Part shown: positions 1-64,000 of the stretch, in pieces
Layout: each line of letters starts with the position of its first letter
Position numbering within the stretch: position 1 is the stretch's first letter
Origin: Straminergon stramineum
Taxonomy: Eukaryota > Streptophyta > Bryopsida > Hypnales > Calliergonaceae
Direction: 5' to 3'
Assembly: GCA_963920665.1 (NCBI GenBank)
Contig: OY987266.1
Coordinates: forward strand, 3,043,001-3,107,000
Length of the DNA stretch: 64,000 nt
Notes under the pieces: model-generated
The model's input: only the letters and a program-made list of their open reading frames with translations
Told to the model about the DNA's origin: nothing
The model's database searches: none
Position numbers and translations under genes: made by a program

Positions 1-3000
1 TGGGGTCGTCAATCTCAGGCAAGGAGGCAAGCACCTGTTTCAAACCATAAGCAACACCAGTCAGCAATTGAAAGCAAAAAACAAGAGCCCAACCACCCCC
101 AAAAGTGACACAGAAACCTAAAATGAAAATTAACCCTAAAACTGAACCCTAATTTTAACACACAGGCCTAAAACGAACCCTGATCTGAAAGAGTTCTCTT
201 TTTAAGATTGGGGTACATCTTACAGCTTTCAATGTACTGAGAGTGAACACTACATTTCAAGGGAGGGGAGGTAGGAGGGTTTAGAGCACCGCCTGCCTCT
301 CCATCCAACTTCAGAAATTCTTAATTAATCTACCAAGAGTCTGAACTATACAAATCTGGCTTCTACTAACTTAGTCTTTCAAATGGAAATGAATTGCAAG
401 AAATGGTTTGAAGTTTGCACACGAAGACCCGGTGACCAAAGACGTCAGCAATTAGAACAAACAGAAAAATTATAGCCGTCAGGAGCTGACGTACCGCCGA
501 CGTACGACTGTGCAGTTAAAAAATCACACCTTGAAAGTGTTTGCCCCCCCAGCCAATGAATTCTTAAAATTCTGGAACACTGGCTGGAGATTGAACGAGT
601 CCCAACGATCATAGGCACAGCTGTGCCTTTCTAACAGGCTTTCCATTGCTACCTTTTGGGGACCACCAAATGGAAGTACAATGGACCGACATTTTCCAAC
701 AAAAGGTGCCAGGCAAAGTATCATGACACACTGGAGAAAGACGGACGGAAGGGGACCACCGTCTAGAGGGAAAAAAAATCATGTGTACGGTGTGGAGAAA
801 GTGAACAATTACGAAAGCGGTTAAGTTCTCTTACTAAGTTAAGTTACTGCTTGGCAATGCCCAAAAAAACTGGTTGTAATAGGACTAAATAATAATAACC
901 TTCCAAGAGCCGCTGCTAATCTCAACAGCATGGGAAGTTATACCAAGAGTGCGTTTTGGCTAATCTAAAGGCCTTGAACACATTGAACAAACTGTAATGG
1001 ATTGAAATCGTCTCCCTTTCAATCAAACGGCTCCCTTTCAATCACACTACGTCAGTACCAATCTCCAGACTAGAATTTGGCAATCTAGTTTTACTTCATG
1101 AAGTCAGAATCCTCGTGTGTACTACGATCACTAAGGTATACGCACAAAGAAAATCCATAAATATTGGCTTTCTTAAGTGCCTTGATGTGCAGAACCGAAA
1201 ACTGTAAACAATGGTTGCTATTCCTAGTAAGACTGCTATCTTGAGAAACTTGCAAAACTGGGTTTTGTCACCGCATGTCCTCACCGAAACATTATTGAGA
1301 TCACTTCATGTCAGTCTTAGCTAATTTGTCTGTTTGGAATTCATTCATGTCAGACTACTATCTGTTTTCAACATTCTACAGAGGTACATATGCGAGATGT
1401 GACTATTTAGGCAACATAAAATGGCACTGGAACAATAAAGAGTGCTTGCTTCAATTCAGAATGAAGAAAGTAAGCATGTCATCAATGAAAGGCGCTACGT
1501 CGTAAGTTCATTATGTATGTAGGGACACAAGATGGAGTGGCTTATCTTACATAGAGAACTGAGGAAAGTGTACTACTTAGCATACAAGCCTCGGCTTATA
1601 CGGAGTACTACCTTCAATTTCATGTAATGACTTACACTTCAGCATATTTTCTGTCACTGTTGTGAATGAAGTAATTTATATGGTAAGTGGCACTAAAAAC
1701 AAACTAGCGCAAGCAATTTTGGAGTAATTTATGTAAGGATCAAGACATCCATTGATAAAGTGTGACGTAAAAGCAAATACCGAGGTAAAGGATCACATTA
1801 CAATGCGCTTCTGTATCTCGTGTATCTAAAATTCGATCATGAGAGAGAGAAGCATCTACTAACCATATATAACGGCATGCAAGGGTTCTTTCATTTCGAC
1901 AACAACATTCTTCAGTTCTCAGAAAACTTCAGAAGGAAAGATAAAAGCAAGAGGCGTTCAGTTTAGACTTTTGTTTTAACAGACTTCAAGTTGGCACGTT
2001 CCATGAAACAAAATGTGACGAAGATAGACATTACCTCTTCCACGCACGAAGAATTCTCACGTTCCTTGCCTGACCGCTGTGCACTGGTACTTTTCTTGTA
2101 AATCCGGCACAGCACCCAGTCGTCGAGCTGCATCACAAATGACGAACCGGCATAAATCAGCACATGGAATTTACTCATTTATCAGAGCCATCGTGACCAT
2201 GATTTGACTTTGTCATTCATGAGGGCATTCCCATGTAATCAGTGAACAAACTCTCTACTGGAAAATTGGTGCACCACGATTACGAGAACCATCGAGAAAA
2301 CCCATAATAAGTGCAACAACTGTTCGAAGTTGCCAGTCAATCATGTGGAATTTCTTGTGGGTCGTTTCTTTGGTCTATCCGCATTATTTCCGTGTTTCTA
2401 CTAGTGCATTGATTTCGTGTTCCTCCGTAGTGATTTTATTGTAAAGAGTGCAGTGTTTCTATTTGCAAACAATTCCAAATTGGTCAATGTAAGCAACGAT
2501 TGGTAACATACACGCAGCGAGCCTTTTCTGTGAGCGTGGACAGAAGCACAAACGCCGTCGGCCAAGCGATACTCGTGCATAATCCAGTTGGTCTTCACGC
2601 CTTTGGGAGCCCGGCCTTTGTAGAACACCAATGCCTTCTTCACTCCAATCTTGCGCACTCCCCCCACCGCGGTGTGAATGGGTTTGTCGGTCCCCGTGGC
2701 TTTCCAGTACCCGGAGGCCGCAGCTCGGTTGGGCCGCGCTCCGTTGGGGTATTTTCGGTCTCGGGGACTGAAGAAATACCACTCCCTCTCCCCAAATATG
2801 GCTTTCCCTGCACCATTCCATCAATCACCGATTCCATTAATTTGTGCGCGCACCCAAAATTCGAAGCCATATGAACATGACCTTCTTCACTCTTCAATAA
2901 GAAGTATAATTCCACTATTCACAAAGGAGGGCCATATTGAAAAATTATACTTCATTACAGAACCAAACCATGAAAGTAAAGAAAAAAAGAAAAAGAAAAG

Positions 3001-3800
3001 CTCTAATCCTCTAGACTAGCATGAACGAAGAGTCTGTTGGGTAGCTCGATCGACGAACTAATCACATGAATGCACACAGCAAGTGTTCAACTTGGTGTCT
3101 CCTTTAAGAAGTAGACTCTATCGACATAGAAACTATTAGTTGAGTTAATGCAACAATGAGTATACCGGTATATTACGATTCATTATCACTCTTGAATTAT
3201 TCACCATATTGGTTACAATCGTAATATTTCAAGAAACTGGTACTTTTTGTTCAAGTGCGCGGAGCTCTAAAAGCTAGACCTCAACTACAGTCTGAGATCT
3301 TTGCACTTGAATGTTAATCTATGAAATTCTGTAATACGTCATATTCACAAATTGGAAATCCATGCTACTGACACTGAAGTTCCCAGTTTTGTAGTTTGCA
3401 GTCTCCTGACCCTTGCTTTCTCATGAACCAGCTATAACTAAATAATCGTTCAATTTCAATTTTTTATTGTTTTATTTTTATAATAATCCATGAGAGGATG
3501 ACTCATATATGAACCTAAATTCACTTCCAATGGACTCCACAAACGAAGCGGCAAATGAGAATACAATCGCACACAAAGACTTAATATAATAGCAATAAGA
3601 AGAAATGGCGTACCAGGAAGCTCCCAAGGGTCAAACTTGTACAAGTCTATTTCGGCAATCACAGGAATTGCAAACACCTGAGACTCCGCCTTCCGACACA
3701 AGTAATGAAGCACCAGCTCTTCGTCAGTGGGATGAAACCGGAAGCCTGGTGGCAGTTGAAGTTGGGAAGCCAAACCTCCAGAGGAAGTCATGACCACCAT
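1..3800 (-). CDS. NAC-domain transcription factor, ATAF-like, 3' end outside window
   Basis: Plant-specific nuclear DNA-binding regulator. Exon 1 is 3614-3800: the start MVVMTSSGG is followed by NAC subdomains A and B ([21 protein letters not shown], ending DPWELPG). Exon 2 is 2512-2807: [30 protein letters not shown] and [13 protein letters not shown], subdomains C and D. Exon 3 is 2035-2127: [12 protein letters not shown], subdomain E. Junctions have GT/AG and frame is continuous (483 nt then 93 nt), giving 192 residues. The order and wording of motifs match the ATAF/NAP branch. Two further frame-compatible exons are proposed for the activation region: 530-652 ([12 protein letters not shown] to NTFK) and 1-34 ([11 protein letters not shown]), which runs off the window. 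These two are much less certain (about 0.45 and 0.4), because intron 3 (653-2034) is long and could hold another exon. Confidence 0.92.
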
Positions 3801-5880
3801 GATTTATTTTAATTTCAAAATCCTTTCAATTTGTGGAGTCAAGAACCTCCAAGAGCTGAATAATACCACTGATAATCAAAATATCCACAAATTTTCTACA
3901 AATTTTCTGTAAATTTTCTCTCTAAGTTTTGGGTTTCTGCAAATTAACAGCAAAATACACAAGTTGTGTTCGAAGTCCTTGCTTGAGGGTATGACCAGGC
4001 AGAAGCCTATCACTTATTATTCTGTAGGAACCGCTAATTCAGACACCAGGAAAAACAAAAGAGCTAAATTTGCAGATTTGCAGAGCTAAATTGGGTGGTC
4101 TTGGCAACACCAGGCTTGGTTGGTTGAGTATATGAACTGTTTTATGGACGAGCAAGGCGTGGGAGGAACCAGTGAGACGGAATCGACCATTGGTTTCGCA
4201 ACTTGCGGCATTTGTCTACCCAGAGGGGCCGCTTCTGAACCTCTTTTCTTCACTACCACGCTTCCCCATCATGGAACGAATTCTCAATTAAAAACTCCAA
4301 ACACCGAATCCTCTCAAAGATTAAGAATACTACTGCAAGAAGATCCATCACTCAGTCTCGAACTTTCATCAATTCATCCCTTCCTTCCAATTTTGGTAGC
4401 AAATCCTTAAATATAATCCTTCAAGCCATTTTTCTTGCTGCTGATACAAATTATTCGAGCAAGCTACCTTTCTTGGTTACACTAATTGCTCCTGCAACTA
4501 CAAATTAAAAGCGGCGCTCTACGATTGCCTCCAAAACACACACGACCTGTGGACTATCAACTGTTTGTTGTGTGCATGAGTGACCCCCAAAACTCTCAAC
4601 CCAAAAAACCTTACTAACACATGTGCAGGAATGAAACACTGACAACGATAACGAACCCAACCCTGACTGGCCCCTTGCAGCTACAATCTATGTCAACCTT
4701 TCTCAAAATTGTCAGGCCTACACCGAATATTCACTCCCTGCAAACCCCAATTGGAACTTGAAACTATGCACAGAATCCAAACTCATCCTCCGAGAAAAAC
4801 GACGAGCCAATTCTGGCAGTCCACAATTGTTGGATGGAATCCATGCATGCAATAACTAGAAACTGAAACTGATGCTCAAGAGCCGAATAAACCTTCAAGC
4901 TAGCTAGAGAGAGGGGAATTGAAGAGGCCTAGCATTAAATGGTGAGGAATAGGAATAGTGTACTTTGCAGACAAGCACGCTCTTTGACTGCTGCAGCTCG
5001 AGGTGGAAGACATCGATCTTTCAAAGCTTGTTTGTTTATTTTTAAAAGAAAATTCTTACAATAGGATTTTAAAACTTTCTTCTTCTTCTTTTCTTCTAGG
5101 TGATGCATGGTTTGTGATAGGTAGTCTAAAATATTTTGGATTCTTGCAACCGCCTTCACTTCGTTGTTGTTTTTGTTTTTGGGGGGTTTTCTTTGGATCA
5201 ATTTTCACATGAAAAAGACTCCTGAACTAAGCCCAGGGTCCACACGAGCTTCGACACGATTCCCGTGGGCTGCTGCTGGCTGGCTGGAGAATCTGTCAGC
5301 ATATGCTGGAGGTGCTCAACTCCTCCATGTGAACAGAATTTCATTCTCTGGCACTACCGTATTTGTGTATATATATATATATATTTTATAAATATTCTAG
5401 AAGTTTAGTTTTAATTAGTCTGTTTGTTTGTTTTTCATTTTAAAAGTTTATTGGAACAAATGGGAGGCCCTACAGGCGGTAAAAGAGGCTGGAAACCTGA
5501 GCACGAGCGGTCAATTGGAAACAATAACTGATAAATCTGGTGGCATTTCACGACTTTTGGAAATGTTTATACATATGAAGCAACTTGTCGTAGAATTTTA
5601 GAAAATTTTATTGAAAAACATTACAAAGGTTCTTTTACCCTCAAAATATGAAATAAGTTGTTATATGGTTGCTTTATGCATCTCCAAATCTCTGTTACAG
5701 TGATAGCAAGAAAAACTACAAGAATATTTTGTTAGAGCAAGGAACGGTTGGGTTCTATGGACTTGGTTCTATTTGGGTACTAGCTGGATCAACCAAGTTG
5801 TCTTAAAGTAGGTTGATGTCAAGAGGCCTCTTTTCTACTTTTGTCACCAATAGCAACTGAATAGTTCTTTAGAACAACCA
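3801..5880. other. NAC upstream region, no gene seen
   Basis: About 2 kb of AT-rich DNA lying 5' of the NAC start, so it should hold that gene's promoter and leader. No convincing coding exon was found. A 96-codon open frame at 4120-4410 (plus) lacks any recognisable motif. A short TA microsatellite lies at about 5367-5385. Confidence 0.5.
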
Positions 5881-6860
5881 ATGGAAGTTGCAACATTTCA
5901 TACTTCAAATATGGCATATGGCATGAGAGTTTAGGTAAGGTTCTATTTGGAAAAAATTGCCAAAGTATTGGAAAAATAGGAAATGACTTGGGTTGAATTT
6001 CTCATGAGGCCACTAATAATTTCATTATAAAGTAAGATGAGAAAATTAATGAAAAATATAGCACTTTATACTTGAAGTAGGATGCAAGGTTATGCCAATA
6101 AAAAAAAATCTAGGTAAATTAATGATAATTTGTAGAATATTGACCTAGGTCATGATAATACAAAACAACTTATGTGGAAATTCTCATTAAATCACTAATA
6201 ATGATCAATTAACTCTTTAAAAACATCAAGGTTGCAATTGTTCATCACTTTAGAGCCACAAAAAGAATTTGGATTCCTTCTTGGACACAATACAAATTGA
6301 AAGATAGTATGTTCATTAAAGACCCCACCCAAAGATCCATACAGGGTAGTAAGAAAAAATAGTCTTGATAATTGACAGCATTTGGTGATAGTATTTAGAT
6401 CTCAAAGGATGTGAAAATAAAAAGTAAATGACGATGTGTGAAAAGGATTCTTGTCACTAAATCCTAAAATCTCTTGGATCTATGTGCCCAAAGTCCCTAC
6501 GCCAAGAGAATTAATCATCTTAACAACTAGATGGTGAAATTAACATGCACATATTGTACCTGATGATCAAGGTCAACATTCCTCATTGAATAATTACTTA
6601 AAGTTGGAAAAATAATAATAAAAAATGGAACAAAAATATTAATGAAAGTTACAGAATTTCATATTTGAAGTAGGATATAAATTTTTGTCTATGGAAGGAA
6701 GTCTAGGTAAGTTCATCTAATTTGCAGAATATTGTCCTTGGTGTTGAAAAAATATGAAAGGACTTGGATTGGATTTTCTTTTAGAAGTTGCTAATAGTCA
6801 CATGAAAAGTAGGACCATAAAATTAATGAAAGCTGCAACATTTCGTACTTGAAAAGTGGG
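5880..6860. repeat. Diverged array of about 170-180 bp units
   Basis: The phrases AATGAAAGTTGCAACATTTC, GTCTAGGTAAGTT, AGAATATTG and GGACTTGGATTG recur in the same order at about 5884, 6051, 6641 and 6821. The spacing is 167-180 bp apart from a 400 bp unrelated stretch in the middle. It looks like an old satellite-like or tandemly duplicated non-coding unit. A related phrase occurs near 40010-40090. Confidence 0.6.
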
Positions 6861-7014
6861 AAGCCCCCCGAAATAGTGAGACTAGAATATTAGTGTGTGT
6901 TGCTTTGTCAACAGCTCTGTAGCTTTGAGCAAGATCCGCGGACACCTGAAACAGGAATCAGTCATTGGCGGACAAATGATTGAAGGCATGCACGAGACAA
7001 ACAGTTTAATTTAA

Positions 7015-7335
7015 GGTAGGAGGTCCATAAATTGACCATTTAAGGGTTGGAATTTTGGAACTGAATTTGGGGGAGATGGAACATCTTGAAATATTTTTCA
7101 GTAAATTTTCCTTGAAAGATAAGTGAAATTGGCATCTAACCCAAAATCATTCCATAGTTTATTGGAGCTTTGTGGAATTAGTTACGAATTTCTGAAGTTG
7201 AAATAAAGTGGTCTTTTGTGGTCATCAAAAGGGACCACCTCCTAAAATGTGCAAAATTGGTACATTGCAAAAAGCAAAATGTAACTCTTAATCTTGATTG
7301 CCTTTAATGCCCAGTCAAAGTTCGAGCCTCCTACC
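7015..7335. mobile_element. MITE, GGTAGGAGG family, copy 1 (321 bp)
   Basis: Starts GGTAGGAGGTCC after TTAA (7011-7014) and ends GCCTCCTACC before TTAC (7336-7339). Its termini are therefore inverted, and the flanks look like one intact and one mutated TTAA. Internal words (GGAATTAGTTACGAATTT) are shared with copies at 45137 and 54459. No coding capacity. Confidence 0.7.
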
Positions 7336-7685
7336 TTACCTCTTGAACTTGAAATGGTAAGATCAAATTCAAAACTTTACAAAATAAATTTTTTGACACT
7401 CTTTTATGGAAAACATTCTTTCTTCTTCTATGTAAAATATTCACTTGATTTAATAGAATTGCTATTTTTCTTGAATCTTCTTTAATGAATATTAACCCTT
7501 AAAAGTTCAAGAATATGTTTTTGCCTAGAAGTATTCTAAAATCATTCATAACATTATTAACCAACAAAGTGGGTTCCCTTTTACTCCCTTAGAAAGTGGG
7601 AGCTCCCAGTGTTGCAACTTCCCAATCAGCCAATGACACTAAAGTTGCAAACTTCCCAACCATCTAATGATTATCTATAGATTAA

Positions 7686-8612
7686 CTCATAAAGGACCAA
7701 GGTGTGTTTTTTGGCAACATAATTTTTTGGGGCAGGTACATGTGAATAGAGATTTCCATGTTTTGGACCCAAACCTTAATAGAAGATGTGGACAAGGAAT
7801 ATCTTTCATATGCACTAAATTTCAAGGCATTTGGAAATATGAGGCAAAAGTTATGGCCTAATATGTAGTTTGTTTCTAAACTCAGGCAATCTGGACAGAT
7901 CTGAAAAAATCATTTTTTTCAAAAATAAAAATTTGAAATTGGTTTTCTAGATTTATATATACAGAGAAAGCTTTGAATCATTCCATTTTGATCAATGAGT
8001 CAAAAGTTATGAAATGTTTTAGTTTGTGGGCAAGTATAGATTCTCTACTCTAAAATAAACTTTGAAGTCCTTTATTTAACTCAATTTTCACTACTTCTTG
8101 AAAGAAAATAAAAACATGAGATGTAGATTGTTTATTACAACATTACAACCATTGGGATTGGGATTTTTCAATTCCATTAATAAATTGTTAACAATTTTGT
8201 ATTTTGAATCATTCTCTACATCTTTCTACTACTATTTTTTTCCTATATGTTGCACAATTCCAAATGATCTGAAAATTTTGAAGCATGTAGCCAACTTGCA
8301 TTGAAGAATGAATCTAAGGAAGCACCACCATTTTGGACATTTTCATACAAATGTGACCTTGTGAAGTGCAGCTACCTATTTTTTCACAGGGCCCAAAAAA
8401 AGATTTTTGTCACTTCAAATGCTAATATCTTGCAATCTTCATTGTGGAAATTTCTGGAATTTTTTTCACATCTTCTCAATTGAGTGTACTACAAGATCCT
8501 ATAGTTATATGTGTCCAAAAAAGATATTTTTCAAAATTTTGATACTTGTATTAGAAATGGCAGTTTTTTAGGGTTACTTTTTGGTGATTACATAGTCAAG
8601 GAACTTTAGGGG
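7686..8612. mobile_element. TTAA element, 0.92-kb family, copy 1 (927 bp)
   Basis: Flanked by TTAA (7682-7685) and a decayed CTAA (8613-8616). The ends are CTCATAAAGGACCAAGG and CCTTTAGGGG-like, that is a mutated CCCCTAAA terminus. The whole length is the reverse complement of the element at 12589-13513 (925 bp) at high similarity, for example CCACCATTTTGGACATTTTC at 8324. Short open frames inside have no recognisable motif. Confidence 0.85.
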
Positions 8613-8688
8613 CTAAACTAAATTCACTCCTTAGGATCTAAGAAGGGATTATTTCAATCTCTAAAGGGGGAATGATTTAGAATGGTAC

Positions 8689-9254
8689 TCCCTCCGTTCC
8701 AAAATGATCTTCTTGTTAGACAAAGTGTTCTAGATTATGGCTAAAAATAACATTTTTAAAGGCCATTTTGTAGTATAAGGAGGGTTGAGTGCACTTTTAG
8801 TGTCCTAAAAACTTTGAGTTTTAGAAACCTTTTCAAGGTGTAGTTTGGGAATATTGAAAAGTGAATTTTTTGGGGCATTTTCCAAGAACACCATTGGCAT
8901 ATAGTTGTTGAGTGTGAGGTTGTCATTTTGTAAGTAGTTAGTATATGTCCAACACCATATGTCGACCTCTATACCACCTCTAAAAGCTTCATTACCTTTA
9001 ATTAGGCAACACTCAAAGAGGTGCAAAAAATAAGAATGAATTGTGTTGATTGACCCCTTTAGTCATTCAATTTGTCTTTTGATTGATGATTGCATGGTTG
9101 GAAGGGAAACTATTGCTTGGAGTTGTTTTGCTAGTCCTAGGTAGCAATCGAAAGTCGAATTTGGCCAATTCTCAACATCATAGGGTGCAATAGAAAGATC
9201 ATTTTGGGACAAAAAATTGAGGCCAACAAGATGATCATTTTGGGACGGAGGGAG
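8689..9254. mobile_element. Stowaway-type MITE (566 bp)
   Basis: Terminal inverted repeats begin CTCCCTCCGTTCCAAAATGA (left) and end TCATTTTGGGACGGAGGGAG (right), flanked by TA at 8687-8688 and 9255-9256. This is the textbook terminus and TA target duplication of Stowaway MITEs, which plant Tc1/mariner transposases mobilise. No coding capacity. Confidence 0.93.
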
Positions 9255-9256
9255 TA

Positions 9257-11005
9257 TTAAACAATGTAAGCTACCTTTTCAATACAAAGAGCTACAATGA
9301 ATAAGAACTATTTTCTTTCCATGTCCAACCTCTTTCCTCTTTCATGCTTTGAAAGTAAAAACTAAATTGGGAAGAGAATAGAAGCTGAGTACTAGGGATG
9401 TTAGAATGATCAAATTATCATCCATCCAAGCGGTATTTTTGCTAAAATATCCACAAGTCAAAATAAAAATGAGACCAATTTGAAAAAATATATATTCCTT
9501 CAAATCTTGCTAAACGTTTCAAAAATAAAAAATAACAAGTTATCCCCCCTGAGGGTTAGGTGAAGAGTTTTTAAAACTACAGAATATTCTGTTTCTAGAC
9601 ATTTATTACTATGACCAACATTTTAAACTGGCTACAAATTTTAAAAAATGCTCATTTGCTATGATAAGGGTTAGATATTATTTTGAGATAGACTTGAAAA
9701 AAGTTCAGTACAAGGTGGCGGAGTTCCATGCAGGGGAAGGCCTCAATGGAGCTTCCCAACTGCTGCCACGTCAGCAGATTCCTGCCCTGAAACCTGCTTG
9801 AAACCTGCCTGAAACCCCGTTGATACCCCTCTTTGGAGAAAAATCTTTAAATCACTCCGTACCTCAAAAATCTCTGGCCTTTTCGCATGTTGGGAAAAGC
9901 TTTAAAGTAACAAAGAAACTTTTTTATGAAATCAATGTAAAGAACAAAATTTAATGATTGTGGTTGTGACACACATTGATAGTTTTGTAGGAAGAAAAAA
10001 AATAATTTTGGAGACCAACTATTGAGGGAATGGACTTTGTTGGCATAGGTGAGTAAGATATTTCAACTTTTGCTTTGAAAATTTGCATATTTCTTTCTAA
10101 CTTGAGACTCGATCCACATCTGAAGTCCCTGGCCAGATTTTTTTAGCAAAGGAACTTTGAGTTATGGGGCTCAAAAGCCCAGCAAAGCCATATCGTCAAG
10201 AGGCTAGTCAATCAGTCTTGAAGAGAATATTTTTATCACTTTGAATGTTCTACTCTCACATTCATTGGTTGCAAATCCCTTATTTTTTTTACATGTGAAA
10301 CTAATATTATGTCAATAATAAGAATCTTTGGTTATAAATTTTAAAAAGCGAAAAAAATTTGATACCAAAAGATATAGAGGTATATTATTTTTTAAAAGCG
10401 TTATTTTTTGGTAATTCTACTAGTATTTGCCAATTTTTGACACTTAGTAAATTCTAAAGATTAATCCAAAGAAGAAGAACAAGTAACAAGCTGTGGTCAT
10501 CAGACATATACTTATCTTATAATTGGATGAAAACATGCATTCTTCTATTCAACAAAAAAAGCACAAAGTCATTCATTGAATATGTTTTGACTAGCTAAAT
10601 AACTTATCAAGCTTTGTTGTACACCTAAACCTTTGTAATTTCATAAAATAGGCATTGAAAATGGATATGATTACAGGGAATTTTGTAATGTTGTGACAAT
10701 ATAGTGTTGCATGTAAATTATTAATTATTATTAATAGGTGGTTGAAAATTCATTTCATTGTTGTTGCACTCTTTTATTATTCCAGTGACAAACTTATGGT
10801 TGGAGATGATTTATGGATTGATGTATACAAAGACCATTTGTATTTTTTCAAGTTAGCACGCACTTCTATTCATGAGAGATTATGATTGATTTTAGGTACA
10901 CTTATTTAAAAATTCATACTTTGTCCAAAAAATGCATTCTATGAAAATCAAAACACCAGTTTGATGTCTAACATAGCATAAAAAGTTCTTTAATAGGAAC
11001 TGTAC
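9257..11005. other. AT-rich intergenic DNA, nothing assigned
   Basis: About 1.75 kb with no open frame of note and no clear terminal repeats. A short GC-richer patch at 9710-9830 carries three near-repeats of the phrase CCTGCTTGAAACCTGCCTGAAACC but no coding signal. Confidence 0.5.
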
Positions 11006-11008
11006 TCT

Positions 11009-11271
11009 AAACCCCGATTTAACTAATTATGGACAAATCTTCAAATTATGGACATTTTCTGTAATTGAAAATTTATCAGATGGTAGCTGACACTTGTCTA
11101 TTTTTTCTTTTAAAATTTTTTTCTTTGACCCAAAATATTGATTTTCATCCATTTTAAAATCAAAATTCTACATTTAGAAAGTATATCATATTTCACATTT
11201 CATCATTCACCTACAAATGCAATATTAATTATGGATTATGGATTTTTCCATAATTAGTTAAACATGGTTTT
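11009..11271. mobile_element. Unclassified MITE-like inverted-repeat element (about 263 bp)
   Basis: The left arm contains TTTAACTAATTATGGACAAA (from 11018) and the right arm TTTTTCCATAATTAGTTAAA (from 11243), an imperfect terminal inverted repeat of about 30 bp. There is no coding capacity. The target duplication cannot be read with confidence, so no superfamily is assigned. Confidence 0.6.
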
Positions 11272-11339
11272 CAATTGCTTACTTAGTCGATCTTAGGTAG
11301 TGTAACCTTACCAGAACCACCTTTTGGCTTCCAAGTAAA

Positions 11340-11625
11340 ACTCAAATCCATCACTTAATCTTCTTCTAATCAACATGCTTCAATATTAGGACATTTTTTG
11401 AGCCTCACCAACTATTTTTCCTTTGATTCCCATATTGAACCATTTATTCAAGTACCAAATTTGGTTATTTTCTCTATTTTTTACTCCAAATAGAAATTTT
11501 TGATAGATTTTTTCGCCGTTTTTTTTGCTGATGTTTTCAAATTACATCCAAATTTTTTCCCAATTCCACCAGCTCACTTTGAACTCATCACTGGGTTTTC
11601 CTAACACTGGTGTGCTGTTGAGAAA
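11340..11625. repeat. Dispersed repeat, copy 1
   Basis: Diverged but colinear with 44850-45125. Both contain ATTGAACC..TTCAAGTAC, GGTTATT.TCTCTATTTT, GATGTTTTCAAATT, CAATTCCACC and ACTGGTGT in the same order. The type is unknown; it is probably part of a larger degraded transposable element. Confidence 0.55.
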
Positions 11626-12408
11626 ATATCTATATTTTCGTAGGGGCCGGGCCATGATGCCACCCAGGTTTTAGTCTTGTAAAAAATTGGTGTGCATTTT
11701 CCGACGAGTACGGTACCAAAGTCACTTTGATGATTGATATCAATAGACCCCCAAAAGTCTCAACTGAGCGGCACAATGACATTGCAGCAATGCTTCAATT
11801 TTCAAACATGATCTGCTGCGATTGCTGTCTACAGTATTGCATTGTGCTATCAGGTTGTCGGACACTTTCGAAAAGAATTCCATGGGACCATGCAAAGCAT
11901 ATTCTTAGTTCTCAATGACTTTGTTTAATTTTCCATGGTTAAAATAAACAAAACGGGTTTGCTATCTAGGTACCTTGGAGATTGAAGCTATTTGTCAACT
12001 TGCGGATTTTTCACAGATTGAGGAGTTTGAGAGAAGGCATTTGCAAGTAGAATCAAGACATTCCGACAAGAAATGAATTTTCCGTGATTTTTCAAAGTTT
12101 GTTGTGAATAAATTGGTAAACTATGGGTAGGCCTATGGTAAATCACGTGCTAAATAATGTGGTCCCTCCCCCTAGTGCATTGTCATGATGCTAAAGGGTT
12201 GCTTAGATTGTGGTAATGGGTGGGTGACTGGTGTAAATGGGAGGGTCCAATAGATGTTCAAATTGGGTGACTAACGGCATAGGATTATTCTATCATTTAC
12301 CAAAAGCTATTTACAATCATGGAAATAGATGAAACATCCCATTTTCAAATACAATTTTCCACCATTTCTTGATTTTTTATAAAGATCTTTATACCATTGC
12401 TTTATTAA

Positions 12409-13557
12409 CCCTTTGATGTTGATGTGGACAAGAAGTGTCTTGATGAATGATAGAGAATCCTTCTATGTAAGACCAAAGTGTAAGTGTTCATCCTTGGAAT
12501 TTTGTGTGAGAAATGGAGGTCTTGCACAAGAGTTTGATTCCAAGGAACACTCTTGTGTTTTTTAAGCGAATGATCCACATGGTCTTAACCCCTAAAGTTC
12601 CTTGACTATGTTATCACCAAAAACCCACAAAAACTGCCATTTCTAATACAAGTATCAAATTTTTGAAAAATATCATTCTTGGACACATGTAACCATAGGA
12701 TCTTGTAGTACACTCGATTGAGAAGATGTGGAAAAAAATTCAGAAAATTCCACCATGCAAATTGCAAGATAATAGCATTTGAAGTGACAAAAATCCTTTT
12801 TTGGGCCTTGTGAAAAAATGGGCAGCTGCACTTCACAAGGTCACATTTGTATGAAAAAATGTCCAAAATGGTGGTGCTTCTTTAGATTCATTCTTTAATG
12901 CAAGTTGGCTACATGCTTGAAAATTTTTAGATCATTTGAAATTGTGCATCATATAGGAAAAAAATAGTAAGTAGAAAGATGTAGAGAATGATTCAAATTA
13001 CTAAATTGTTAACAATTTATTAATGGAATTGAAAAATCCTAATCCCAATGGTTGAAATGTTGTAATAAACAATCTACATCTTATTTTTTAATTTTTTTCA
13101 AAAAATATTGAAAATTGAGTTAAAGAAAGGACTTCAAAGTTTATTTTAGAGTAGAGAATCCATACTTGCCCGCAAACTAAAACTTCTCATAACTTTTGAC
13201 TCATTGATCAAAATGGAATGATTCAAAGCTTTCTATGTATATATAAATCTAGAAAATCAATTTCAAATTTTTATTTTTGAAAAAAATATTTTCTTCAGAT
13301 CTGCCCAGACTGCCCAAGTTGAGAAACAAACTACATATTAGGCCATAACTTTTGACTCATATTTCTAAATGCCTTGAAATTTAGTGCATATGAAGGAAAT
13401 TCTTCATCCACACCTTCTGTTAAATTTTGGGCCAAAAATATGGAAATCTCTAGTCACACGTACCTGCCCAAAAAATTTATGTTGCCAAAAAACACACCTT
13501 GGTCCTTTAGGGGTTAAAAAGGCTGATTTCCACGGTGATGAACCCGGCGCTCCAAGG
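12409..13557. mobile_element. TTAA element, 222-bp family, interrupted copy (220 bp net)
   Basis: Left end CCCTTTGATG after TTAA (12405-12408); right end CCGGCGCTCCAAGG before TTAA (13558-13561). It is split at a TTAA by the 925 bp element at 12589-13513. Removing that insert and one TTAA leaves 220 bp that aligns with the uninterrupted relatives at 20511-20733 (223 bp), 31072-31293 (222 bp) and 41643-41864 (222 bp). The shared right-hand phrase is GGCTGATTTCC. Confidence 0.85.
12589..13513. mobile_element. TTAA element, 0.92-kb family, copy 2 (925 bp)
   Basis: Ends CCCCTAAAGTTCCTTG and GGTCCTTTAGGGG, with intact TTAA on both sides (12585-12588, 13514-13517). It is the full-length inverted relative of 7686-8612. 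It sits inside a smaller TTAA element, so it inserted later. No transposase frame. Confidence 0.9.
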
Positions 13558-13765
13558 TTAAGCAATTAGACAATCTCAATCAAATATACTAAGTTTCAAT
13601 TTTTAAAAAACAACATCTTTCATTTGAATGATTTTACATGATAATTGAATAAAAATCATGGTTGATAAATTTTCAAAATATAATTGTAGAGACGTGTAGG
13701 AAATATCTATGTGCACATTTTTCCCCTAAAAAAAAGTCATAGAAGTTTTAAAATTCTCACTTTAA

Positions 13766-15598
13766 CCCCTGAAGTCCCATTTCTATTTAAAGGGCAAAAA
13801 GCATTTCAATTTTTTTCTGTGTATCTAACCTTAGGACCTTGCATTAGACTAGTGTAAGACTGTGAAGAAGAAATTTCAGAAACTTAAACTGCACAGATTG
13901 CAAAATATTTGCATTTAACCCCTCACCACCGAAGGCCCAAACAGCTCCAAAAACAGCATTCCTTTTGAAGTGTTATAAATATAAATTTTAAGAAGTTATA
14001 GAGATATCAACCATACGATCTTGTAGTGCACTTGTTGTAGATGGCTTCCAAAAAATTTGGTGTCATTTGACCGCATAGATTGAAAGATTATAATGTTTTA
14101 GTGTTGAAAAAGGATGCTGAAATTTTCCCAAAAACACATTTGGAGGTGAAATTCGGTTTCTTAAAATCTACTCAAATGAAGAAACTTTAAACCAATAAGT
14201 ATTCAAAATCAGCATACAAACACATTGATGAAAAAAAAATATCATTTAATTGACACATTGTGTCTGCAAAATGGCTTTGAAATGTCAAAAAACAGCAAGA
14301 AAAGTTGCAAAAACAACATCAAAAACTGAACCTCCTCCTACTAAAATGCTTCTCAGTCACTCATAACTTCTTAAATGGATATGAAATTTTGTACACACAA
14401 ACTAGACTAGTATGCGCAACTTTTCCAAAAAACATTATTGGAAAAAAACATTATATGAAGAAGAAACAAGCCACCAAAGTTCACTCTAATTCAAAAATGT
14501 CAGGATTTTGAACTTCGAATTGCTCCCAAACATTCAAAACAATTTGGATTGGCCTGAAAATTCTACCACAATAACTAGACTTCAAGGGGAGCACAACCCA
14601 AATTTTTTTTATTGAAAACGAACATTGGATGAAGGAGATACAAGCCCCCGAAGTTGCAGCCATCAAATGTAGTTTGGTGAACTTGAATTGAACTTGTAAA
14701 CTTCAATTGGCTTCCAAAAATTTAGTACATCTTGGATGGATCTGAAAATTTTACCACAAACTAGAAGAGAGAGCGCAACTTTTCCAAGTTTTATTGGATT
14801 CAGACATCTGATGCAAAAGTTACAAGACTTTGAATTTGACCTGAGGATACTTTTCATCCCCTTCGGCAGTGAGGGTTTAAAGTGCAACAATTAAGTTTTA
14901 TTGCACCTTGCTCATGTAGATTTTTTGACTTTAAATATTTCTAGCTTAAAATTTTGCAATAATAATTTTGAATTTATAATTTCTTATCTTGAAGAATTGA
15001 GTTGAGGGTCTAGGATTCTTTTGTAAACACGTATTTCATTTTCGCTCATTAAAAAATTGTTAAGTAGAAGTAGGTTTAAGATTGAAGAGAAACTAAACCA
15101 AAAATAGCTCTAAGATGGAATTGGAACATACAAATCTCAATAGTGAGATTGTTCTAGCAAGAGATAAAATCCTTTTGAAATTTCTTTTTTATAAATTTTA
15201 TAAATTTAATTTAGAAATGAATCCTACAAGTCATTTTTTCAACAAGGTGCTCTAATTGACTGAAAAACAAGATTGTCCATAACTTTCACATCACTAGTCC
15301 AAATGGAATGAATCAAAGTTTCCTATGTAGATAAAAACACGATCTATGACAAAAAAAAATTTGAATATTTTATATTTTAAGTTTTTGTGGGTATTTTTTT
15401 CTTGCTTGCCATACTAAAATTTGGGCTTATTGTGCCATAATTTTTGTTCTTTGGCACCAATTAAAATAAAAATTATATTCCCACAAAGCTAATGTTTTTT
15501 TCTATGTTCTCAAATATTTTAGAAAACTAAGACAAATGTTGAGACTGTACAAGCCTACCCAAAATCCATTTTGTTCCTCAAGCTTGGAACTTTAGGGG
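13766..15598. mobile_element. TTAA element, 0.92-kb family, copy 3, itself interrupted (about 870 bp net)
   Basis: Left end CCCCTGAAGTCCC after TTAA (13762-13765); right end GGAACTTTAGGGG before TTAA (15599-15602). The two outer parts align in order with the 12589-13513 element, for example TTGCAAAATATTTGCATTT against TTGCAAGATAATAGCATTT, and the AAAATGGAATGATTCAAAG phrase. A 958 bp element of another family is inserted at 13919. Confidence 0.8.
13919..14876. mobile_element. TTAA element, CACCGAAGG family, copy 1 (958 bp)
   Basis: Ends CCCCTCACCACCGAAGG and CCTTCGGCAGTGAGGGT, inverted with 14 of 17 positions matching. Flanked by TTAA at 13915-13918 and 14877-14880. It is inserted in the 13766-15598 element. 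The first 500 bp match the element that begins at 63511. Confidence 0.85.
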
Positions 15599-16015
15599 TT
15601 AAAGAGTTCAATGTTTAGGTGTTGCATGCCTAAATTTTGGAAATTGATATCTATGAATTGTGACTAATTTTGTATAGGTCTTTTAGAATAAAAATACGAA
15701 TTAGTTTGCCAAATTTTAGTTACAATATGCATATCTATTTTACAAAATATGGGCATGTAATACCCATTCAAACATTGGACTCTCTAAATTGCAAATTTTT
15801 GAAAAAAATTGAGATTTTTTCAAAAGAAATAGACTTCTACCCATTTCTAAATTCCAATACCTCCAAGCAATTGGATTTTGTTATGCACCAATGACAATTT
15901 CTTAATCAATTATCATGTAAAATCATGAAATTTCACCAAAATGAAGTATAAAAAAATAAAATTTGACTTTGGTATGCTTGGTTGAAATTGTATAAAAATG
16001 AGTGGTGTGAAATTT

Positions 16016-19000
16016 GCTTAATGATTGTGAAAAATTTCATCTGAAAATGGCTAGGGGTGTTTGGGGGTACACAATTGTACATAGATTCAAGACTATATTA
16101 GCTTCATATCAAAGATTTTTTTGATAGTGATGTGTTGTTGAAAAGCATTACAAGTCACCATAATATTCTTGAATGGGAAATCAAGGAGTTCCTTCAACAA
16201 TATCATTGTAACAAGAATATATTCTTGTTAAACAATGACCCACTATACATGAATAAGCTTGTGTTCAAGATGTTCTACATTGATGAAAGTAGCTTCATCA
16301 CTCTATTCAAAATTGTACCTTGTATTGTCTTTACATATATAAATATATATCCTTGCTTTGTACAACAAAAACTGCATTCAAGATGCTTAATTCCATGATT
16401 TAGTAAGATTGTTCCATCTCAAATTTGGATATCTCTTGATGAATTTGAATAATTTTATTAATTTTATACATACCAAAGTAATGATGACGTTGGTTAGAAG
16501 ACCATTGCGAATATAAAAGTTTGTTGAGGATCATAGTTCAAGTATCAATACCTTGTGGGCATGGATAGCGAAGGCTACCCTTTAGTGACTCTTTTCAGAG
16601 GTAGACTATTTCAAAGTACGTTTCATTGCCACATTATCACCTATGTTAAGGCACTTATTTGACACATGAAAGGTGACATAACAAAGAAGAAACAAAAATG
16701 TTTTTCTTGCATGCAATATTGGTTGAAAATCTATGAAACTAGGAAAAAGAAAAATTCTTTACTTAAATCATTCAACACTGATAGAAGTTTGATCGATTGT
16801 CATTTTCATCCATGCAAGAAAAACTTATTGAAGTTGGCATATCCATATCAAAACACAACAAACATTGAAATTATATTGCCCCACCTATTGCCCCCACCTT
16901 TTTCTTTGATTTCTTCTCAATCATATTGACTTGTCGACATCATTCTCTTTTTCCTCATCCTTGACTTTGTTGATTTTCAATACTTACGAAGAAAAAGAAT
17001 ATTCTATCTCTACCTCTTTGGTTGTACTATGGGAATTGGGAAACTTCCGACCCCGCTCTCAATGGGTTTTTTTGTTTTTTTGTTTTTTTTGTGTGTTTGG
17101 ACTCGGCCCCATCAAAGTCAGTGATGTTGCCCACCTTTTGCTGTGGTAACACCCCGGTCTTGATCTTATTTGTCAAGTCCCACATGGACCATATGTTATT
17201 CTTCTTCTTCGACAGAACTCGTTCTCACGAGGTTTGGTGCCGGCTGTAAGAAAAATGTTTTGTCTGTAAACTGATGTGTCTGCACAAGGTATGATCATAA
17301 TGAAATGTTTGATTTTTTTTTAATTTCGTTTTCAAGAGACCGATCAACGGAGATGTTTTGGTTGACTGATCAATACTGACAGTCATCGGGTTATCACTTT
17401 TGTGTTTTGTTTCAAACTAAGTTACTGGCTACAGACGGATGGTGATTAGGTTCCATCGAGACCCATCCAACAGTTAAGTTACCACCAAATTTTTCTCAAA
17501 TGGGTTGGTGGAAGCGATTCCAAAACTGGCTAAATTTCACTCGGTTGCTATTTAATTTCTTCATGCCCTCAGTGTTAAATTCAAAAAAACTCTTCCACAA
17601 ATGAACATTTGGCTAATTTCCTTGAACCTGTTCTGGGATCACCAGTACATGCGGCATGTCTTCACTTAGGGGATACACACTAGTCATTACAGTTTGTTGG
17701 GGTTGGACTGAAGGGGAAGAGGGTTTGTATTGACAAATAGAAGCTACCTTGAGGAAGTTTGAGTTGCTATCTTACTTGGAAACTGAGTCAATGCTATAGG
17801 GACAAAGCCTATTGTAATGTAGCTTCTTGTTTTTGTTTTGAAAGGATTAGAGAGGAAGAAGAAATACTGATAATGTATTTTTGTAGTAATTATGTGGACT
17901 ACAAATTGTGCTCAAGTCACACAGGATGTTCGATGAAGGTAAGGTAAACTAGCTGATTAGAGTATCGCCAACCTTGCATGGTCAAAATGCCATGCCAATG
18001 CAGCTTATACTGTGAGAATGTGGCAACAAGTTGGAGGAAAAAATGATGTCTAGAGCTCAATTTTTGAGGGTCTTGGGCTAATTTTGGATTTGAGCATGCA
18101 CATTGTGGGGAAAGAAATTGAGGCCACGATTGCTTACATGCTAAGAAACAGTGGCAATGCTCTTATCACATACTCTCATCTCAATTTTATCCTTACAAAT
18201 CCAAGGGGAAAATTTTGTAACGAAAATACACACCAGGGGTACATGACATGCACAATTGGAATATGGGAGGTAATAGATTGGTTTACCTTAAGTCCTGAAC
18301 GTCATAGAGAGAACAACGTAAGTGAGGAGTTTTTTTTTTGTTGGATCTAGAAAATTCAGAATAATTTGATAACTACTAGGTTATTGAAGTTTTCATGGTT
18401 GAGATTTGAAGCCAACCTACTAATGAGTACGAATCTCCATTTTCTAATAGAATCTACTGTGAGGATTTCGAGATTATAATATTTGATGAACTTGGTATTC
18501 CACAAATCCTATTTTCTTGGCATCCAAAAATCATCTGCTCTAATGCACAAGGGTCAAATATAAACTCTCCATCACTCAAAGAATTTTGTTTTAGAGACTT
18601 TGTTTTGTAAAGAGTAAGAAGTGTTGGTTTGAAATGGAACAAAGTTTGACTATGAAAATTTAATATGAGTATTTCCTTATTGAAACAAATAAAAGTTGGC
18701 ACTATGCTTATTGTTTAGAGGCTCTCTATCCAAAAACATCATTTGTGTCAATACGGCTCACTCTTCAAAGTCTCACATGCACATACATATCATGAAAAGA
18801 TATCTTTAGTTGCACAAACATTAGAAAATAGTGATGTTGTCCAACTCACTATTGCAACATTGTTTGCATGGATTTTTTTGATTCTCTCATCTGAATACCA
18901 TAATGTCCCTAAAACTTGTAAGAATATAGGGTTTAGGGTTGATTTTTTTTTTATGGTGAATTTTATGAAATTTTCTTAAATAATGTATTTACAATACAAA

Positions 19001-20505
19001 GATATATTGAGTCAAAATATGAACTAGTCAAGTTAGCCTAACTCTCTAATACTATTGGTTATTGGTATTTTGATTGTTTACAAAAAATCATTAGTAAGGC
19101 TATTTCAATTCAATTGTTTAATAATTTAATAATATTACATATTTTGAATTTAAAACATATACAATTATATACTTAATATATAACTAACATCTTTAATACT
19201 TAAAATTTTACAAATTTGCAAATTTGCAAAATTTCAAGTTTATAGATATCAAATTTTAAGATTGGTTGCAATGGCAGTAAGGAGAACAATGGAGACTAAA
19301 TTACAAATAACATTAATCCTTGTATATGAAAAAGTATGGAATATAAATAAATTTGGGGATACTTTTCAAGTTTGTGATGAATGTTCATGCTTCTTACACA
19401 ACTCAACCTTAACCACTTCCTTCTCTTTATCTCTTCATCCTCTAGATAGTTGACTTTTGTTGTGAGTTTAACCTATACAATCTTTCAATGACCCAAATTT
19501 TTTTTGTACTTTTGTACAAGCTTATATTGATGCAATTTTTGACTATATTTTCAGAAACTTTCATGTAGAGTGTGGATTTCTTCTAGGTTTCCAATAAACC
19601 AATTTGCTAAACAAAACAAGCTTATAGTTAGAGATTTAATTTTTCATGAATTTTTAGCTAACTAAAAAAAGTGTCATCAAAATTTGAAAAAGGTATTTTC
19701 TTGTAGAAAATACCTATATCTACAAGGAATTTTTTTATTTGATCTATTTTAGAGAGTGGGATAATAAATATGGAAATTTTTTGTTTTGCATGTAATCATA
19801 ATATGTTCCAAAAATCAAATTATGAGGTATATTTTCTAATTCAATTTACAATATTTTTGAAAAAAGAAAAGTGCATAGACTTTTCACCATTTGGATTGGC
19901 ATGTTAAAATTCCATATTCGATTTATGAGCAATTTAGTATTTTCTATTATCTTATGTACTAATTATTTAAAGGATGAAAATGAAGTTATTTTTTCTGAAA
20001 TTTTTCCCCATAGATTCCAAACTCAATTTTCAAACATAATATCAAATTCCACAAGCTTCATAAATTGGTAGGGATGTAAATATTCAAGTTAAGGCTCAAG
20101 ATCCTACAATTAGAAGTTGCAAAAGAGATCATAAATTTGACCACTCCATGTTGTTTTCAACATTGATTTTGTGTCAATTTTGCTCAAAAACACCCAAAGA
20201 ATTTTAAGGACTTACCCTTAAACAACATTCACTTGCCTAGAGGTCAGTCCAAATGAGCAAATAAAAAATCTCCTTGAAGCATGGTATGGGTCTTGTTGCT
20301 TGCCTAAAGTTTGTCCAGTCTAGGCATATAAAGTGAATAGTGAATAGTGCTTTGACTTTGCAACCTAAATACGATGCTTGGCAAGCCATATTCACTATTG
20401 AAGTGAATCCAATTGGTCAAAACATTCCCATTTTATTTTTTTAAAACCCCACTTTTTGTCAACAATTCTCTCAAAACCAAACCGGAGGGGCTTATTAGCC
20501 TATTG
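16016..20505. other. AT-rich intergenic DNA with unrecognised open frames
   Basis: About 4.5 kb holding several open frames of 60-90 codons (16132-16398, 16666-16929, 17759-17947 and 18084-18350, all plus). None shows a family motif, splice-consistent continuation or codon signature. They could be decayed transposon coding sequence, but I cannot assign them. Homopolymer T runs are common. Confidence 0.4.
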
Positions 20506-20510
20506 TTTAA

Positions 20511-20733
20511 CCCCTAAACAACGTGGTGGACGTTTTTTGTCTGATGAACATTAAGGAATTTTCCTTTGTAGGATAAAATTGCAACTATTCATCCTCAGAA
20601 TTAGGGGTGGAAAGGGGAGATTTTCTATAGTAGTTTGACTCACAATGAATATTTTTGCTTTTTTTTAAAGTAGATGATGTCACACGGTTCTAAAATGGCT
20701 GATTTCCAGGGTCACCAGCCCGGCATTCAAGGG
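20511..20733. mobile_element. TTAA element, 222-bp family (223 bp)
   Basis: Left end CCCCTAAACAACGTGG after TTAA (20507-20510); right end CCCGGCATTCAAGGG before TTAA (20734-20737). Contains the family phrases GGACGTTTTTTGTCTGATGA, GTAGATGATGTCACA and GGCTGATTTCCAGGGTCACC. Non-coding. Confidence 0.87.
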
Positions 20734-21472
20734 TTAAGCTCAGCAAATTAAAAATTCCATGTGAACATTAATGCAAATGTCTGTTTTTTGGGTAGCCAGA
20801 ATGCCGGGTTGTCCATTTTTCCTTGCCAAGTTACCATGATCATGGATTTATCGTTGAAGGACTTGGTCGGTCACCTTGGCAGGTGTGACCCAGCCAATCC
20901 TTTAAGCTTAAAAAAAAGGATTGGGTCAGCCACAATGTTGAGCCACAATGTCCGCAAAAAATGACCTCAAGTAATATTTGACTACGAGTCATGCAACCCA
21001 AGTGACTGCTGCTTTTCATACACTAGGGGGGCGGTGTATTTTTCTCATCATCGTGTGCCTCGTGGCAATCCTGAGCTGATCGTGCGAGTAAGTTCATACG
21101 AACGATTATTAATTAAAGTAGTTGGCGTGCGACCTGTTGTTTTCACAAGCCGGGGCTGAAATGGACATTAACTTACTCACTTCACACACAGAAGACCTTT
21201 TTAATTTCTTTGTCATGTAACTTAAAGTTATGAAAGTTATGAAAGTAACATTTTACAGTGAATGAAATTGGAGATGAAATCATGAATTAGGGAAAGCAAT
21301 GGGGAATAAGGTATCATGAAAGTTGAGCCTTGTTATGAGAAATAACATGTGGAGTCACGGATTGAAGTGGTGATTGAGGGATTCATTATTTTTTTTTAGA
21401 AGCAGAGGCTCTTACTACCTTCAGGTTATTAGACACAACCTCAATAGTTGCATCTTTTTCAATCTTGTTTAA

Positions 21473-21718
21473 CCCCTCAAGATCCAAGTAGTTTTTGTAC
21501 TTTTTCACAAGTTTGAACTTTGATTGATAGTATGCATTGTACATCAAGCTTATTACATGAGGTCAATTGTACTTTTGAACTTCCCCATTCAATATGAACA
21601 TCATAATATCAAATTTACTTAGATACACTTCTTAGAATGTAAGGAAATTAATGAAGTGATAACTTTGATCTATTGAACAAGTAAGAGGTCCAAAATAGGT
21701 TCCTTGGGCCTTGAGGGG
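21473..21718. mobile_element. TTAA element, CCCCTCAAG type (246 bp)
   Basis: Left end CCCCTCAAGATCCAAG and right end CTTGGGCCTTGAGGGG form an inverted repeat matching at 14 of 16 positions. TTAA at 21469-21472 and 21719-21722. No internal similarity to the other families was noticed. Confidence 0.85.
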
Positions 21719-21722
21719 TTAA

Positions 21723-23755
21723 TCAAGGAATATTACCACAAGGTCAAAGAAGATCAAGATTATGAGGTTTGGTCATGCTCTTTATATTGAATGTGTGCTT
21801 GCCACCTTTATGGAAGTGTACTCTTCTGAAGTTATTAATAGGTAAGGTGAAAGTGGAGTGGCAAGTAATATTATTTCCATGAGAAGACTCAATTTTCATA
21901 TCACTAGATGCAACCTCAATCATCGTGTTTAAATCTTGATCACTCATGTTCAATTATGCTTAATCAAAAGGTCTAAAAAAGAAAGCCACTATAATGCTTC
22001 TTAAAGCAACCTCATATTAGAAAATAACATATCTAATTTTTTCATCCATTAAAAGATCTATATCTAAACTTTAGAGTTGAATGTCACCAATTCCAATCAA
22101 GTCTAGTGGACTCCTAACAAGAATAGAATCTAATTTGCACAACACAATTAATCCAATTATTGCACCCTTACATTAATGACAATAACTTGCAGTGATTCAA
22201 GAATCATGTGAGTATTTGAGGCGTGTTCATAACTTTCTATGGAAGTTCACAATGTTTCTATAAAAAATAATATGATGTGGTCTACACTACTTTCAGCCAA
22301 TCTAAAATATTATAATTATCATTTCTTGTCATCTCCTTTCATCTACATCCATCCAAATCTTGTCTAAATTTCATCCAAATGTTCATACCAATTAGACCCC
22401 ATTCGTCTCCAATTCATCCAAATTTGTCTCAGGACATCTTGCACTGATCAAATTAATTTACATAATTAATTTACATAGTTACTTCTCTAACACACAATCA
22501 CCCACCTTTCCTCTATCTTGTTACGGTGGAAAATGAGTTTTCTTGTCACCGCAAGCAGAAACTTGAGCATGCCTTAAAAGCGTTTTCCCCGTGTCCCAGG
22601 TTTTGTACATTCGTATGAGACTATTCACACATTTGGCCCCTTACCATTTGTTCACAAAAATGGGGCCATTCATGCATCTGGGAAAGTGAACTCCTGGAAA
22701 AGAACACCATGAAAGTTGACATCAATACACTGCTTTGCATGTTCAGTTGTGGTCCCATTTGTTTGTAAATAAAACGGGCGAGGCTCCAAAAGGCGTTACT
22801 GAAGTAAAATTGACCAATCCATGCAAATAGAAGTACCATATAGGAAAGCTGATGGGCGGGTGTCCGTGTGTTGGTACGGTGGCATTCATTAGTTTGCTGA
22901 AACCATTTACATCCATGAATGAAAGATGAAATACAAGGATGAAAAAAATCAACGCATTACTTAATGAAAAAATGCATCCTAAGGTAGGAAGTTTATAAAT
23001 CATCCCTCTAGCTAAGCCTACCTACCTCGTTAATGATAGTAATAGATATTTCAAGGAACATGCTACTCCAATTTCTAAATAGGGGATGCATTTAGAACTT
23101 GATTGATTTATGGATGGCTCTTACCTTAGTGAAATCACTTGTAAGAGAATCCACAAATTTATGGATGTGTCGAATTCCACCAAGTGGTGATGAATCCCAA
23201 TGTTTATCTTGGGCATAATTTAATCTTATCTAGTGATTATAAATCTAAAATAGAGTAGGGAACATAAAGATCTATTTCTCATTGAGAGCCTTCCCTCCAT
23301 ATTAAATTCTACACTAAATTTTGAAATGAACTATATATTTTGAAAGTTATATGAGAGAAAGAGAGGGAGAGAGAAACGAAAGGTGTCAAATTTTAAGGCA
23401 TATCAAATAAGCAAAAGTAGTAGTAAAAAAATTTAGAAATAATCAATTAAAATTGTGGTTAAAAGACTCTAAAAGTTGTTTAAAATCCACCGCCAATTTT
23501 AATACTAATCCACTTTCAATCCACAAGAGTCTCATTGGATTTGAGGCACTCTTAAGTTCTAAAGACCAATCTTGAGCCAAAACAATGTTGGTGGAGACTA
23601 TTGATTCTATGGTAAAGGTCTAAGTGAAAAATATTATTTTTTTGGCCACAACTCTATGCATGGTCAAGTACAATAATCTTACACTCTATCTATAACCTAT
23701 TTGAGCCATTCAAAGAATTTTGTACAATGTGGATTATAATTGGTATATTTGGCAA
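21723..23755. other. Intergenic DNA, nothing assigned
   Basis: About 2 kb of AT-rich sequence. Open frames at 21744-21953, 22621-22839 and 22743-23003 (minus) have no recognisable motif. A TAAGGTAGGAAG phrase at about 22980 resembles one end of the GGTAGGAGG MITE family, but no mate was found. Confidence 0.4.
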
Positions 23756-23759
23756 GCAT

Positions 23760-24450
23760 AGTTATCATTGCATCCTTACACAATCCCAATCAAGTATACC
23801 AAATTTCACTTTCAAAAAACTAAAACTCCATTTTTGGTGAATTTTTTAATTTAATTTTCATGGTTTTACATGATAATTCATTGAAAACATTGGTGATGAA
23901 TTTTTTTAATTCGATTATGAATATATGTAGAAAACGTTTGTATGCACATCTTCCCTTCAAAGAAAATCTCCTAAAATATTCAACAATTCATACTATAGAG
24001 ATTTCAATGTTGAAAGACTATGCCCAAATTTTGTAAAATAGATATCTTTTTATTATAATTCTATTTTTCTATTTTTTCCTCGCATGGTAACTAATTTTGT
24101 ACATTTGAACATGATGGTAAAATTATTTTGCCAAAATCTAGTTAACTAATATTATAGAGATATCTATTTTATAAAGTTTGGTCATACAACACCTCATATT
24201 GAACTCTTCATAGATCGTATTTACATCATTTAATGTAGTGTTTTATAATATGAAAGATGTGTATAATAATAGATGTTCCCTACATATCTATACAATTGAA
24301 TTGAATAAAAAATTCATCACCAATTGTTTTCAATAAAATACTATGTAAAACCATGAAAATTGACTTTGAAAATTCACCAAAAATGTAATTTTGCTTTTTA
24401 GGAATAGAAATTTGGTATGTTGGATTGGAATTGCATGAGAATTGCATGTT
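23760..24450. mobile_element. Foldback-type element, uninterrupted copy
   Basis: Two arms of about 300 bp in inverted orientation nearly meet. CATTTTTGGTGAATTTT and TTTTCATGGTTTTACAT on the left are answered by their complements at about 24340-24385. ATACCAAATTT near 23795 is answered by AAATTTGGTAT near 24410. The transcript would fold into a long imperfect hairpin. A second copy, interrupted by nested insertions, is at 13562-16015. Confidence 0.7.
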
Positions 24451-25478
24451 AATTATGCAAGATGAAAAATTCCAATTCTTTTGTATACTATGCAAAAATA
24501 TTCGAATGGCAAAAATAGACAATTTTAAAGATTATTGTACCTAACTGTACATTCTTCTAAAAAACCCGATGCCATTCCAAGATTTAGTAGCAATTCAACA
24601 ATTTCATCCACATAGAATGAAAGAATCTCTTGTCTAATATTCCATCAAAATTATTTTGTATTGCCTTAAACAAATATTGCTTAACTTAAAAACCTTGTAC
24701 AAGAGCCTTTTATTTGTCTTTCTTCATCCCACCCCTATGACATTGATTAACCTTCTCTCTAGCTTTCCCTAGGTAGACGTGAAGGTATATTCCTCCATCA
24801 ATATACCTTTTGCTTTGACTTCTAGCTAATTTGCAGTGCTTGATAGGTTACAACTTTCTATTCTATAATGGTTTTCAAGCACTCTAGCTTCTTAAGAAAG
24901 TATTGAGGGAGGTCTTTGGATATGGGGGAATAAGAAGAGACCCCAAACTTTGCTTGATAATGGAGATGATTTCATTGTTGTATGACCTTGAGAGCACTTG
25001 CATGCTTACTACCTTTGTACTACCTTTGTAATGAAGTGGGTTGAAAAGAGATTGAATAGCATAAGTGAGTGTGTTGAAGTTAAAATATATAACTTGTAAA
25101 CCTTATTTGTAGGGATTTAAAAAAAATTCTTCATTGACAACAACAAAATATCATGTATATGTACCTTTTAGATAGGAAGTATTGTTTATCAACAAATTTG
25201 TACTTTCTTCATTCAAATTTGATGATTTCATCCATATTTTAGTAATAATCATCCATCATTTTGTGACAAAAATCTTTTCAACGGACCCAAAAATGAGCTT
25301 TAAGAAAATCACTCTCAAATTTTGCCTTCATGCGAAATTTTGCATGTAAGAAAAACACTAATTAGGAGGTGGACACTCATAAAGCATTTTTCTATGCATT
25401 TATTTGCATATTTAGAGGAGTTACACACTTCAAAATATCATTTCATATATATGTATCCTTGTGTGAGCAGATGCATTA

Positions 25479-25530
25479 CACTACAAGAAAATGGACAAAT
25501 ATGTGACTGCAAAAGAATGACTCCACGGAA
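25479..25530. mobile_element. Possible CACTA-type transposon end
   Basis: CACTACAAGAAAA at 25479-25491 matches the common terminal motif of plant CACTA (En/Spm) elements. It is followed by short GTGACTNCA-like subterminal repeats. No matching opposite end was found in the window, so this may be a solo or decayed end, or chance. Confidence 0.4.
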
Positions 25531-27247
25531 AATGTGACTTCAGAGTGACTACAACTCCCTAATTGCAGCATTGTGGATGTGTCTATAGCATTCAAGTTAG
25601 GGTGCAGTTGTGTTCACAACTGTAGGATGACCCCATTGACAGGGGGGCAATTTCATTCGCCTCATTCTGTTCACAGCATTAGAGACGTTCTAATGTGGCA
25701 GGACAGAATTCCACCGTGGACACGTAGTCGTGAACGAGTCTGTAGTTGTCATAGATTGTAACTTCCTTTGACTTCGGCATGACTACAAGATGACTTAAGG
25801 GATACTTGGATATGCAACAAAGTTGAAGGACTAAATATCCTTTTCACAAGCAAGTGTGCACGTGGCAATTAGGGGTTGGTAGTAACAAAAAATTCCAAGT
25901 GTGTTTCACTCGGGATTTGAAGTCATTCATCACAAATTAGGAAAATGATGCATACAAAAATGCTTCTTCTTTCTCTATTATTTTCGATTATCTTTTTTAT
26001 TTATTCTTAATTTAAAAAATATATATTTTAATCTTATGGGCAATGGTCAGCTTGGGATATCACTTTTTGGATACACTAATTAGGTGATTTTGGTCTAAAA
26101 CCTCCAAAGTTTGTCTAATTCATTCATTTTGATCAATTAAGAAGACCCTAATTAACATGAAAAAAAAAAAGAATTCTTGCACTTCAATGGGATCAAAATG
26201 TATATTCCTAATGAGTTTTTTTTAAATTAAAATTTTTTGGACCTATTCATAGAAGTGAGAAAAAATGCTAAAATTTGGAGATTTGTAGGCATCATAATGC
26301 ACAATTATTAAATTTTAATTGAAAAAATTAATTATTTTATGTATTGAACCACTAAATATAATTCATATCCAAAAATCATATAAAAATAAAATTATTTGAT
26401 ATTCCAAATGCCTGTTATTGAAGATTTTATGTACATAAGACAAAACTTACTTTTTCAACTAAAAATTCATTAAATTTTTTAAATTTTTTTTGATTGAGAT
26501 GAATTTTTTTTCTTGATACATTATCAATCTAGGTAGTTAAAACCTCATTTTGTAAAATTATACTTTATTATATTTAAAAGATGAGGTCGTTTAACACATG
26601 GGAGTGGACTAACATTGTAATTAAGACAACCTTTTGAGGTACCCCAAGGCCCAAGCTAACCACTACCATTGTTTTTCTCTTCTTCTCCCTTTTCTTCTGT
26701 TTTATCCTCTTTTTTTTACTTCTTCACTTATCTATTTCATTAATTGTAATTTTCTTCAACTTATTTAAAAAAATAATGATTATTTCTCCCTTTTTGGTAT
26801 TTTATATTCTTTCAGCTTTTTTTCTTTTACTTCTTATAAATTTTTCTTCCTTTTTTCCTTTTCTCTTGTCATCTTCATTTCTTTGAAGCTTTTTTATCTT
26901 TCTAAATTCTCTACTCTTTGTTTATCTTTAAAAAAAAGTTATTTTGTCATTTTCTTCGAAATCATGCATTTTGAATGGCCTTTTTGCTTTGTCGGTGTAT
27001 ATTATTTTCTTAGTTAGGGTAAACTTTAAGGTTCATTTAAATTCCTACTAGTATGAAAGCAATAATTTCTATCCATTTTTGTCATTATCTATATACTACT
27101 TCTAGATAGTTAAAGTAATTGAAAATTCACATTTAGAGGTTCCAACATACTTACATGAAGGTATTTTAATGAGCCAAAGGCAATCATTAAGTCCCATTTC
27201 CCCTTTACATAGACAACAATTTTGCTTCTTCGTTGTTACTTCAATAT

Positions 27248-27310
27248 GACTTCCTAAGATTGCAAAATGACTTCTTAAGACTGCAAAATGACTACTTAGG
27301 ACTACAAAAT
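27248..27310. repeat. 21-bp minisatellite, three units
   Basis: Units at 27248, 27269 and 27290 each follow the pattern GACTNCNTANGANTGCAAAAT. Read in one plus frame this gives the peptide phrase DFLRLQN repeated, but the surrounding frame (27233-27484) has no other sign of being a gene. Confidence 0.75.
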
Positions 27311-28599
27311 GAGTTCAAAATGTCTCAGACTACTGCAAACCTACTCTACTACTATTTCAATGCCTTGTCTATTGTGATGCACTACACAATTTCCAAACAT
27401 CTTGCATACCTTTCATTACACTTACTCTACATCTATAGCACGTTTTCATATTTGACACATATGACAAGGATGGACAAAATTTAGAAAGGATGTTAAAAAA
27501 TGTCAAAGAAAATATCTTTTCTAATACCTATCCCAAATTTGTCCATAACTTTTGATTTCGGGATCAAAATCTAAAACAAATTTTTGGAGATGAAAGTGAC
27601 ATTGATTTTCCAACTTTTATTTGTTTGGAGTATTTTGAAAACAATTAATCTTCTATGCCTAAATGAAGTTTGAAATATTACTTGTAACATAATTCCTGCG
27701 TTTTACAAATCCCACGTGGTTTGTCTTGCTTCCTACCAGCCCAAATGTATAAAAGTCTTGTCACTTGACCATTTCATGCCAACCCACTACTTGGCCTGAC
27801 AAGCCTAGTGACAAATGTGCCAAGTATGGCGTTTAGTGTATGGTATTCTATGTTTGGTGAATTATATTGTGTATGGTGTATTGCTTCGGAACTCTGATTG
27901 TTAACACGATCTCACCTCTGTTCTCACACTAAAATGTAATAAAATATAAGATTGAAATCCATATTTAAATCATTTTATATATTTTAACTACAGTAGATTC
28001 AATTAAGGTCATAAATGATGTTTGACCACACGCCAATGGTATTGGTCTTCCAGGGGTTAAATGGAAACAAATACTCGAAATTATTGATATTGGAATACGG
28101 GTTCTCTAAAAGCGTCCAGAATCTGATACCGGTATTCTAAGAATGTCCTGAAACGCAATCCTCCTCTGGAACTGCTCCTACTGTAACGTAATGGTCATTT
28201 CCTTTGTGGAGGAACGCAGCTAAACACTCGCACAAAAAATGAGGATCAACCGAAGAAAATTACAACAAGAAGTCGTATACACTAAGCTAATTTATAATAT
28301 CAATACTTTCACCTAGTCAGAGGAAAGGGCTGATCATGTTATATTATCTAATGTGGCTCGCACATTCAGGCACAAATTTTAACTTTAAGGTTTCCTCCAT
28401 CCATCCAGAATGTCTCCGAATGAGGGAAAAATTGACCCTCATGAATCAGAAGTCACAGAAAGAGACGGACTCATCTGATGATGATATTCCAAATACTCTT
28501 GGAACCATCTACGGAGTCACCCGGATGCATTAGGCACCTCGACAATAGGGGAACACAGGTGATCCCGCAAATTCACGTATTCGGCAACATACATATGAA

Positions 28600-28880
28600 C
28601 CCTAAACTAGAAGAACAGTTCCCATGAAAAAGAAATGCTCCACCAGTCAGTGTTTTTTTTTGGACTAGTGTCCCCTGTGTTGCTAGTGTCCCCTGTGCTG
28701 GCTTCACTGGTTTCACTGCACAGGCCAGATTTTGGAGAGACAGATTCACAGTGGTTAGATTCTAACAGATCTGGCGATATATCGCCAGAAAAAACAACAC
28801 TGCCACCCGGCACGGGTTTAGGATGCCTCCTAAGTTTCCACCCGGCACGGGTTTCAATCAGTATGTCACTGTCATTTAGA
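28600..28880. repeat. Short direct repeats and a 20-bp palindrome
   Basis: Direct repeats CTAGTGTCCCCTGTG (two in tandem near 28665-28700) and CCACCCGGCACGGGTTT (near 28803 and 28839) flank a perfect palindrome, TCTGGCGATATATCGCCAGA, at 28770-28789. No gene assigned; the open frames on both strands here look like shadows of the repeats. Confidence 0.6.
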
Positions 28881-28989
28881 AACTAGAATAGAAGAACAGT
28901 TCCGATGCACAAGAAATGAATGCGGCCACCAGTACATGAATATGCCATACGGAAGCTAGAAAAAAACCTCCAATTCAAACTCAAACAAA

Positions 28990-29960
28990 ATGATCTGAGG
29001 CATTTTGAAGAAACCCAAACCCATTAATTCTGAGTCGTAACCTAAATTCTTGAAACACGCGACCATTCCGAGGTCAGGAGCTGGTAAAGGGCAAGGCAAA
29101 CGAAAACTTCCTGAATAGTGACAAACTCAATCTACAAAACAGTCAAGAATCTCGCCGAATGCTAATCGAGCGGCAAGTATGTCACATTTACGCTAATTTA
29201 GAACACCGCAACAGAAAAAGATAACAAGCCACGCCCTGAGAGATGACAACATTATGACAATTTAACAAGATAGCTGATGAATGACTCCACATTGAGACAA
29301 TATAATAGGTTAATTAGGTGTTGTGAAAAAACCCTTACCCATTAACCTGCTTCTTTATTCGGCGAAGAATATCAAAGTCCAATGAATCATCGTTTTAGAC
29401 CAATCCCTTGACACACCGCGCTTATCAACCATATTTTGAGACATAACCTAAAGACTTGATTGAAATACACGACTTCCTGAAGGTCAGGAACTGAAAAAGG
29501 GCAAGGAAACAGAAATTCCCTGACTCGAGCATGAACTAACTCTAGCAAACATTCGAGAAATTCACTGGGTGCATCATCGAATGCAAAATGCACAGCAACC
29601 GTAGAGCATTTCGGCTAATTTAGGTTACCTGAACAGTGAAATGACAACACAATCAATAGACAGACCTGAAATTACGAAGAAACCCTTAACACATTAACCT
29701 GCTCCTCAAATCCAGTCAAGAAAGTTAGTGTCCAATGAACCATCGTTCTTCACAATACTAGCACAATCCTTGACACGCCGCACTTCTCAACCATACTCTA
29801 AAAAAACTAAATTCTTGACCGTGTAACTTCCAAGAGGTCCTCAGCTGATAAAGCACAAGGTGAGCGGAGACCGCCTGACTCGTGAACACTAACTCAATCT
29901 TGCAAACATTCGAGAATTTCCCCGTAATCATCATCGAATGTAAAGTAATCGGCAATCATC
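28990..29960. repeat. Three diverged tandem units of about 360-400 bp downstream of eL24
   Basis: The phrases AACCTAAAT.CTTGA, GAGGTCAGGAGCTG..AAAG, CAAACATTCGAGAA, CATCATCGAATG and ACCCTTA..CATTAACCTGCT recur in order. Their anchors lie at about 29038, 29443 and 29803. The units are GC-richer than the surrounding intergenic DNA. They lie 3' of the eL24 stop and may be duplicated downstream sequence or a degraded element. Confidence 0.65.
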
Positions 29961-30094
29961 GAGATTACAATTTAACAAACCACCGATTACGAAAATATAA
30001 GTCTGTTTAAAAATGCCAAAAGCGAAATTTTGATACCATAAAAAGGTCTCATACATATAGCTACATCGACTCAACACATATCGTACATTCTTCC

Positions 30095-30583
30095 TCAACG
30101 CTTCCCACCCGCGCTCGTCTTCGCCGCTTTCGGAATCGCCGTCCTCGTGGCCTGCTTCCCGCTGGGCCCCTTGCTCCCCTTTCCCGTCTCTACCTTCTTC
30201 GCCTTCTTCTCGTCTTTCGTCTTCTTGATCCTCTCCTTGATCTCCCTCAACGCCGCCTCCCTAGCCGCCGCCCTCACCTCCGTCTTCTCCGTGCGCTTCT
30301 TCTGGAGGACCTCCAAGGAAACCCCGACGATGGAGCGCGAATAAGGCTTGTTGGTGGCGCGACGCTTCTTCCGGACGGTGATGTCGTGGGAGTCCTTCTT
30401 GTGCTGCTTGCGGAAGAGCGCCGTCCAGGAGAGCTTGGCGGGTTTGAGGCGCTGGTGGAAGTAGCGCTTGCACTTGCTGTTGAGGAAGAGAAAGACCTGG
30501 CTGTCACTCCGGATGAAGCGAATCCCGCGGCCAGGGTAGATCTTGGAGCCGGAGAAGCGGCACACCTCGGTTTTGAGCACCAT
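30095..30583 (-). CDS. RPL24: Large-subunit ribosomal protein eL24, intronless
   Basis: Cytosolic 60S ribosomal protein. The 162-residue product starts [20 protein letters not shown], the characteristic eL24 N-terminus. It continues [20 protein letters not shown] and [12 protein letters not shown], then a long basic, alanine- and lysine-rich helix and tail. Length fits plant eL24 (about 160 residues). The frame is uninterrupted, whereas the other genes here are split, and codons are strongly GC-ending. The start at 30583 is the only one that keeps the conserved N-terminus. A telo-box lies about 130 bp upstream. It is either a naturally intronless gene or an expressed retrocopy; the intact frame and promoter motif favour function. 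Confidence 0.96.
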
Positions 30584-30709
30584 GACGGGGGATACTGTTG
30601 TTACTGTGGGCTATGGCGGGATGGTTCTAAGTTAAAGGGCGAGCTGGGGCAGCTCCAAAGGGGAGGTTGATGGAGGGTCTCCTTCCTCAAGGCCGAGCAG
30701 CAGAGCCCC

Positions 30710-30718
30710 AAACCCTAA
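30710..30718. promoter_or_regulatory. Telo-box upstream of eL24
   Basis: AAACCCTAA, 127 bp 5' of the eL24 start codon. This motif is common in promoters of plant ribosomal protein and translation genes. Confidence 0.6.
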
Positions 30719-30895
30719 TTCAGGGTGTGGAGGAGCGTGTTCTCATGCGAGTTCCATTTACCTGACCCCACGTGTCCTCATCCAATGGATGAAACCAGTC
30801 CTTGTTTTTCGGGGGAAATGGGGGCCAAAATGTACCACTTTGAAATAATTCTCTATAGCCTAGTAAATATGCCAATGACCAAGCAAATTTCATTT

Positions 30896-31315
30896 CTACA
30901 CTCAATAGGGGTATTAAGGGGACCCATACTAATTAATTGACATTTCACACTACATAAATATCTACCTTTATTATACATTAGTAGTTATTGAAGTGTCCCG
31001 CATGTGTACATTTTGTTTCAAACATCTACAATTTTCCATGATTAGTCCCTTTAATTTTTTGGTCCCCTTAACCCAATAAGGATGATCTAGACCAAAGTGG
31101 TCCAATGGATGACAAAGAACTATTACATGTGACATAGAAGTGCTATTGTTCATCCTTGGAATTTTGTTCAAAAAAGGGGAGGTCTTGCATAGTAGTATGA
31201 CCTCTAATTATTACTTTCGGGTTTTTTGAAGTAGATGATTTACATTGTTTCAATAAAGAAGATTTCCATGGTGACCAGCCCGTCCTTACAGGGTTAATAC
31301 CCCTATTTAGTGTAG
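30896..31315. mobile_element. MITE with AATAGGGGTATTAAGG ends, interrupted copy (194 bp net)
   Basis: Terminal inverted repeat CTACACTCAATAGGGGTATT on the left, answered by the complement ending AGTGTAG on the right. It is split at the TTAA within its right-hand repeat by the 222 bp element at 31072-31293. Removing 222 bp and one TTAA leaves 194 bp, exactly the length of the intact copy at 41382-41575. Confidence 0.87.
31072..31293. mobile_element. TTAA element, 222-bp family (222 bp)
   Basis: Starts CCCAATAAGGATG after TTAA (31068-31071) and ends CCGTCCTTACAGGG before TTAA (31294-31297). Shares GTTCATCCTTGGAATTTTGT and GTAGATGATTTACA with its relatives. It is inserted in the MITE at 30896-31315. 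Confidence 0.9.
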
Positions 31316-31600
31316 ATCATGCACTAAGGGTAGTTCACTTCAATTGCAAATTCTTGCAACTAAATAGTTAGTGCATAGTGAAGGGGTAGTGCTTGGTGAA
31401 TGCAATGTCCATGCTAATTTTTGCCACGTATAATTAGTCTTTCTTTCCATTTGTAGTACAAATAGTGATGGAGTTGGCAACTTTGGACATATAAATTTAT
31501 TCCATTTCAGAATATATTCTTCAAATTTTTGAATGACTTTGCAAGGACACTTTTTCCACAATGTGTTGGAGATTTATCTTCAAGAGCTCTTAATATTTAA

Positions 31601-32242
31601 TCTCTAATGCCCGAGGCATCATATTTGGGTGTTGACGGAACTTTGAAGTTGAATAAAATCTTAGTAAATACTATTTTTGATACTTTTTTTTAAAGAAAAA
31701 TATCCTTTCAAGTCTCTTTTAAGTGCCAAAAATCTAATTTTTGAAAAAAATTGTTTATGATTTTTCTAATGAAGATTTTGTGCAAAGGGGGCCATTGCAG
31801 ATCTTGATTTTTGTGTTTAAGGCTCATGGAGGTGAGCTTCAAATACTTTGGATCTTGAGGGGACAATCACATCCAACTAAATTCAGTAAAAAAAATTGTA
31901 GAGTAGATTTTGAGAATTTATAACCTTATTATAGTTTTGCATGTATTTTCTTTTAGACTAATATTTTTTTCTTGACCTCAATTTTAGATTTGACATGTAA
32001 AAAGTGGATTGAAAGACTTCAAATCACTTTCATAGTTTTAGCACCTTCTTCATCAAACATTATAATCTCTTAAACCACAAGTAATATTGTTGTATTTTCT
32101 TTAATTTCCTATGTGATCCATCATGACACATTCATATGGTTACAATTTTTAATTTTTTTTTCACACTAATCAAAAATTTGGCTTTTTGTTTAGTTTTGAG
32201 CAAACTTCAAGAAGCTCAAAAAAGGTCTTAAACATTTAGGGG
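31601..32242. mobile_element. TTAA element, 0.64-kb family, copy 1 (642 bp)
   Basis: Left end TCTCTAATGCCCGAGGC after TTAA (31597-31600) is a mutated form of the CCCCTAAATGCCCAAGGC end seen at 38693. The right end ACATTTAGGGG precedes TTAA (32243-32246). The interior matches 38693-39328 throughout, for example TATGATTTTTCTAATGAAGA and GTAGATTTTGAGAA. Same orientation. Confidence 0.85.
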
Positions 32243-32246
32243 TTAA

Positions 32247-35200
32247 ACCTAGTTTTGTAATGACCACCCTTGCATAGAAAAATCATAATTTTATTTCAAA
32301 ACTGGTTATATATATTAATATATGTATTAAAATTTTCAATTGGATCCTATTTTCAAGTTGCAAATATTCATCTTCTAAGTGCCATGCAAGCAGCCATGTC
32401 ATGAAAAAGGTGAATTGGATAGGTTCTCAATATAAATTTATCAGACCTAATTGTTGACTCTAATTCAAGGACTTAATCGTAGAAGGATGTGGCCTCCCAT
32501 GACCAAGGTAATTGTAGTCTCAATTATTTTTCAGTTTTTGTCTAATTGGCCTTGCAAGTGTAAATGGAGTCAACAAATAGCCTATTTTCCTTTGTAGTAT
32601 GATAAGTTACTAGATATTTTATAGATAAATTCAAAAGACATATAAATAGATTTGAATAGGTCTAATAGGCTAGGATTGGAAGGAAGTCAAATAGATGGAT
32701 GTACATTTTCAATAAACAGTCACACACCTTTGGCTAATTTTCCTTTTGGAACTATAAGTCCAAATGTCTATTTGCATTTCTCTCTCTCTTCCTAGTTGAA
32801 GAGCACAAGTATTCTAGTGTGTGAAATTATCTAGTGCTATAACTACTTGCCGAAACTCCTGTTAATCAATATATATTGAAAATTATTCTAATTGTCTTTG
32901 AGTGGATAGCTCAAGTGTAATTGTGTGTTTGAAATTGTATGAAGCTTACAAGTGGTGAGTAGTTGCTTTGTCAAATTGTGAAAATAATTATTGGAGTTAA
33001 GTCCATTAGTGATTGTGAAATAATTTCTAAGTGGTTAAATTGTGTGAATTGTGGATGTAGTGTTTGAAGATCAAATTGTAAGATTTGAATTAATTTGTGT
33101 TAATCAAAGTGATTATTGAGCACTTACAGTTGGTGAGAATTATTGAGTCAATTTGTGCAAGTAGCTGTCATGAATAGAAGGTTGTGTTGTTAAGTCAAAT
33201 TGGAGTTATCGGAGTATTGTCTGTGTGAATTAAATTAAACAACAGTGTATGTCAAATTGGTGGGAGATTCCTTGTGTCCTAATTGTCGTGAATCTATGTT
33301 TGGCTAATGGAGTAGTCAAATTGTGTAGATTAATTTAATTGTGATATTATGTGAGAATTGTGCGACAATTGGTTAATTGTTGGGTGAGCAGATTGTTGTG
33401 AGAATTTGTCTAGTCGATTGCTCAGAAATTGTATGTATATTGAATTGTGAAGCTATTCATCTAGATTTATTGAAGTTATTGTGACGATCAATTTAACTAT
33501 ATTGATTTGTGGGAATTATGTAGAGAGTGTTTAAAGTTGTTTGAGTTATTAATCTGTCAAGTGATAAAACTTGTATGTGATTTGTATTGTGTATGCAAGT
33601 CAATTGGATGAGATAATTAAGTTGTTGTATGTTGAAATGTGAACTATTGGCAACAATAATTTGTGGATTGTGATCTTGTGATAAACTACTTGTACGTGTT
33701 TGGATAGAATTAGGAGTTGTTCAAATATGATTTCATTTACAAAATAGTCCCAATGTGTTGAATTCCATATAAAACAATTCCGAGTCAATTTAGTTTAGTC
33801 TTGAGATATTGTTAGTTGGTCAATTTGAAAGTTCATAGCATGTATCAATTAGATAGTGTAGCCTAGGGTTTGGGATTAATTGACTGAACTGTGGCTAGTA
33901 GTTAAAGAAAGCACGGTCTTAGGTGCTAAAGTATCGGTCTAGTAGTTGTATGGTCATTGGTCTAGAGTCTTGACAAATTCATATAATTGGAGCTTGGATA
34001 AAGCTAAAGATGAATTGTTGGAAAAGCTAAAGCTATGGGATTGTTGTGAAGAATAAATTGACTAAACTAGGAATGAATTCTAATCTTTTCATGCTTTGCA
34101 TACTAGGCAAATGGATAGAAAATACAAGATTTGATATTTGCATCCTAAATTAGCAATTAGGCTAATAATATAGTATCGATTAGATGAGGAACAATAAAGA
34201 GGAATTGAAATAATAAAATAATTTCCCTAAAAGTTAATTGTATTTCAAATATATACCTTGGTGCATTTGATTACGTTGATAATGCATGTATTGTCAAGAC
34301 AAATTGATCAAACTTGAGGATTTGACTAGAGGATTTGAGTAGAGCCAAAACATACTCTATAGGAATAGGACTGCATACATGGAGTCTATTATAAATAGCA
34401 TTGAGGATGGACTGAGACTATTTGACTAAGAGTGTGGGTTTCTTTTGTTAAATTCCCAAAATGAATCGTAAAACAAAGTAGATAAGTATCCAAAATACGG
34501 AAGCAAGTGACCTTAGTCATGCAAATGTTAGACTTATTAAACCTTTCCTTAGGAATTACCCCCCTATATTACATTCCCCTAGGTTTTGTTGAGTAGACAA
34601 AATTTAAATTATAGTAATCAACAAAAGACTTTGGTTATTGTCCAACATGTACATTCTAACTTTGTTTCTACATAAAATCATCTATTGGACTTGTTAGGTT
34701 TTCAAGGTCCTTAAAAGTTAAGTGATGGTGGGCACCTTGAAATGCACCTATGGCCCTAAACTACCATCTTCACTCTATGTACATCTCCAAATTCAATTCA
34801 ATCTGTGGAAAAAACACTTAGTATAGAACCAAACTTTGTTCCTTCATAACTTTTGCTTATAGAATCCAAATGTTGCACTCTTTTGTGTATTGGAACCTCC
34901 TTTCACTTGCCAATAAGAAAGTATAAAAATTTGAATAGTTTAATAATAGTAATTGGGTACAGTAGCAATTAGTGGTGGTTTTGGGGGTACCCACCTTAAG
35001 GTAATTATAGCTACACCTAAAATCACACGAATAAACTCTAGGACATGATCTCATTGCTCTAGAAAAATGAACAACAATTTTTGCACATTGGTAAAAGACT
35101 ATGAATCAAAATGCAAGTGGTTCTATAATTTTTGGATACATTGTGAAGTAGTTACAAATTTTTAGAGATGTAAGGTGTAGGGTGCTAAAAGTGTCATGTA

Positions 35201-35365
35201 GGTGATGCCAAAATGCATTTGATGCACATCAAGAAATCACACTAGTAGTATTGAAACAGGACATAAAACAAAGTTGAAACAACATAAAGTTTACCAAAAA
35301 TCAATCACTTGTGAGGTTGCCACCTCCACAATGCTATTAATAGAACTACATAATTTTCAAAATGG
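32247..35365. other. Gene-free tract with a GT-rich segment
   Basis: Nothing coding was recognised. From about 32870 to 33800 the plus strand is unusually rich in TTGTG, GAATTG and TCAAATTG words. This is unlike neighbouring AT-rich DNA and suggests decayed LTR or leader sequence of a retroelement; no LTR pair, primer-binding site or coding motif could be shown. Confidence 0.4.
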
Positions 35366-35371
35366 CCTTAA

Positions 35372-35513
35372 ACCCTTAAATGTCAAAGCGGACGTTTTGT
35401 GTTTGATGGATGACTTTACTATTAACTATAGAAAAGCATAATGCACCTATTGGTCGAATAATCAAAGCAGTTTTGCTGACTACTTCGGTCATGGGGTCTT
35501 TGTCTTTTAAGGG
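35372..35513. mobile_element. TTAA element, 222-bp family, internally deleted (142 bp)
   Basis: TTAA at 35368-35371 and 35514-35517; ends ACCCTTAAATGTC and GTCTTTTAAGGG. Keeps the family phrase GGACGTTTTGTGTTTGATGG at the left but lacks about 80 bp of interior. Confidence 0.7.
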
Positions 35514-35636
35514 TTAAGTATACCTTATAATTGTCCTTGCAATGCACACTATTTTCGGTAGCCTCTTTGAGGATTTTCCCTTCAAAAATAGGAGTCGAGT
35601 TTTAAGAGTGCTTCATTTTGGGTGTAGTTACCTTAA

Positions 35637-36207
35637 CCCCTAATCACTCCGATGTCCATTTTCTGGACTATAAACAAATTGAAACTTGAGTTTCATCCTC
35701 TAATTTGCTTAGATGAAAGTTATTCTAATTTGTGGAGATACTTTATTAAGTTATTTTCCTATCTAAGGGTTGGATTTGGTGTTACTAGAATATACATTTT
35801 TCTAAAATTACAAATGTGCAAGGATGTCAAGTGGTCAAATTGCAATGACTTTAGTTCAAAACTAGATTTGCCAAAATGAGGTCATAGATTTGACGAACAC
35901 AAAAATTTCAAAAACTCACCATATGAAGAGAACCTCATTTCAAATCCATTCCAACAAATTTCACTAAAAAAATTGATAATATTTTTCTTGTAATCAAATT
36001 TTGAAGGAATTTTGGAATTTCTCTTTCAAAATTTATACAAAAAAGATTGGTCATAGCACTAGTGATTCTAACCATACAGATGGAATCTCCAAATCAAAAT
36101 CTACAACTTTTATTTGTATGTCAATTCCAAAATATGCTTCCAAATAGTACTTTATAATGATTTTTCTCAAATCATCAATTTTGGAGATGAATCTGGACGT
36201 TTAGGGG
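35637..36207. mobile_element. TTAA element, 571 bp
   Basis: Left end CCCCTAATCACTCCGATGTCC and right end GGACGTTTAGGGG, with TTAA at 35633-35636 and 36208-36211. Only the outermost seven or eight bases are cleanly inverted. The interior is unlike the other families. A 75-codon open frame inside has no recognisable motif. Confidence 0.75.
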
Positions 36208-36338
36208 TTAATTGCTTTCGATGGTTTTGAAATTGGGTGACAACAACTGGGCCTAATAGAAAGTGAGCCTAAAAATATCAATTTTGTAAGCTTTTACTAA
36301 ACTTCGGCCCACATGTGGTGCTTTTGGCCCTCGAAGGG

Positions 36339-36410
36339 TTTAGGGTTTAGAGGTGAACGAAGTCTCGTCCTTCAAGGAAGAAGTTTCTGGATTTCAGGAT
36401 TTAGGGTTTT
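36339..36410. promoter_or_regulatory. Telo-box-like motifs upstream of RMI2
   Basis: TTTAGGGTTTAG (36339-36350) and TTAGGGTTTT (36401-36410) lie 190-260 bp 5' of the RMI2 start. Such motifs are enriched in promoters of plant replication, cell-cycle and translation genes. Confidence 0.5.
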
Positions 36411-36598
36411 ACGGGAAGAATGTATGCCCAGTCAAGGTGGAAGTCGCACGAAGGCCCAAATCCTAAACCCTGATTGCTCGATTTGGAACCCAAATGCAAC
36501 CCAAATGCCCGACTTGTACCTGATTTGCAAAGCCCCTTGTTCGTGAAATGTGGCAGAAGAACGAATTCGCCTCACTCATGTAGTTCGTGGAGGGAGCC

Positions 36599-38052
36599 AT
36601 GGACTATTCCCTGGCAGCTGTGAAGATGTTCGTGGCGCACCTGAAACCTGCAAAACCGGCCAAGGAGCTGGCATCGAATGGCGGAGCGGCGTTTGCGATC
36701 GGCTCTCTCATCTTCCAACGCGTTTGGCTCCAGGTAATTTACTGCTTTCTCCGATCCCTCTTTACCTTACGGAGACAATGTTATGTTATCAATGATGAAT
36801 TCGAATCTCCAAAACAGAGTATCAGAAGTCTAGGATAGTCAGAAGAATGACCCTGAGAATGTAACATAGAAATGTTCAGAAAGAATGGATGCGGTGAAAA
36901 TCAGACACCCTGTTTTCAATACGGCAATTACTGCCACTTGTGAGATGTATTGACTGAAGATCTTGGTTTTTTTCCTTCATTTCTTCTAGGGTTAGGCGCT
37001 CCAAGATTCCCTCTTTTCCTTCTGGAGACAAATTTTATGGTGTTGTTATGGTGAAAATGTGTAAATGTTATTGTTATTGTTCGGTGTTCCAAGCTTCCAT
37101 GCGTAAATATTTCTTTAGGTAAGTGAATTACGAATGAGGAATCTGCGGTTGCTTTGCAGGGAAATCTAGTGCAGGGGACGGACAATGCAGGCTTAGCTCT
37201 GCGGGATGGAACCGGTGTATTGCCACTTCAAATGGGGCAAGAGTCCTTGAAACCTGGTATAGTGTCTTTTTCACTTGTACTGATTGGAATGAATAATGTC
37301 ATGCAGTCGAGCCAAGGGTTTTTAGTTCCAATGCTTTTCCTATGTATTATGTCAAGATTTTGCCAAATCAAGAGGGTCGCTAGTTTGTATTATAGAGGAT
37401 GTGGATGAGTAAACCCGACATATTATAGGGTGTCTTCCTTCAGACCTTCAGACCTCTAGACGAAGCCCCTGATGTTAGCTTCGGGGTTCTCTAAGACCCT
37501 CGTCAATCACAGATCCTACGGAGTCGAGGGATTATTGTTTCTGATCCCGTAGATTTGTGGTTTTTATAATCACACTGAGGTCCTTTATACTTTGGATACG
37601 ACTTCGTCGCCTTCCATACCCTGTTGAACGCTGGGTCTGTAGAACGGGTCCCTATACTACTCATGTCCCCAAGAGGTTTATTCTGCAATGTTGATGTTGA
37701 TGAATTGTTAACATGTAGGGATGTATGTGCTGGTCGTGGGGGCTTACCTGCTTGGAGCAGACGGGACACCTTTCCTCTTGGTGTGTGCAGTGAAGATCAT
37801 TCTCTCGTTCTTTTCTACTTTCCTCACGTATTATTTTCCTTTTTTTGGCCCCTGAGATAGCTATAATTTAAGAGGGAATCCAAATTTCAGTTTCGACTCT
37901 TTCTAACGCATACTTCGCCCACCATTTTGCCTCAGGTGCATAAAATTGTAGATCTGTCGTCAAATCCAGACAGAGAGACATTCTGGCGCTTGGAAGTGGC
38001 TGAGATACATAAGCTCTTCTATGACAAGTTGATGAATGTTTCCACTTATTGA
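36599..38052 (+). CDS. RMI2: RecQ-mediated genome instability protein 2 (RMI2)
   Basis: OB-fold subunit of the RecQ helicase-Top3alpha-RMI1-RMI2 complex, which dissolves double Holliday junctions in the nucleus. Four exons: 36599-36733, 37160-37256, 37719-37780 and 37936-38052. They join with GT/AG borders to 137 codons including TGA (136 residues). The N-terminus MDYSLAAVKMFVAHLKPA, the phrase IGSLIFQRVWLQG, the OB-fold strand RDGTGVLPL, MYVLVVGAYL and the C-terminal VHKIVDLSSNPDRE..WRLEV with LFYDKLMN all match plant RMI2 in order and length. An in-frame GTG lies upstream, but the ATG at 36599 gives the conserved start. No disruptions were seen. Confidence 0.93.
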
Positions 38053-38692
38053 AGGATTACGCAAAGCCAGAAAGCCACTTTCAACATACTCTTGACTGGT
38101 TTATTTCTATGCAAGCTGGTTAAATTATTTATCCCTAGAACACATGCCTTCAGGAAGGTGCACCATCTCTGGAGTTCGAGTGCTTCAAGGAAGAATTTAA
38201 GATCTGAAGATCATTTACTGATCGTTCGTGATGAGGTCCTGATGCCAACGTAGTTTCCATGTCCAAGATGCTGAAATCATTTGGACTTTAGTACTACCAC
38301 ACTGAAGGCACAATCAGGAGGGGGGGTCAGACCTTGCAATTCTTACTCCGCAATTTGCAGGGTTGTTAACAAATTGAGCACAATGCGATTCTTCTCTCTC
38401 CAGAATACTAGCCTCGTAATAGAGTTTTGGATTGCGACTCTGAAATCGCCGTCTTGTGCGGTCAGCTCTGACACCCCCTTCTTTTCCAGGTATCATCTTG
38501 TGGTATTCATTTGCCACCCTGATCCTGCATTTTCATACATCTGGCCTGCTTGTAGGTCATGGATTTATTGTCACGCACCATTCAAACATGAAGCATTAAC
38601 TTCATATTTGATTTGCTTGTCCGTTGCCTCTCTCTGTCGTCTGTTAGCGCAGAACTTTCTCACTTGGGATTTTTGTAATGAATCTTGCTTAA

Positions 38693-39328
38693 CCCCTAAA
38701 TGCCCAAGGCACCCAAATGTGGTGTTTGGAAAACTTTGAAGTTAAGTAAAACCCAACCAAATTGCTATTATTATTAGTTTATATTTTTGGAGAATTCTTT
38801 TTGAAGTCTAGTTTTAGGATCAAAAAGCTGATCTTAAAAATAAAGGATTATGATTTTTCTATTGAAGATTATGTGCAAGGATACTTAGTGCAATCTTGAC
38901 TTCCTGTAGTGTTGTGGGCTCTTGGAAATGAGCCTCAAATACACTAGATCTTGGAGGCAAAATCACATTAGAAATTCATTTAAAAAAACTATAGAATAGA
39001 TTTTGAAAAATCATAAGTTGATTGGGGTTGTGCATGCTAGGCCCTATAACTTCATATTTTTTTAGTGATCAACTTTTTAAAGTTGACATGCAAAAAGTGT
39101 CTTAAAAAATTTTCTTAGTTTTTATACTTTCATGATCAAACATTATAATCTTTCAATCTATAAGTGATATTGTTATGTTTTCTTTTCCTATGTGATCTTT
39201 AACATGTCTAGTTTGAACTTGTATGGTTATAATTAAAATAAATTGGTACAACTTATGAAAATGTTGACTTTTTGTTCAATTTAGAGCCAATTTCAAGAAG
39301 TTCCAAACAAGCCTTGGGCATTTAGGGG
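38693..39328. mobile_element. TTAA element, 0.64-kb family, copy 2 with perfect ends (636 bp)
   Basis: A perfect 18-bp terminal inverted repeat, CCCCTAAATGCCCAAGGC, is flanked by TTAA on both sides (38689-38692, 39329-39332). Non-coding interior shared with 31601-32242. It lies about 640 bp 3' of the RMI2 stop. Best-preserved member of the group in the window. Confidence 0.95.
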
Positions 39329-39599
39329 TTAAATTATTGAGATGTTTCTAAAGCTTGTTCTTACTTTCAGCTCCTTGTTATGCACTCAACCACAATTAGG
39401 ATGTATATAGTAGTTTGTTGTAATTCTGACCCTCTTCTTCAGACCATCCCTAGCCAGGGTTTGAAATGGACATTAAGAGGTTGTAAAATGGATATGTGTT
39501 AAGCATTGAATGTTTTGTCAATGATGTTAGAGCGGTTTAACATTTGTCAAATGTTCCTTTATACTTTGCTAGTGGATGGAGTAAGAGCCAAGGTGGGTC

Positions 39600-39839
39600 C
39601 ATTTCTGAAATGTTCGCTTGTATTCAAAAAACTTTCCCCCTACTACTTTGAATGCTAATATTTTCCAATCTGTATGGTCAAAATTGATAAAAACATTTTA
39701 CCTCATGATCTCATACAAATATAGTACAAGATCTTATGGTTAAAGTTTTTAAATTTAAATTTTTTTTCTTGAATGAATGCAATAGAAATGGCAATTTTGA
39801 GTGATTTTTGACAAAAAATAGGCCTTGGCCCTTTAGGAG
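39600..39839. mobile_element. TTAA element, 0.92-kb family, truncated end
   Basis: The right end GGCCTTGGCCCTTTAGGAG precedes TTAA (39840-39843). The preceding 200 bp resemble the right part of the 7686-8612 element: ATACAAATATAGTACAAGATCTTATGG and AATAGAAATGGCAATTTT have close counterparts there. The left part is missing or unrecognisable. Confidence 0.55.
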
Positions 39840-39843
39840 TTAA

Positions 39844-41380
39844 GTTTAGTAAAGGTCACATTTTGGAACCCTGTTTGTTACTTTCTGCATGCCATAGTGC
39901 TTGTTTTTGGTGAAGCCATGTTTTTTTTCAGACTACACATGTGTGGGTTTTGTAAGGCCTATGGTCAGGAATAGGTATCTATGGCAGAATTCTTTAGAAA
40001 TTCATAAGTAATTCAAAAATTCTTTGAAAAATATGAAACCACTTGGGTTAGATTCCATAGCAATTTTTCTTCAAGTGAAAAATAAGAAAAAAATAATTTC
40101 GTGCATCTGAGAACCATCGAAAAGGCCAACCAGCCCTTCAAAGGTCACTTTAAGAGCAGACCACCTTAGGTTTTGAGTGATGAAAATGGAAAAATTCTAC
40201 TCAAAATTTTGTTCTCTTGTCACAAAAATGGAGGGTTAGGTGACAAGTTCTATTAGCATAGTGGAGTCTCCATGGAAACTTCTTTGCTTCCACTCTTCGT
40301 TTCTATCTTTGTCTTCAATGCTTTGTTTAAGGCACTAATTGGAAGACTTTGAGGTGATGTCCCCCATGTATTTGCCCGGGTGGGAGGAGGGAGCATATTT
40401 TTTACTTTTCCTAATGTAATTTAGCAAGTTATTGACATTGTTCAATTGTGCATTTTTTCACACGCCGTGACATAAATAAGTGGCAATGATTTTAAACAAG
40501 TTGTTTATATTTCTATCTTCACCTATTCACTTGTGCTTTGTAGGCCTTGCACCTTTTTTACTAGTCAATTTTCTAAACTAGATTCACCAAGCCTTGAATC
40601 TTCTTTCAACTTGCAAATTTTTGGAGGGAATCTTATGCTTTGTGCTATCGCTTATGATGATTTTTAACTTCCCTAGATTATTGCCAAAATCTTGAACTAT
40701 GGTTCTCTCTATTCTACATAACATTGTTGACCAATGTTAGGGGGGCACTAGTATGAAGGGGGGTCTTTGGGCACCTAGGAATAGCACCAAAGCATGGTGC
40801 CCAAGGTTGATGTTGGCACTAGTTTGGTACTACTAGTATTTCGCTTCTCCTCCTTCAAATGAAGGAAACCCTTAGTAGAATCATTCCTAGCTAGGCCAAT
40901 GATGTTGGAAAATGAATTAAAGTCAATTGAATCTAGGGTATCCCAAGAAGGAATATATTTTTTTGTGGGTATTTGGATGAAGGAAGTAATTAGTTTTACA
41001 ATTTGATGTAATTCTAAAATCTATACAACAAGTTGGACTTATTCAACCTTCTCTAATACACACTTGATAATCTCACATTCTCTACCTACATTATTGTATA
41101 TACTTGCTATATTATGTCGACATTTCATAAAACAACTCCTACATGTCAAATTGTAAAGGGTCGAAAATGCTTTTCAAAGCCCCATGAGTCAATATCATTA
41201 AGGTGGGTCCCCCCTAAACTTCTATTTTTTGCTACTATGTCTAATTATTGTTATTAGAATAGTCAAATGTTCATATTTTCTTGTTGGCAAGTGTAAGGAG
41301 GCTCTAATACACCAAAGAATGCAACATTTGGATATTATAATGCAAAAGTTATGAAAGGTCAAATGTTTTTTGGTAGATGC
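39844..41380. other. Intergenic DNA, nothing assigned
   Basis: About 1.5 kb without a gene. Near 40000-40090 there is a fragment similar to the 170-bp units at 5880-6860 (GAAAAATATGAAACCACTTGGG). Confidence 0.45.
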
Positions 41381-41381
41381 T

Positions 41382-41575
41382 CTACATTGAATACGGGTAT
41401 TAAGGGGACCAAAAAATTAAAGGAATTGATTGTAGAAAACTATAAATTTTTGAATCATGATGTACATCCCCCGTACATTTCAATAACTACTGATGTATAA
41501 TAAAGGTAGATATTTGTATAGTGTGTAATGTTGATTACTTAGTAGGGGTCCCCTTAATACCCCTATTCAGTATAG
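41382..41575. mobile_element. MITE with AATAGGGGTATTAAGG ends, intact copy (194 bp)
   Basis: Left CTACATTGAATACGGGTATT and right AATACCCCTATTCAGTATAG are inverted; the repeat extends through TTAAGGGGACC to about 29 bp. Uninterrupted relative of 30896-31315. The outer target duplication is unclear. Confidence 0.85.
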
Positions 41576-41642
41576 AAGTGTTTCTTCAAAAAGCATACAT
41601 ATTGATTTGGAGATGTACACAAAGTGAAGATGGTGGTTTTAA

Positions 41643-41864
41643 CCCTTGAAGGATGGAGTGGTGCCCGTGGAAATCCTCCCTTTTGGAAAGATGTGACATC
41701 ATCTACTTTATAAAATCCAAAAATAATCATTGGAAGTCATACTATTGTAGAAGACCTACACTTTTCTCACAAAATTCCAAAGATGAATAGTCGCAGTTCT
41801 GTCCTACATAGAGAGATTCTTTGTCATCCATTGGACACAAAACGTCCATGTCGACGTTTAAGGG
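41643..41864. mobile_element. TTAA element, 222-bp family (222 bp)
   Basis: Starts CCCTTGAAGGATGG after TTAA (41639-41642) and ends CGACGTTTAAGGG before TTAA (41865-41868). Opposite orientation to 20511-20733. Shares GATGTGACATCATCTACTTT and the complement of CCAAGGATGAAC. Confidence 0.87.
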
Positions 41865-41922
41865 TTAAGCAGGGTGTAATTTCGGGTGTGCCCCCTTGAG
41901 AGCCAACCTTGTAAGTTATTAA

Positions 41923-42295
41923 CCTCTAAACAATGGGCTGGTCACTGTGGGGGAGAGGTGGGCTGTGAATAGTAACAATAAGTGTACTAACTGCAGAAGA
42001 AGGCACTATTCCTATGCTTGCAAAAGTCAGCATCCCATGTTGCCCTTCCGGAAATTGAAGGAAGGGTAGCATGCGGCCTAACACCATCTTCTGATTCTCT
42101 TTGCCATCTTGACACAATTTGACTTATCCAAAAATGACAATGCATTCAATAAGGCTAATTCTAGCTTTTCATGATAGTATACTTCTGCAAGACTACAATT
42201 AAAAAAAACCCGGATGAAAAACGGCTTGTTTACATCTTGCAAATTACTTTTCTGACATCCATCGGACATAAAATGTCCGCAACGTCGTTTAGGGG
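41923..42295. mobile_element. TTAA element, longer relative of the 222-bp family (373 bp)
   Basis: TTAA at 41919-41922 and 42296-42299; ends CCTCTAAACAATGGG and CGTCGTTTAGGGG. Its right end (CATCCATCGGACATAAAATG) resembles that of 41643-41864, but the interior differs and is longer. It lies only 54 bp from that element's right TTAA. Confidence 0.8.
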
Positions 42296-43039
42296 TTAAA
42301 CTCCTTAAAAATAATACCCATCACCACACCGCAGGCTAAATTTCAATTGCCTCAAGGTTATTCCTATCTATCCCCCATCTAGGGAAGAGTCGCCACTTGG
42401 TCCTTATCCAACATAAACAGATATCGCCAGGTGGCTTCCTCTTCAGACCATGTGCATGGTCCACCATGTGGCTCCCCTTAGCCTTCTTCTTTTTAGCAGA
42501 GGGTTCCCGAATCAGGGAATCGAGGGCCTGGATGCAAACACACAGACTCACGCACACAAGGACTCACCGCATTTTTTCATCTTCTTCTGCACGTCTCCTC
42601 CCCCTTATAGCTGCAGAGCAATCATCCCTTTTCCGCAACCTCGACTGACAACGTATTGGTAAGTAGTTTGTACTGGATTGATATGTTTTTTGAAAGTCAT
42701 TCGAAATCTTTATTGATCATACAGTCACAGTGCACAACAGTTGATGGTTAGTTTGGTGAATTTTATGTCCATGGTTATGTCTCTAACGATCGTTGCATCA
42801 TAGTGTGCAACATCCGTTTAGTGCGTCAAGTTTCGCAACAGTTCTGGGCATGGTCGTATCAGAGATCGTGACTTGAAATGGGGATTTGTGGTTGTGGGGT
42901 TTTGTGGTTCTGGAGAGGGTTAGCATTGACAGAGTTTTACGTTTGTGGGTTTGGTTGAATTTGCATCGGTTTTGGTTATTGGCAGAAGCTCATTCTTGCT
43001 GATGTTATGTCACAGGTGAGTGTCTTGGTTGGATTAAAG

Positions 43040-44359
43040 ATGGCTCCCAAGATGTGCGCATGGATGGTACTGGCGATGGCGATGGCGGTGGTTTCCGGAG
43101 TTGCAGCGTTTCCTGACAACATTGAATCGCCACAATACACCGTGGTGCATAGCGAGTCGGACTTCGAGATCCGGCTGTACCGTCCGTCCACCTGGATTAC
43201 GACCCCCGTGGAAGACATCTCCTTCAGCAAGGCCACTCAAATTGGATTCCACAAGTACGTGTTATCGTTTCTTATGTTGTCTTGAAGTGAAATATCTAGG
43301 GAATGAATTGCGTAGTTCTGGATTTGCTGTATTGCATATTTCTGTTATTTTTGCTCAAGTTTTGCAAAAACATTCAAATTTTTCATTACTGTACTTGTTC
43401 CTAATAGTTTGTTGAGTACCAACGTTTCTATTCTTGAACTCAAGATGTGGGAGGATCTGTGCGAAATGCCGGAGCACAGGTAGAATCCAACACATGAAAT
43501 TCGACACAAACCTATGAACATTGGTGATTAGTATTGGTTTTTAAGAGGATATTATCACCAGTTTTCTTGGTTTTGAGTCAAATTTTCTGAGCTGTATTTT
43601 CTAGCTGTGGATTATGAGAGAACCTTCGAAACCCTAATTTTTTCTTGCATTAGCAGTTTGGGCCAAGCAGCTCTTTCCAAGAATTCTCTGATTGATGCTA
43701 TGGTGTGCATGAGTTCTGAAGGAATTGCTCTGATGCAAAATAGGAACCAGGTTGTTTTTCAATGCTATGGTGTGACTGACTGAGTTCTGAAGGAACGCCT
43801 GTGATGCAAGATAGGAATCAGGTTGTTTGTGTTTCCATATGGGAATGATTTCTGAAGCACTTGCTGTTGCAAAATTTGAACCAGGTTGTTTCAATACATC
43901 CAAGGTTCCAACATCAATAACTCCCGCGTGGAAATGACCACCCCAGTCCTCACAGGAATCGTCCCTTCAGCTGGTCCCTTCTGCTCGTCCGCCTTCGCCA
44001 TCCGTTTCTACGTCCCCTCCGAGTTCAAAGACAACCCCCCGATGCCTCTTCTAGACTCCGACCTCGCCGTGGAGAATTGGGACGAGAAGTGCGTCGCCGT
44101 CCGTCCCTTCAGCGGCTTCGCTAAAGACACCAATGTCGCACAGGAAGCGGCGCTGCTGGAACTCAGCCTGCAGAAGACGCCCTGGGCGAATGTCACCGAC
44201 GGAGAGCCCAAGGAAGGTGAGGATGCGTACACCATTGCGCAGTACAGCAGCCCTTTCAAGATCCTGGGACGTGTCAATGAGGTGTGGGTCAGCTTCAAGT
44301 CGAGCGAGGGATGCCATGCCAAGCTGCTCAACACTAAGGCTGGACGGGTTGCTAAGTAG
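43040..44359 (+). CDS. SOUL-family haem-binding protein with signal peptide
   Basis: Two exons, 43040-43254 and 43885-44359, joined in frame to 229 residues plus stop. The start MAPKMCAWMVLAMAMAVVSGVAAF looks like a secretory signal peptide, so the protein probably enters the secretory pathway; an upstream in-frame ATG at 43007 would bury it. The mature part shows SOUL motifs in order: YTVVHSESDFEIRLYRPSTWI, VEMTTPVLTGIVPSAGP, FAIRFYVPSEF..NPPMP, VAVRPFSGFA and a C-terminal EVWVSFK. Family members bind haem or other tetrapyrroles; the exact role is unknown here. The 630-bp intron ends in three tandem copies of its own 3' splice site (see findings). Confidence 0.93.
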
Positions 44360-44840
44360 GGTTTGATGTAACCCTATAACCTGCATAGCATTCTTCAGTC
44401 AAGCTTTGAAATGTGGAACTTTGAAACTGCCAAACTTGGAAGTGTCGAATTTTGAACTCGATTCTTGGCTTTAGAAATGGCATGTGGTTTTGTCATGTAA
44501 TTAATAGTTTGCTTTGAGCGAGAGTTTGAGTTTAGAGTGATGTGGCTCCTTGAGAGCAGCATCTTGAGTGCGTGTGTTGGGACAATGTATATGTGGAGTA
44601 TAGAAAGTGGAATGGATGATCAACTTTAGACGTCCTGAAGCTGGTTTCAAACTAAATATGATTATCTGTTTGTTTGTATTTGCTTCTACTTGAATGACTC
44701 GTGATTTTGTCATTTAATTACTGTTTTGCTGCGAGCCAGAGTTTTGGACATCTTCAAACTGCTTTCAAAGCTAAATAAGACCTGCATTTGTTAATGTGTG
44801 GCTTCTACTTGAGTGTACATGGTGGCAGAGGCTTGACATT
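44360..44840. repeat. 3' flank of the SOUL gene with an internally repeated unit
   Basis: About 190-220 bp units: GTTTTGTCATGTAATTAATAG..GAGCGAGAGTTTGAG near 44493 and ATTTTGTCATTTAATTACTG..GAGCCAGAGTTTTGG near 44704. The same unit appears inverted at 57387-57655, beside the uroporphyrinogen decarboxylase gene. Confidence 0.7.
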
Positions 44841-44849
44841 GGTATTTGT

Positions 44850-45125
44850 GTCAAAAATCAAGTGGCTTGCCTTGTGAGCATGGTGTCAAGCAGCGTTTGG
44901 GAAGTTTTTTGAGTTTTACCGGCTACTTTCCTGAAGTTCCCACATTGAACCGGTTTTTCAAGTACAGAGTCTGGTTATTATCTCTATTTTCCATTCAAAA
45001 TCGTTTTTTTTTGGTTTTTTCCACCAGTTTTTAGCCGATGTTTTCAAATTGTGACTGGTTTACTTACCAATTCCACTGGCTAACTTTGGACTAGCCGCCA
45101 ATTCTTCCCAGACATTGGTGTCAAG
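44850..45125. repeat. Dispersed repeat, copy 2
   Basis: Colinear, diverged relative of 11340-11625; shared phrases include ATTGAACC..TTTTTCAAGTAC and GATGTTTTCAAATTG. Confidence 0.55.
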
Positions 45126-45136
45126 CCCTCCATTAT

Positions 45137-45478
45137 GGTAGTAGGCTTATAAACTGCTCATCTAAGATAAATAAATGTAGAATGTAACACAAGTGGTTTC
45201 ATATTTTTTGAAGCATTATAGAATTAGTTATGAATTTTCAAACAAGTTGTGTCATAGGTCCCTATTTACAACACTAGGTCTTTCATAAATTGTTCACTTG
45301 AAGTTATAAAGAGAAATGGGGAAAACAAGGACAATGATTGACTCTGGCAGTAAATTATTCTTTTTTTCTCAATCCATTCAAATGACTATAGAGGTTGATT
45401 TAAGGACCATCTTATGTCCATTTCAGAGCTGAAGTAGGGGTGATTCAAAATGCCCAAACGGAGTTCCAGCCTCCTACC
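45137..45478. mobile_element. MITE, GGTAGGAGG family, copy 2 (342 bp)
   Basis: Left GGTAGTAGGC after TTAT (45133-45136); right GCCTCCTACC before TTAA (45479-45482). The interior matches the 54459-54866 copy closely: TAACACAAGT.GTTT, GAGGTCCCTATTTA, GAAATGGGGAAA.CAA. Confidence 0.75.
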
Positions 45479-46049
45479 TTAACTTAGCTTTAATTCTATA
45501 ACTGTATTGATAGAATATTACCTTGGCAACCATGGGTGGCACAGATACATGGGCAAATATCTTGGACCGGAGTTCTATCTCACACATACTCTACGTGCAG
45601 ATCATGCACCCCTGTCTTATGCTGTGAAACTTTCAAACTCTTGACTGAGCCCATCACGTCCCAGAGGCCGACTATAATCTTAACTTCCTCCAATGGACAT
45701 CTCTGATTGATAATTTTAGAATGCTCAACCTGTTGACGTGACCAGATTGTGGATTTCTGTAGCCTGACTTTGTGTAGAGAATCTCCACAAGTTCACTAAA
45801 ACTCCAACTACCTCCAAAGGCTGGGTAAGTACCCCAGCTGTTCAACTCATTCTCATACAAGTGGAGGTCAAGAAACAAAAAAATTGGAAAGTCCCATATG
45901 CTAAGAAAAACGTAAGGCCCAATTTTGGATTTCCTGTCGTTAGATGGATCACTCTTCCTGGTCCAATTGTCGACGTTTCACAACAGGTTCTCAAGTTTGA
46001 GCAAATATACTCTTCTCCATCTTTCAGCTTAAAACTGCTCTAATCAAAC

Positions 46050-47393
46050 TGCTTAAAAATTAGGGTTTCAAGGCGCATCAAATTCTCTCAAGAACTCAGA
46101 CGGACGAAGACGAGACCATTCTGATTCAAAGAAGCTGGTTCGTCGGTAGCTTACTGTGGAATGGTGACCATCTTTCCTTGGTCCAGAAATGTTTGAAGAT
46201 AAAATTCTCCATCTTCACAGAGCCTCTTATTGAAATCTGAGACACCACTTCGAAGATAATCATCTTGTCAAAGCGAAGGAGAAGGAAAAAAAATTAGCAT
46301 TACGATACGAGCTCTGAATTGTTGCAAGAGCTTCTTCGACAGAAGTCCGAGAATCACAGCCCTAATTTCTCGACCAGTGCGCCTCTCCGTCCGCCAGTCG
46401 CCGCCTCTTGGTACGCGATCAATCATAAGCTATAATAGGTCCATATCTACCGAACGAATTGTTGAGCTTTTCCGTCAACCGGATGATTCATTCTCCTTAT
46501 TTCTCATCCGAAACGACGATGCTTCACGGGGTTTAAGGAATTAGGGTTTAGGGCTCTCGATACCATCGTTATTTGGTCACCTGCATTGCCCCACCCCGAT
46601 GCCCTTCCATCACTTTCCTTGCAATGCCGTCGACCTCGCCCTCAACTTTTGATTCTGCATTTGGTGGAGGTAGAAATCGCGCTCGAGCGATTTCCGTATG
46701 CTCTCGAGCAACAATTTTAAGTCGTCGCATTCGAGAATAAACTTCGTTTGAATTTTCGAAAGATCAAGCACAGAAGCTTCTTCAGCTGGCGTTTTTCGAA
46801 CCGCAGGCTCAGTTCTTGAGTTCCGGAGATCATGGTGATTTTACCGTTGCAGGCGCTGACTTAGTTGCTTGGTAGTCCTTTCTTTAAGATTTTGGACGCT
46901 AGGACGCCGCTTCAGAAGGAAGTTTCTGTTTCCACTTTAGTCGCATTTTACCGTAGTCGTCGATTCTGCCGACTCTCGTTTTATTCCCCTACATTTCAAC
47001 TTGGTAAAGACGCCTTGCAAATGGAGGTTATCCGAGGTTCGTGGTTCCATGGTGGCCATTAAGGAGACAATCTCTTAGTCGGTAGGGCAAGGAGGGAGGA
47101 TTTTAGAGCAACGGCGATGGTGAACGTCTCTTTCGCTGCGTTTCGGAGGAACAGAGCTTGGGATTGAGATGCTTACTCACGGGATAACATGCATTATTCG
47201 GTGGTCTCTGGGGAAAAGAATTGGACGTCGCAGCAGTGCTCCTGGTGATTATGTGAGCAGGTTCCATGGAGAAGGCCATTCCAAGTGGTCGGTGTAGGAA
47301 CAAGGGCTAGCTGCATGGTTTTTGACCCCTGGAGCGTATTCCTGGTCCAGACGCCCACCGGATTTTCGAATGAGAGAAGGAAGGGGATGAGCA
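46050..47393 (+). promoter_or_regulatory. Promoter and leader region of the ATRIP-like gene
   Basis: GC-richer, pyrimidine-rich DNA 5' of the ATRIP start, with a telo-box-like TTAGGGTTTAGGG at 46541-46553. No coding exon was recognised. The transcription start cannot be placed. The last 326 bp (47068-47393) are repeated inverted at 56905-57232. Confidence 0.5.
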
Positions 47394-50300
47394 ATGATAG
47401 GGGAGTCCGAGACGCCTAGCGTGTACGATGAAGAGTGGGAGAATCTTCTGGACAGTGGGATTCTTGAGGCTCTTATACAGAAGGCTGAGAATGAAAATGC
47501 TGTCAAGCGAGCTACTCAGGTTACTCCATCGGAGAGTCTTCCGGACTGTGAGATTCTGGAGGATCTGGTTCAAAAGGCCGAGCACGAAAGTGCTGTCAAG
47601 CGAGCCAAATCTCAAGTGTTTCCGAGCTTTTCCACTCCCCATCCTTCGAACGCTTCCTTCCAGCCTTCCGTGCCTGTCTCGAACGCAGCTCAGGTTTCTG
47701 GAAGAAGTCATGAGAGTGCGTTCAATATTCGTTCGCAAGCTATCACTGGGCCGCGGAAGCCTCCTTTGCCTTTTGAGCTGAGGGGGAGTGAAGGGTATTA
47801 CCAGGATAGATACGAGGGAACGCACCTGGCTACCAACCTTTCTCAATTGCCGACGCAAACGCCAGGGTCTTTTAGGTTTGGAACCCCGGTGAATGGGGCT
47901 GTGAGTGCTCCGAATCAGATATCGAATGGTGGTTCTGGTGCACACAGGGACGCTGGGCTTCATGTAGTGAATGAGCAGCTGGCTGAGAGAAATGGGACTA
48001 TTTCGGTACTGCGGTCCAAGCTTCAGCAGGTACGCAGTGAAGCAACGCAAGACGTCTATAACATGTATCTTCCGTTTTATTTCTTCACCAACGTTGAGTA
48101 ATAATATGCGACGTGACTCGTGCGCTTGAACTCCTTGCAGAATTGAGTTTTGGCTTTGAAGTGCTCAGTGGTAGTATCCTTCGTGGAGTAGGTTTTGCAG
48201 AGGTAGATGTTTACTCATTGTCTCGTACTGTGACGAGGATTTTTTTGTATTGTATTCAGTTCTTTATGGAGTTGTGGACCTTGGTGCCAGCACAAACGCA
48301 TTAATGCATCATGGTCTTGGTGTCATGCTCGTATTGATCAGGCGGACTCCGAGCTTTTCGACCTTAGGAAACGGTTAGCGGCTCAGGCTTCTTCCCAGCA
48401 CGTCCCGCAGTTCCAGGTGCATTTCGTACTGCCTTCCCTTTGTTGTTGAATATAGACATTAGGAGAGTTTGGAGCATCGAGAGACCATGAGTTATAGCAG
48501 TGACGGATGTGTTCTTCAATTATCTTTGTTAGACGATGTCAGGTGCACGGAGACGGTTCTTTGGGGGAACTACGTGGATGGTGAATTGGACGTAGGTTTC
48601 TCCGTATTTTGCTATCGTGCTATTTGTTTTTGCAATAAATATATAGCATTGTTTTGTACTCTATGTTTCTCTCAATTCTGATTCTATCTTCTTTTGAGGC
48701 ACGTGCTAAACAATCCCGATGCATATAACAAAGGAGGACATCCATGGGTGGGTTCTATGTCATTTGTTGCTTATTTTCGAAATATTTGCTTGTGCAGCAA
48801 AAGGAGCTGGAGCGGCTGTCTTTGGAGCTGTCTTTCAAGGTTTAATTTGTTCCCATGGATCTCATGATTGTGAAATAATTTAATTCCTTGGCTTGATGTT
48901 TCGCTTGTCTGAATCTCAGACGTGAGAAAATTTCTAGCGGAGCTGGCGTATGACTTTATTGACATGGGTAGACATGTCGAGGATATCTAAATCTTCCTCT
49001 CTGCGCTGCTGCTGATCTTAGTAATATTCGATTATCTGGTGGTCTGCCGTTTTGGCTGTGTCGTTCACCCGTGTGGAATCTACTTCTATTCTTGCACTTT
49101 ACTTGGGAGCTCCTTGTTTGTTTTACTGATTTTCTCTCTGGAAATAAGGTTATATTTTATGTCTTCCACATGCAGGACCAAGAGGTATTGGATGCAAGAA
49201 GAGCGCGCGATGAGAAAGATGATCGTCTTAGGGATGCCTTAGCTTCAGCTGCAGCACTCAAGGAAGAATTGCAAACCCTGAAACGATCAAGTGCAGTCCA
49301 GATCTCCGTCGGCAAGGCTGCTCCATCTTATTCGCAAGACGATGACAATGACGACATGTTCGCAGCTTGCGACGATCGCCAATTAGAGGTGGTTCATGCG
49401 CATGCGAAAGCCCAGTCCAAGAAACTCGATCAAAGCCAGGAGACGTGGGCAACACCCTGGGAGACTGAGAAACTTCCGCCTGTGGCTGCTCATGAAGCTG
49501 TTACTTCAAAAGAATCTTTCGATGCGACAGTACTGAAGGCTGGTGCTGTGGACGCTGGTATTCTTTTCTCACATCCACGATTTTCATTCTAGGTCTCTTT
49601 GTTATTTTGGTAGAACACCAGTTGGCCCATTGGATGCATTCTATTAGTCTGCAAATGCATCCAAAGTGCCATACTCATATGGTCTACTTTATTGTGTGCT
49701 TTCCTTTGTTGATCTTCGTTTATGTTGTAGCTCATTTTCTTGAGTAGACTTTCTCTGCGCCTGTATGGTTAGTTTATTCCTCCCATTACAAATGAGAGTA
49801 TGATTGATGTCCTATGTAACTAGGTTACTTTATGGAGTGCAGGTCGATACTCTATTTTATTATTCTGGTCGCTTGTGTGATGCGGATGGCCTCGTTCTGT
49901 TACAACTACAGCAAATGCAGTTCCAATTAGGAAAGTAAATTTGGCTTAGATCTTTCGCGTATGGTGTTTTAACTTGGAGAGCTTCGTGTCCTTTCTTCAG
50001 GTTGTGCACCTTCCAATCAGAAGAAGACAGGAGGCTTGCTTCCCCAGGTACAATGGTGACTGTTAGATGCTGAAAATCATCTTCCCACCATCCTTAGTAG
50101 ATGAAATTCCTGTCGCAGCATTTTATATCTGAGTTTTGACGGTTCTTTCTGTTTCCCTTTCAGGCATCTGAGCTGCCGTGTATAGAACACACATCTGGTG
50201 GGGTTGGAGCTTCCGCTCCCGCGTCTGGAAGTCTAGGTTTGGGATTGGAGGAAGGTATTGTTCCGAGAGAACTCAGGCATTCCTTACAACAGATATGGAA

Positions 50301-53300
50301 CCCGAGAGGTTTCCACAACGAGAGCGGCTCTCTGGTGTCGGAACTTTTTGCTGTCTGTCGTCACGATCTGTACATTCTGTTAACATTTGAGGGGACCCTG
50401 GAAGATGCCGTGAAAGAGCCGACGGCATCCGAAACGACAGGGTCCAAGCGCCTAGTTGGTGTTAAGCGGAAGCAGTCTGTTCAGTGTACTGAATCCAGGA
50501 AGATGCAGGAGAGTTTGGGTTCGAAGTTACGCGACGCACTTGCAAAGGTACATCTGTTTTGACTTTCTGATTGCATGGTATGGTATTAGTTGCAAATTGG
50601 TGTCTACTAATGAGTCTCATGTTGTTAATGGGATTGGGATTGGGAGTGGGATACTCTTTTTCGTTGCCGATTTCATTTGAATTATCCTTATCGATTTTAT
50701 GAGTCTTGGAAGTTTTTGAATGTTTCTGTATTGGCCAAGGACAGGGTATTCAGGACCTGATTGTTTTAGGCTCTCATTGTTCAAGCATGTTCGCAGGTAG
50801 CCAATAAGCTTATGCCGTCAGCATCACTGCTTGGTCCTTTGTTAGAATTCTGCAATTGCGACAATGTAAGTGGATGGATCCCTGATTCCCTGAACTACTT
50901 TCTAGACTCTCTTATTTCAATACGAATGTGTTCATTTGTCAATCCTTTAGAAGTATGCCCTTCTGATTGTTGGGGGGACTATTTTACCCTGTGTCCCGGT
51001 TGGAATCTGGTAAATTTCAATATCTAGAATTGTGTATAGGTTGGTTTTGTCTAATTTTGGAAATGTGTGAGATGAGTTGCTACCTGACCTGGGTATGTGA
51101 TGACAATGTGATGACTATGCCGTGTTAGGTGGACCTTGTTCAAAGTGCTCTTCACGTTCTGCGCTGTATACTACGCCAAGATTCTTTGTGCAGAGATAAA
51201 GTACTTTCAAGGTTGGTTCACATATCTCTTTTTCTTGTGACACTGGGATGAAGAAAGAGCGATCGTCCTTCTGTGGATTTTTTATTACTTCTCAAGGTTA
51301 TAATTCTACCACTTGAGGAAATACTTATTGGAGAAATCACTGACTATTCCTTATCACTGATATTTAAATTTAAATTTGAATGTCAGGAAGAACCCGTTGG
51401 CAGGGAAATTTTCCATCTCAAAATATGCAGGCATTTCGGAAAGGTTCAGTAGACTGAATATGACATGTGAAGGGAGAGGCTGGTTTATGCCCGGCGGTGA
51501 CATGAGGCAGCAGCAGGAGCAGATTTCTTCCCTTCCTGTCTTTTCTTCTCCACGGGTGTTTTGTGGACTTTCAAAGTTGCAAAATGGAAGTTCGTTAGGA
51601 CCAGAGCAAGTCGAAGAAGAAGAAGAAGCCCGAGCAATTCAGCATGGCAACGATGATATTGACATAGCATCCAGCTCGGATCTAATTCCTTTTGTAGACG
51701 GGTTACTGGACATGGCTGCTCGTTCTCCTAACTTGGGTATTAGGTTCGAGGCAGCTGCCATGATGGGCCTGCTCGTGGCACATACCGAACCTGTTTCGGA
51801 AAGGGCACAGTACGTTTCTTCCTTCAGTAGTCCCTTCTAGGATACATTTTCAAGAGTTACTTTGATTATTATGTCCATCTTCATGCAATTTCATTTGTGC
51901 CCTTATTTTATTTTATTTTTCATCGCAGATTCGGGTCTTTGTTGTGGTATGGAAGATTGGCTTCTCTGCTCAAAGAAACTGCTGGGGAGACGGCTGGGAT
52001 GGGAGTCCAACTCCAAGCGATCCGCTTGGTGCACCTTCTCTTACATTGTAGGTCTGCACTTAAGCTTTTCTATGTTGCTCAAGTGCTTAAATCACCGTCC
52101 AAGTCCATTATTAGAATGATGATATCTGAAGCCCTAACCTATGCAATGAGTCCGTCCTCATGAAATTAGTCAGAATTGCATGTATTTTGGCTTCATGATT
52201 TTTAACATACTCTGGCTTTCATTTACCCTCGCTCCGTTTTCATTTACTAAACTATCTCATGTCCGTAAGATCATGTGCATAATTAATTGTTGACTAAATG
52301 ATCTATTCTGACTTCTTAGTGCCTCACTGTGTGTCTTCACTCGAAGGTCCTGTACTTCTTCGGATATTCTGTTCTGCACTTGATACATCGCTCGGCGGCT
52401 GTTGGTGCGAACTGAGGAATCAAGGTGAAGCCAGATCAACTGAGGAAGCTAGGACACACGTCCAGAGTCTTGAAATGCAAGGGAAGGGAGATTCTTGCAA
52501 GGTTGTGCTTGATGGCATATCCTCTTGTTTGGATTGCTCGGGCAGCAGTTTGCAGGTGCGTATATTCTCACTTAATCAGTATGTGAACAGATTAGTCAAG
52601 TCAGCGATAAAGTTACTCGGCAGATTGTTGACTGTGGGAGTATCCTCCGCTGTCGTATATTATTAAACTTTGGAATCTTCCTTGTTACTGCTGAGAATTA
52701 TCTCTATTTGCAGAGCTTACGAAACTTGTATCAAGATCGGCTACTTCTTATTGTGTGTGCGTGCGTGTTTCTTGCATTGTATCGTTTAATTTAGATTTGT
52801 TCGACGCTTGGACAGAAGAGGAAATCTGAAATTATGAGGTCGTGAGTTCAGTTTGAACCTTTCGACTTTCTAATTTTGAATTGAATCTTCGTCTGCCATA
52901 GTTGGAAAGGCTAGCAATCGTTTGTTTTCTTGTACAATTTTGTCATCAAATAAATCTGAAGCCTATTGGACACGAATTTTGTGCAGGCGTATGCTTTAAG
53001 ACGGGATGCCGTTCGTGTGCTAGCGTTTCTGGCTAGTTCCGGAGATGCCGCTGTTCGAATTCTTCTGCACGCTCCAATGAAATTGGAGCCGAGCAGTGTG
53101 CCATTCAAGGAGTCCAACATCAGTACGGATGGTGGAAATGGGATCCAAAGTGAGAACGCCCAGCAGGAGCCTGACTCTCGCAAACATTCGGCGGGCACTG
53201 GGGATATCACAGTCGAGACTGCAGCTGCAGCTACCGCTGCTTTCAGTGGTGAGAGATATTGCTTCGACATCCCGGGCAAACTTATCTCGCTTCTAGATCG

Positions 53301-53748
53301 GGAGCTGAAAGCAGAGGAGGATGAGGCGTTGGCAGATTTTAGTTCTGTGGAGAGAACTGTGGGTTGTGAGGAAGACAGGTAAATTGCATGAGATTGCTGA
53401 TTATTGAGGTTTTGTTTTCCCTTGGGACATATGGTTTTGTGATCATAATCATATTCACTCTCTTATGTACATGTTTATTAACCGATGGTCACATGCGTGT
53501 TTGATTTCTGCAGGGCATGTTTGATATGCGAGACAGTGACACTTTTTTCCAAGCTTCTATGCAATCAATTGCATTCACGGGAAGTGTTGAACTGGATCAT
53601 TGCCAGCAAGGAGACCACCCTATTGATTTTGGGTGTCATTGACCAGCTCATCCGGCGAGGAGGGTCCCGACCAAGTTCCAGTAAGGATCTAGTGGAGCTC
53701 GCCAGGGGTTTACAGAACAAAATAGTTCCGGAGCTGACACCATTGTAA
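47394..53748 (+). CDS. ATRIP/SUV2-like DNA-damage checkpoint protein
   Basis: ATRIP is the obligate nuclear partner of ATR kinase and brings it to RPA-coated single-stranded DNA; the Arabidopsis counterpart is SUV2. Thirteen exons: 47394-48029, 48342-48416, 48798-48839, 49176-49557, 50001-50047, 50164-50547, 50797-50865, 51129-51211, 51387-51809, 51929-52047, 52347-52555, 52987-53378, 53514-53748. They sum to 3096 nt, 1031 residues, with frame kept at every GT/AG junction. The N-terminus is acidic (YDEEWENLLDSGILEALI), as expected of the RPA-binding segment, and is internally duplicated. Residues about 213-300 form a heptad-like coiled coil (DLRKRLAAQ, QKELERLSLEL, EVLDARRARDEKDDRLRDALA). The C-terminal half is helical-repeat-like (LGIRFEAAAMMGLLVAHTEP, LLWYGRLASLLKETAG, AYALRRDAVRVLAFLA, CETVTLFSKLLCNQ). 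Family assignment rests on architecture and SUV2-like phrases. A missed small exon remains possible. Confidence 0.85.
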
Positions 53749-54455
53749 CACATAAGATGTGAATTGTGTACTTGCACAGGGAGCCATTGGACAGAAGAGA
53801 AGAGCAATTATAGCCGAAATTTCACGGACATCACTCAATCTGATTTGTTATTTGGCCTCGAGAGGAGCCTTGACCAAGAATTGTCAAGGAACTCTCGTTG
53901 GGATACAAGCTGTAAGGTGGCTTGTTGTTCCAAGAGCCGGTAGTGACAGACACTTTAGCGCTTGACATGGCGATACGTGTCTCCAATGTCCTGCTAGTAC
54001 TTGCTGTGAAATAGTGTGTACTTGCAGGAATTTTTGAATGAACAAAATTCGTCACGAGATTCTTTACTGAATTCTCGGCTACAATTCTACGGAACTCGTC
54101 CTCTCCAAGCGATTTGTGACATAACTTACATTCTGCAATGGTTGTGAAATCGTGATATTTTTTAGGTTGGACTTGCACGGCGGGCTTCGTTGCGGAAGTT
54201 TCTTGAATTGATCTTGCATGCGATGAGCAGTGCAATATATCAGGGTTAGGGCGCATTAGCTGTGATTGTTTGGATGCTTGGGTTTGAGGTTTTGCTGCAC
54301 TGGTTTGTCCCAGTGCATGTTATGAATTTAGTGTGGCTTACGAAATGAACTTACATATTGTTATAATTTTCTACAAGGGAGGAATATTTTTTATCCATTG
54401 TTTATGTTCTACACTGAGAATGATAAATAGTGTTTGCAACAGTAATTACAAACTC
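53749..54455. other. 3' flank of the ATRIP-like gene
   Basis: Probably 3' UTR and spacer. A 141-codon minus-strand open frame (53831-54256) is antisense to this flank and shows no recognisable domain. A real antisense gene cannot be excluded but is not supported. Confidence 0.45.
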
Positions 54456-54458
54456 TAA

Positions 54459-54866
54459 GGTACGAGGCCCATGAATAGACCTTCTCAGGGCTGGTCCACC
54501 TTTTTCATGTGGTTTCTTGGATGGGATTGTTTTTAGTTCATTTTTCAAACAAAGAGAAATAGATTTTGATTGTAACACAAGTCGTTTTGTATTTTTTTGA
54601 AGCATTTTGGAATTACTTATAAATTTTTAAACAAAATGAGTCAGAGGTCCCTATTTATAACCCTAGGTCTTGCATAAACTTTTCGCTTGCAACTTCTAAA
54701 GTGAAATGGGGAAAGCAAAGAGAATGATTGGCTCTTGCAATAAATAATATTTTTTCTATTGATCCTTTCAATGACTAAAGAAGGTCCACTTAAAGACCAC
54801 ATGTCCATTTCAAGCAAGTCTATATGGGCAGTTTCAAATGCCTACTTGCATTCAGAGCCTCCTACC
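54459..54866. mobile_element. MITE, GGTAGGAGG family, copy 3 (408 bp)
   Basis: Left GGTACGAGGCCC after CTAA (54455-54458); right GAGCCTCCTACC before TTAA (54867-54870). Close interior match to 45137-45478. Confidence 0.75.
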
Positions 54867-55391
54867 TTAACACTAACTGTCAAGAGCACTAGCATTACTA
54901 ATGTTACCAACATTAGATGTCAACATGAACACTACTTGTCTTCTATTGCTCTAAGCACATAAAAAATAAAAGCTCTAACACACCTCTTTCTCCACGAAAC
55001 TTCAGCCAAGACAAAGACAAACGGCAAAAATTCTATTCAATACGACTCCAAAGCATGCATGGGGTGATCAGAAATAACCTTAGAGTGAGGGGAGAGAATT
55101 GATCGCTAATATAGGACGGCCGCTGTTGTCGGTCGCATACAAAACCATCGACCCTTCACGAAACCCATAATATTTTGGGAGCATCCATCAACGTTGAACA
55201 AGTAATGATAACAAGCTGACCAAAGTCTGCAAAGTCCGACTCGATTCACCTCACTATCTCATTCCACCAATAAGTCCTTCAATAGTGCATACATTGTGCT
55301 CCTAACATCGTACTAAAAGCTAAAGGGGATATCCAAGCGTCCACCTCCTTTCAAAATTATATCTTGAATGCTAATTTTCGTGCAAAATTGC

Positions 55392-57232
55392 ACAATGAGA
55401 GCCTAAAACAATCAGGTCCTGAATACCCTGTCCTTGGCCAATACAGAAACATTCAAAAACTTCCAAGACTCATAAAATCGATAAGGATAATTCAAATGAA
55501 ATCGGCAACGAAAAAGAGTATCCCACTCCCAATCCCAATCCCATTAACAACATGAGACTCATTAGTAGACACCAATTTGCAACTAATACCATACCATGCA
55601 ATCAGAAAGTCAAAACAGATGTACCTTTGCAAGTGCGTCGCGTAACTTCGAACCCAAACTCTCCTGCATCTTCCTGGATTCAGTACACTGAACAGACTGC
55701 TTCCGCTTAACACCAACTAGGCGCTTGGACCCTGTCGTTTCGGATGCCGTCGGCTCTTTCACGGCATCTTCCAGGGTCCCCTCAAATGTTAACAGAATGT
55801 ACAGATCGTGACGACAGACAGCAAAAAGTTCCGACACCAGAGAGCCGCTCTCGTTGTGGAAACCTCTCGGGTTCCATATCTGTTGTAAGGAATGCCTGAG
55901 TTCTCTCGGAACAATACCTTCCTCCAATCCCAAACCTAGACTTCCAGACGCGGGAGCGGAAGCTCCAACCCCACCAGATGTGTGTTCTATACACGGCAGC
56001 TCAGATGCCTGAAAGGGAAACAGAAAGAACCGTCAAAACTCAGATATAAAATGCTGCGACAGGAATTTCATCTACTAAGGATGGTGGGAAGATGATTTTC
56101 AGCATCTAACAGTCACCATTGTACCTGGGGAAGCAAGCCTCCTGTCTTCTTCTGATTGGAAGGTGCACAACCTGAAGAAAGGACACGAAGCTCTCCAAGT
56201 TAAAACACCATACGCGAAAGATCTAAGCCAAATTTACTTTCCTAATTGGAACTGCATTTGCTGTAGTTGTAACAGAACGAGGCCATCCGCATCACACAAG
56301 CGACCAGAATAATAAAATAGAGTATCGACCTGCACTCCATAAAGTATCCTAGTTACATAGGACATCAATCATACTCTTATCAGTCATACTCTTATTTGTA
56401 CCCATTCACCGGGGTTCCAAACCTAAAAGACCCTGGCGTTTGCGTCGGCAATTGAGAAAGGTTGGTAGCCAGGTGCGTTCCCTCGTATCTATCCTGGTAA
56501 TACCCTTCACTCCCCCTCAGCTCAAAAGGCAAAGGAGGCTTCCGCGGCCCAGTGATAGCTTGCGAACGAATATTGAACGCACTCTCATGACTTCTTCCAG
56601 AAACCTGAGCTGCGTTCGAGACAGGCACGGAAGGCTGGAAGGAAGCGTTCGAAGGATGGGGAGTGGAAAAGCTCGGAAACACTTGAGATTTGGCTCGCTT
56701 GACAGCACTTTCGTGCTCGGCCTTTTGAACCAGATCCTCCAGAATCTCACAGTCCGGAAGACTCTCCGATGGAGTAACCTGAGTAGCTCGCTTGACAGCA
56801 TTTTCATTCTCAGCCTTCTGTATAAGAGCCTCAAGAATCCCACTGTCCAGAAGATTCTCCCACTCTTCATCGTACACGCTAGGCGTCTCGGACTCCCCTA
56901 TCATTGCTCATCCCCTTCCTTCTCTCATTCGAAAATCCGGTGGGCGTCTGGACCAGGAATACGCTCCAGGGGTCAAAAACCATGCAGCTAGCCCTTGTTC
57001 CTACACCGACCACTTGGAATGGCCTTCTCCATGGAACCTGCTCACATAATCACCAGGAGCACTGCTGCGACGTCCAATTCTTTTCCCCAGAGACCACCGA
57101 ATAATGCATGTTATCCCGTGAGTAAGCATCTCAATCCCAAGCTCTATTCCTCCGAAACGCAGCTAAAGAGACGTTCACCATCGCCGTTGCTCTATAAAAT
57201 CCTCCCTCCTTGCCCTACCGACTAAGAGATTG
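55392..57232 (-). pseudogene. Inverted, internally deleted partial copy of the ATRIP-like gene
   Basis: Reverse complement of 47068-47897 (at 56401-57232) joined to 49787-50780 (at 55392-56400). It carries 326 bp of upstream DNA, most of exon 1, introns and exons 5 (about 56126-56172) and 6 (about 55626-56009), but lacks the 1.9 kb between. Introns are kept, so it arose from DNA, not RNA. Identity looks above 99%: exon 6 is unchanged at the protein level, and only scattered substitutions and a 2-bp indel were seen elsewhere. The exon 1 frame stays open for 170 codons (minus, 56392-56904), reading MIGESETPSVYDEEWE through FRFGTPVNG and then a novel YK and stop. It cannot encode a full ATRIP. 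Confidence 0.95.
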
Positions 57233-57386
57233 CAACTATGTAACATTCTGACAGCCACGACAGTTAGTTGAATTGTACTGCGTAATACTATTATGCTATT
57301 CTCCAACCACAAACATGTCATGCCCAAGAATCCAGATGGTTCCCATTCAAAAGTTTGACAGTCTTAGCACTAGAATATGATGCAAT

Positions 57387-57655
57387 TCAAGAAGCATAGA
57401 CTAGTAGAAAAGCAAATCCGCAAACAAACTCAAGCAGAAGCAAATATGAACAAACACAAAGCATATTCAGTTCAGAGATGTCTAAAATTTATCATCATTT
57501 CACTTCCTAGACTCCACGTATTCATCGTCCAACATACTCACTCCATCTGCTACTCTCAAGCAGGCACATCTGTCTAAACTCAAACTCTGGCTCGCAGCAA
57601 AACAGTAATTAAATGACAAAATCACAAGTCATTCAAGTGGAAGCAAATATAAACA
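57387..57655. repeat. Inverted relative of the SOUL 3' flank
   Basis: The stretch 57583-57652 is the reverse complement of about 44672-44741 with very few mismatches (CTCTGGCTCGCAGCAAAACA). The stretch 57387-57582 is a more diverged relative of 44521-44670. It lies 3' of the uroporphyrinogen decarboxylase gene and beside the ATRIP copy, but is clearly older than that copy. Confidence 0.8.
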
Positions 57656-57828
57656 AAAGGTTGGCCCTGAGACCTGATTAAAGAATCTGCTGAGGTAGTA
57701 GTCGTAACTAAGTACATCACCTACTAATGCCACATCCATTAATGCCACCGGCCAAAGAGCATCCCTACCTTACGAAAGACAAAGAGATGAACAAATCTCT
57801 AACCTCAAGAAAAAAACAATCCTAGCAC

Positions 57829-59049
57829 CTAAACTTGCAAAAGTTGGCTTTCAGACCTTGAAGAATTGCTTCTTGCTCTGGAGCTTTCCCTGGCCACCTG
57901 ACAGAACAACTTGACAGAATCCTCAGGTGTCCCTTGAATAACACCGTGACCCACATTCAGTATATGTCTTCTCACCCCAGCATCCCTAATATTCTCCTCC
58001 ACCGTCTTCCGAATGGCTTCCTCAGGCCCAAACAACACCATAGGATCCACATTACCTTGCAACACAGTCTTCTCTCCCAACTGTTCCCTGGCTTCTCGCA
58101 TCTCAATAGCCCAATCCAAGCCAACAACAACGTCCTGGTGTTTCCTGTCCGCCACAATATGCAGCTTCCCTGTTCCACCATTCGCATGAAAAATCAATGG
58201 CACATCGGGATGCTTGGCTTTCACTCTTGCTGTGAGTTCCTCTGCATATGGCCAACTAAACTCCCGAAATTGTTGGGGAGACAAATGGTGCGCCCATGAA
58301 TCAAAGAGCTGGACAATTTGTGCACCAGAGTCGATCTGGTGGGATACATATACCACGAGCATCTCTGTTAGATGTTGCAAAAAGGAATGGAGAATTTCAG
58401 GGTTATGTTGCATGATGGACTTGGTTTTCACCAAGCTCTTGTCTGACATTCCTTCCATGGCGTAAGCAGCCAGCGTCCAAGGGGTACCAACAAAACCTAT
58501 TAGAGTTGAGCTACCGCCAATTTCCTTTCGGAGAGATGAAAGAATCTCCCGAATGAAGGGGAGAGATGAGTCTGGGTCATCTAGGGTTTTGAGTTTCTTG
58601 ATAGCTTCCAGAGTGCGAATAGGGGAAGAGATGACCGGGCCTTTGCCCTTGACCATGGTGAAGTCGATGCCGAGAGCGGGCAAGGGGGTTAAGATGTCGG
58701 AGAACATGATGACGCCGTCGGTGTGAAAAGCTTTCCATGGCTGGAGAGAAAGCTCAATGGCAATCTCAGACGTTTCGGAACGCTCACGGAAGGAAAGCTT
58801 GTCGGAGAATTTGCGAAAATCCGCCATGTAGCGACCTGCTTGGCGCATGAGCCACACGGGAGTGCGCTCGGCGTCCTCACCACGAGCAACGCGAAGAAGG
58901 AGAGGAGCAGGGGCGCCATTGCATTGGATGGGTGTAATCCTAACGCTCCCCGTAGATGAGCCACATTGCGCAGACAAAGAGGAAGACGAAGGAAAAATTT
59001 CAGTGGAGGTGCAGTGGAAACAGCCACTGAGCGCCATCACAGCAGCCAT
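57829..59049 (-). CDS. Uroporphyrinogen decarboxylase, plastid-targeted, intronless
   Basis: Converts uroporphyrinogen III to coproporphyrinogen III in the haem and chlorophyll pathway (HEME/UROD). The 406-residue frame starts at the ATG at 59049 (MAAVMALSGCFHCTS); an in-frame GTG 12 nt upstream is not needed. The first 45-50 residues are Ser/Thr-rich and poor in acids, a likely chloroplast transit peptide. The enzyme follows: RTPVWLMRQAGRYM (signature 1), SDILTPLPALGIDF with its conserved aspartate, GFVGTPWTLAAYAMEG (signature 2), FDSWAHHLSPQQF, LQGNVDPMVL and HILNVGHGVIQGTPED. Length and motif order are complete. There are no introns, unlike the neighbours, suggesting a functional retrocopy or an ancestrally intronless gene. 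Head to head with the ceramidase-like gene, 748 bp apart. Confidence 0.97.
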   Translation of the reverse strand: MAAVMALSGCFHCTSTEIFPSSSSLSAQCGSSTGSVRITPIQCNGAPAPLLLRVARGEDAERTPVWLMRQAGRYMADFRKFSDKLSFRERSETSEIAIELSLQPWKAFHTDGVIMFSDILTPLPALGIDFTMVKGKGPVISSPIRTLEAIKKLKTLDDPDSSLPFIREILSSLRKEIGGSSTLIGFVGTPWTLAAYAMEGMSDKSLVKTKSIMQHNPEILHSFLQHLTEMLVVYVSHQIDSGAQIVQLFDSWAHHLSPQQFREFSWPYAEELTARVKAKHPDVPLIFHANGGTGKLHIVADRKHQDVVVGLDWAIEMREAREQLGEKTVLQGNVDPMVLFGPEEAIRKTVEENIRDAGVRRHILNVGHGVIQGTPEDSVKLFCQVARESSRARSNSSRSESQLLQV

Positions 59050-59797
59050 TGCTCTCTCCACTTGATCCTCGTTCTCCTCCTCCTACGAAGCTCTCCCTTC
59101 GGACTTCAAAAACACGTTATCCAAAACAAAAATTCAGAAAAATTTGCGAATCGCGTATATGGCATTCCAGAAAAAAAGTGCCACCGTTAAGGATTCGGAA
59201 AGATTGAGATAGGAATCTGTTACAAGAGCTCTCAAGACATCCTCTCATAGCAAAAACCCGAATAAATCACAAACAGAAGCAGTCAAATTCTACCACAGCT
59301 TCGACATAAAAAAGCTTCGAAAATATGTGCCAACACCAAGTGTGAGATACTCACTGAAAACATTGCCAAGGTCCAGAACAAGAACTACAGAAATTTTGCG
59401 AACCCAATTCAGTCTCCGAAATTGTTGAGCGGGACGTGCAAGTGGTGAAAAGATCTCCCAAACTGGATTAGGTTTATCTGTTGCTGTTCCAATCGTGTTC
59501 CCCAGTCTCTTGAACTGCCAGTGGGTGGGGGGGGGGGCAGTGCCACTGAAAGAGGGAATGCGATATCATCCATCCACATTCATCTCGTCGGGGTCCACAC
59601 GCTCCTAGGCTCCCTGACTTTTGAATTTCCTCCCAAGCTTGGAAGTCTTGTCCATTCTCCCAGACCCATTTCAGCGATGGAATCGAAACCCTAGATTGAT
59701 CCATCACTTGTTGTAGCTTCTTTCGCACGTCAATTTGATCGTGGTGCTGTTGATTTTGCATTTGATTTTTTGCGCTAGTTCAAGGATTGCGGGAGAG
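59050..59797. promoter_or_regulatory. Divergent promoter region between UROD and the ceramidase-like gene
   Basis: 748 bp separates two start codons pointing apart, so both promoters must fit here. A telo-box-like AAACCCTAG lies at about 59686-59694 and an 11-bp G run at 59527-59537. A 95-codon minus frame (59474-59761; MQNQQHHDQIDVRKKLQQVM and so on) occupies the ceramidase-side half; it has no recognisable domain and could be a chance frame or an unrecognised exon. Confidence 0.5.
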
Positions 59798-62065
59798 ATG
59801 CGGATTGAGGGGAGAGGACAGCGAGTGGCAGTATGGGGCGTGGCCGGGGCCATATTTGTCATCCTCATGGTTGTTACGCCCAAAATTCCTCAAGACCAAA
59901 AGTATCACCAGTTTGCGGATAAGCGCAATTTCTTCGGTGAGTGGATTGATCGCTTTTGAAAACAAGAATTGACGAAAAAATATTGAAACAAATTATATGA
60001 GTTTTCATTGCAGACTTTGTATCTGCTGTGACAGACATCGTCGGAGTTTTCCGTCTAAGAGACTGTGCTTTCTAGCTGAGAGATGCTACTGTTTTGGTTG
60101 ATAATTGACGTCTTTTAGGTGTTCTTTTTGTTTTGCAGGGATACCGAACACGTTAAACGTTGTTTCGAACTTCCCTTTCTTGGTCATTGGCATCGTGGGC
60201 TTGGTTCTCACCCTTCACGGCAATAACTTCGGATTGAGGTTGGCCTTGTGTAACTGTGGCAAAAAATTATAACAGCATGATCATTTCCAAGTTGTATCTC
60301 GAATTCTATTGTATCTTGACCAATTTTCATGTTGTCTAGGTTATTAAAGTTGGTTGTATTGGTGACGCAGTTTGAAGGGCGAAGTGATCGGGTGGACAGC
60401 CTTTTTCGTTGGTGTTACAGCCACCGCTTTCGGATCGGCCTATTACCATCTCAAGCCTAATGACGCGCGTCTGGTTTGGGATCGTCTCCCTGTAAGCCAA
60501 CTTTTTCTTCTTCTTCCATGTGATTTCTTCAAGAGAGGAGAGTGGAGGTCGAACCCTAATTGGTTCTGGTGATAGAGCTGGAAATTGATGATTAATAACT
60601 GCTCTTCCGATGGCACGGACTTAGAATTTGGGGTTACCCTGATAATCTGAAGAGTATGCTGGATTTCATTTTCAGATGACCATCGCTTTTGCCTCGGTGA
60701 TGGCTGTCTTCATCATTGAGAGGATTGACGAAACCACTGGACGGGCGTCGATCGTTCCGCTTCTCATTGCAGGAGCAGGCAGTGTGGCATATTGGCGGTA
60801 GGTGCCTAAGGGTTTCGTTTTGAAAGTTAGGGTTTAGCCTCTTATATATGTGTATTCTATGATTATGATTAGAAACAACTAGTAATTTGATGTGTAGCCA
60901 AATGTGCTATTGTTCTGTTACAGCAGATATATCATCGATTACTGAATAGGAATGTGCCTGGAGGCTTAGATGAACTGGAATGATGATTTTGTGTTTGAAT
61001 TTCAGGCTATTCAACGATCTGCGAATTTATGCGCTCGTACAGTTTGTACCTTGCTTTGCCATTCCTGCCATGGCTATTCTGTTGCCACCCAAATATTCCC
61101 ATTCCCATTATTGGCTTTGGGCTGCAGGTTCTTATACTAACATTGGCACAATTTCTGGTTTGTGTAGTGTTGTACCACCCTGAAATTTTGTGCGCATAAG
61201 CAGTCTGGCAATTCACTGTAGATTGCAATGGCATTCTTTTTGTCCAGTTTTTTCCTAGTCCTTGTGTTATTAATATGCTGGCCTTATTGTTCCTCCAACT
61301 CTTTTCTATGTTATCGATGAAACGCAGGCTGGTATCTGTTGGCAAAAGTTCAAGAAGCATACGACATGAAGTTCTATAGGTGGACTCACTTTACAGTGAG
61401 CGGTCATACTTTGAAGCACCTAAGTGCAGCCATGGTTCCTGTATTGACCATCATCATGCTCTATCGTCGCAGCATGCGTATTGAAAGGTAAGCGTGAACC
61501 AGTAGTTGAAGTTATGTTTCTCACGATGATTTCCTGTTCAAATAAGGTAACTACAGCTGATTCACCTAATTCAACACTTTAAGCATCGAGTATGGTTCCT
61601 ATTGTTAAGCTAGTCAATTTCCTTTTATTCTTATCATCAATTACGAGGATACGCAGCTAACTGTTCCTTATTTAATTATTTTACGTGAAAGTTATGAGGG
61701 TTCGAAGTTTTTCTGTAAATGACCTGAAACTGACATAAGTCTTGATGTTAATGTTGTTTACATTCTCAAATTCAATTCTACTCATCATCAAAGATTGTCG
61801 TGGAGTCCATGTACTGTATCCGTTTGATTTAGGTGTCTGTGAACAGCGTATGGTCCAACTATTTTCCCCTCTTTTTATATGTTGTATTCTTGTTGTTGCG
61901 TGCAGGTTTAGTTTACTTGATAAATGGAAACAGCAAGGGAATGCAAGCTTAAGTCCAAGAGGGGGTGGGGATAGTCTACTACAAAGATTGAAATCATGGT
62001 GGAATGGAAGGCCTACTAGTGCTAGCCTTCTTCACGATGAAAGTGAGTCTCTTATTCGGGCTTGA
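59798..62065 (+). CDS. CREST-superfamily / alkaline-ceramidase-like membrane protein
   Basis: Seven exons: 59798-59936, 60139-60238, 60371-60491, 60676-60797, 61006-61127, 61328-61487, 61906-62065. They join with GT/AG borders to 924 nt, 307 residues plus TGA. The protein is polytopic, with hydrophobic spans at about residues 9-27, 55-75, 88-105, 122-140 and several after. The catalytic pattern of the superfamily is present: SAYYH (S-x3-H), NDARLVWDRLP (conserved Asp) and HTLKH (H-x3-H). Superfamily enzymes are membrane metal-dependent hydrolases, including alkaline ceramidases that split ceramide into sphingoid base and fatty acid. This subfamily (IPNTLNVVSNFPFLV, KYHQFADKRNFFGIP) is widespread in plants as 'alkaline phytoceramidase-like'; its substrate here is inferred only. 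The C-terminus is a short soluble tail rich in Ser and Arg. Confidence 0.92.
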
Positions 62066-63506
62066 ATCAGGGGAAGAATGTTGGAAACGCTATTTTTCTG
62101 ATAAAGGGAGTAAAAAGTAGAAGTTTGGGGGGGGGGAAAGAAAGGAAAATATATTTTAAACTAAAATTGTATTTTCTGTGAAATGTCAAAGTGGAATTGT
62201 AGAAATGCCCATTTCTGTCATTTAGAGGTGACTGTTTCCATATTCAAGTACACCCTGAAACATCACCTAACATTGGGTGGAGGCCCTTCAATTGTGGGGG
62301 TTTCACATCACCTCTAACAAATTCTCATTCTTTTTTTAGGGGACGGATTCATGTAGGTGATGGAAGTTAGGGGACGGAAATCTGTGCTTCCATCTTGATT
62401 TTAGGGTTTGTATACTTTTCTGTTTTTAGACACTTGAGACAACCACTTCAATTTCAAATGACAATCAATTGCATATTGAACTTTTGCCAATAGATACCAG
62501 TTTGTTTCATCAATTAGTCCTGAAATGATTTTGAAACAATGCATGTGGCCAATTTGTATCTTGTGAATTACAAAGACTTCAGTTTTACAATGCAGATTGG
62601 ATGATGCGATTTCACTTGTTTTCTTTGTTGAAGTATTGTTGATGGTTACACCAAGTCATACTACTAAATTCAAGCCATCTAGACTGCTTTGGGATTTTGC
62701 ATGATACTGTATTCTAATTCCACCATATAATATGTTATGGTTACTCCTTTTTGTTTATCCCAATTTTGTAAATGATGCACCCTATATTACTTGAAAATAC
62801 TAGTAATTTTAATTTATTTATACTTAAAAAAATACACCCAAATACAATCATTCAATATGCAAGCATTACATCAAACAAAACTTGACTTGAAATTGAAACA
62901 ATAAATTGAAACTATTTGCCTCTACAAATGTAGCATTAGTATTGCAATTGTATTCCTTGGCAGTTTGTCTAAAGGTGTATACAAGAGTAAAAAGGTTTGT
63001 TAATATTTTTTAATTCCGTAGAATTAAGGGAATTTTCTGTCATTTACATTCAACAAAGCAATGGAAATTATCTTGGTGCACCTACAATGTAATGCCCCTA
63101 ATACACCATATGGATGTTGAGAAGGGCTATTTCTTGGAACATTGGGTTCCAATATAGATTTTCATTTATTTGTTTTTCCAAGTTTGAAACAACTTTTCTA
63201 CTTTTGTGTGCTAAATATCTATTGTAGATATTTTCCAAGCATTTTTCAAAGAAATTGGGTGTTCATTCTTAGTTACAAATTACTAACAAAATACCAAACT
63301 CTTCATGAAACTCACAACCATTTACCCCCCTCTTCCCTAACACCCTATCCTTGTTTGAAATTTTGAACACTTCTACTAACATCTTTATATAATTAATATT
63401 ATTTTCCTTAATTTTTTCAAATTGATTGTAGAAAAAGCTTACTTCATAAAGATTCAAATATTACTTTAGATGAACTATGAGATATTATTTGAACAAAACA
63501 TTGCCC
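62066..63506. other. 3' flank and intergenic DNA, nothing assigned
   Basis: Begins as the likely 3' UTR of the ceramidase-like gene, with a 9-bp G run near 62129. It becomes AT-rich. Open frames at 63142-63366 (plus) and 63269-63457 (minus) have no recognisable motif. Confidence 0.45.
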
Positions 63507-63510
63507 TTAA

Positions 63511-64000
63511 CCCCTAAAAGGGTCTAAAGATATCATTGCTTTTGGAGTGTTATAGATCAAAATGCCACTTAGGTATAGAAATCTCAACCGTACAATCTTG
63601 TAGTGTACATGTTGTAGATGACATGAATCAAATTTGGAGTCATTTGGCCACGTAGATTGCAAGATTATAATGTTTTAGTGTTGAAAAAGGATGCTGAAAT
63701 TTTCCTAGTAACACATTTGGAGGTGAAATTTGATTTCTAAACCTACTCAAATGAAAAAACTTTAAACTATAAAGTGATTTAAAACCATTGTACAAACGCA
63801 TTGGTGAAAAAAAATATCATTCAATTGACTCATTGTGTCTATAAAATGGCTTTGAAATGTCAAAAAATAACAAGAAAAGTTGCAAAAATCACATCAAAAC
63901 CTAAACCTCCTACTAAAATGCTTCTAAGTTCCTCATAACTTCTTGGATTGAAATGAAATCTTAGACACACAAACTGGACTAGTATGCACAACTTTCCCAA
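63511..64000. mobile_element. TTAA element, CACCGAAGG family, copy 2, cut by window end
   Basis: Starts CCCCTAAAAGGG after TTAA (63507-63510). From about 63540 it follows the 13919-14876 element closely, for example ATTATAATGTTTTAGTGTTG and TGAAATTTTCC. The right end lies beyond the window. Confidence 0.85.

What the first reader, a model, noticed from the sequence alone, without database searches (positions are those of the whole stretch)
7686..64000. A multi-family population of TTAA-flanked, CCCC-ended short elements in a plant genome
At least fourteen non-coding elements of 142-958 bp lie between TTAA tetranucleotides and begin CCCCTAAA or a near variant, with the complement at the other end. 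They fall into at least five families by interior sequence: about 0.92 kb (7686, 12589, 13766), 0.96 kb (13919, 63511), 0.64 kb (31601, 38693), 222 bp (12409, 20511, 31072, 41643, plus variants), and singletons (21473, 35637). Different interiors sharing one terminus and one target suggest one transposase mobilising many non-autonomous lineages. TTAA duplication plus CCC-start termini is the known signature of piggyBac; Kolobok, Sola3 and Novosib also use TTAA. To my knowledge such a proliferation is little described in plants; that is an impression, not a search result.
Basis: partly seen in the sequence, partly recalled or inferred. Interest (0 to 1): 0.88.

Follow-up and report, generated by a model that had tools for sequence, protein, structure and literature searches.

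The report
Native piggyBac transposons in a moss
The short repeats in this stretch of a moss chromosome look like stripped-down copies of piggyBac jumping genes, a group known mainly from animals, and the same moss genome also carries full-length copies that still encode the enzyme.

Summary
The window has 15 TTAA-flanked, mostly CCC-ended non-coding elements, 14 complete, far above simulation. Three empty sites in the window, and a fourth element elsewhere in the same target repeat, show TTAA duplicated on insertion.

The host is a moss by a UROD tree. Its 326-Mb assembly has 22,935 perfect TTAACCCCTAAA against 147 reversed controls, and 118 matches to the piggyBac transposase domain, 14 without an internal stop. 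Of 20 transposase loci whose flanks I extended, 12 have TTAA plus such termini on both sides, 4.5-6.4 kb apart. Window elements a and c share both ends, in register, with one such family, whose three full-length copies are 97.7-98.9% identical.

So piggyBac is supported. 'One transposase for all' is not: termini largely follow transposase clade, by inspection. The 222-bp, 0.64-kb and k families' full-length partners were not found. Species unnamed; activity untested.

The parts
7682..8616 (-). element a, 0.92-kb family (927 bp between target copies TTAA and CTAA)
   Evidence: 848/918 identical to element c; both ends alignable to transposase-bearing elements L011/L013/L014
12405..13561 (+). 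element b, about 220-bp family, split by element c at an internal TTAA
   Evidence: joined b aligns with f, h and m, which are uninterrupted there; right end TTAA at 13558-13561
12585..13517 (+). element c, 0.92-kb family (925 bp), nested in b
   Evidence: TTAA CCCCTAAAGTTCC ... GGTCCTTTAGGGG TTAA; shares ends in register with L011/L013/L014 (114/139 and 97/116; E 1e-46 and 7e-18)
13762..15602 (+). element d, divergent 0.92-kb family member (867 bp), interrupted by e
   Evidence: homologous to c once e is removed; no BLAST match to the ten full-length elements at E 1e-3
13915..14880 (+). element e, 0.96-kb family (958 bp), nested in d
   Evidence: one target copy (TTGA) in the empty homologues a and c, two TTAA here. 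Relationship to full-length elements unclear: terminal 31 bp resemble L020 (24/31), but the only BLAST matches are short subterminal pieces of L033 and L029 (E 2e-6)
20507..20737 (+). element f, 222-bp family
21469..21722 (+). element g, 246 bp, single copy in the window
   Evidence: termini CCCCTCAAGNNCCAAG; 15/16 terminal match to L009/L018, no longer match
31068..31297 (+). element h, 222-bp family, inserted into another repeat
   Evidence: empty copy of the target repeat near 41400 has a single TTAA: GGTCCCC-TTAA-TACCC
31597..32246 (+). element i, 0.64-kb family (642 bp); left end degenerate (TCTCTAAT)
   Evidence: 457/604 identical to l
35368..35517 (+). element j, about 142 bp, possible deletion variant near the 222-bp family
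   Evidence: 44 bp of the left end match the 222-bp family profile, E 2e-4
35633..36211 (+). element k, 571 bp
   Evidence: single in the window; an 82% copy lies at transposase locus L026
38689..39332 (+). element l, 0.64-kb family (636 bp)
   Evidence: identical 18-bp termini CCCCTAAATGCCCAAGGC on both sides
41639..41868 (-). element m, 222-bp family
41919..42299 (-). element n, 373 bp, longer relative of the 222-bp family
   Evidence: 89 bp at one end match the 222-bp profile, E 1e-9
63507..64000 (+). element o, 0.96-kb family, cut by the window end
   Evidence: 410/487 identical to e
7492..7515 (+). lone left end, TTAA CCCTTAAAAGTTC, no convincing partner
28037..28060 (-). lone right end, TTAA CCCCTGGAAGACC, no convincing partner
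39645..39843 (-). right-end fragment similar to the 0.92-kb family
   Evidence: profile match E 2e-17

Best explanation
The elements are non-autonomous piggyBac-superfamily transposons (MITEs and somewhat longer deletion derivatives) resident in a moss nuclear genome. Full-length piggyBac elements of 4.5-6.4 kb in the same genome encode a DDD transposase. It should bind the CCC-start terminal inverted repeats, cut the element out and insert it at TTAA, duplicating TTAA (general piggyBac mechanism, inferred here). Several transposase lineages coexist, with terminus variants that largely follow the lineage, and non-coding derivatives ride on them. Shown: TTAA duplication, termini, transposase genes inside elements with the same kind of termini, conserved catalytic triad, near-identical full-length copies at different places. 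Inferred: that these enzymes moved these window elements, which enzyme moves which family (except the kinship of a and c with the L011 family), and precise excision.
For: Ends above chance. Empty sites in the window: e in d, c in b, h in a repeat, plus the same target repeat hit by a 0.64-kb element at L005. Genome counts 22,935 against 147 and 5,844 CCCCTAAAGGACCA against 0. PF13843 matches at 118 places, best E 7.8e-79. 12 of 20 extended loci have TTAA plus termini on both sides. Window a and c share both ends in register with L011/L013/L014, scores 72-153 against at most 21 in 30 shuffles. PDB sequence matches: piggyBat E 2.7e-25, piggyBac 6x67 E 2.9e-21. DDD: 30/30, 29/30, 30/30 over the 30 loci aligned. 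L011/L013/L014 are 97.7-98.9% identical in two long pieces each.
Against: 104 of the 118 transposase matches have at least one internal stop, so most copies are decayed. No transposase-like match in the parts of the window scanned (7400-30000 and 31300-42300, six frames). 8 of 20 extended loci lack one or both recognisable ends of their own. The 222-bp, 0.64-kb, g and k families have no BLAST match at E 1e-3 to the ten full-length elements compared; short best-of-many matches scoring 20-35 are near the shuffle level. Element e points to L020 by its tip and to L029/L033 by a subterminal piece. The shared ends of c with L013 are 69% and 78% identical, so that family is a relative of c's parent, not the parent. 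A TA duplication inside an obligatory TTAA cannot be told apart by sequence alone. Movement was not observed.
Confidence: 0.94

Rival explanations
1. One single transposase mobilises all the non-coding lineages.
For: Nearly all termini share a CCCYTNAA-like start and TTAA; cross-mobilisation between close variants is plausible. L026, in the AAAGG clade, has a nearby end reading AAATG, a possible exception to the clade rule.
Against: Transposases fall into several deep clades, and by inspection terminus type (AAAGG-; CAACGCC/CACCGCC-; CCCCAAAATGACC; CCCATTAAGGTCC) follows clade in the tree. Termini were known for 14 of the 30 loci there, four of them from one end only. L012, L030 and (one end) L037, read later, carry AAAGGACC as expected.
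Confidence: 0.1
2. The elements belong to another TTAA-using superfamily (Kolobok, Sola3 or Novosib).
For: Same TTAA target (Kolobok from PMC9587614; Sola3 and Novosib recalled). A land-plant review lists Sola1 from Physcomitrella (PMC9033089, passage).
Against: Kolobok termini are 5'-RR, here mostly 5'-CCC. Elements with these termini carry PF13843, and a and c share both ends with them. No Kolobok, Sola or Novosib transposase search of the genome was made.
Confidence: 0.03
3. TA- or TWA-target plant MITEs (Stowaway, Tourist) that happen to prefer TTAA.
For: A TA duplication within TTAA gives the same empty-site string. Tc1/Mariner and PIF/Harbinger are standard plant MITE superfamilies (PMC12550479, passages).
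Against: 14 of 15 unconditioned ends carry full TTAA (listings); in the window, 22 of the 28 best interior-only hits have TTAA against 1 other xTAx (the profile was trained on these same ends). The transposase inside elements with such termini is piggyBac.
Confidence: 0.02
4. The 222-bp lineage is a separate TTAA system with termini that converged on the same form.
For: None of its members has a BLAST match to the ten full-length elements; its ends carry their own subterminal motifs.
Against: Same CCCYTNAA-like terminus and TTAA duplication. Only 10 of at least 116 transposase loci were compared end to end, so its partner may lie among those unread.
Confidence: 0.1

Closest known systems
piggyBac (Trichoplusia ni, PDB 6x67) and piggyBat (PDB 9c0f)
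   Same: Transposase matched by sequence, PF13843 domain, DDD triad, C-terminal Cys-rich tail, TTAA target, CCC-start termini
   Different: Host is a moss; elements are 4.5-6.4 kb against 2,472 bp for the classical element (PMC10813416 passage); L011-type proteins have a long repetitive N-terminal part
Coral CMITEs and AmiPB elements (PMC2872659, passages read)
   Same: Short non-coding TTAA elements with CCC-start ends, several families beside full piggyBac elements; CMITE-III end CCCCTCAGTGTCCG and AmiPB2 end CCCTTTAACGCCC resemble the moss ends
   Different: Coral CMITEs are about 100 bp with one conserved interior; the moss families are 142-958 bp with mostly unrelated interiors, in a plant
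PiggyBac row in the fern Ceratopteris repeat table (PMC6890710, passage read)
   Same: piggyBac annotated in a seedless land plant
   Different: 1,230 copies, 122,417 bp, given as 0.00% of the assembly; the passage read describes no termini, target or transposase
Stowaway and Tourist MITEs
   Same: Short, non-coding, high-copy plant elements
   Different: TA or TWA targets (recalled) and other transposases

Membership tests
piggyBac superfamily | TTAA target-site duplication | tested here: met
   three empty sites in the window and the L005 site
piggyBac superfamily | 12-19 bp terminal inverted repeats with a CC[C/T]T terminal motif (wording from PMC2872659) | tested here: met
   21 of 29 ends start CCCCT or CCCTT (sequences), as coral CMITE-III (CCCCT) does; repeat length was not measured family by family: 18 bp identical in l, shorter and imperfect in others
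piggyBac superfamily | PF13843 transposase with DDD triad in elements with the same kind of termini | tested here: met
   118 matches; 12 of 20 extended loci with both ends; DDD in 29-30 of 30
piggyBac superfamily | C-terminal cysteine-rich domain | tested here: met
   Cys pattern in the C-terminal consensus of 24 aligned proteins, visible in L011, L013, L014, L025 and L029; the L024 frame ends before it
piggyBac superfamily | window element shares extended ends with a transposase-bearing element | tested here: met
   both ends for elements a and c only
piggyBac superfamily | the same for the 222-bp, 0.64-kb, 0.96-kb, g and k families | tested here: inconclusive
   terminal resemblance only, or (e) a short subterminal match, among ten full-length elements
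piggyBac superfamily | footprint-free excision | not testable with these tools
   needs an excision assay or population data
Kolobok | 5'-RR termini (PMC9587614) | tested here: not met
   26 of 29 ends start with C
Sola3 / Novosib | own transposase type | not tested
   no search of the genome for those transposases was made
Stowaway (Tc1/mariner) | TA duplication with free flanking bases | tested here: not met
   14 of 15 unconditioned ends carry TTAA (listings)
Tourist (PIF/Harbinger) | 3-bp TWA duplication | tested here: not met
   four-base TTAA on both sides with symmetric termini

The most novel reading that the evidence does not exclude
A land plant carries a native piggyBac system of several coexisting transposase lineages, at least one recently active, each with its own terminus class and its own non-coding followers, together of the order of ten thousand or more insertions (22,935 perfect ends, at two ends per insertion); mosses would then be a natural plant setting for TTAA-specific, possibly footprint-free transposition.
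Probability: 0.6. Interest if true: 0.75.

Novelty: new member of a known kind. Interest (0 to 1): 0.66.

Why it matters
A land-plant TE review lists six TIR superfamilies without piggyBac (passages read, PMC9033089), and a survey of MITEs in 207 plant genomes, four of them bryophytes, uses five superfamilies plus the Micron group and has no occurrence of the word piggyBac in its main text (passages read, PMC12550479). A TTAA population of this size with transposase genes that include open ones would add a superfamily to plant MITE classification, and would offer a plant-native counterpart to the insect piggyBac used in rice (PMC10905368, passages read). It also gives one genome in which co-evolution of termini and transposases can be tested over several lineages.

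Tried and rejected
Transposase in the window: six-frame Pfam scans with stops as X over 15600-30000, 7400-15620 and 31300-42300 gave only a sub-threshold RMI2 match. The rest of the window was not scanned that way. Rfam and tRNA scans found nothing; tandem-repeat rows were not relevant.

Partners for the lone ends at 7492 and 28060: none convincing; 39843 could pair with 38689. Missing ends for L010, L015, L021, L024, L025 and L027: none convincing; for L010, alignment with c suggests that the end lies just beyond the stretch read. The end first seen at L024 proved to belong to a neighbouring 0.92-kb copy. L016, which showed one possible end, was not followed.

Naming the moss: the UROD tree puts it among mosses but does not name it. 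Literature on Sola3 termini: the original paper is not held. The only moss-genome hit for 'piggyBac' (PMC10619864) was the word 'piggybacking'. Not done: structure prediction (a locus from the genome search is not on that tool's list of accepted sources); the genome count of TTAACCCCTAAAGGACCA and of whole-element copies (not completed).
Full report
OBSERVATION. The window contains 394 TTAA. Counting both orientations, 10 ends have an exact CCCCTAAA next to TTAA, 9 a 7/8 match and 7 a 6/8 match; fifty third-order Markov simulations give means of 0.0, 0.34 and 3.16. Pairing gives 15 elements, 14 of them complete. Over the 29 ends tabulated, positions 1, 2, 3, 5 and 7 of the terminus (C, C, C, T, A) are each shared by 26 to 28 ends, and the rest varies by family.

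TARGET DUPLICATION. Element h lies in another repeat whose second copy near 41400 has exactly one TTAA where h has two. Element e lies in d; the homologues a and c carry a single TTGA at that point. Element c lies in b; the uninterrupted relatives f, h and m lack it. In the wider genome, locus L005 has a 0.64-kb element in the same TTAA-bearing end of the same kind of repeat, with TTAA on one side and TTTA on the other. A TA duplication inside an obligatory TTAA would give the same letters. That the outer bases matter is shown by plus-strand CCCCTAAAGGACCA sites listed without regard to flanks: 14 of 15 are preceded by TTAA, one is not (listings, compared by eye).

HOST AND GENOME. The uroporphyrinogen decarboxylase gene at 57829-59082, one open frame of 417 aa, groups with Physcomitrium and Sphagnum in a nine-row set supported 100/99, apart from the liverworts. 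Other genes (NAC, SOUL and ribosomal L24e, 4 of the 7 proteins given to having matches with UROD; sub-threshold RMI2 exons) fit a land plant. The assembly has 326,016,511 bases in 59 contigs, and the window lies on C4.

GENOME-WIDE. TTAACCCCTAAA occurs 11,474 + 11,461 times against 57 + 90 for the reversed pattern. CCCCTAAAGGACCA occurs 2,980 + 2,864 times against 0 + 0. The first eight matches, all near the start of C1, each have a facing end at 577-953 bp, two of them sharing one; sizes near 645, 950 and 577 match the window's 0.64-kb, 0.92-kb and k families (no chance control). Whole-element copy counts could not be had.

TRANSPOSASE. PF13843 matches at 118 places (116 candidates scored of 473), best E 7.8e-79; 14 of the 118 have no stop inside the match and 104 have at least one. 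The tool's 14 control genomes gave none. I extended the flanks of 20 of the 30 loci fetched. Eleven showed no end in the first 1.5 kb and were picked by rank or open frame (L010-L014, L017, L021, L024, L026, L030, L037): six have TTAA plus termini on both sides, L010 has one with the other apparently just past the stretch read, two have one end, and two have none of their own. Nine were picked because one end was already seen (L009, L015, L018, L020, L023, L025, L027, L029, L033): six have both. So 12 of 20 have both ends; in L012 more than one right end is possible and I took the one at 7399. Lengths between the targets run from 4,459 to 6,423 bp. L011, L013 and L014 are 97.7-98.9% identical in two long pieces and sit at different places, each with TTAA on both sides, which points to recent movement. 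The L011 protein matches piggyBat (E 2.7e-25) and piggyBac 6x67 (E 2.9e-21). The three catalytic aspartates are present in 30, 29 and 30 of 30 loci; L024 has N at the second.

LINK TO THE WINDOW. Elements a and c share both ends in register with L011/L013/L014: for c, 114/139 and 97/116; BLAST with L013 E 1e-46 and 7e-18, 78% and 69% identical. That family is thus a relative of their parent, not the parent. For the other elements the evidence is weaker. The best matches score 22-35 against 19.5-25 in 30 shuffles, but each is the best of up to 40 comparisons, so only their position at the very tip is informative: g's tip fits L009/L018 (15/16) and e's fits L020 (24/31). Element e also has short subterminal BLAST matches to L033 and L029 (E 2e-6), which belong to another terminus class. 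The 222-bp, 0.64-kb, g and k families have no BLAST match to the ten full-length elements. The end read at L026 (AAATG type) resembles the 0.64-kb ends and is a lead, not a finding.

SEVERAL LINEAGES. In a tree of the 30 domains with 39 database proteins, AAAGG-type, CAACGCC/CACCGCC-type, CCCCAAAATGACC and CCCATTAAGGTCC termini fall in different supported groups. This is by inspection. Termini were known for 14 of the 30, four of them from one end only (L010, L015, L025, L027). L012, L030 and L037, read later, agree; the single end near L026 does not. Unnamed environmental proteins interleave with the first group, so other hosts probably carry relatives. The search needs shared five-residue words, so absence is weak evidence.

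LITERATURE (passages or listings only). A land-plant review lists six TIR superfamilies without piggyBac (PMC9033089, passages). A 207-genome MITE survey has no occurrence of piggyBac in its main text (PMC12550479, passages). Four moss papers in the listing show zero occurrences (PMC9247546, PMC7466625, PMC11704416, PMC13120521; listing only). On the other side, a review lists PiggyBac among plant superfamilies (PMC10794571, passages), another paper says it was isolated from plants (PMC10813416, passages), and a fern repeat table has a PiggyBac row of 1,230 (PMC6890710, passage). The claim of novelty is therefore limited: I saw no description of a TTAA/piggyBac population in a moss in the listings of searches, which cover open-licence papers only.

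MECHANISM. Best reading: transposases of several piggyBac lineages bind CCC-start termini, excise and insert at TTAA; deletion derivatives and unrelated fillers with compatible termini multiplied. Termini, target duplication and enzyme genes are shown. Enzyme action on the window elements, precise excision and present activity are inferred.

Noticed in passing
window 47068-50784 and 55388-57232: Large inverted duplication (99.5-99.7% identical pieces of 832 and 993 bp) repeating parts of one gene region, with about 1.9 kb missing from one arm.
   Followed up: no
window 41360-41600 and 30880-31330: A different short repeat with about 30-bp inverted ends (like CTACATTGAATAGGGGTATTAAGGGGACC) that contain TTAA; such repeats were hit by piggyBac-type elements twice in what I read (h here, and L005).
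   Followed up: partly
window 23697-24518: An 822-bp stretch that is an imperfect palindrome (68% over 848 aligned columns), possibly a foldback element; no clear target duplication in the ends printed.
   Followed up: partly
L011, L013, L014: The transposase N-terminal part has a Glu/Gln/Gly-rich repeat whose length differs between near-identical copies (frames 948, 906, 918 aa).
   Followed up: no
termini, window and genome: The terminus CCCCTAAA contains CCCTAAA, the usual plant telomere unit (recalled). Whether this is coincidence was not tested.
   Followed up: no
database proteins P0122-P0154: Many unnamed environmental piggyBac proteins, 35-70% identical to L011, interleave with the moss lineages in the tree; their hosts are unknown.
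   Followed up: partly
joined L026 locus, positions 2399-2977: An 82% copy of window element k lies about 0.7 kb from the transposase domain of L026, inside or beside that element.
   Followed up: no
joined L026 locus, position 6481: The only end found near this AAAGG-clade transposase reads CCCCTAAATG, like the 0.64-kb family; a possible lead to that family's full-length partner.
   Followed up: no
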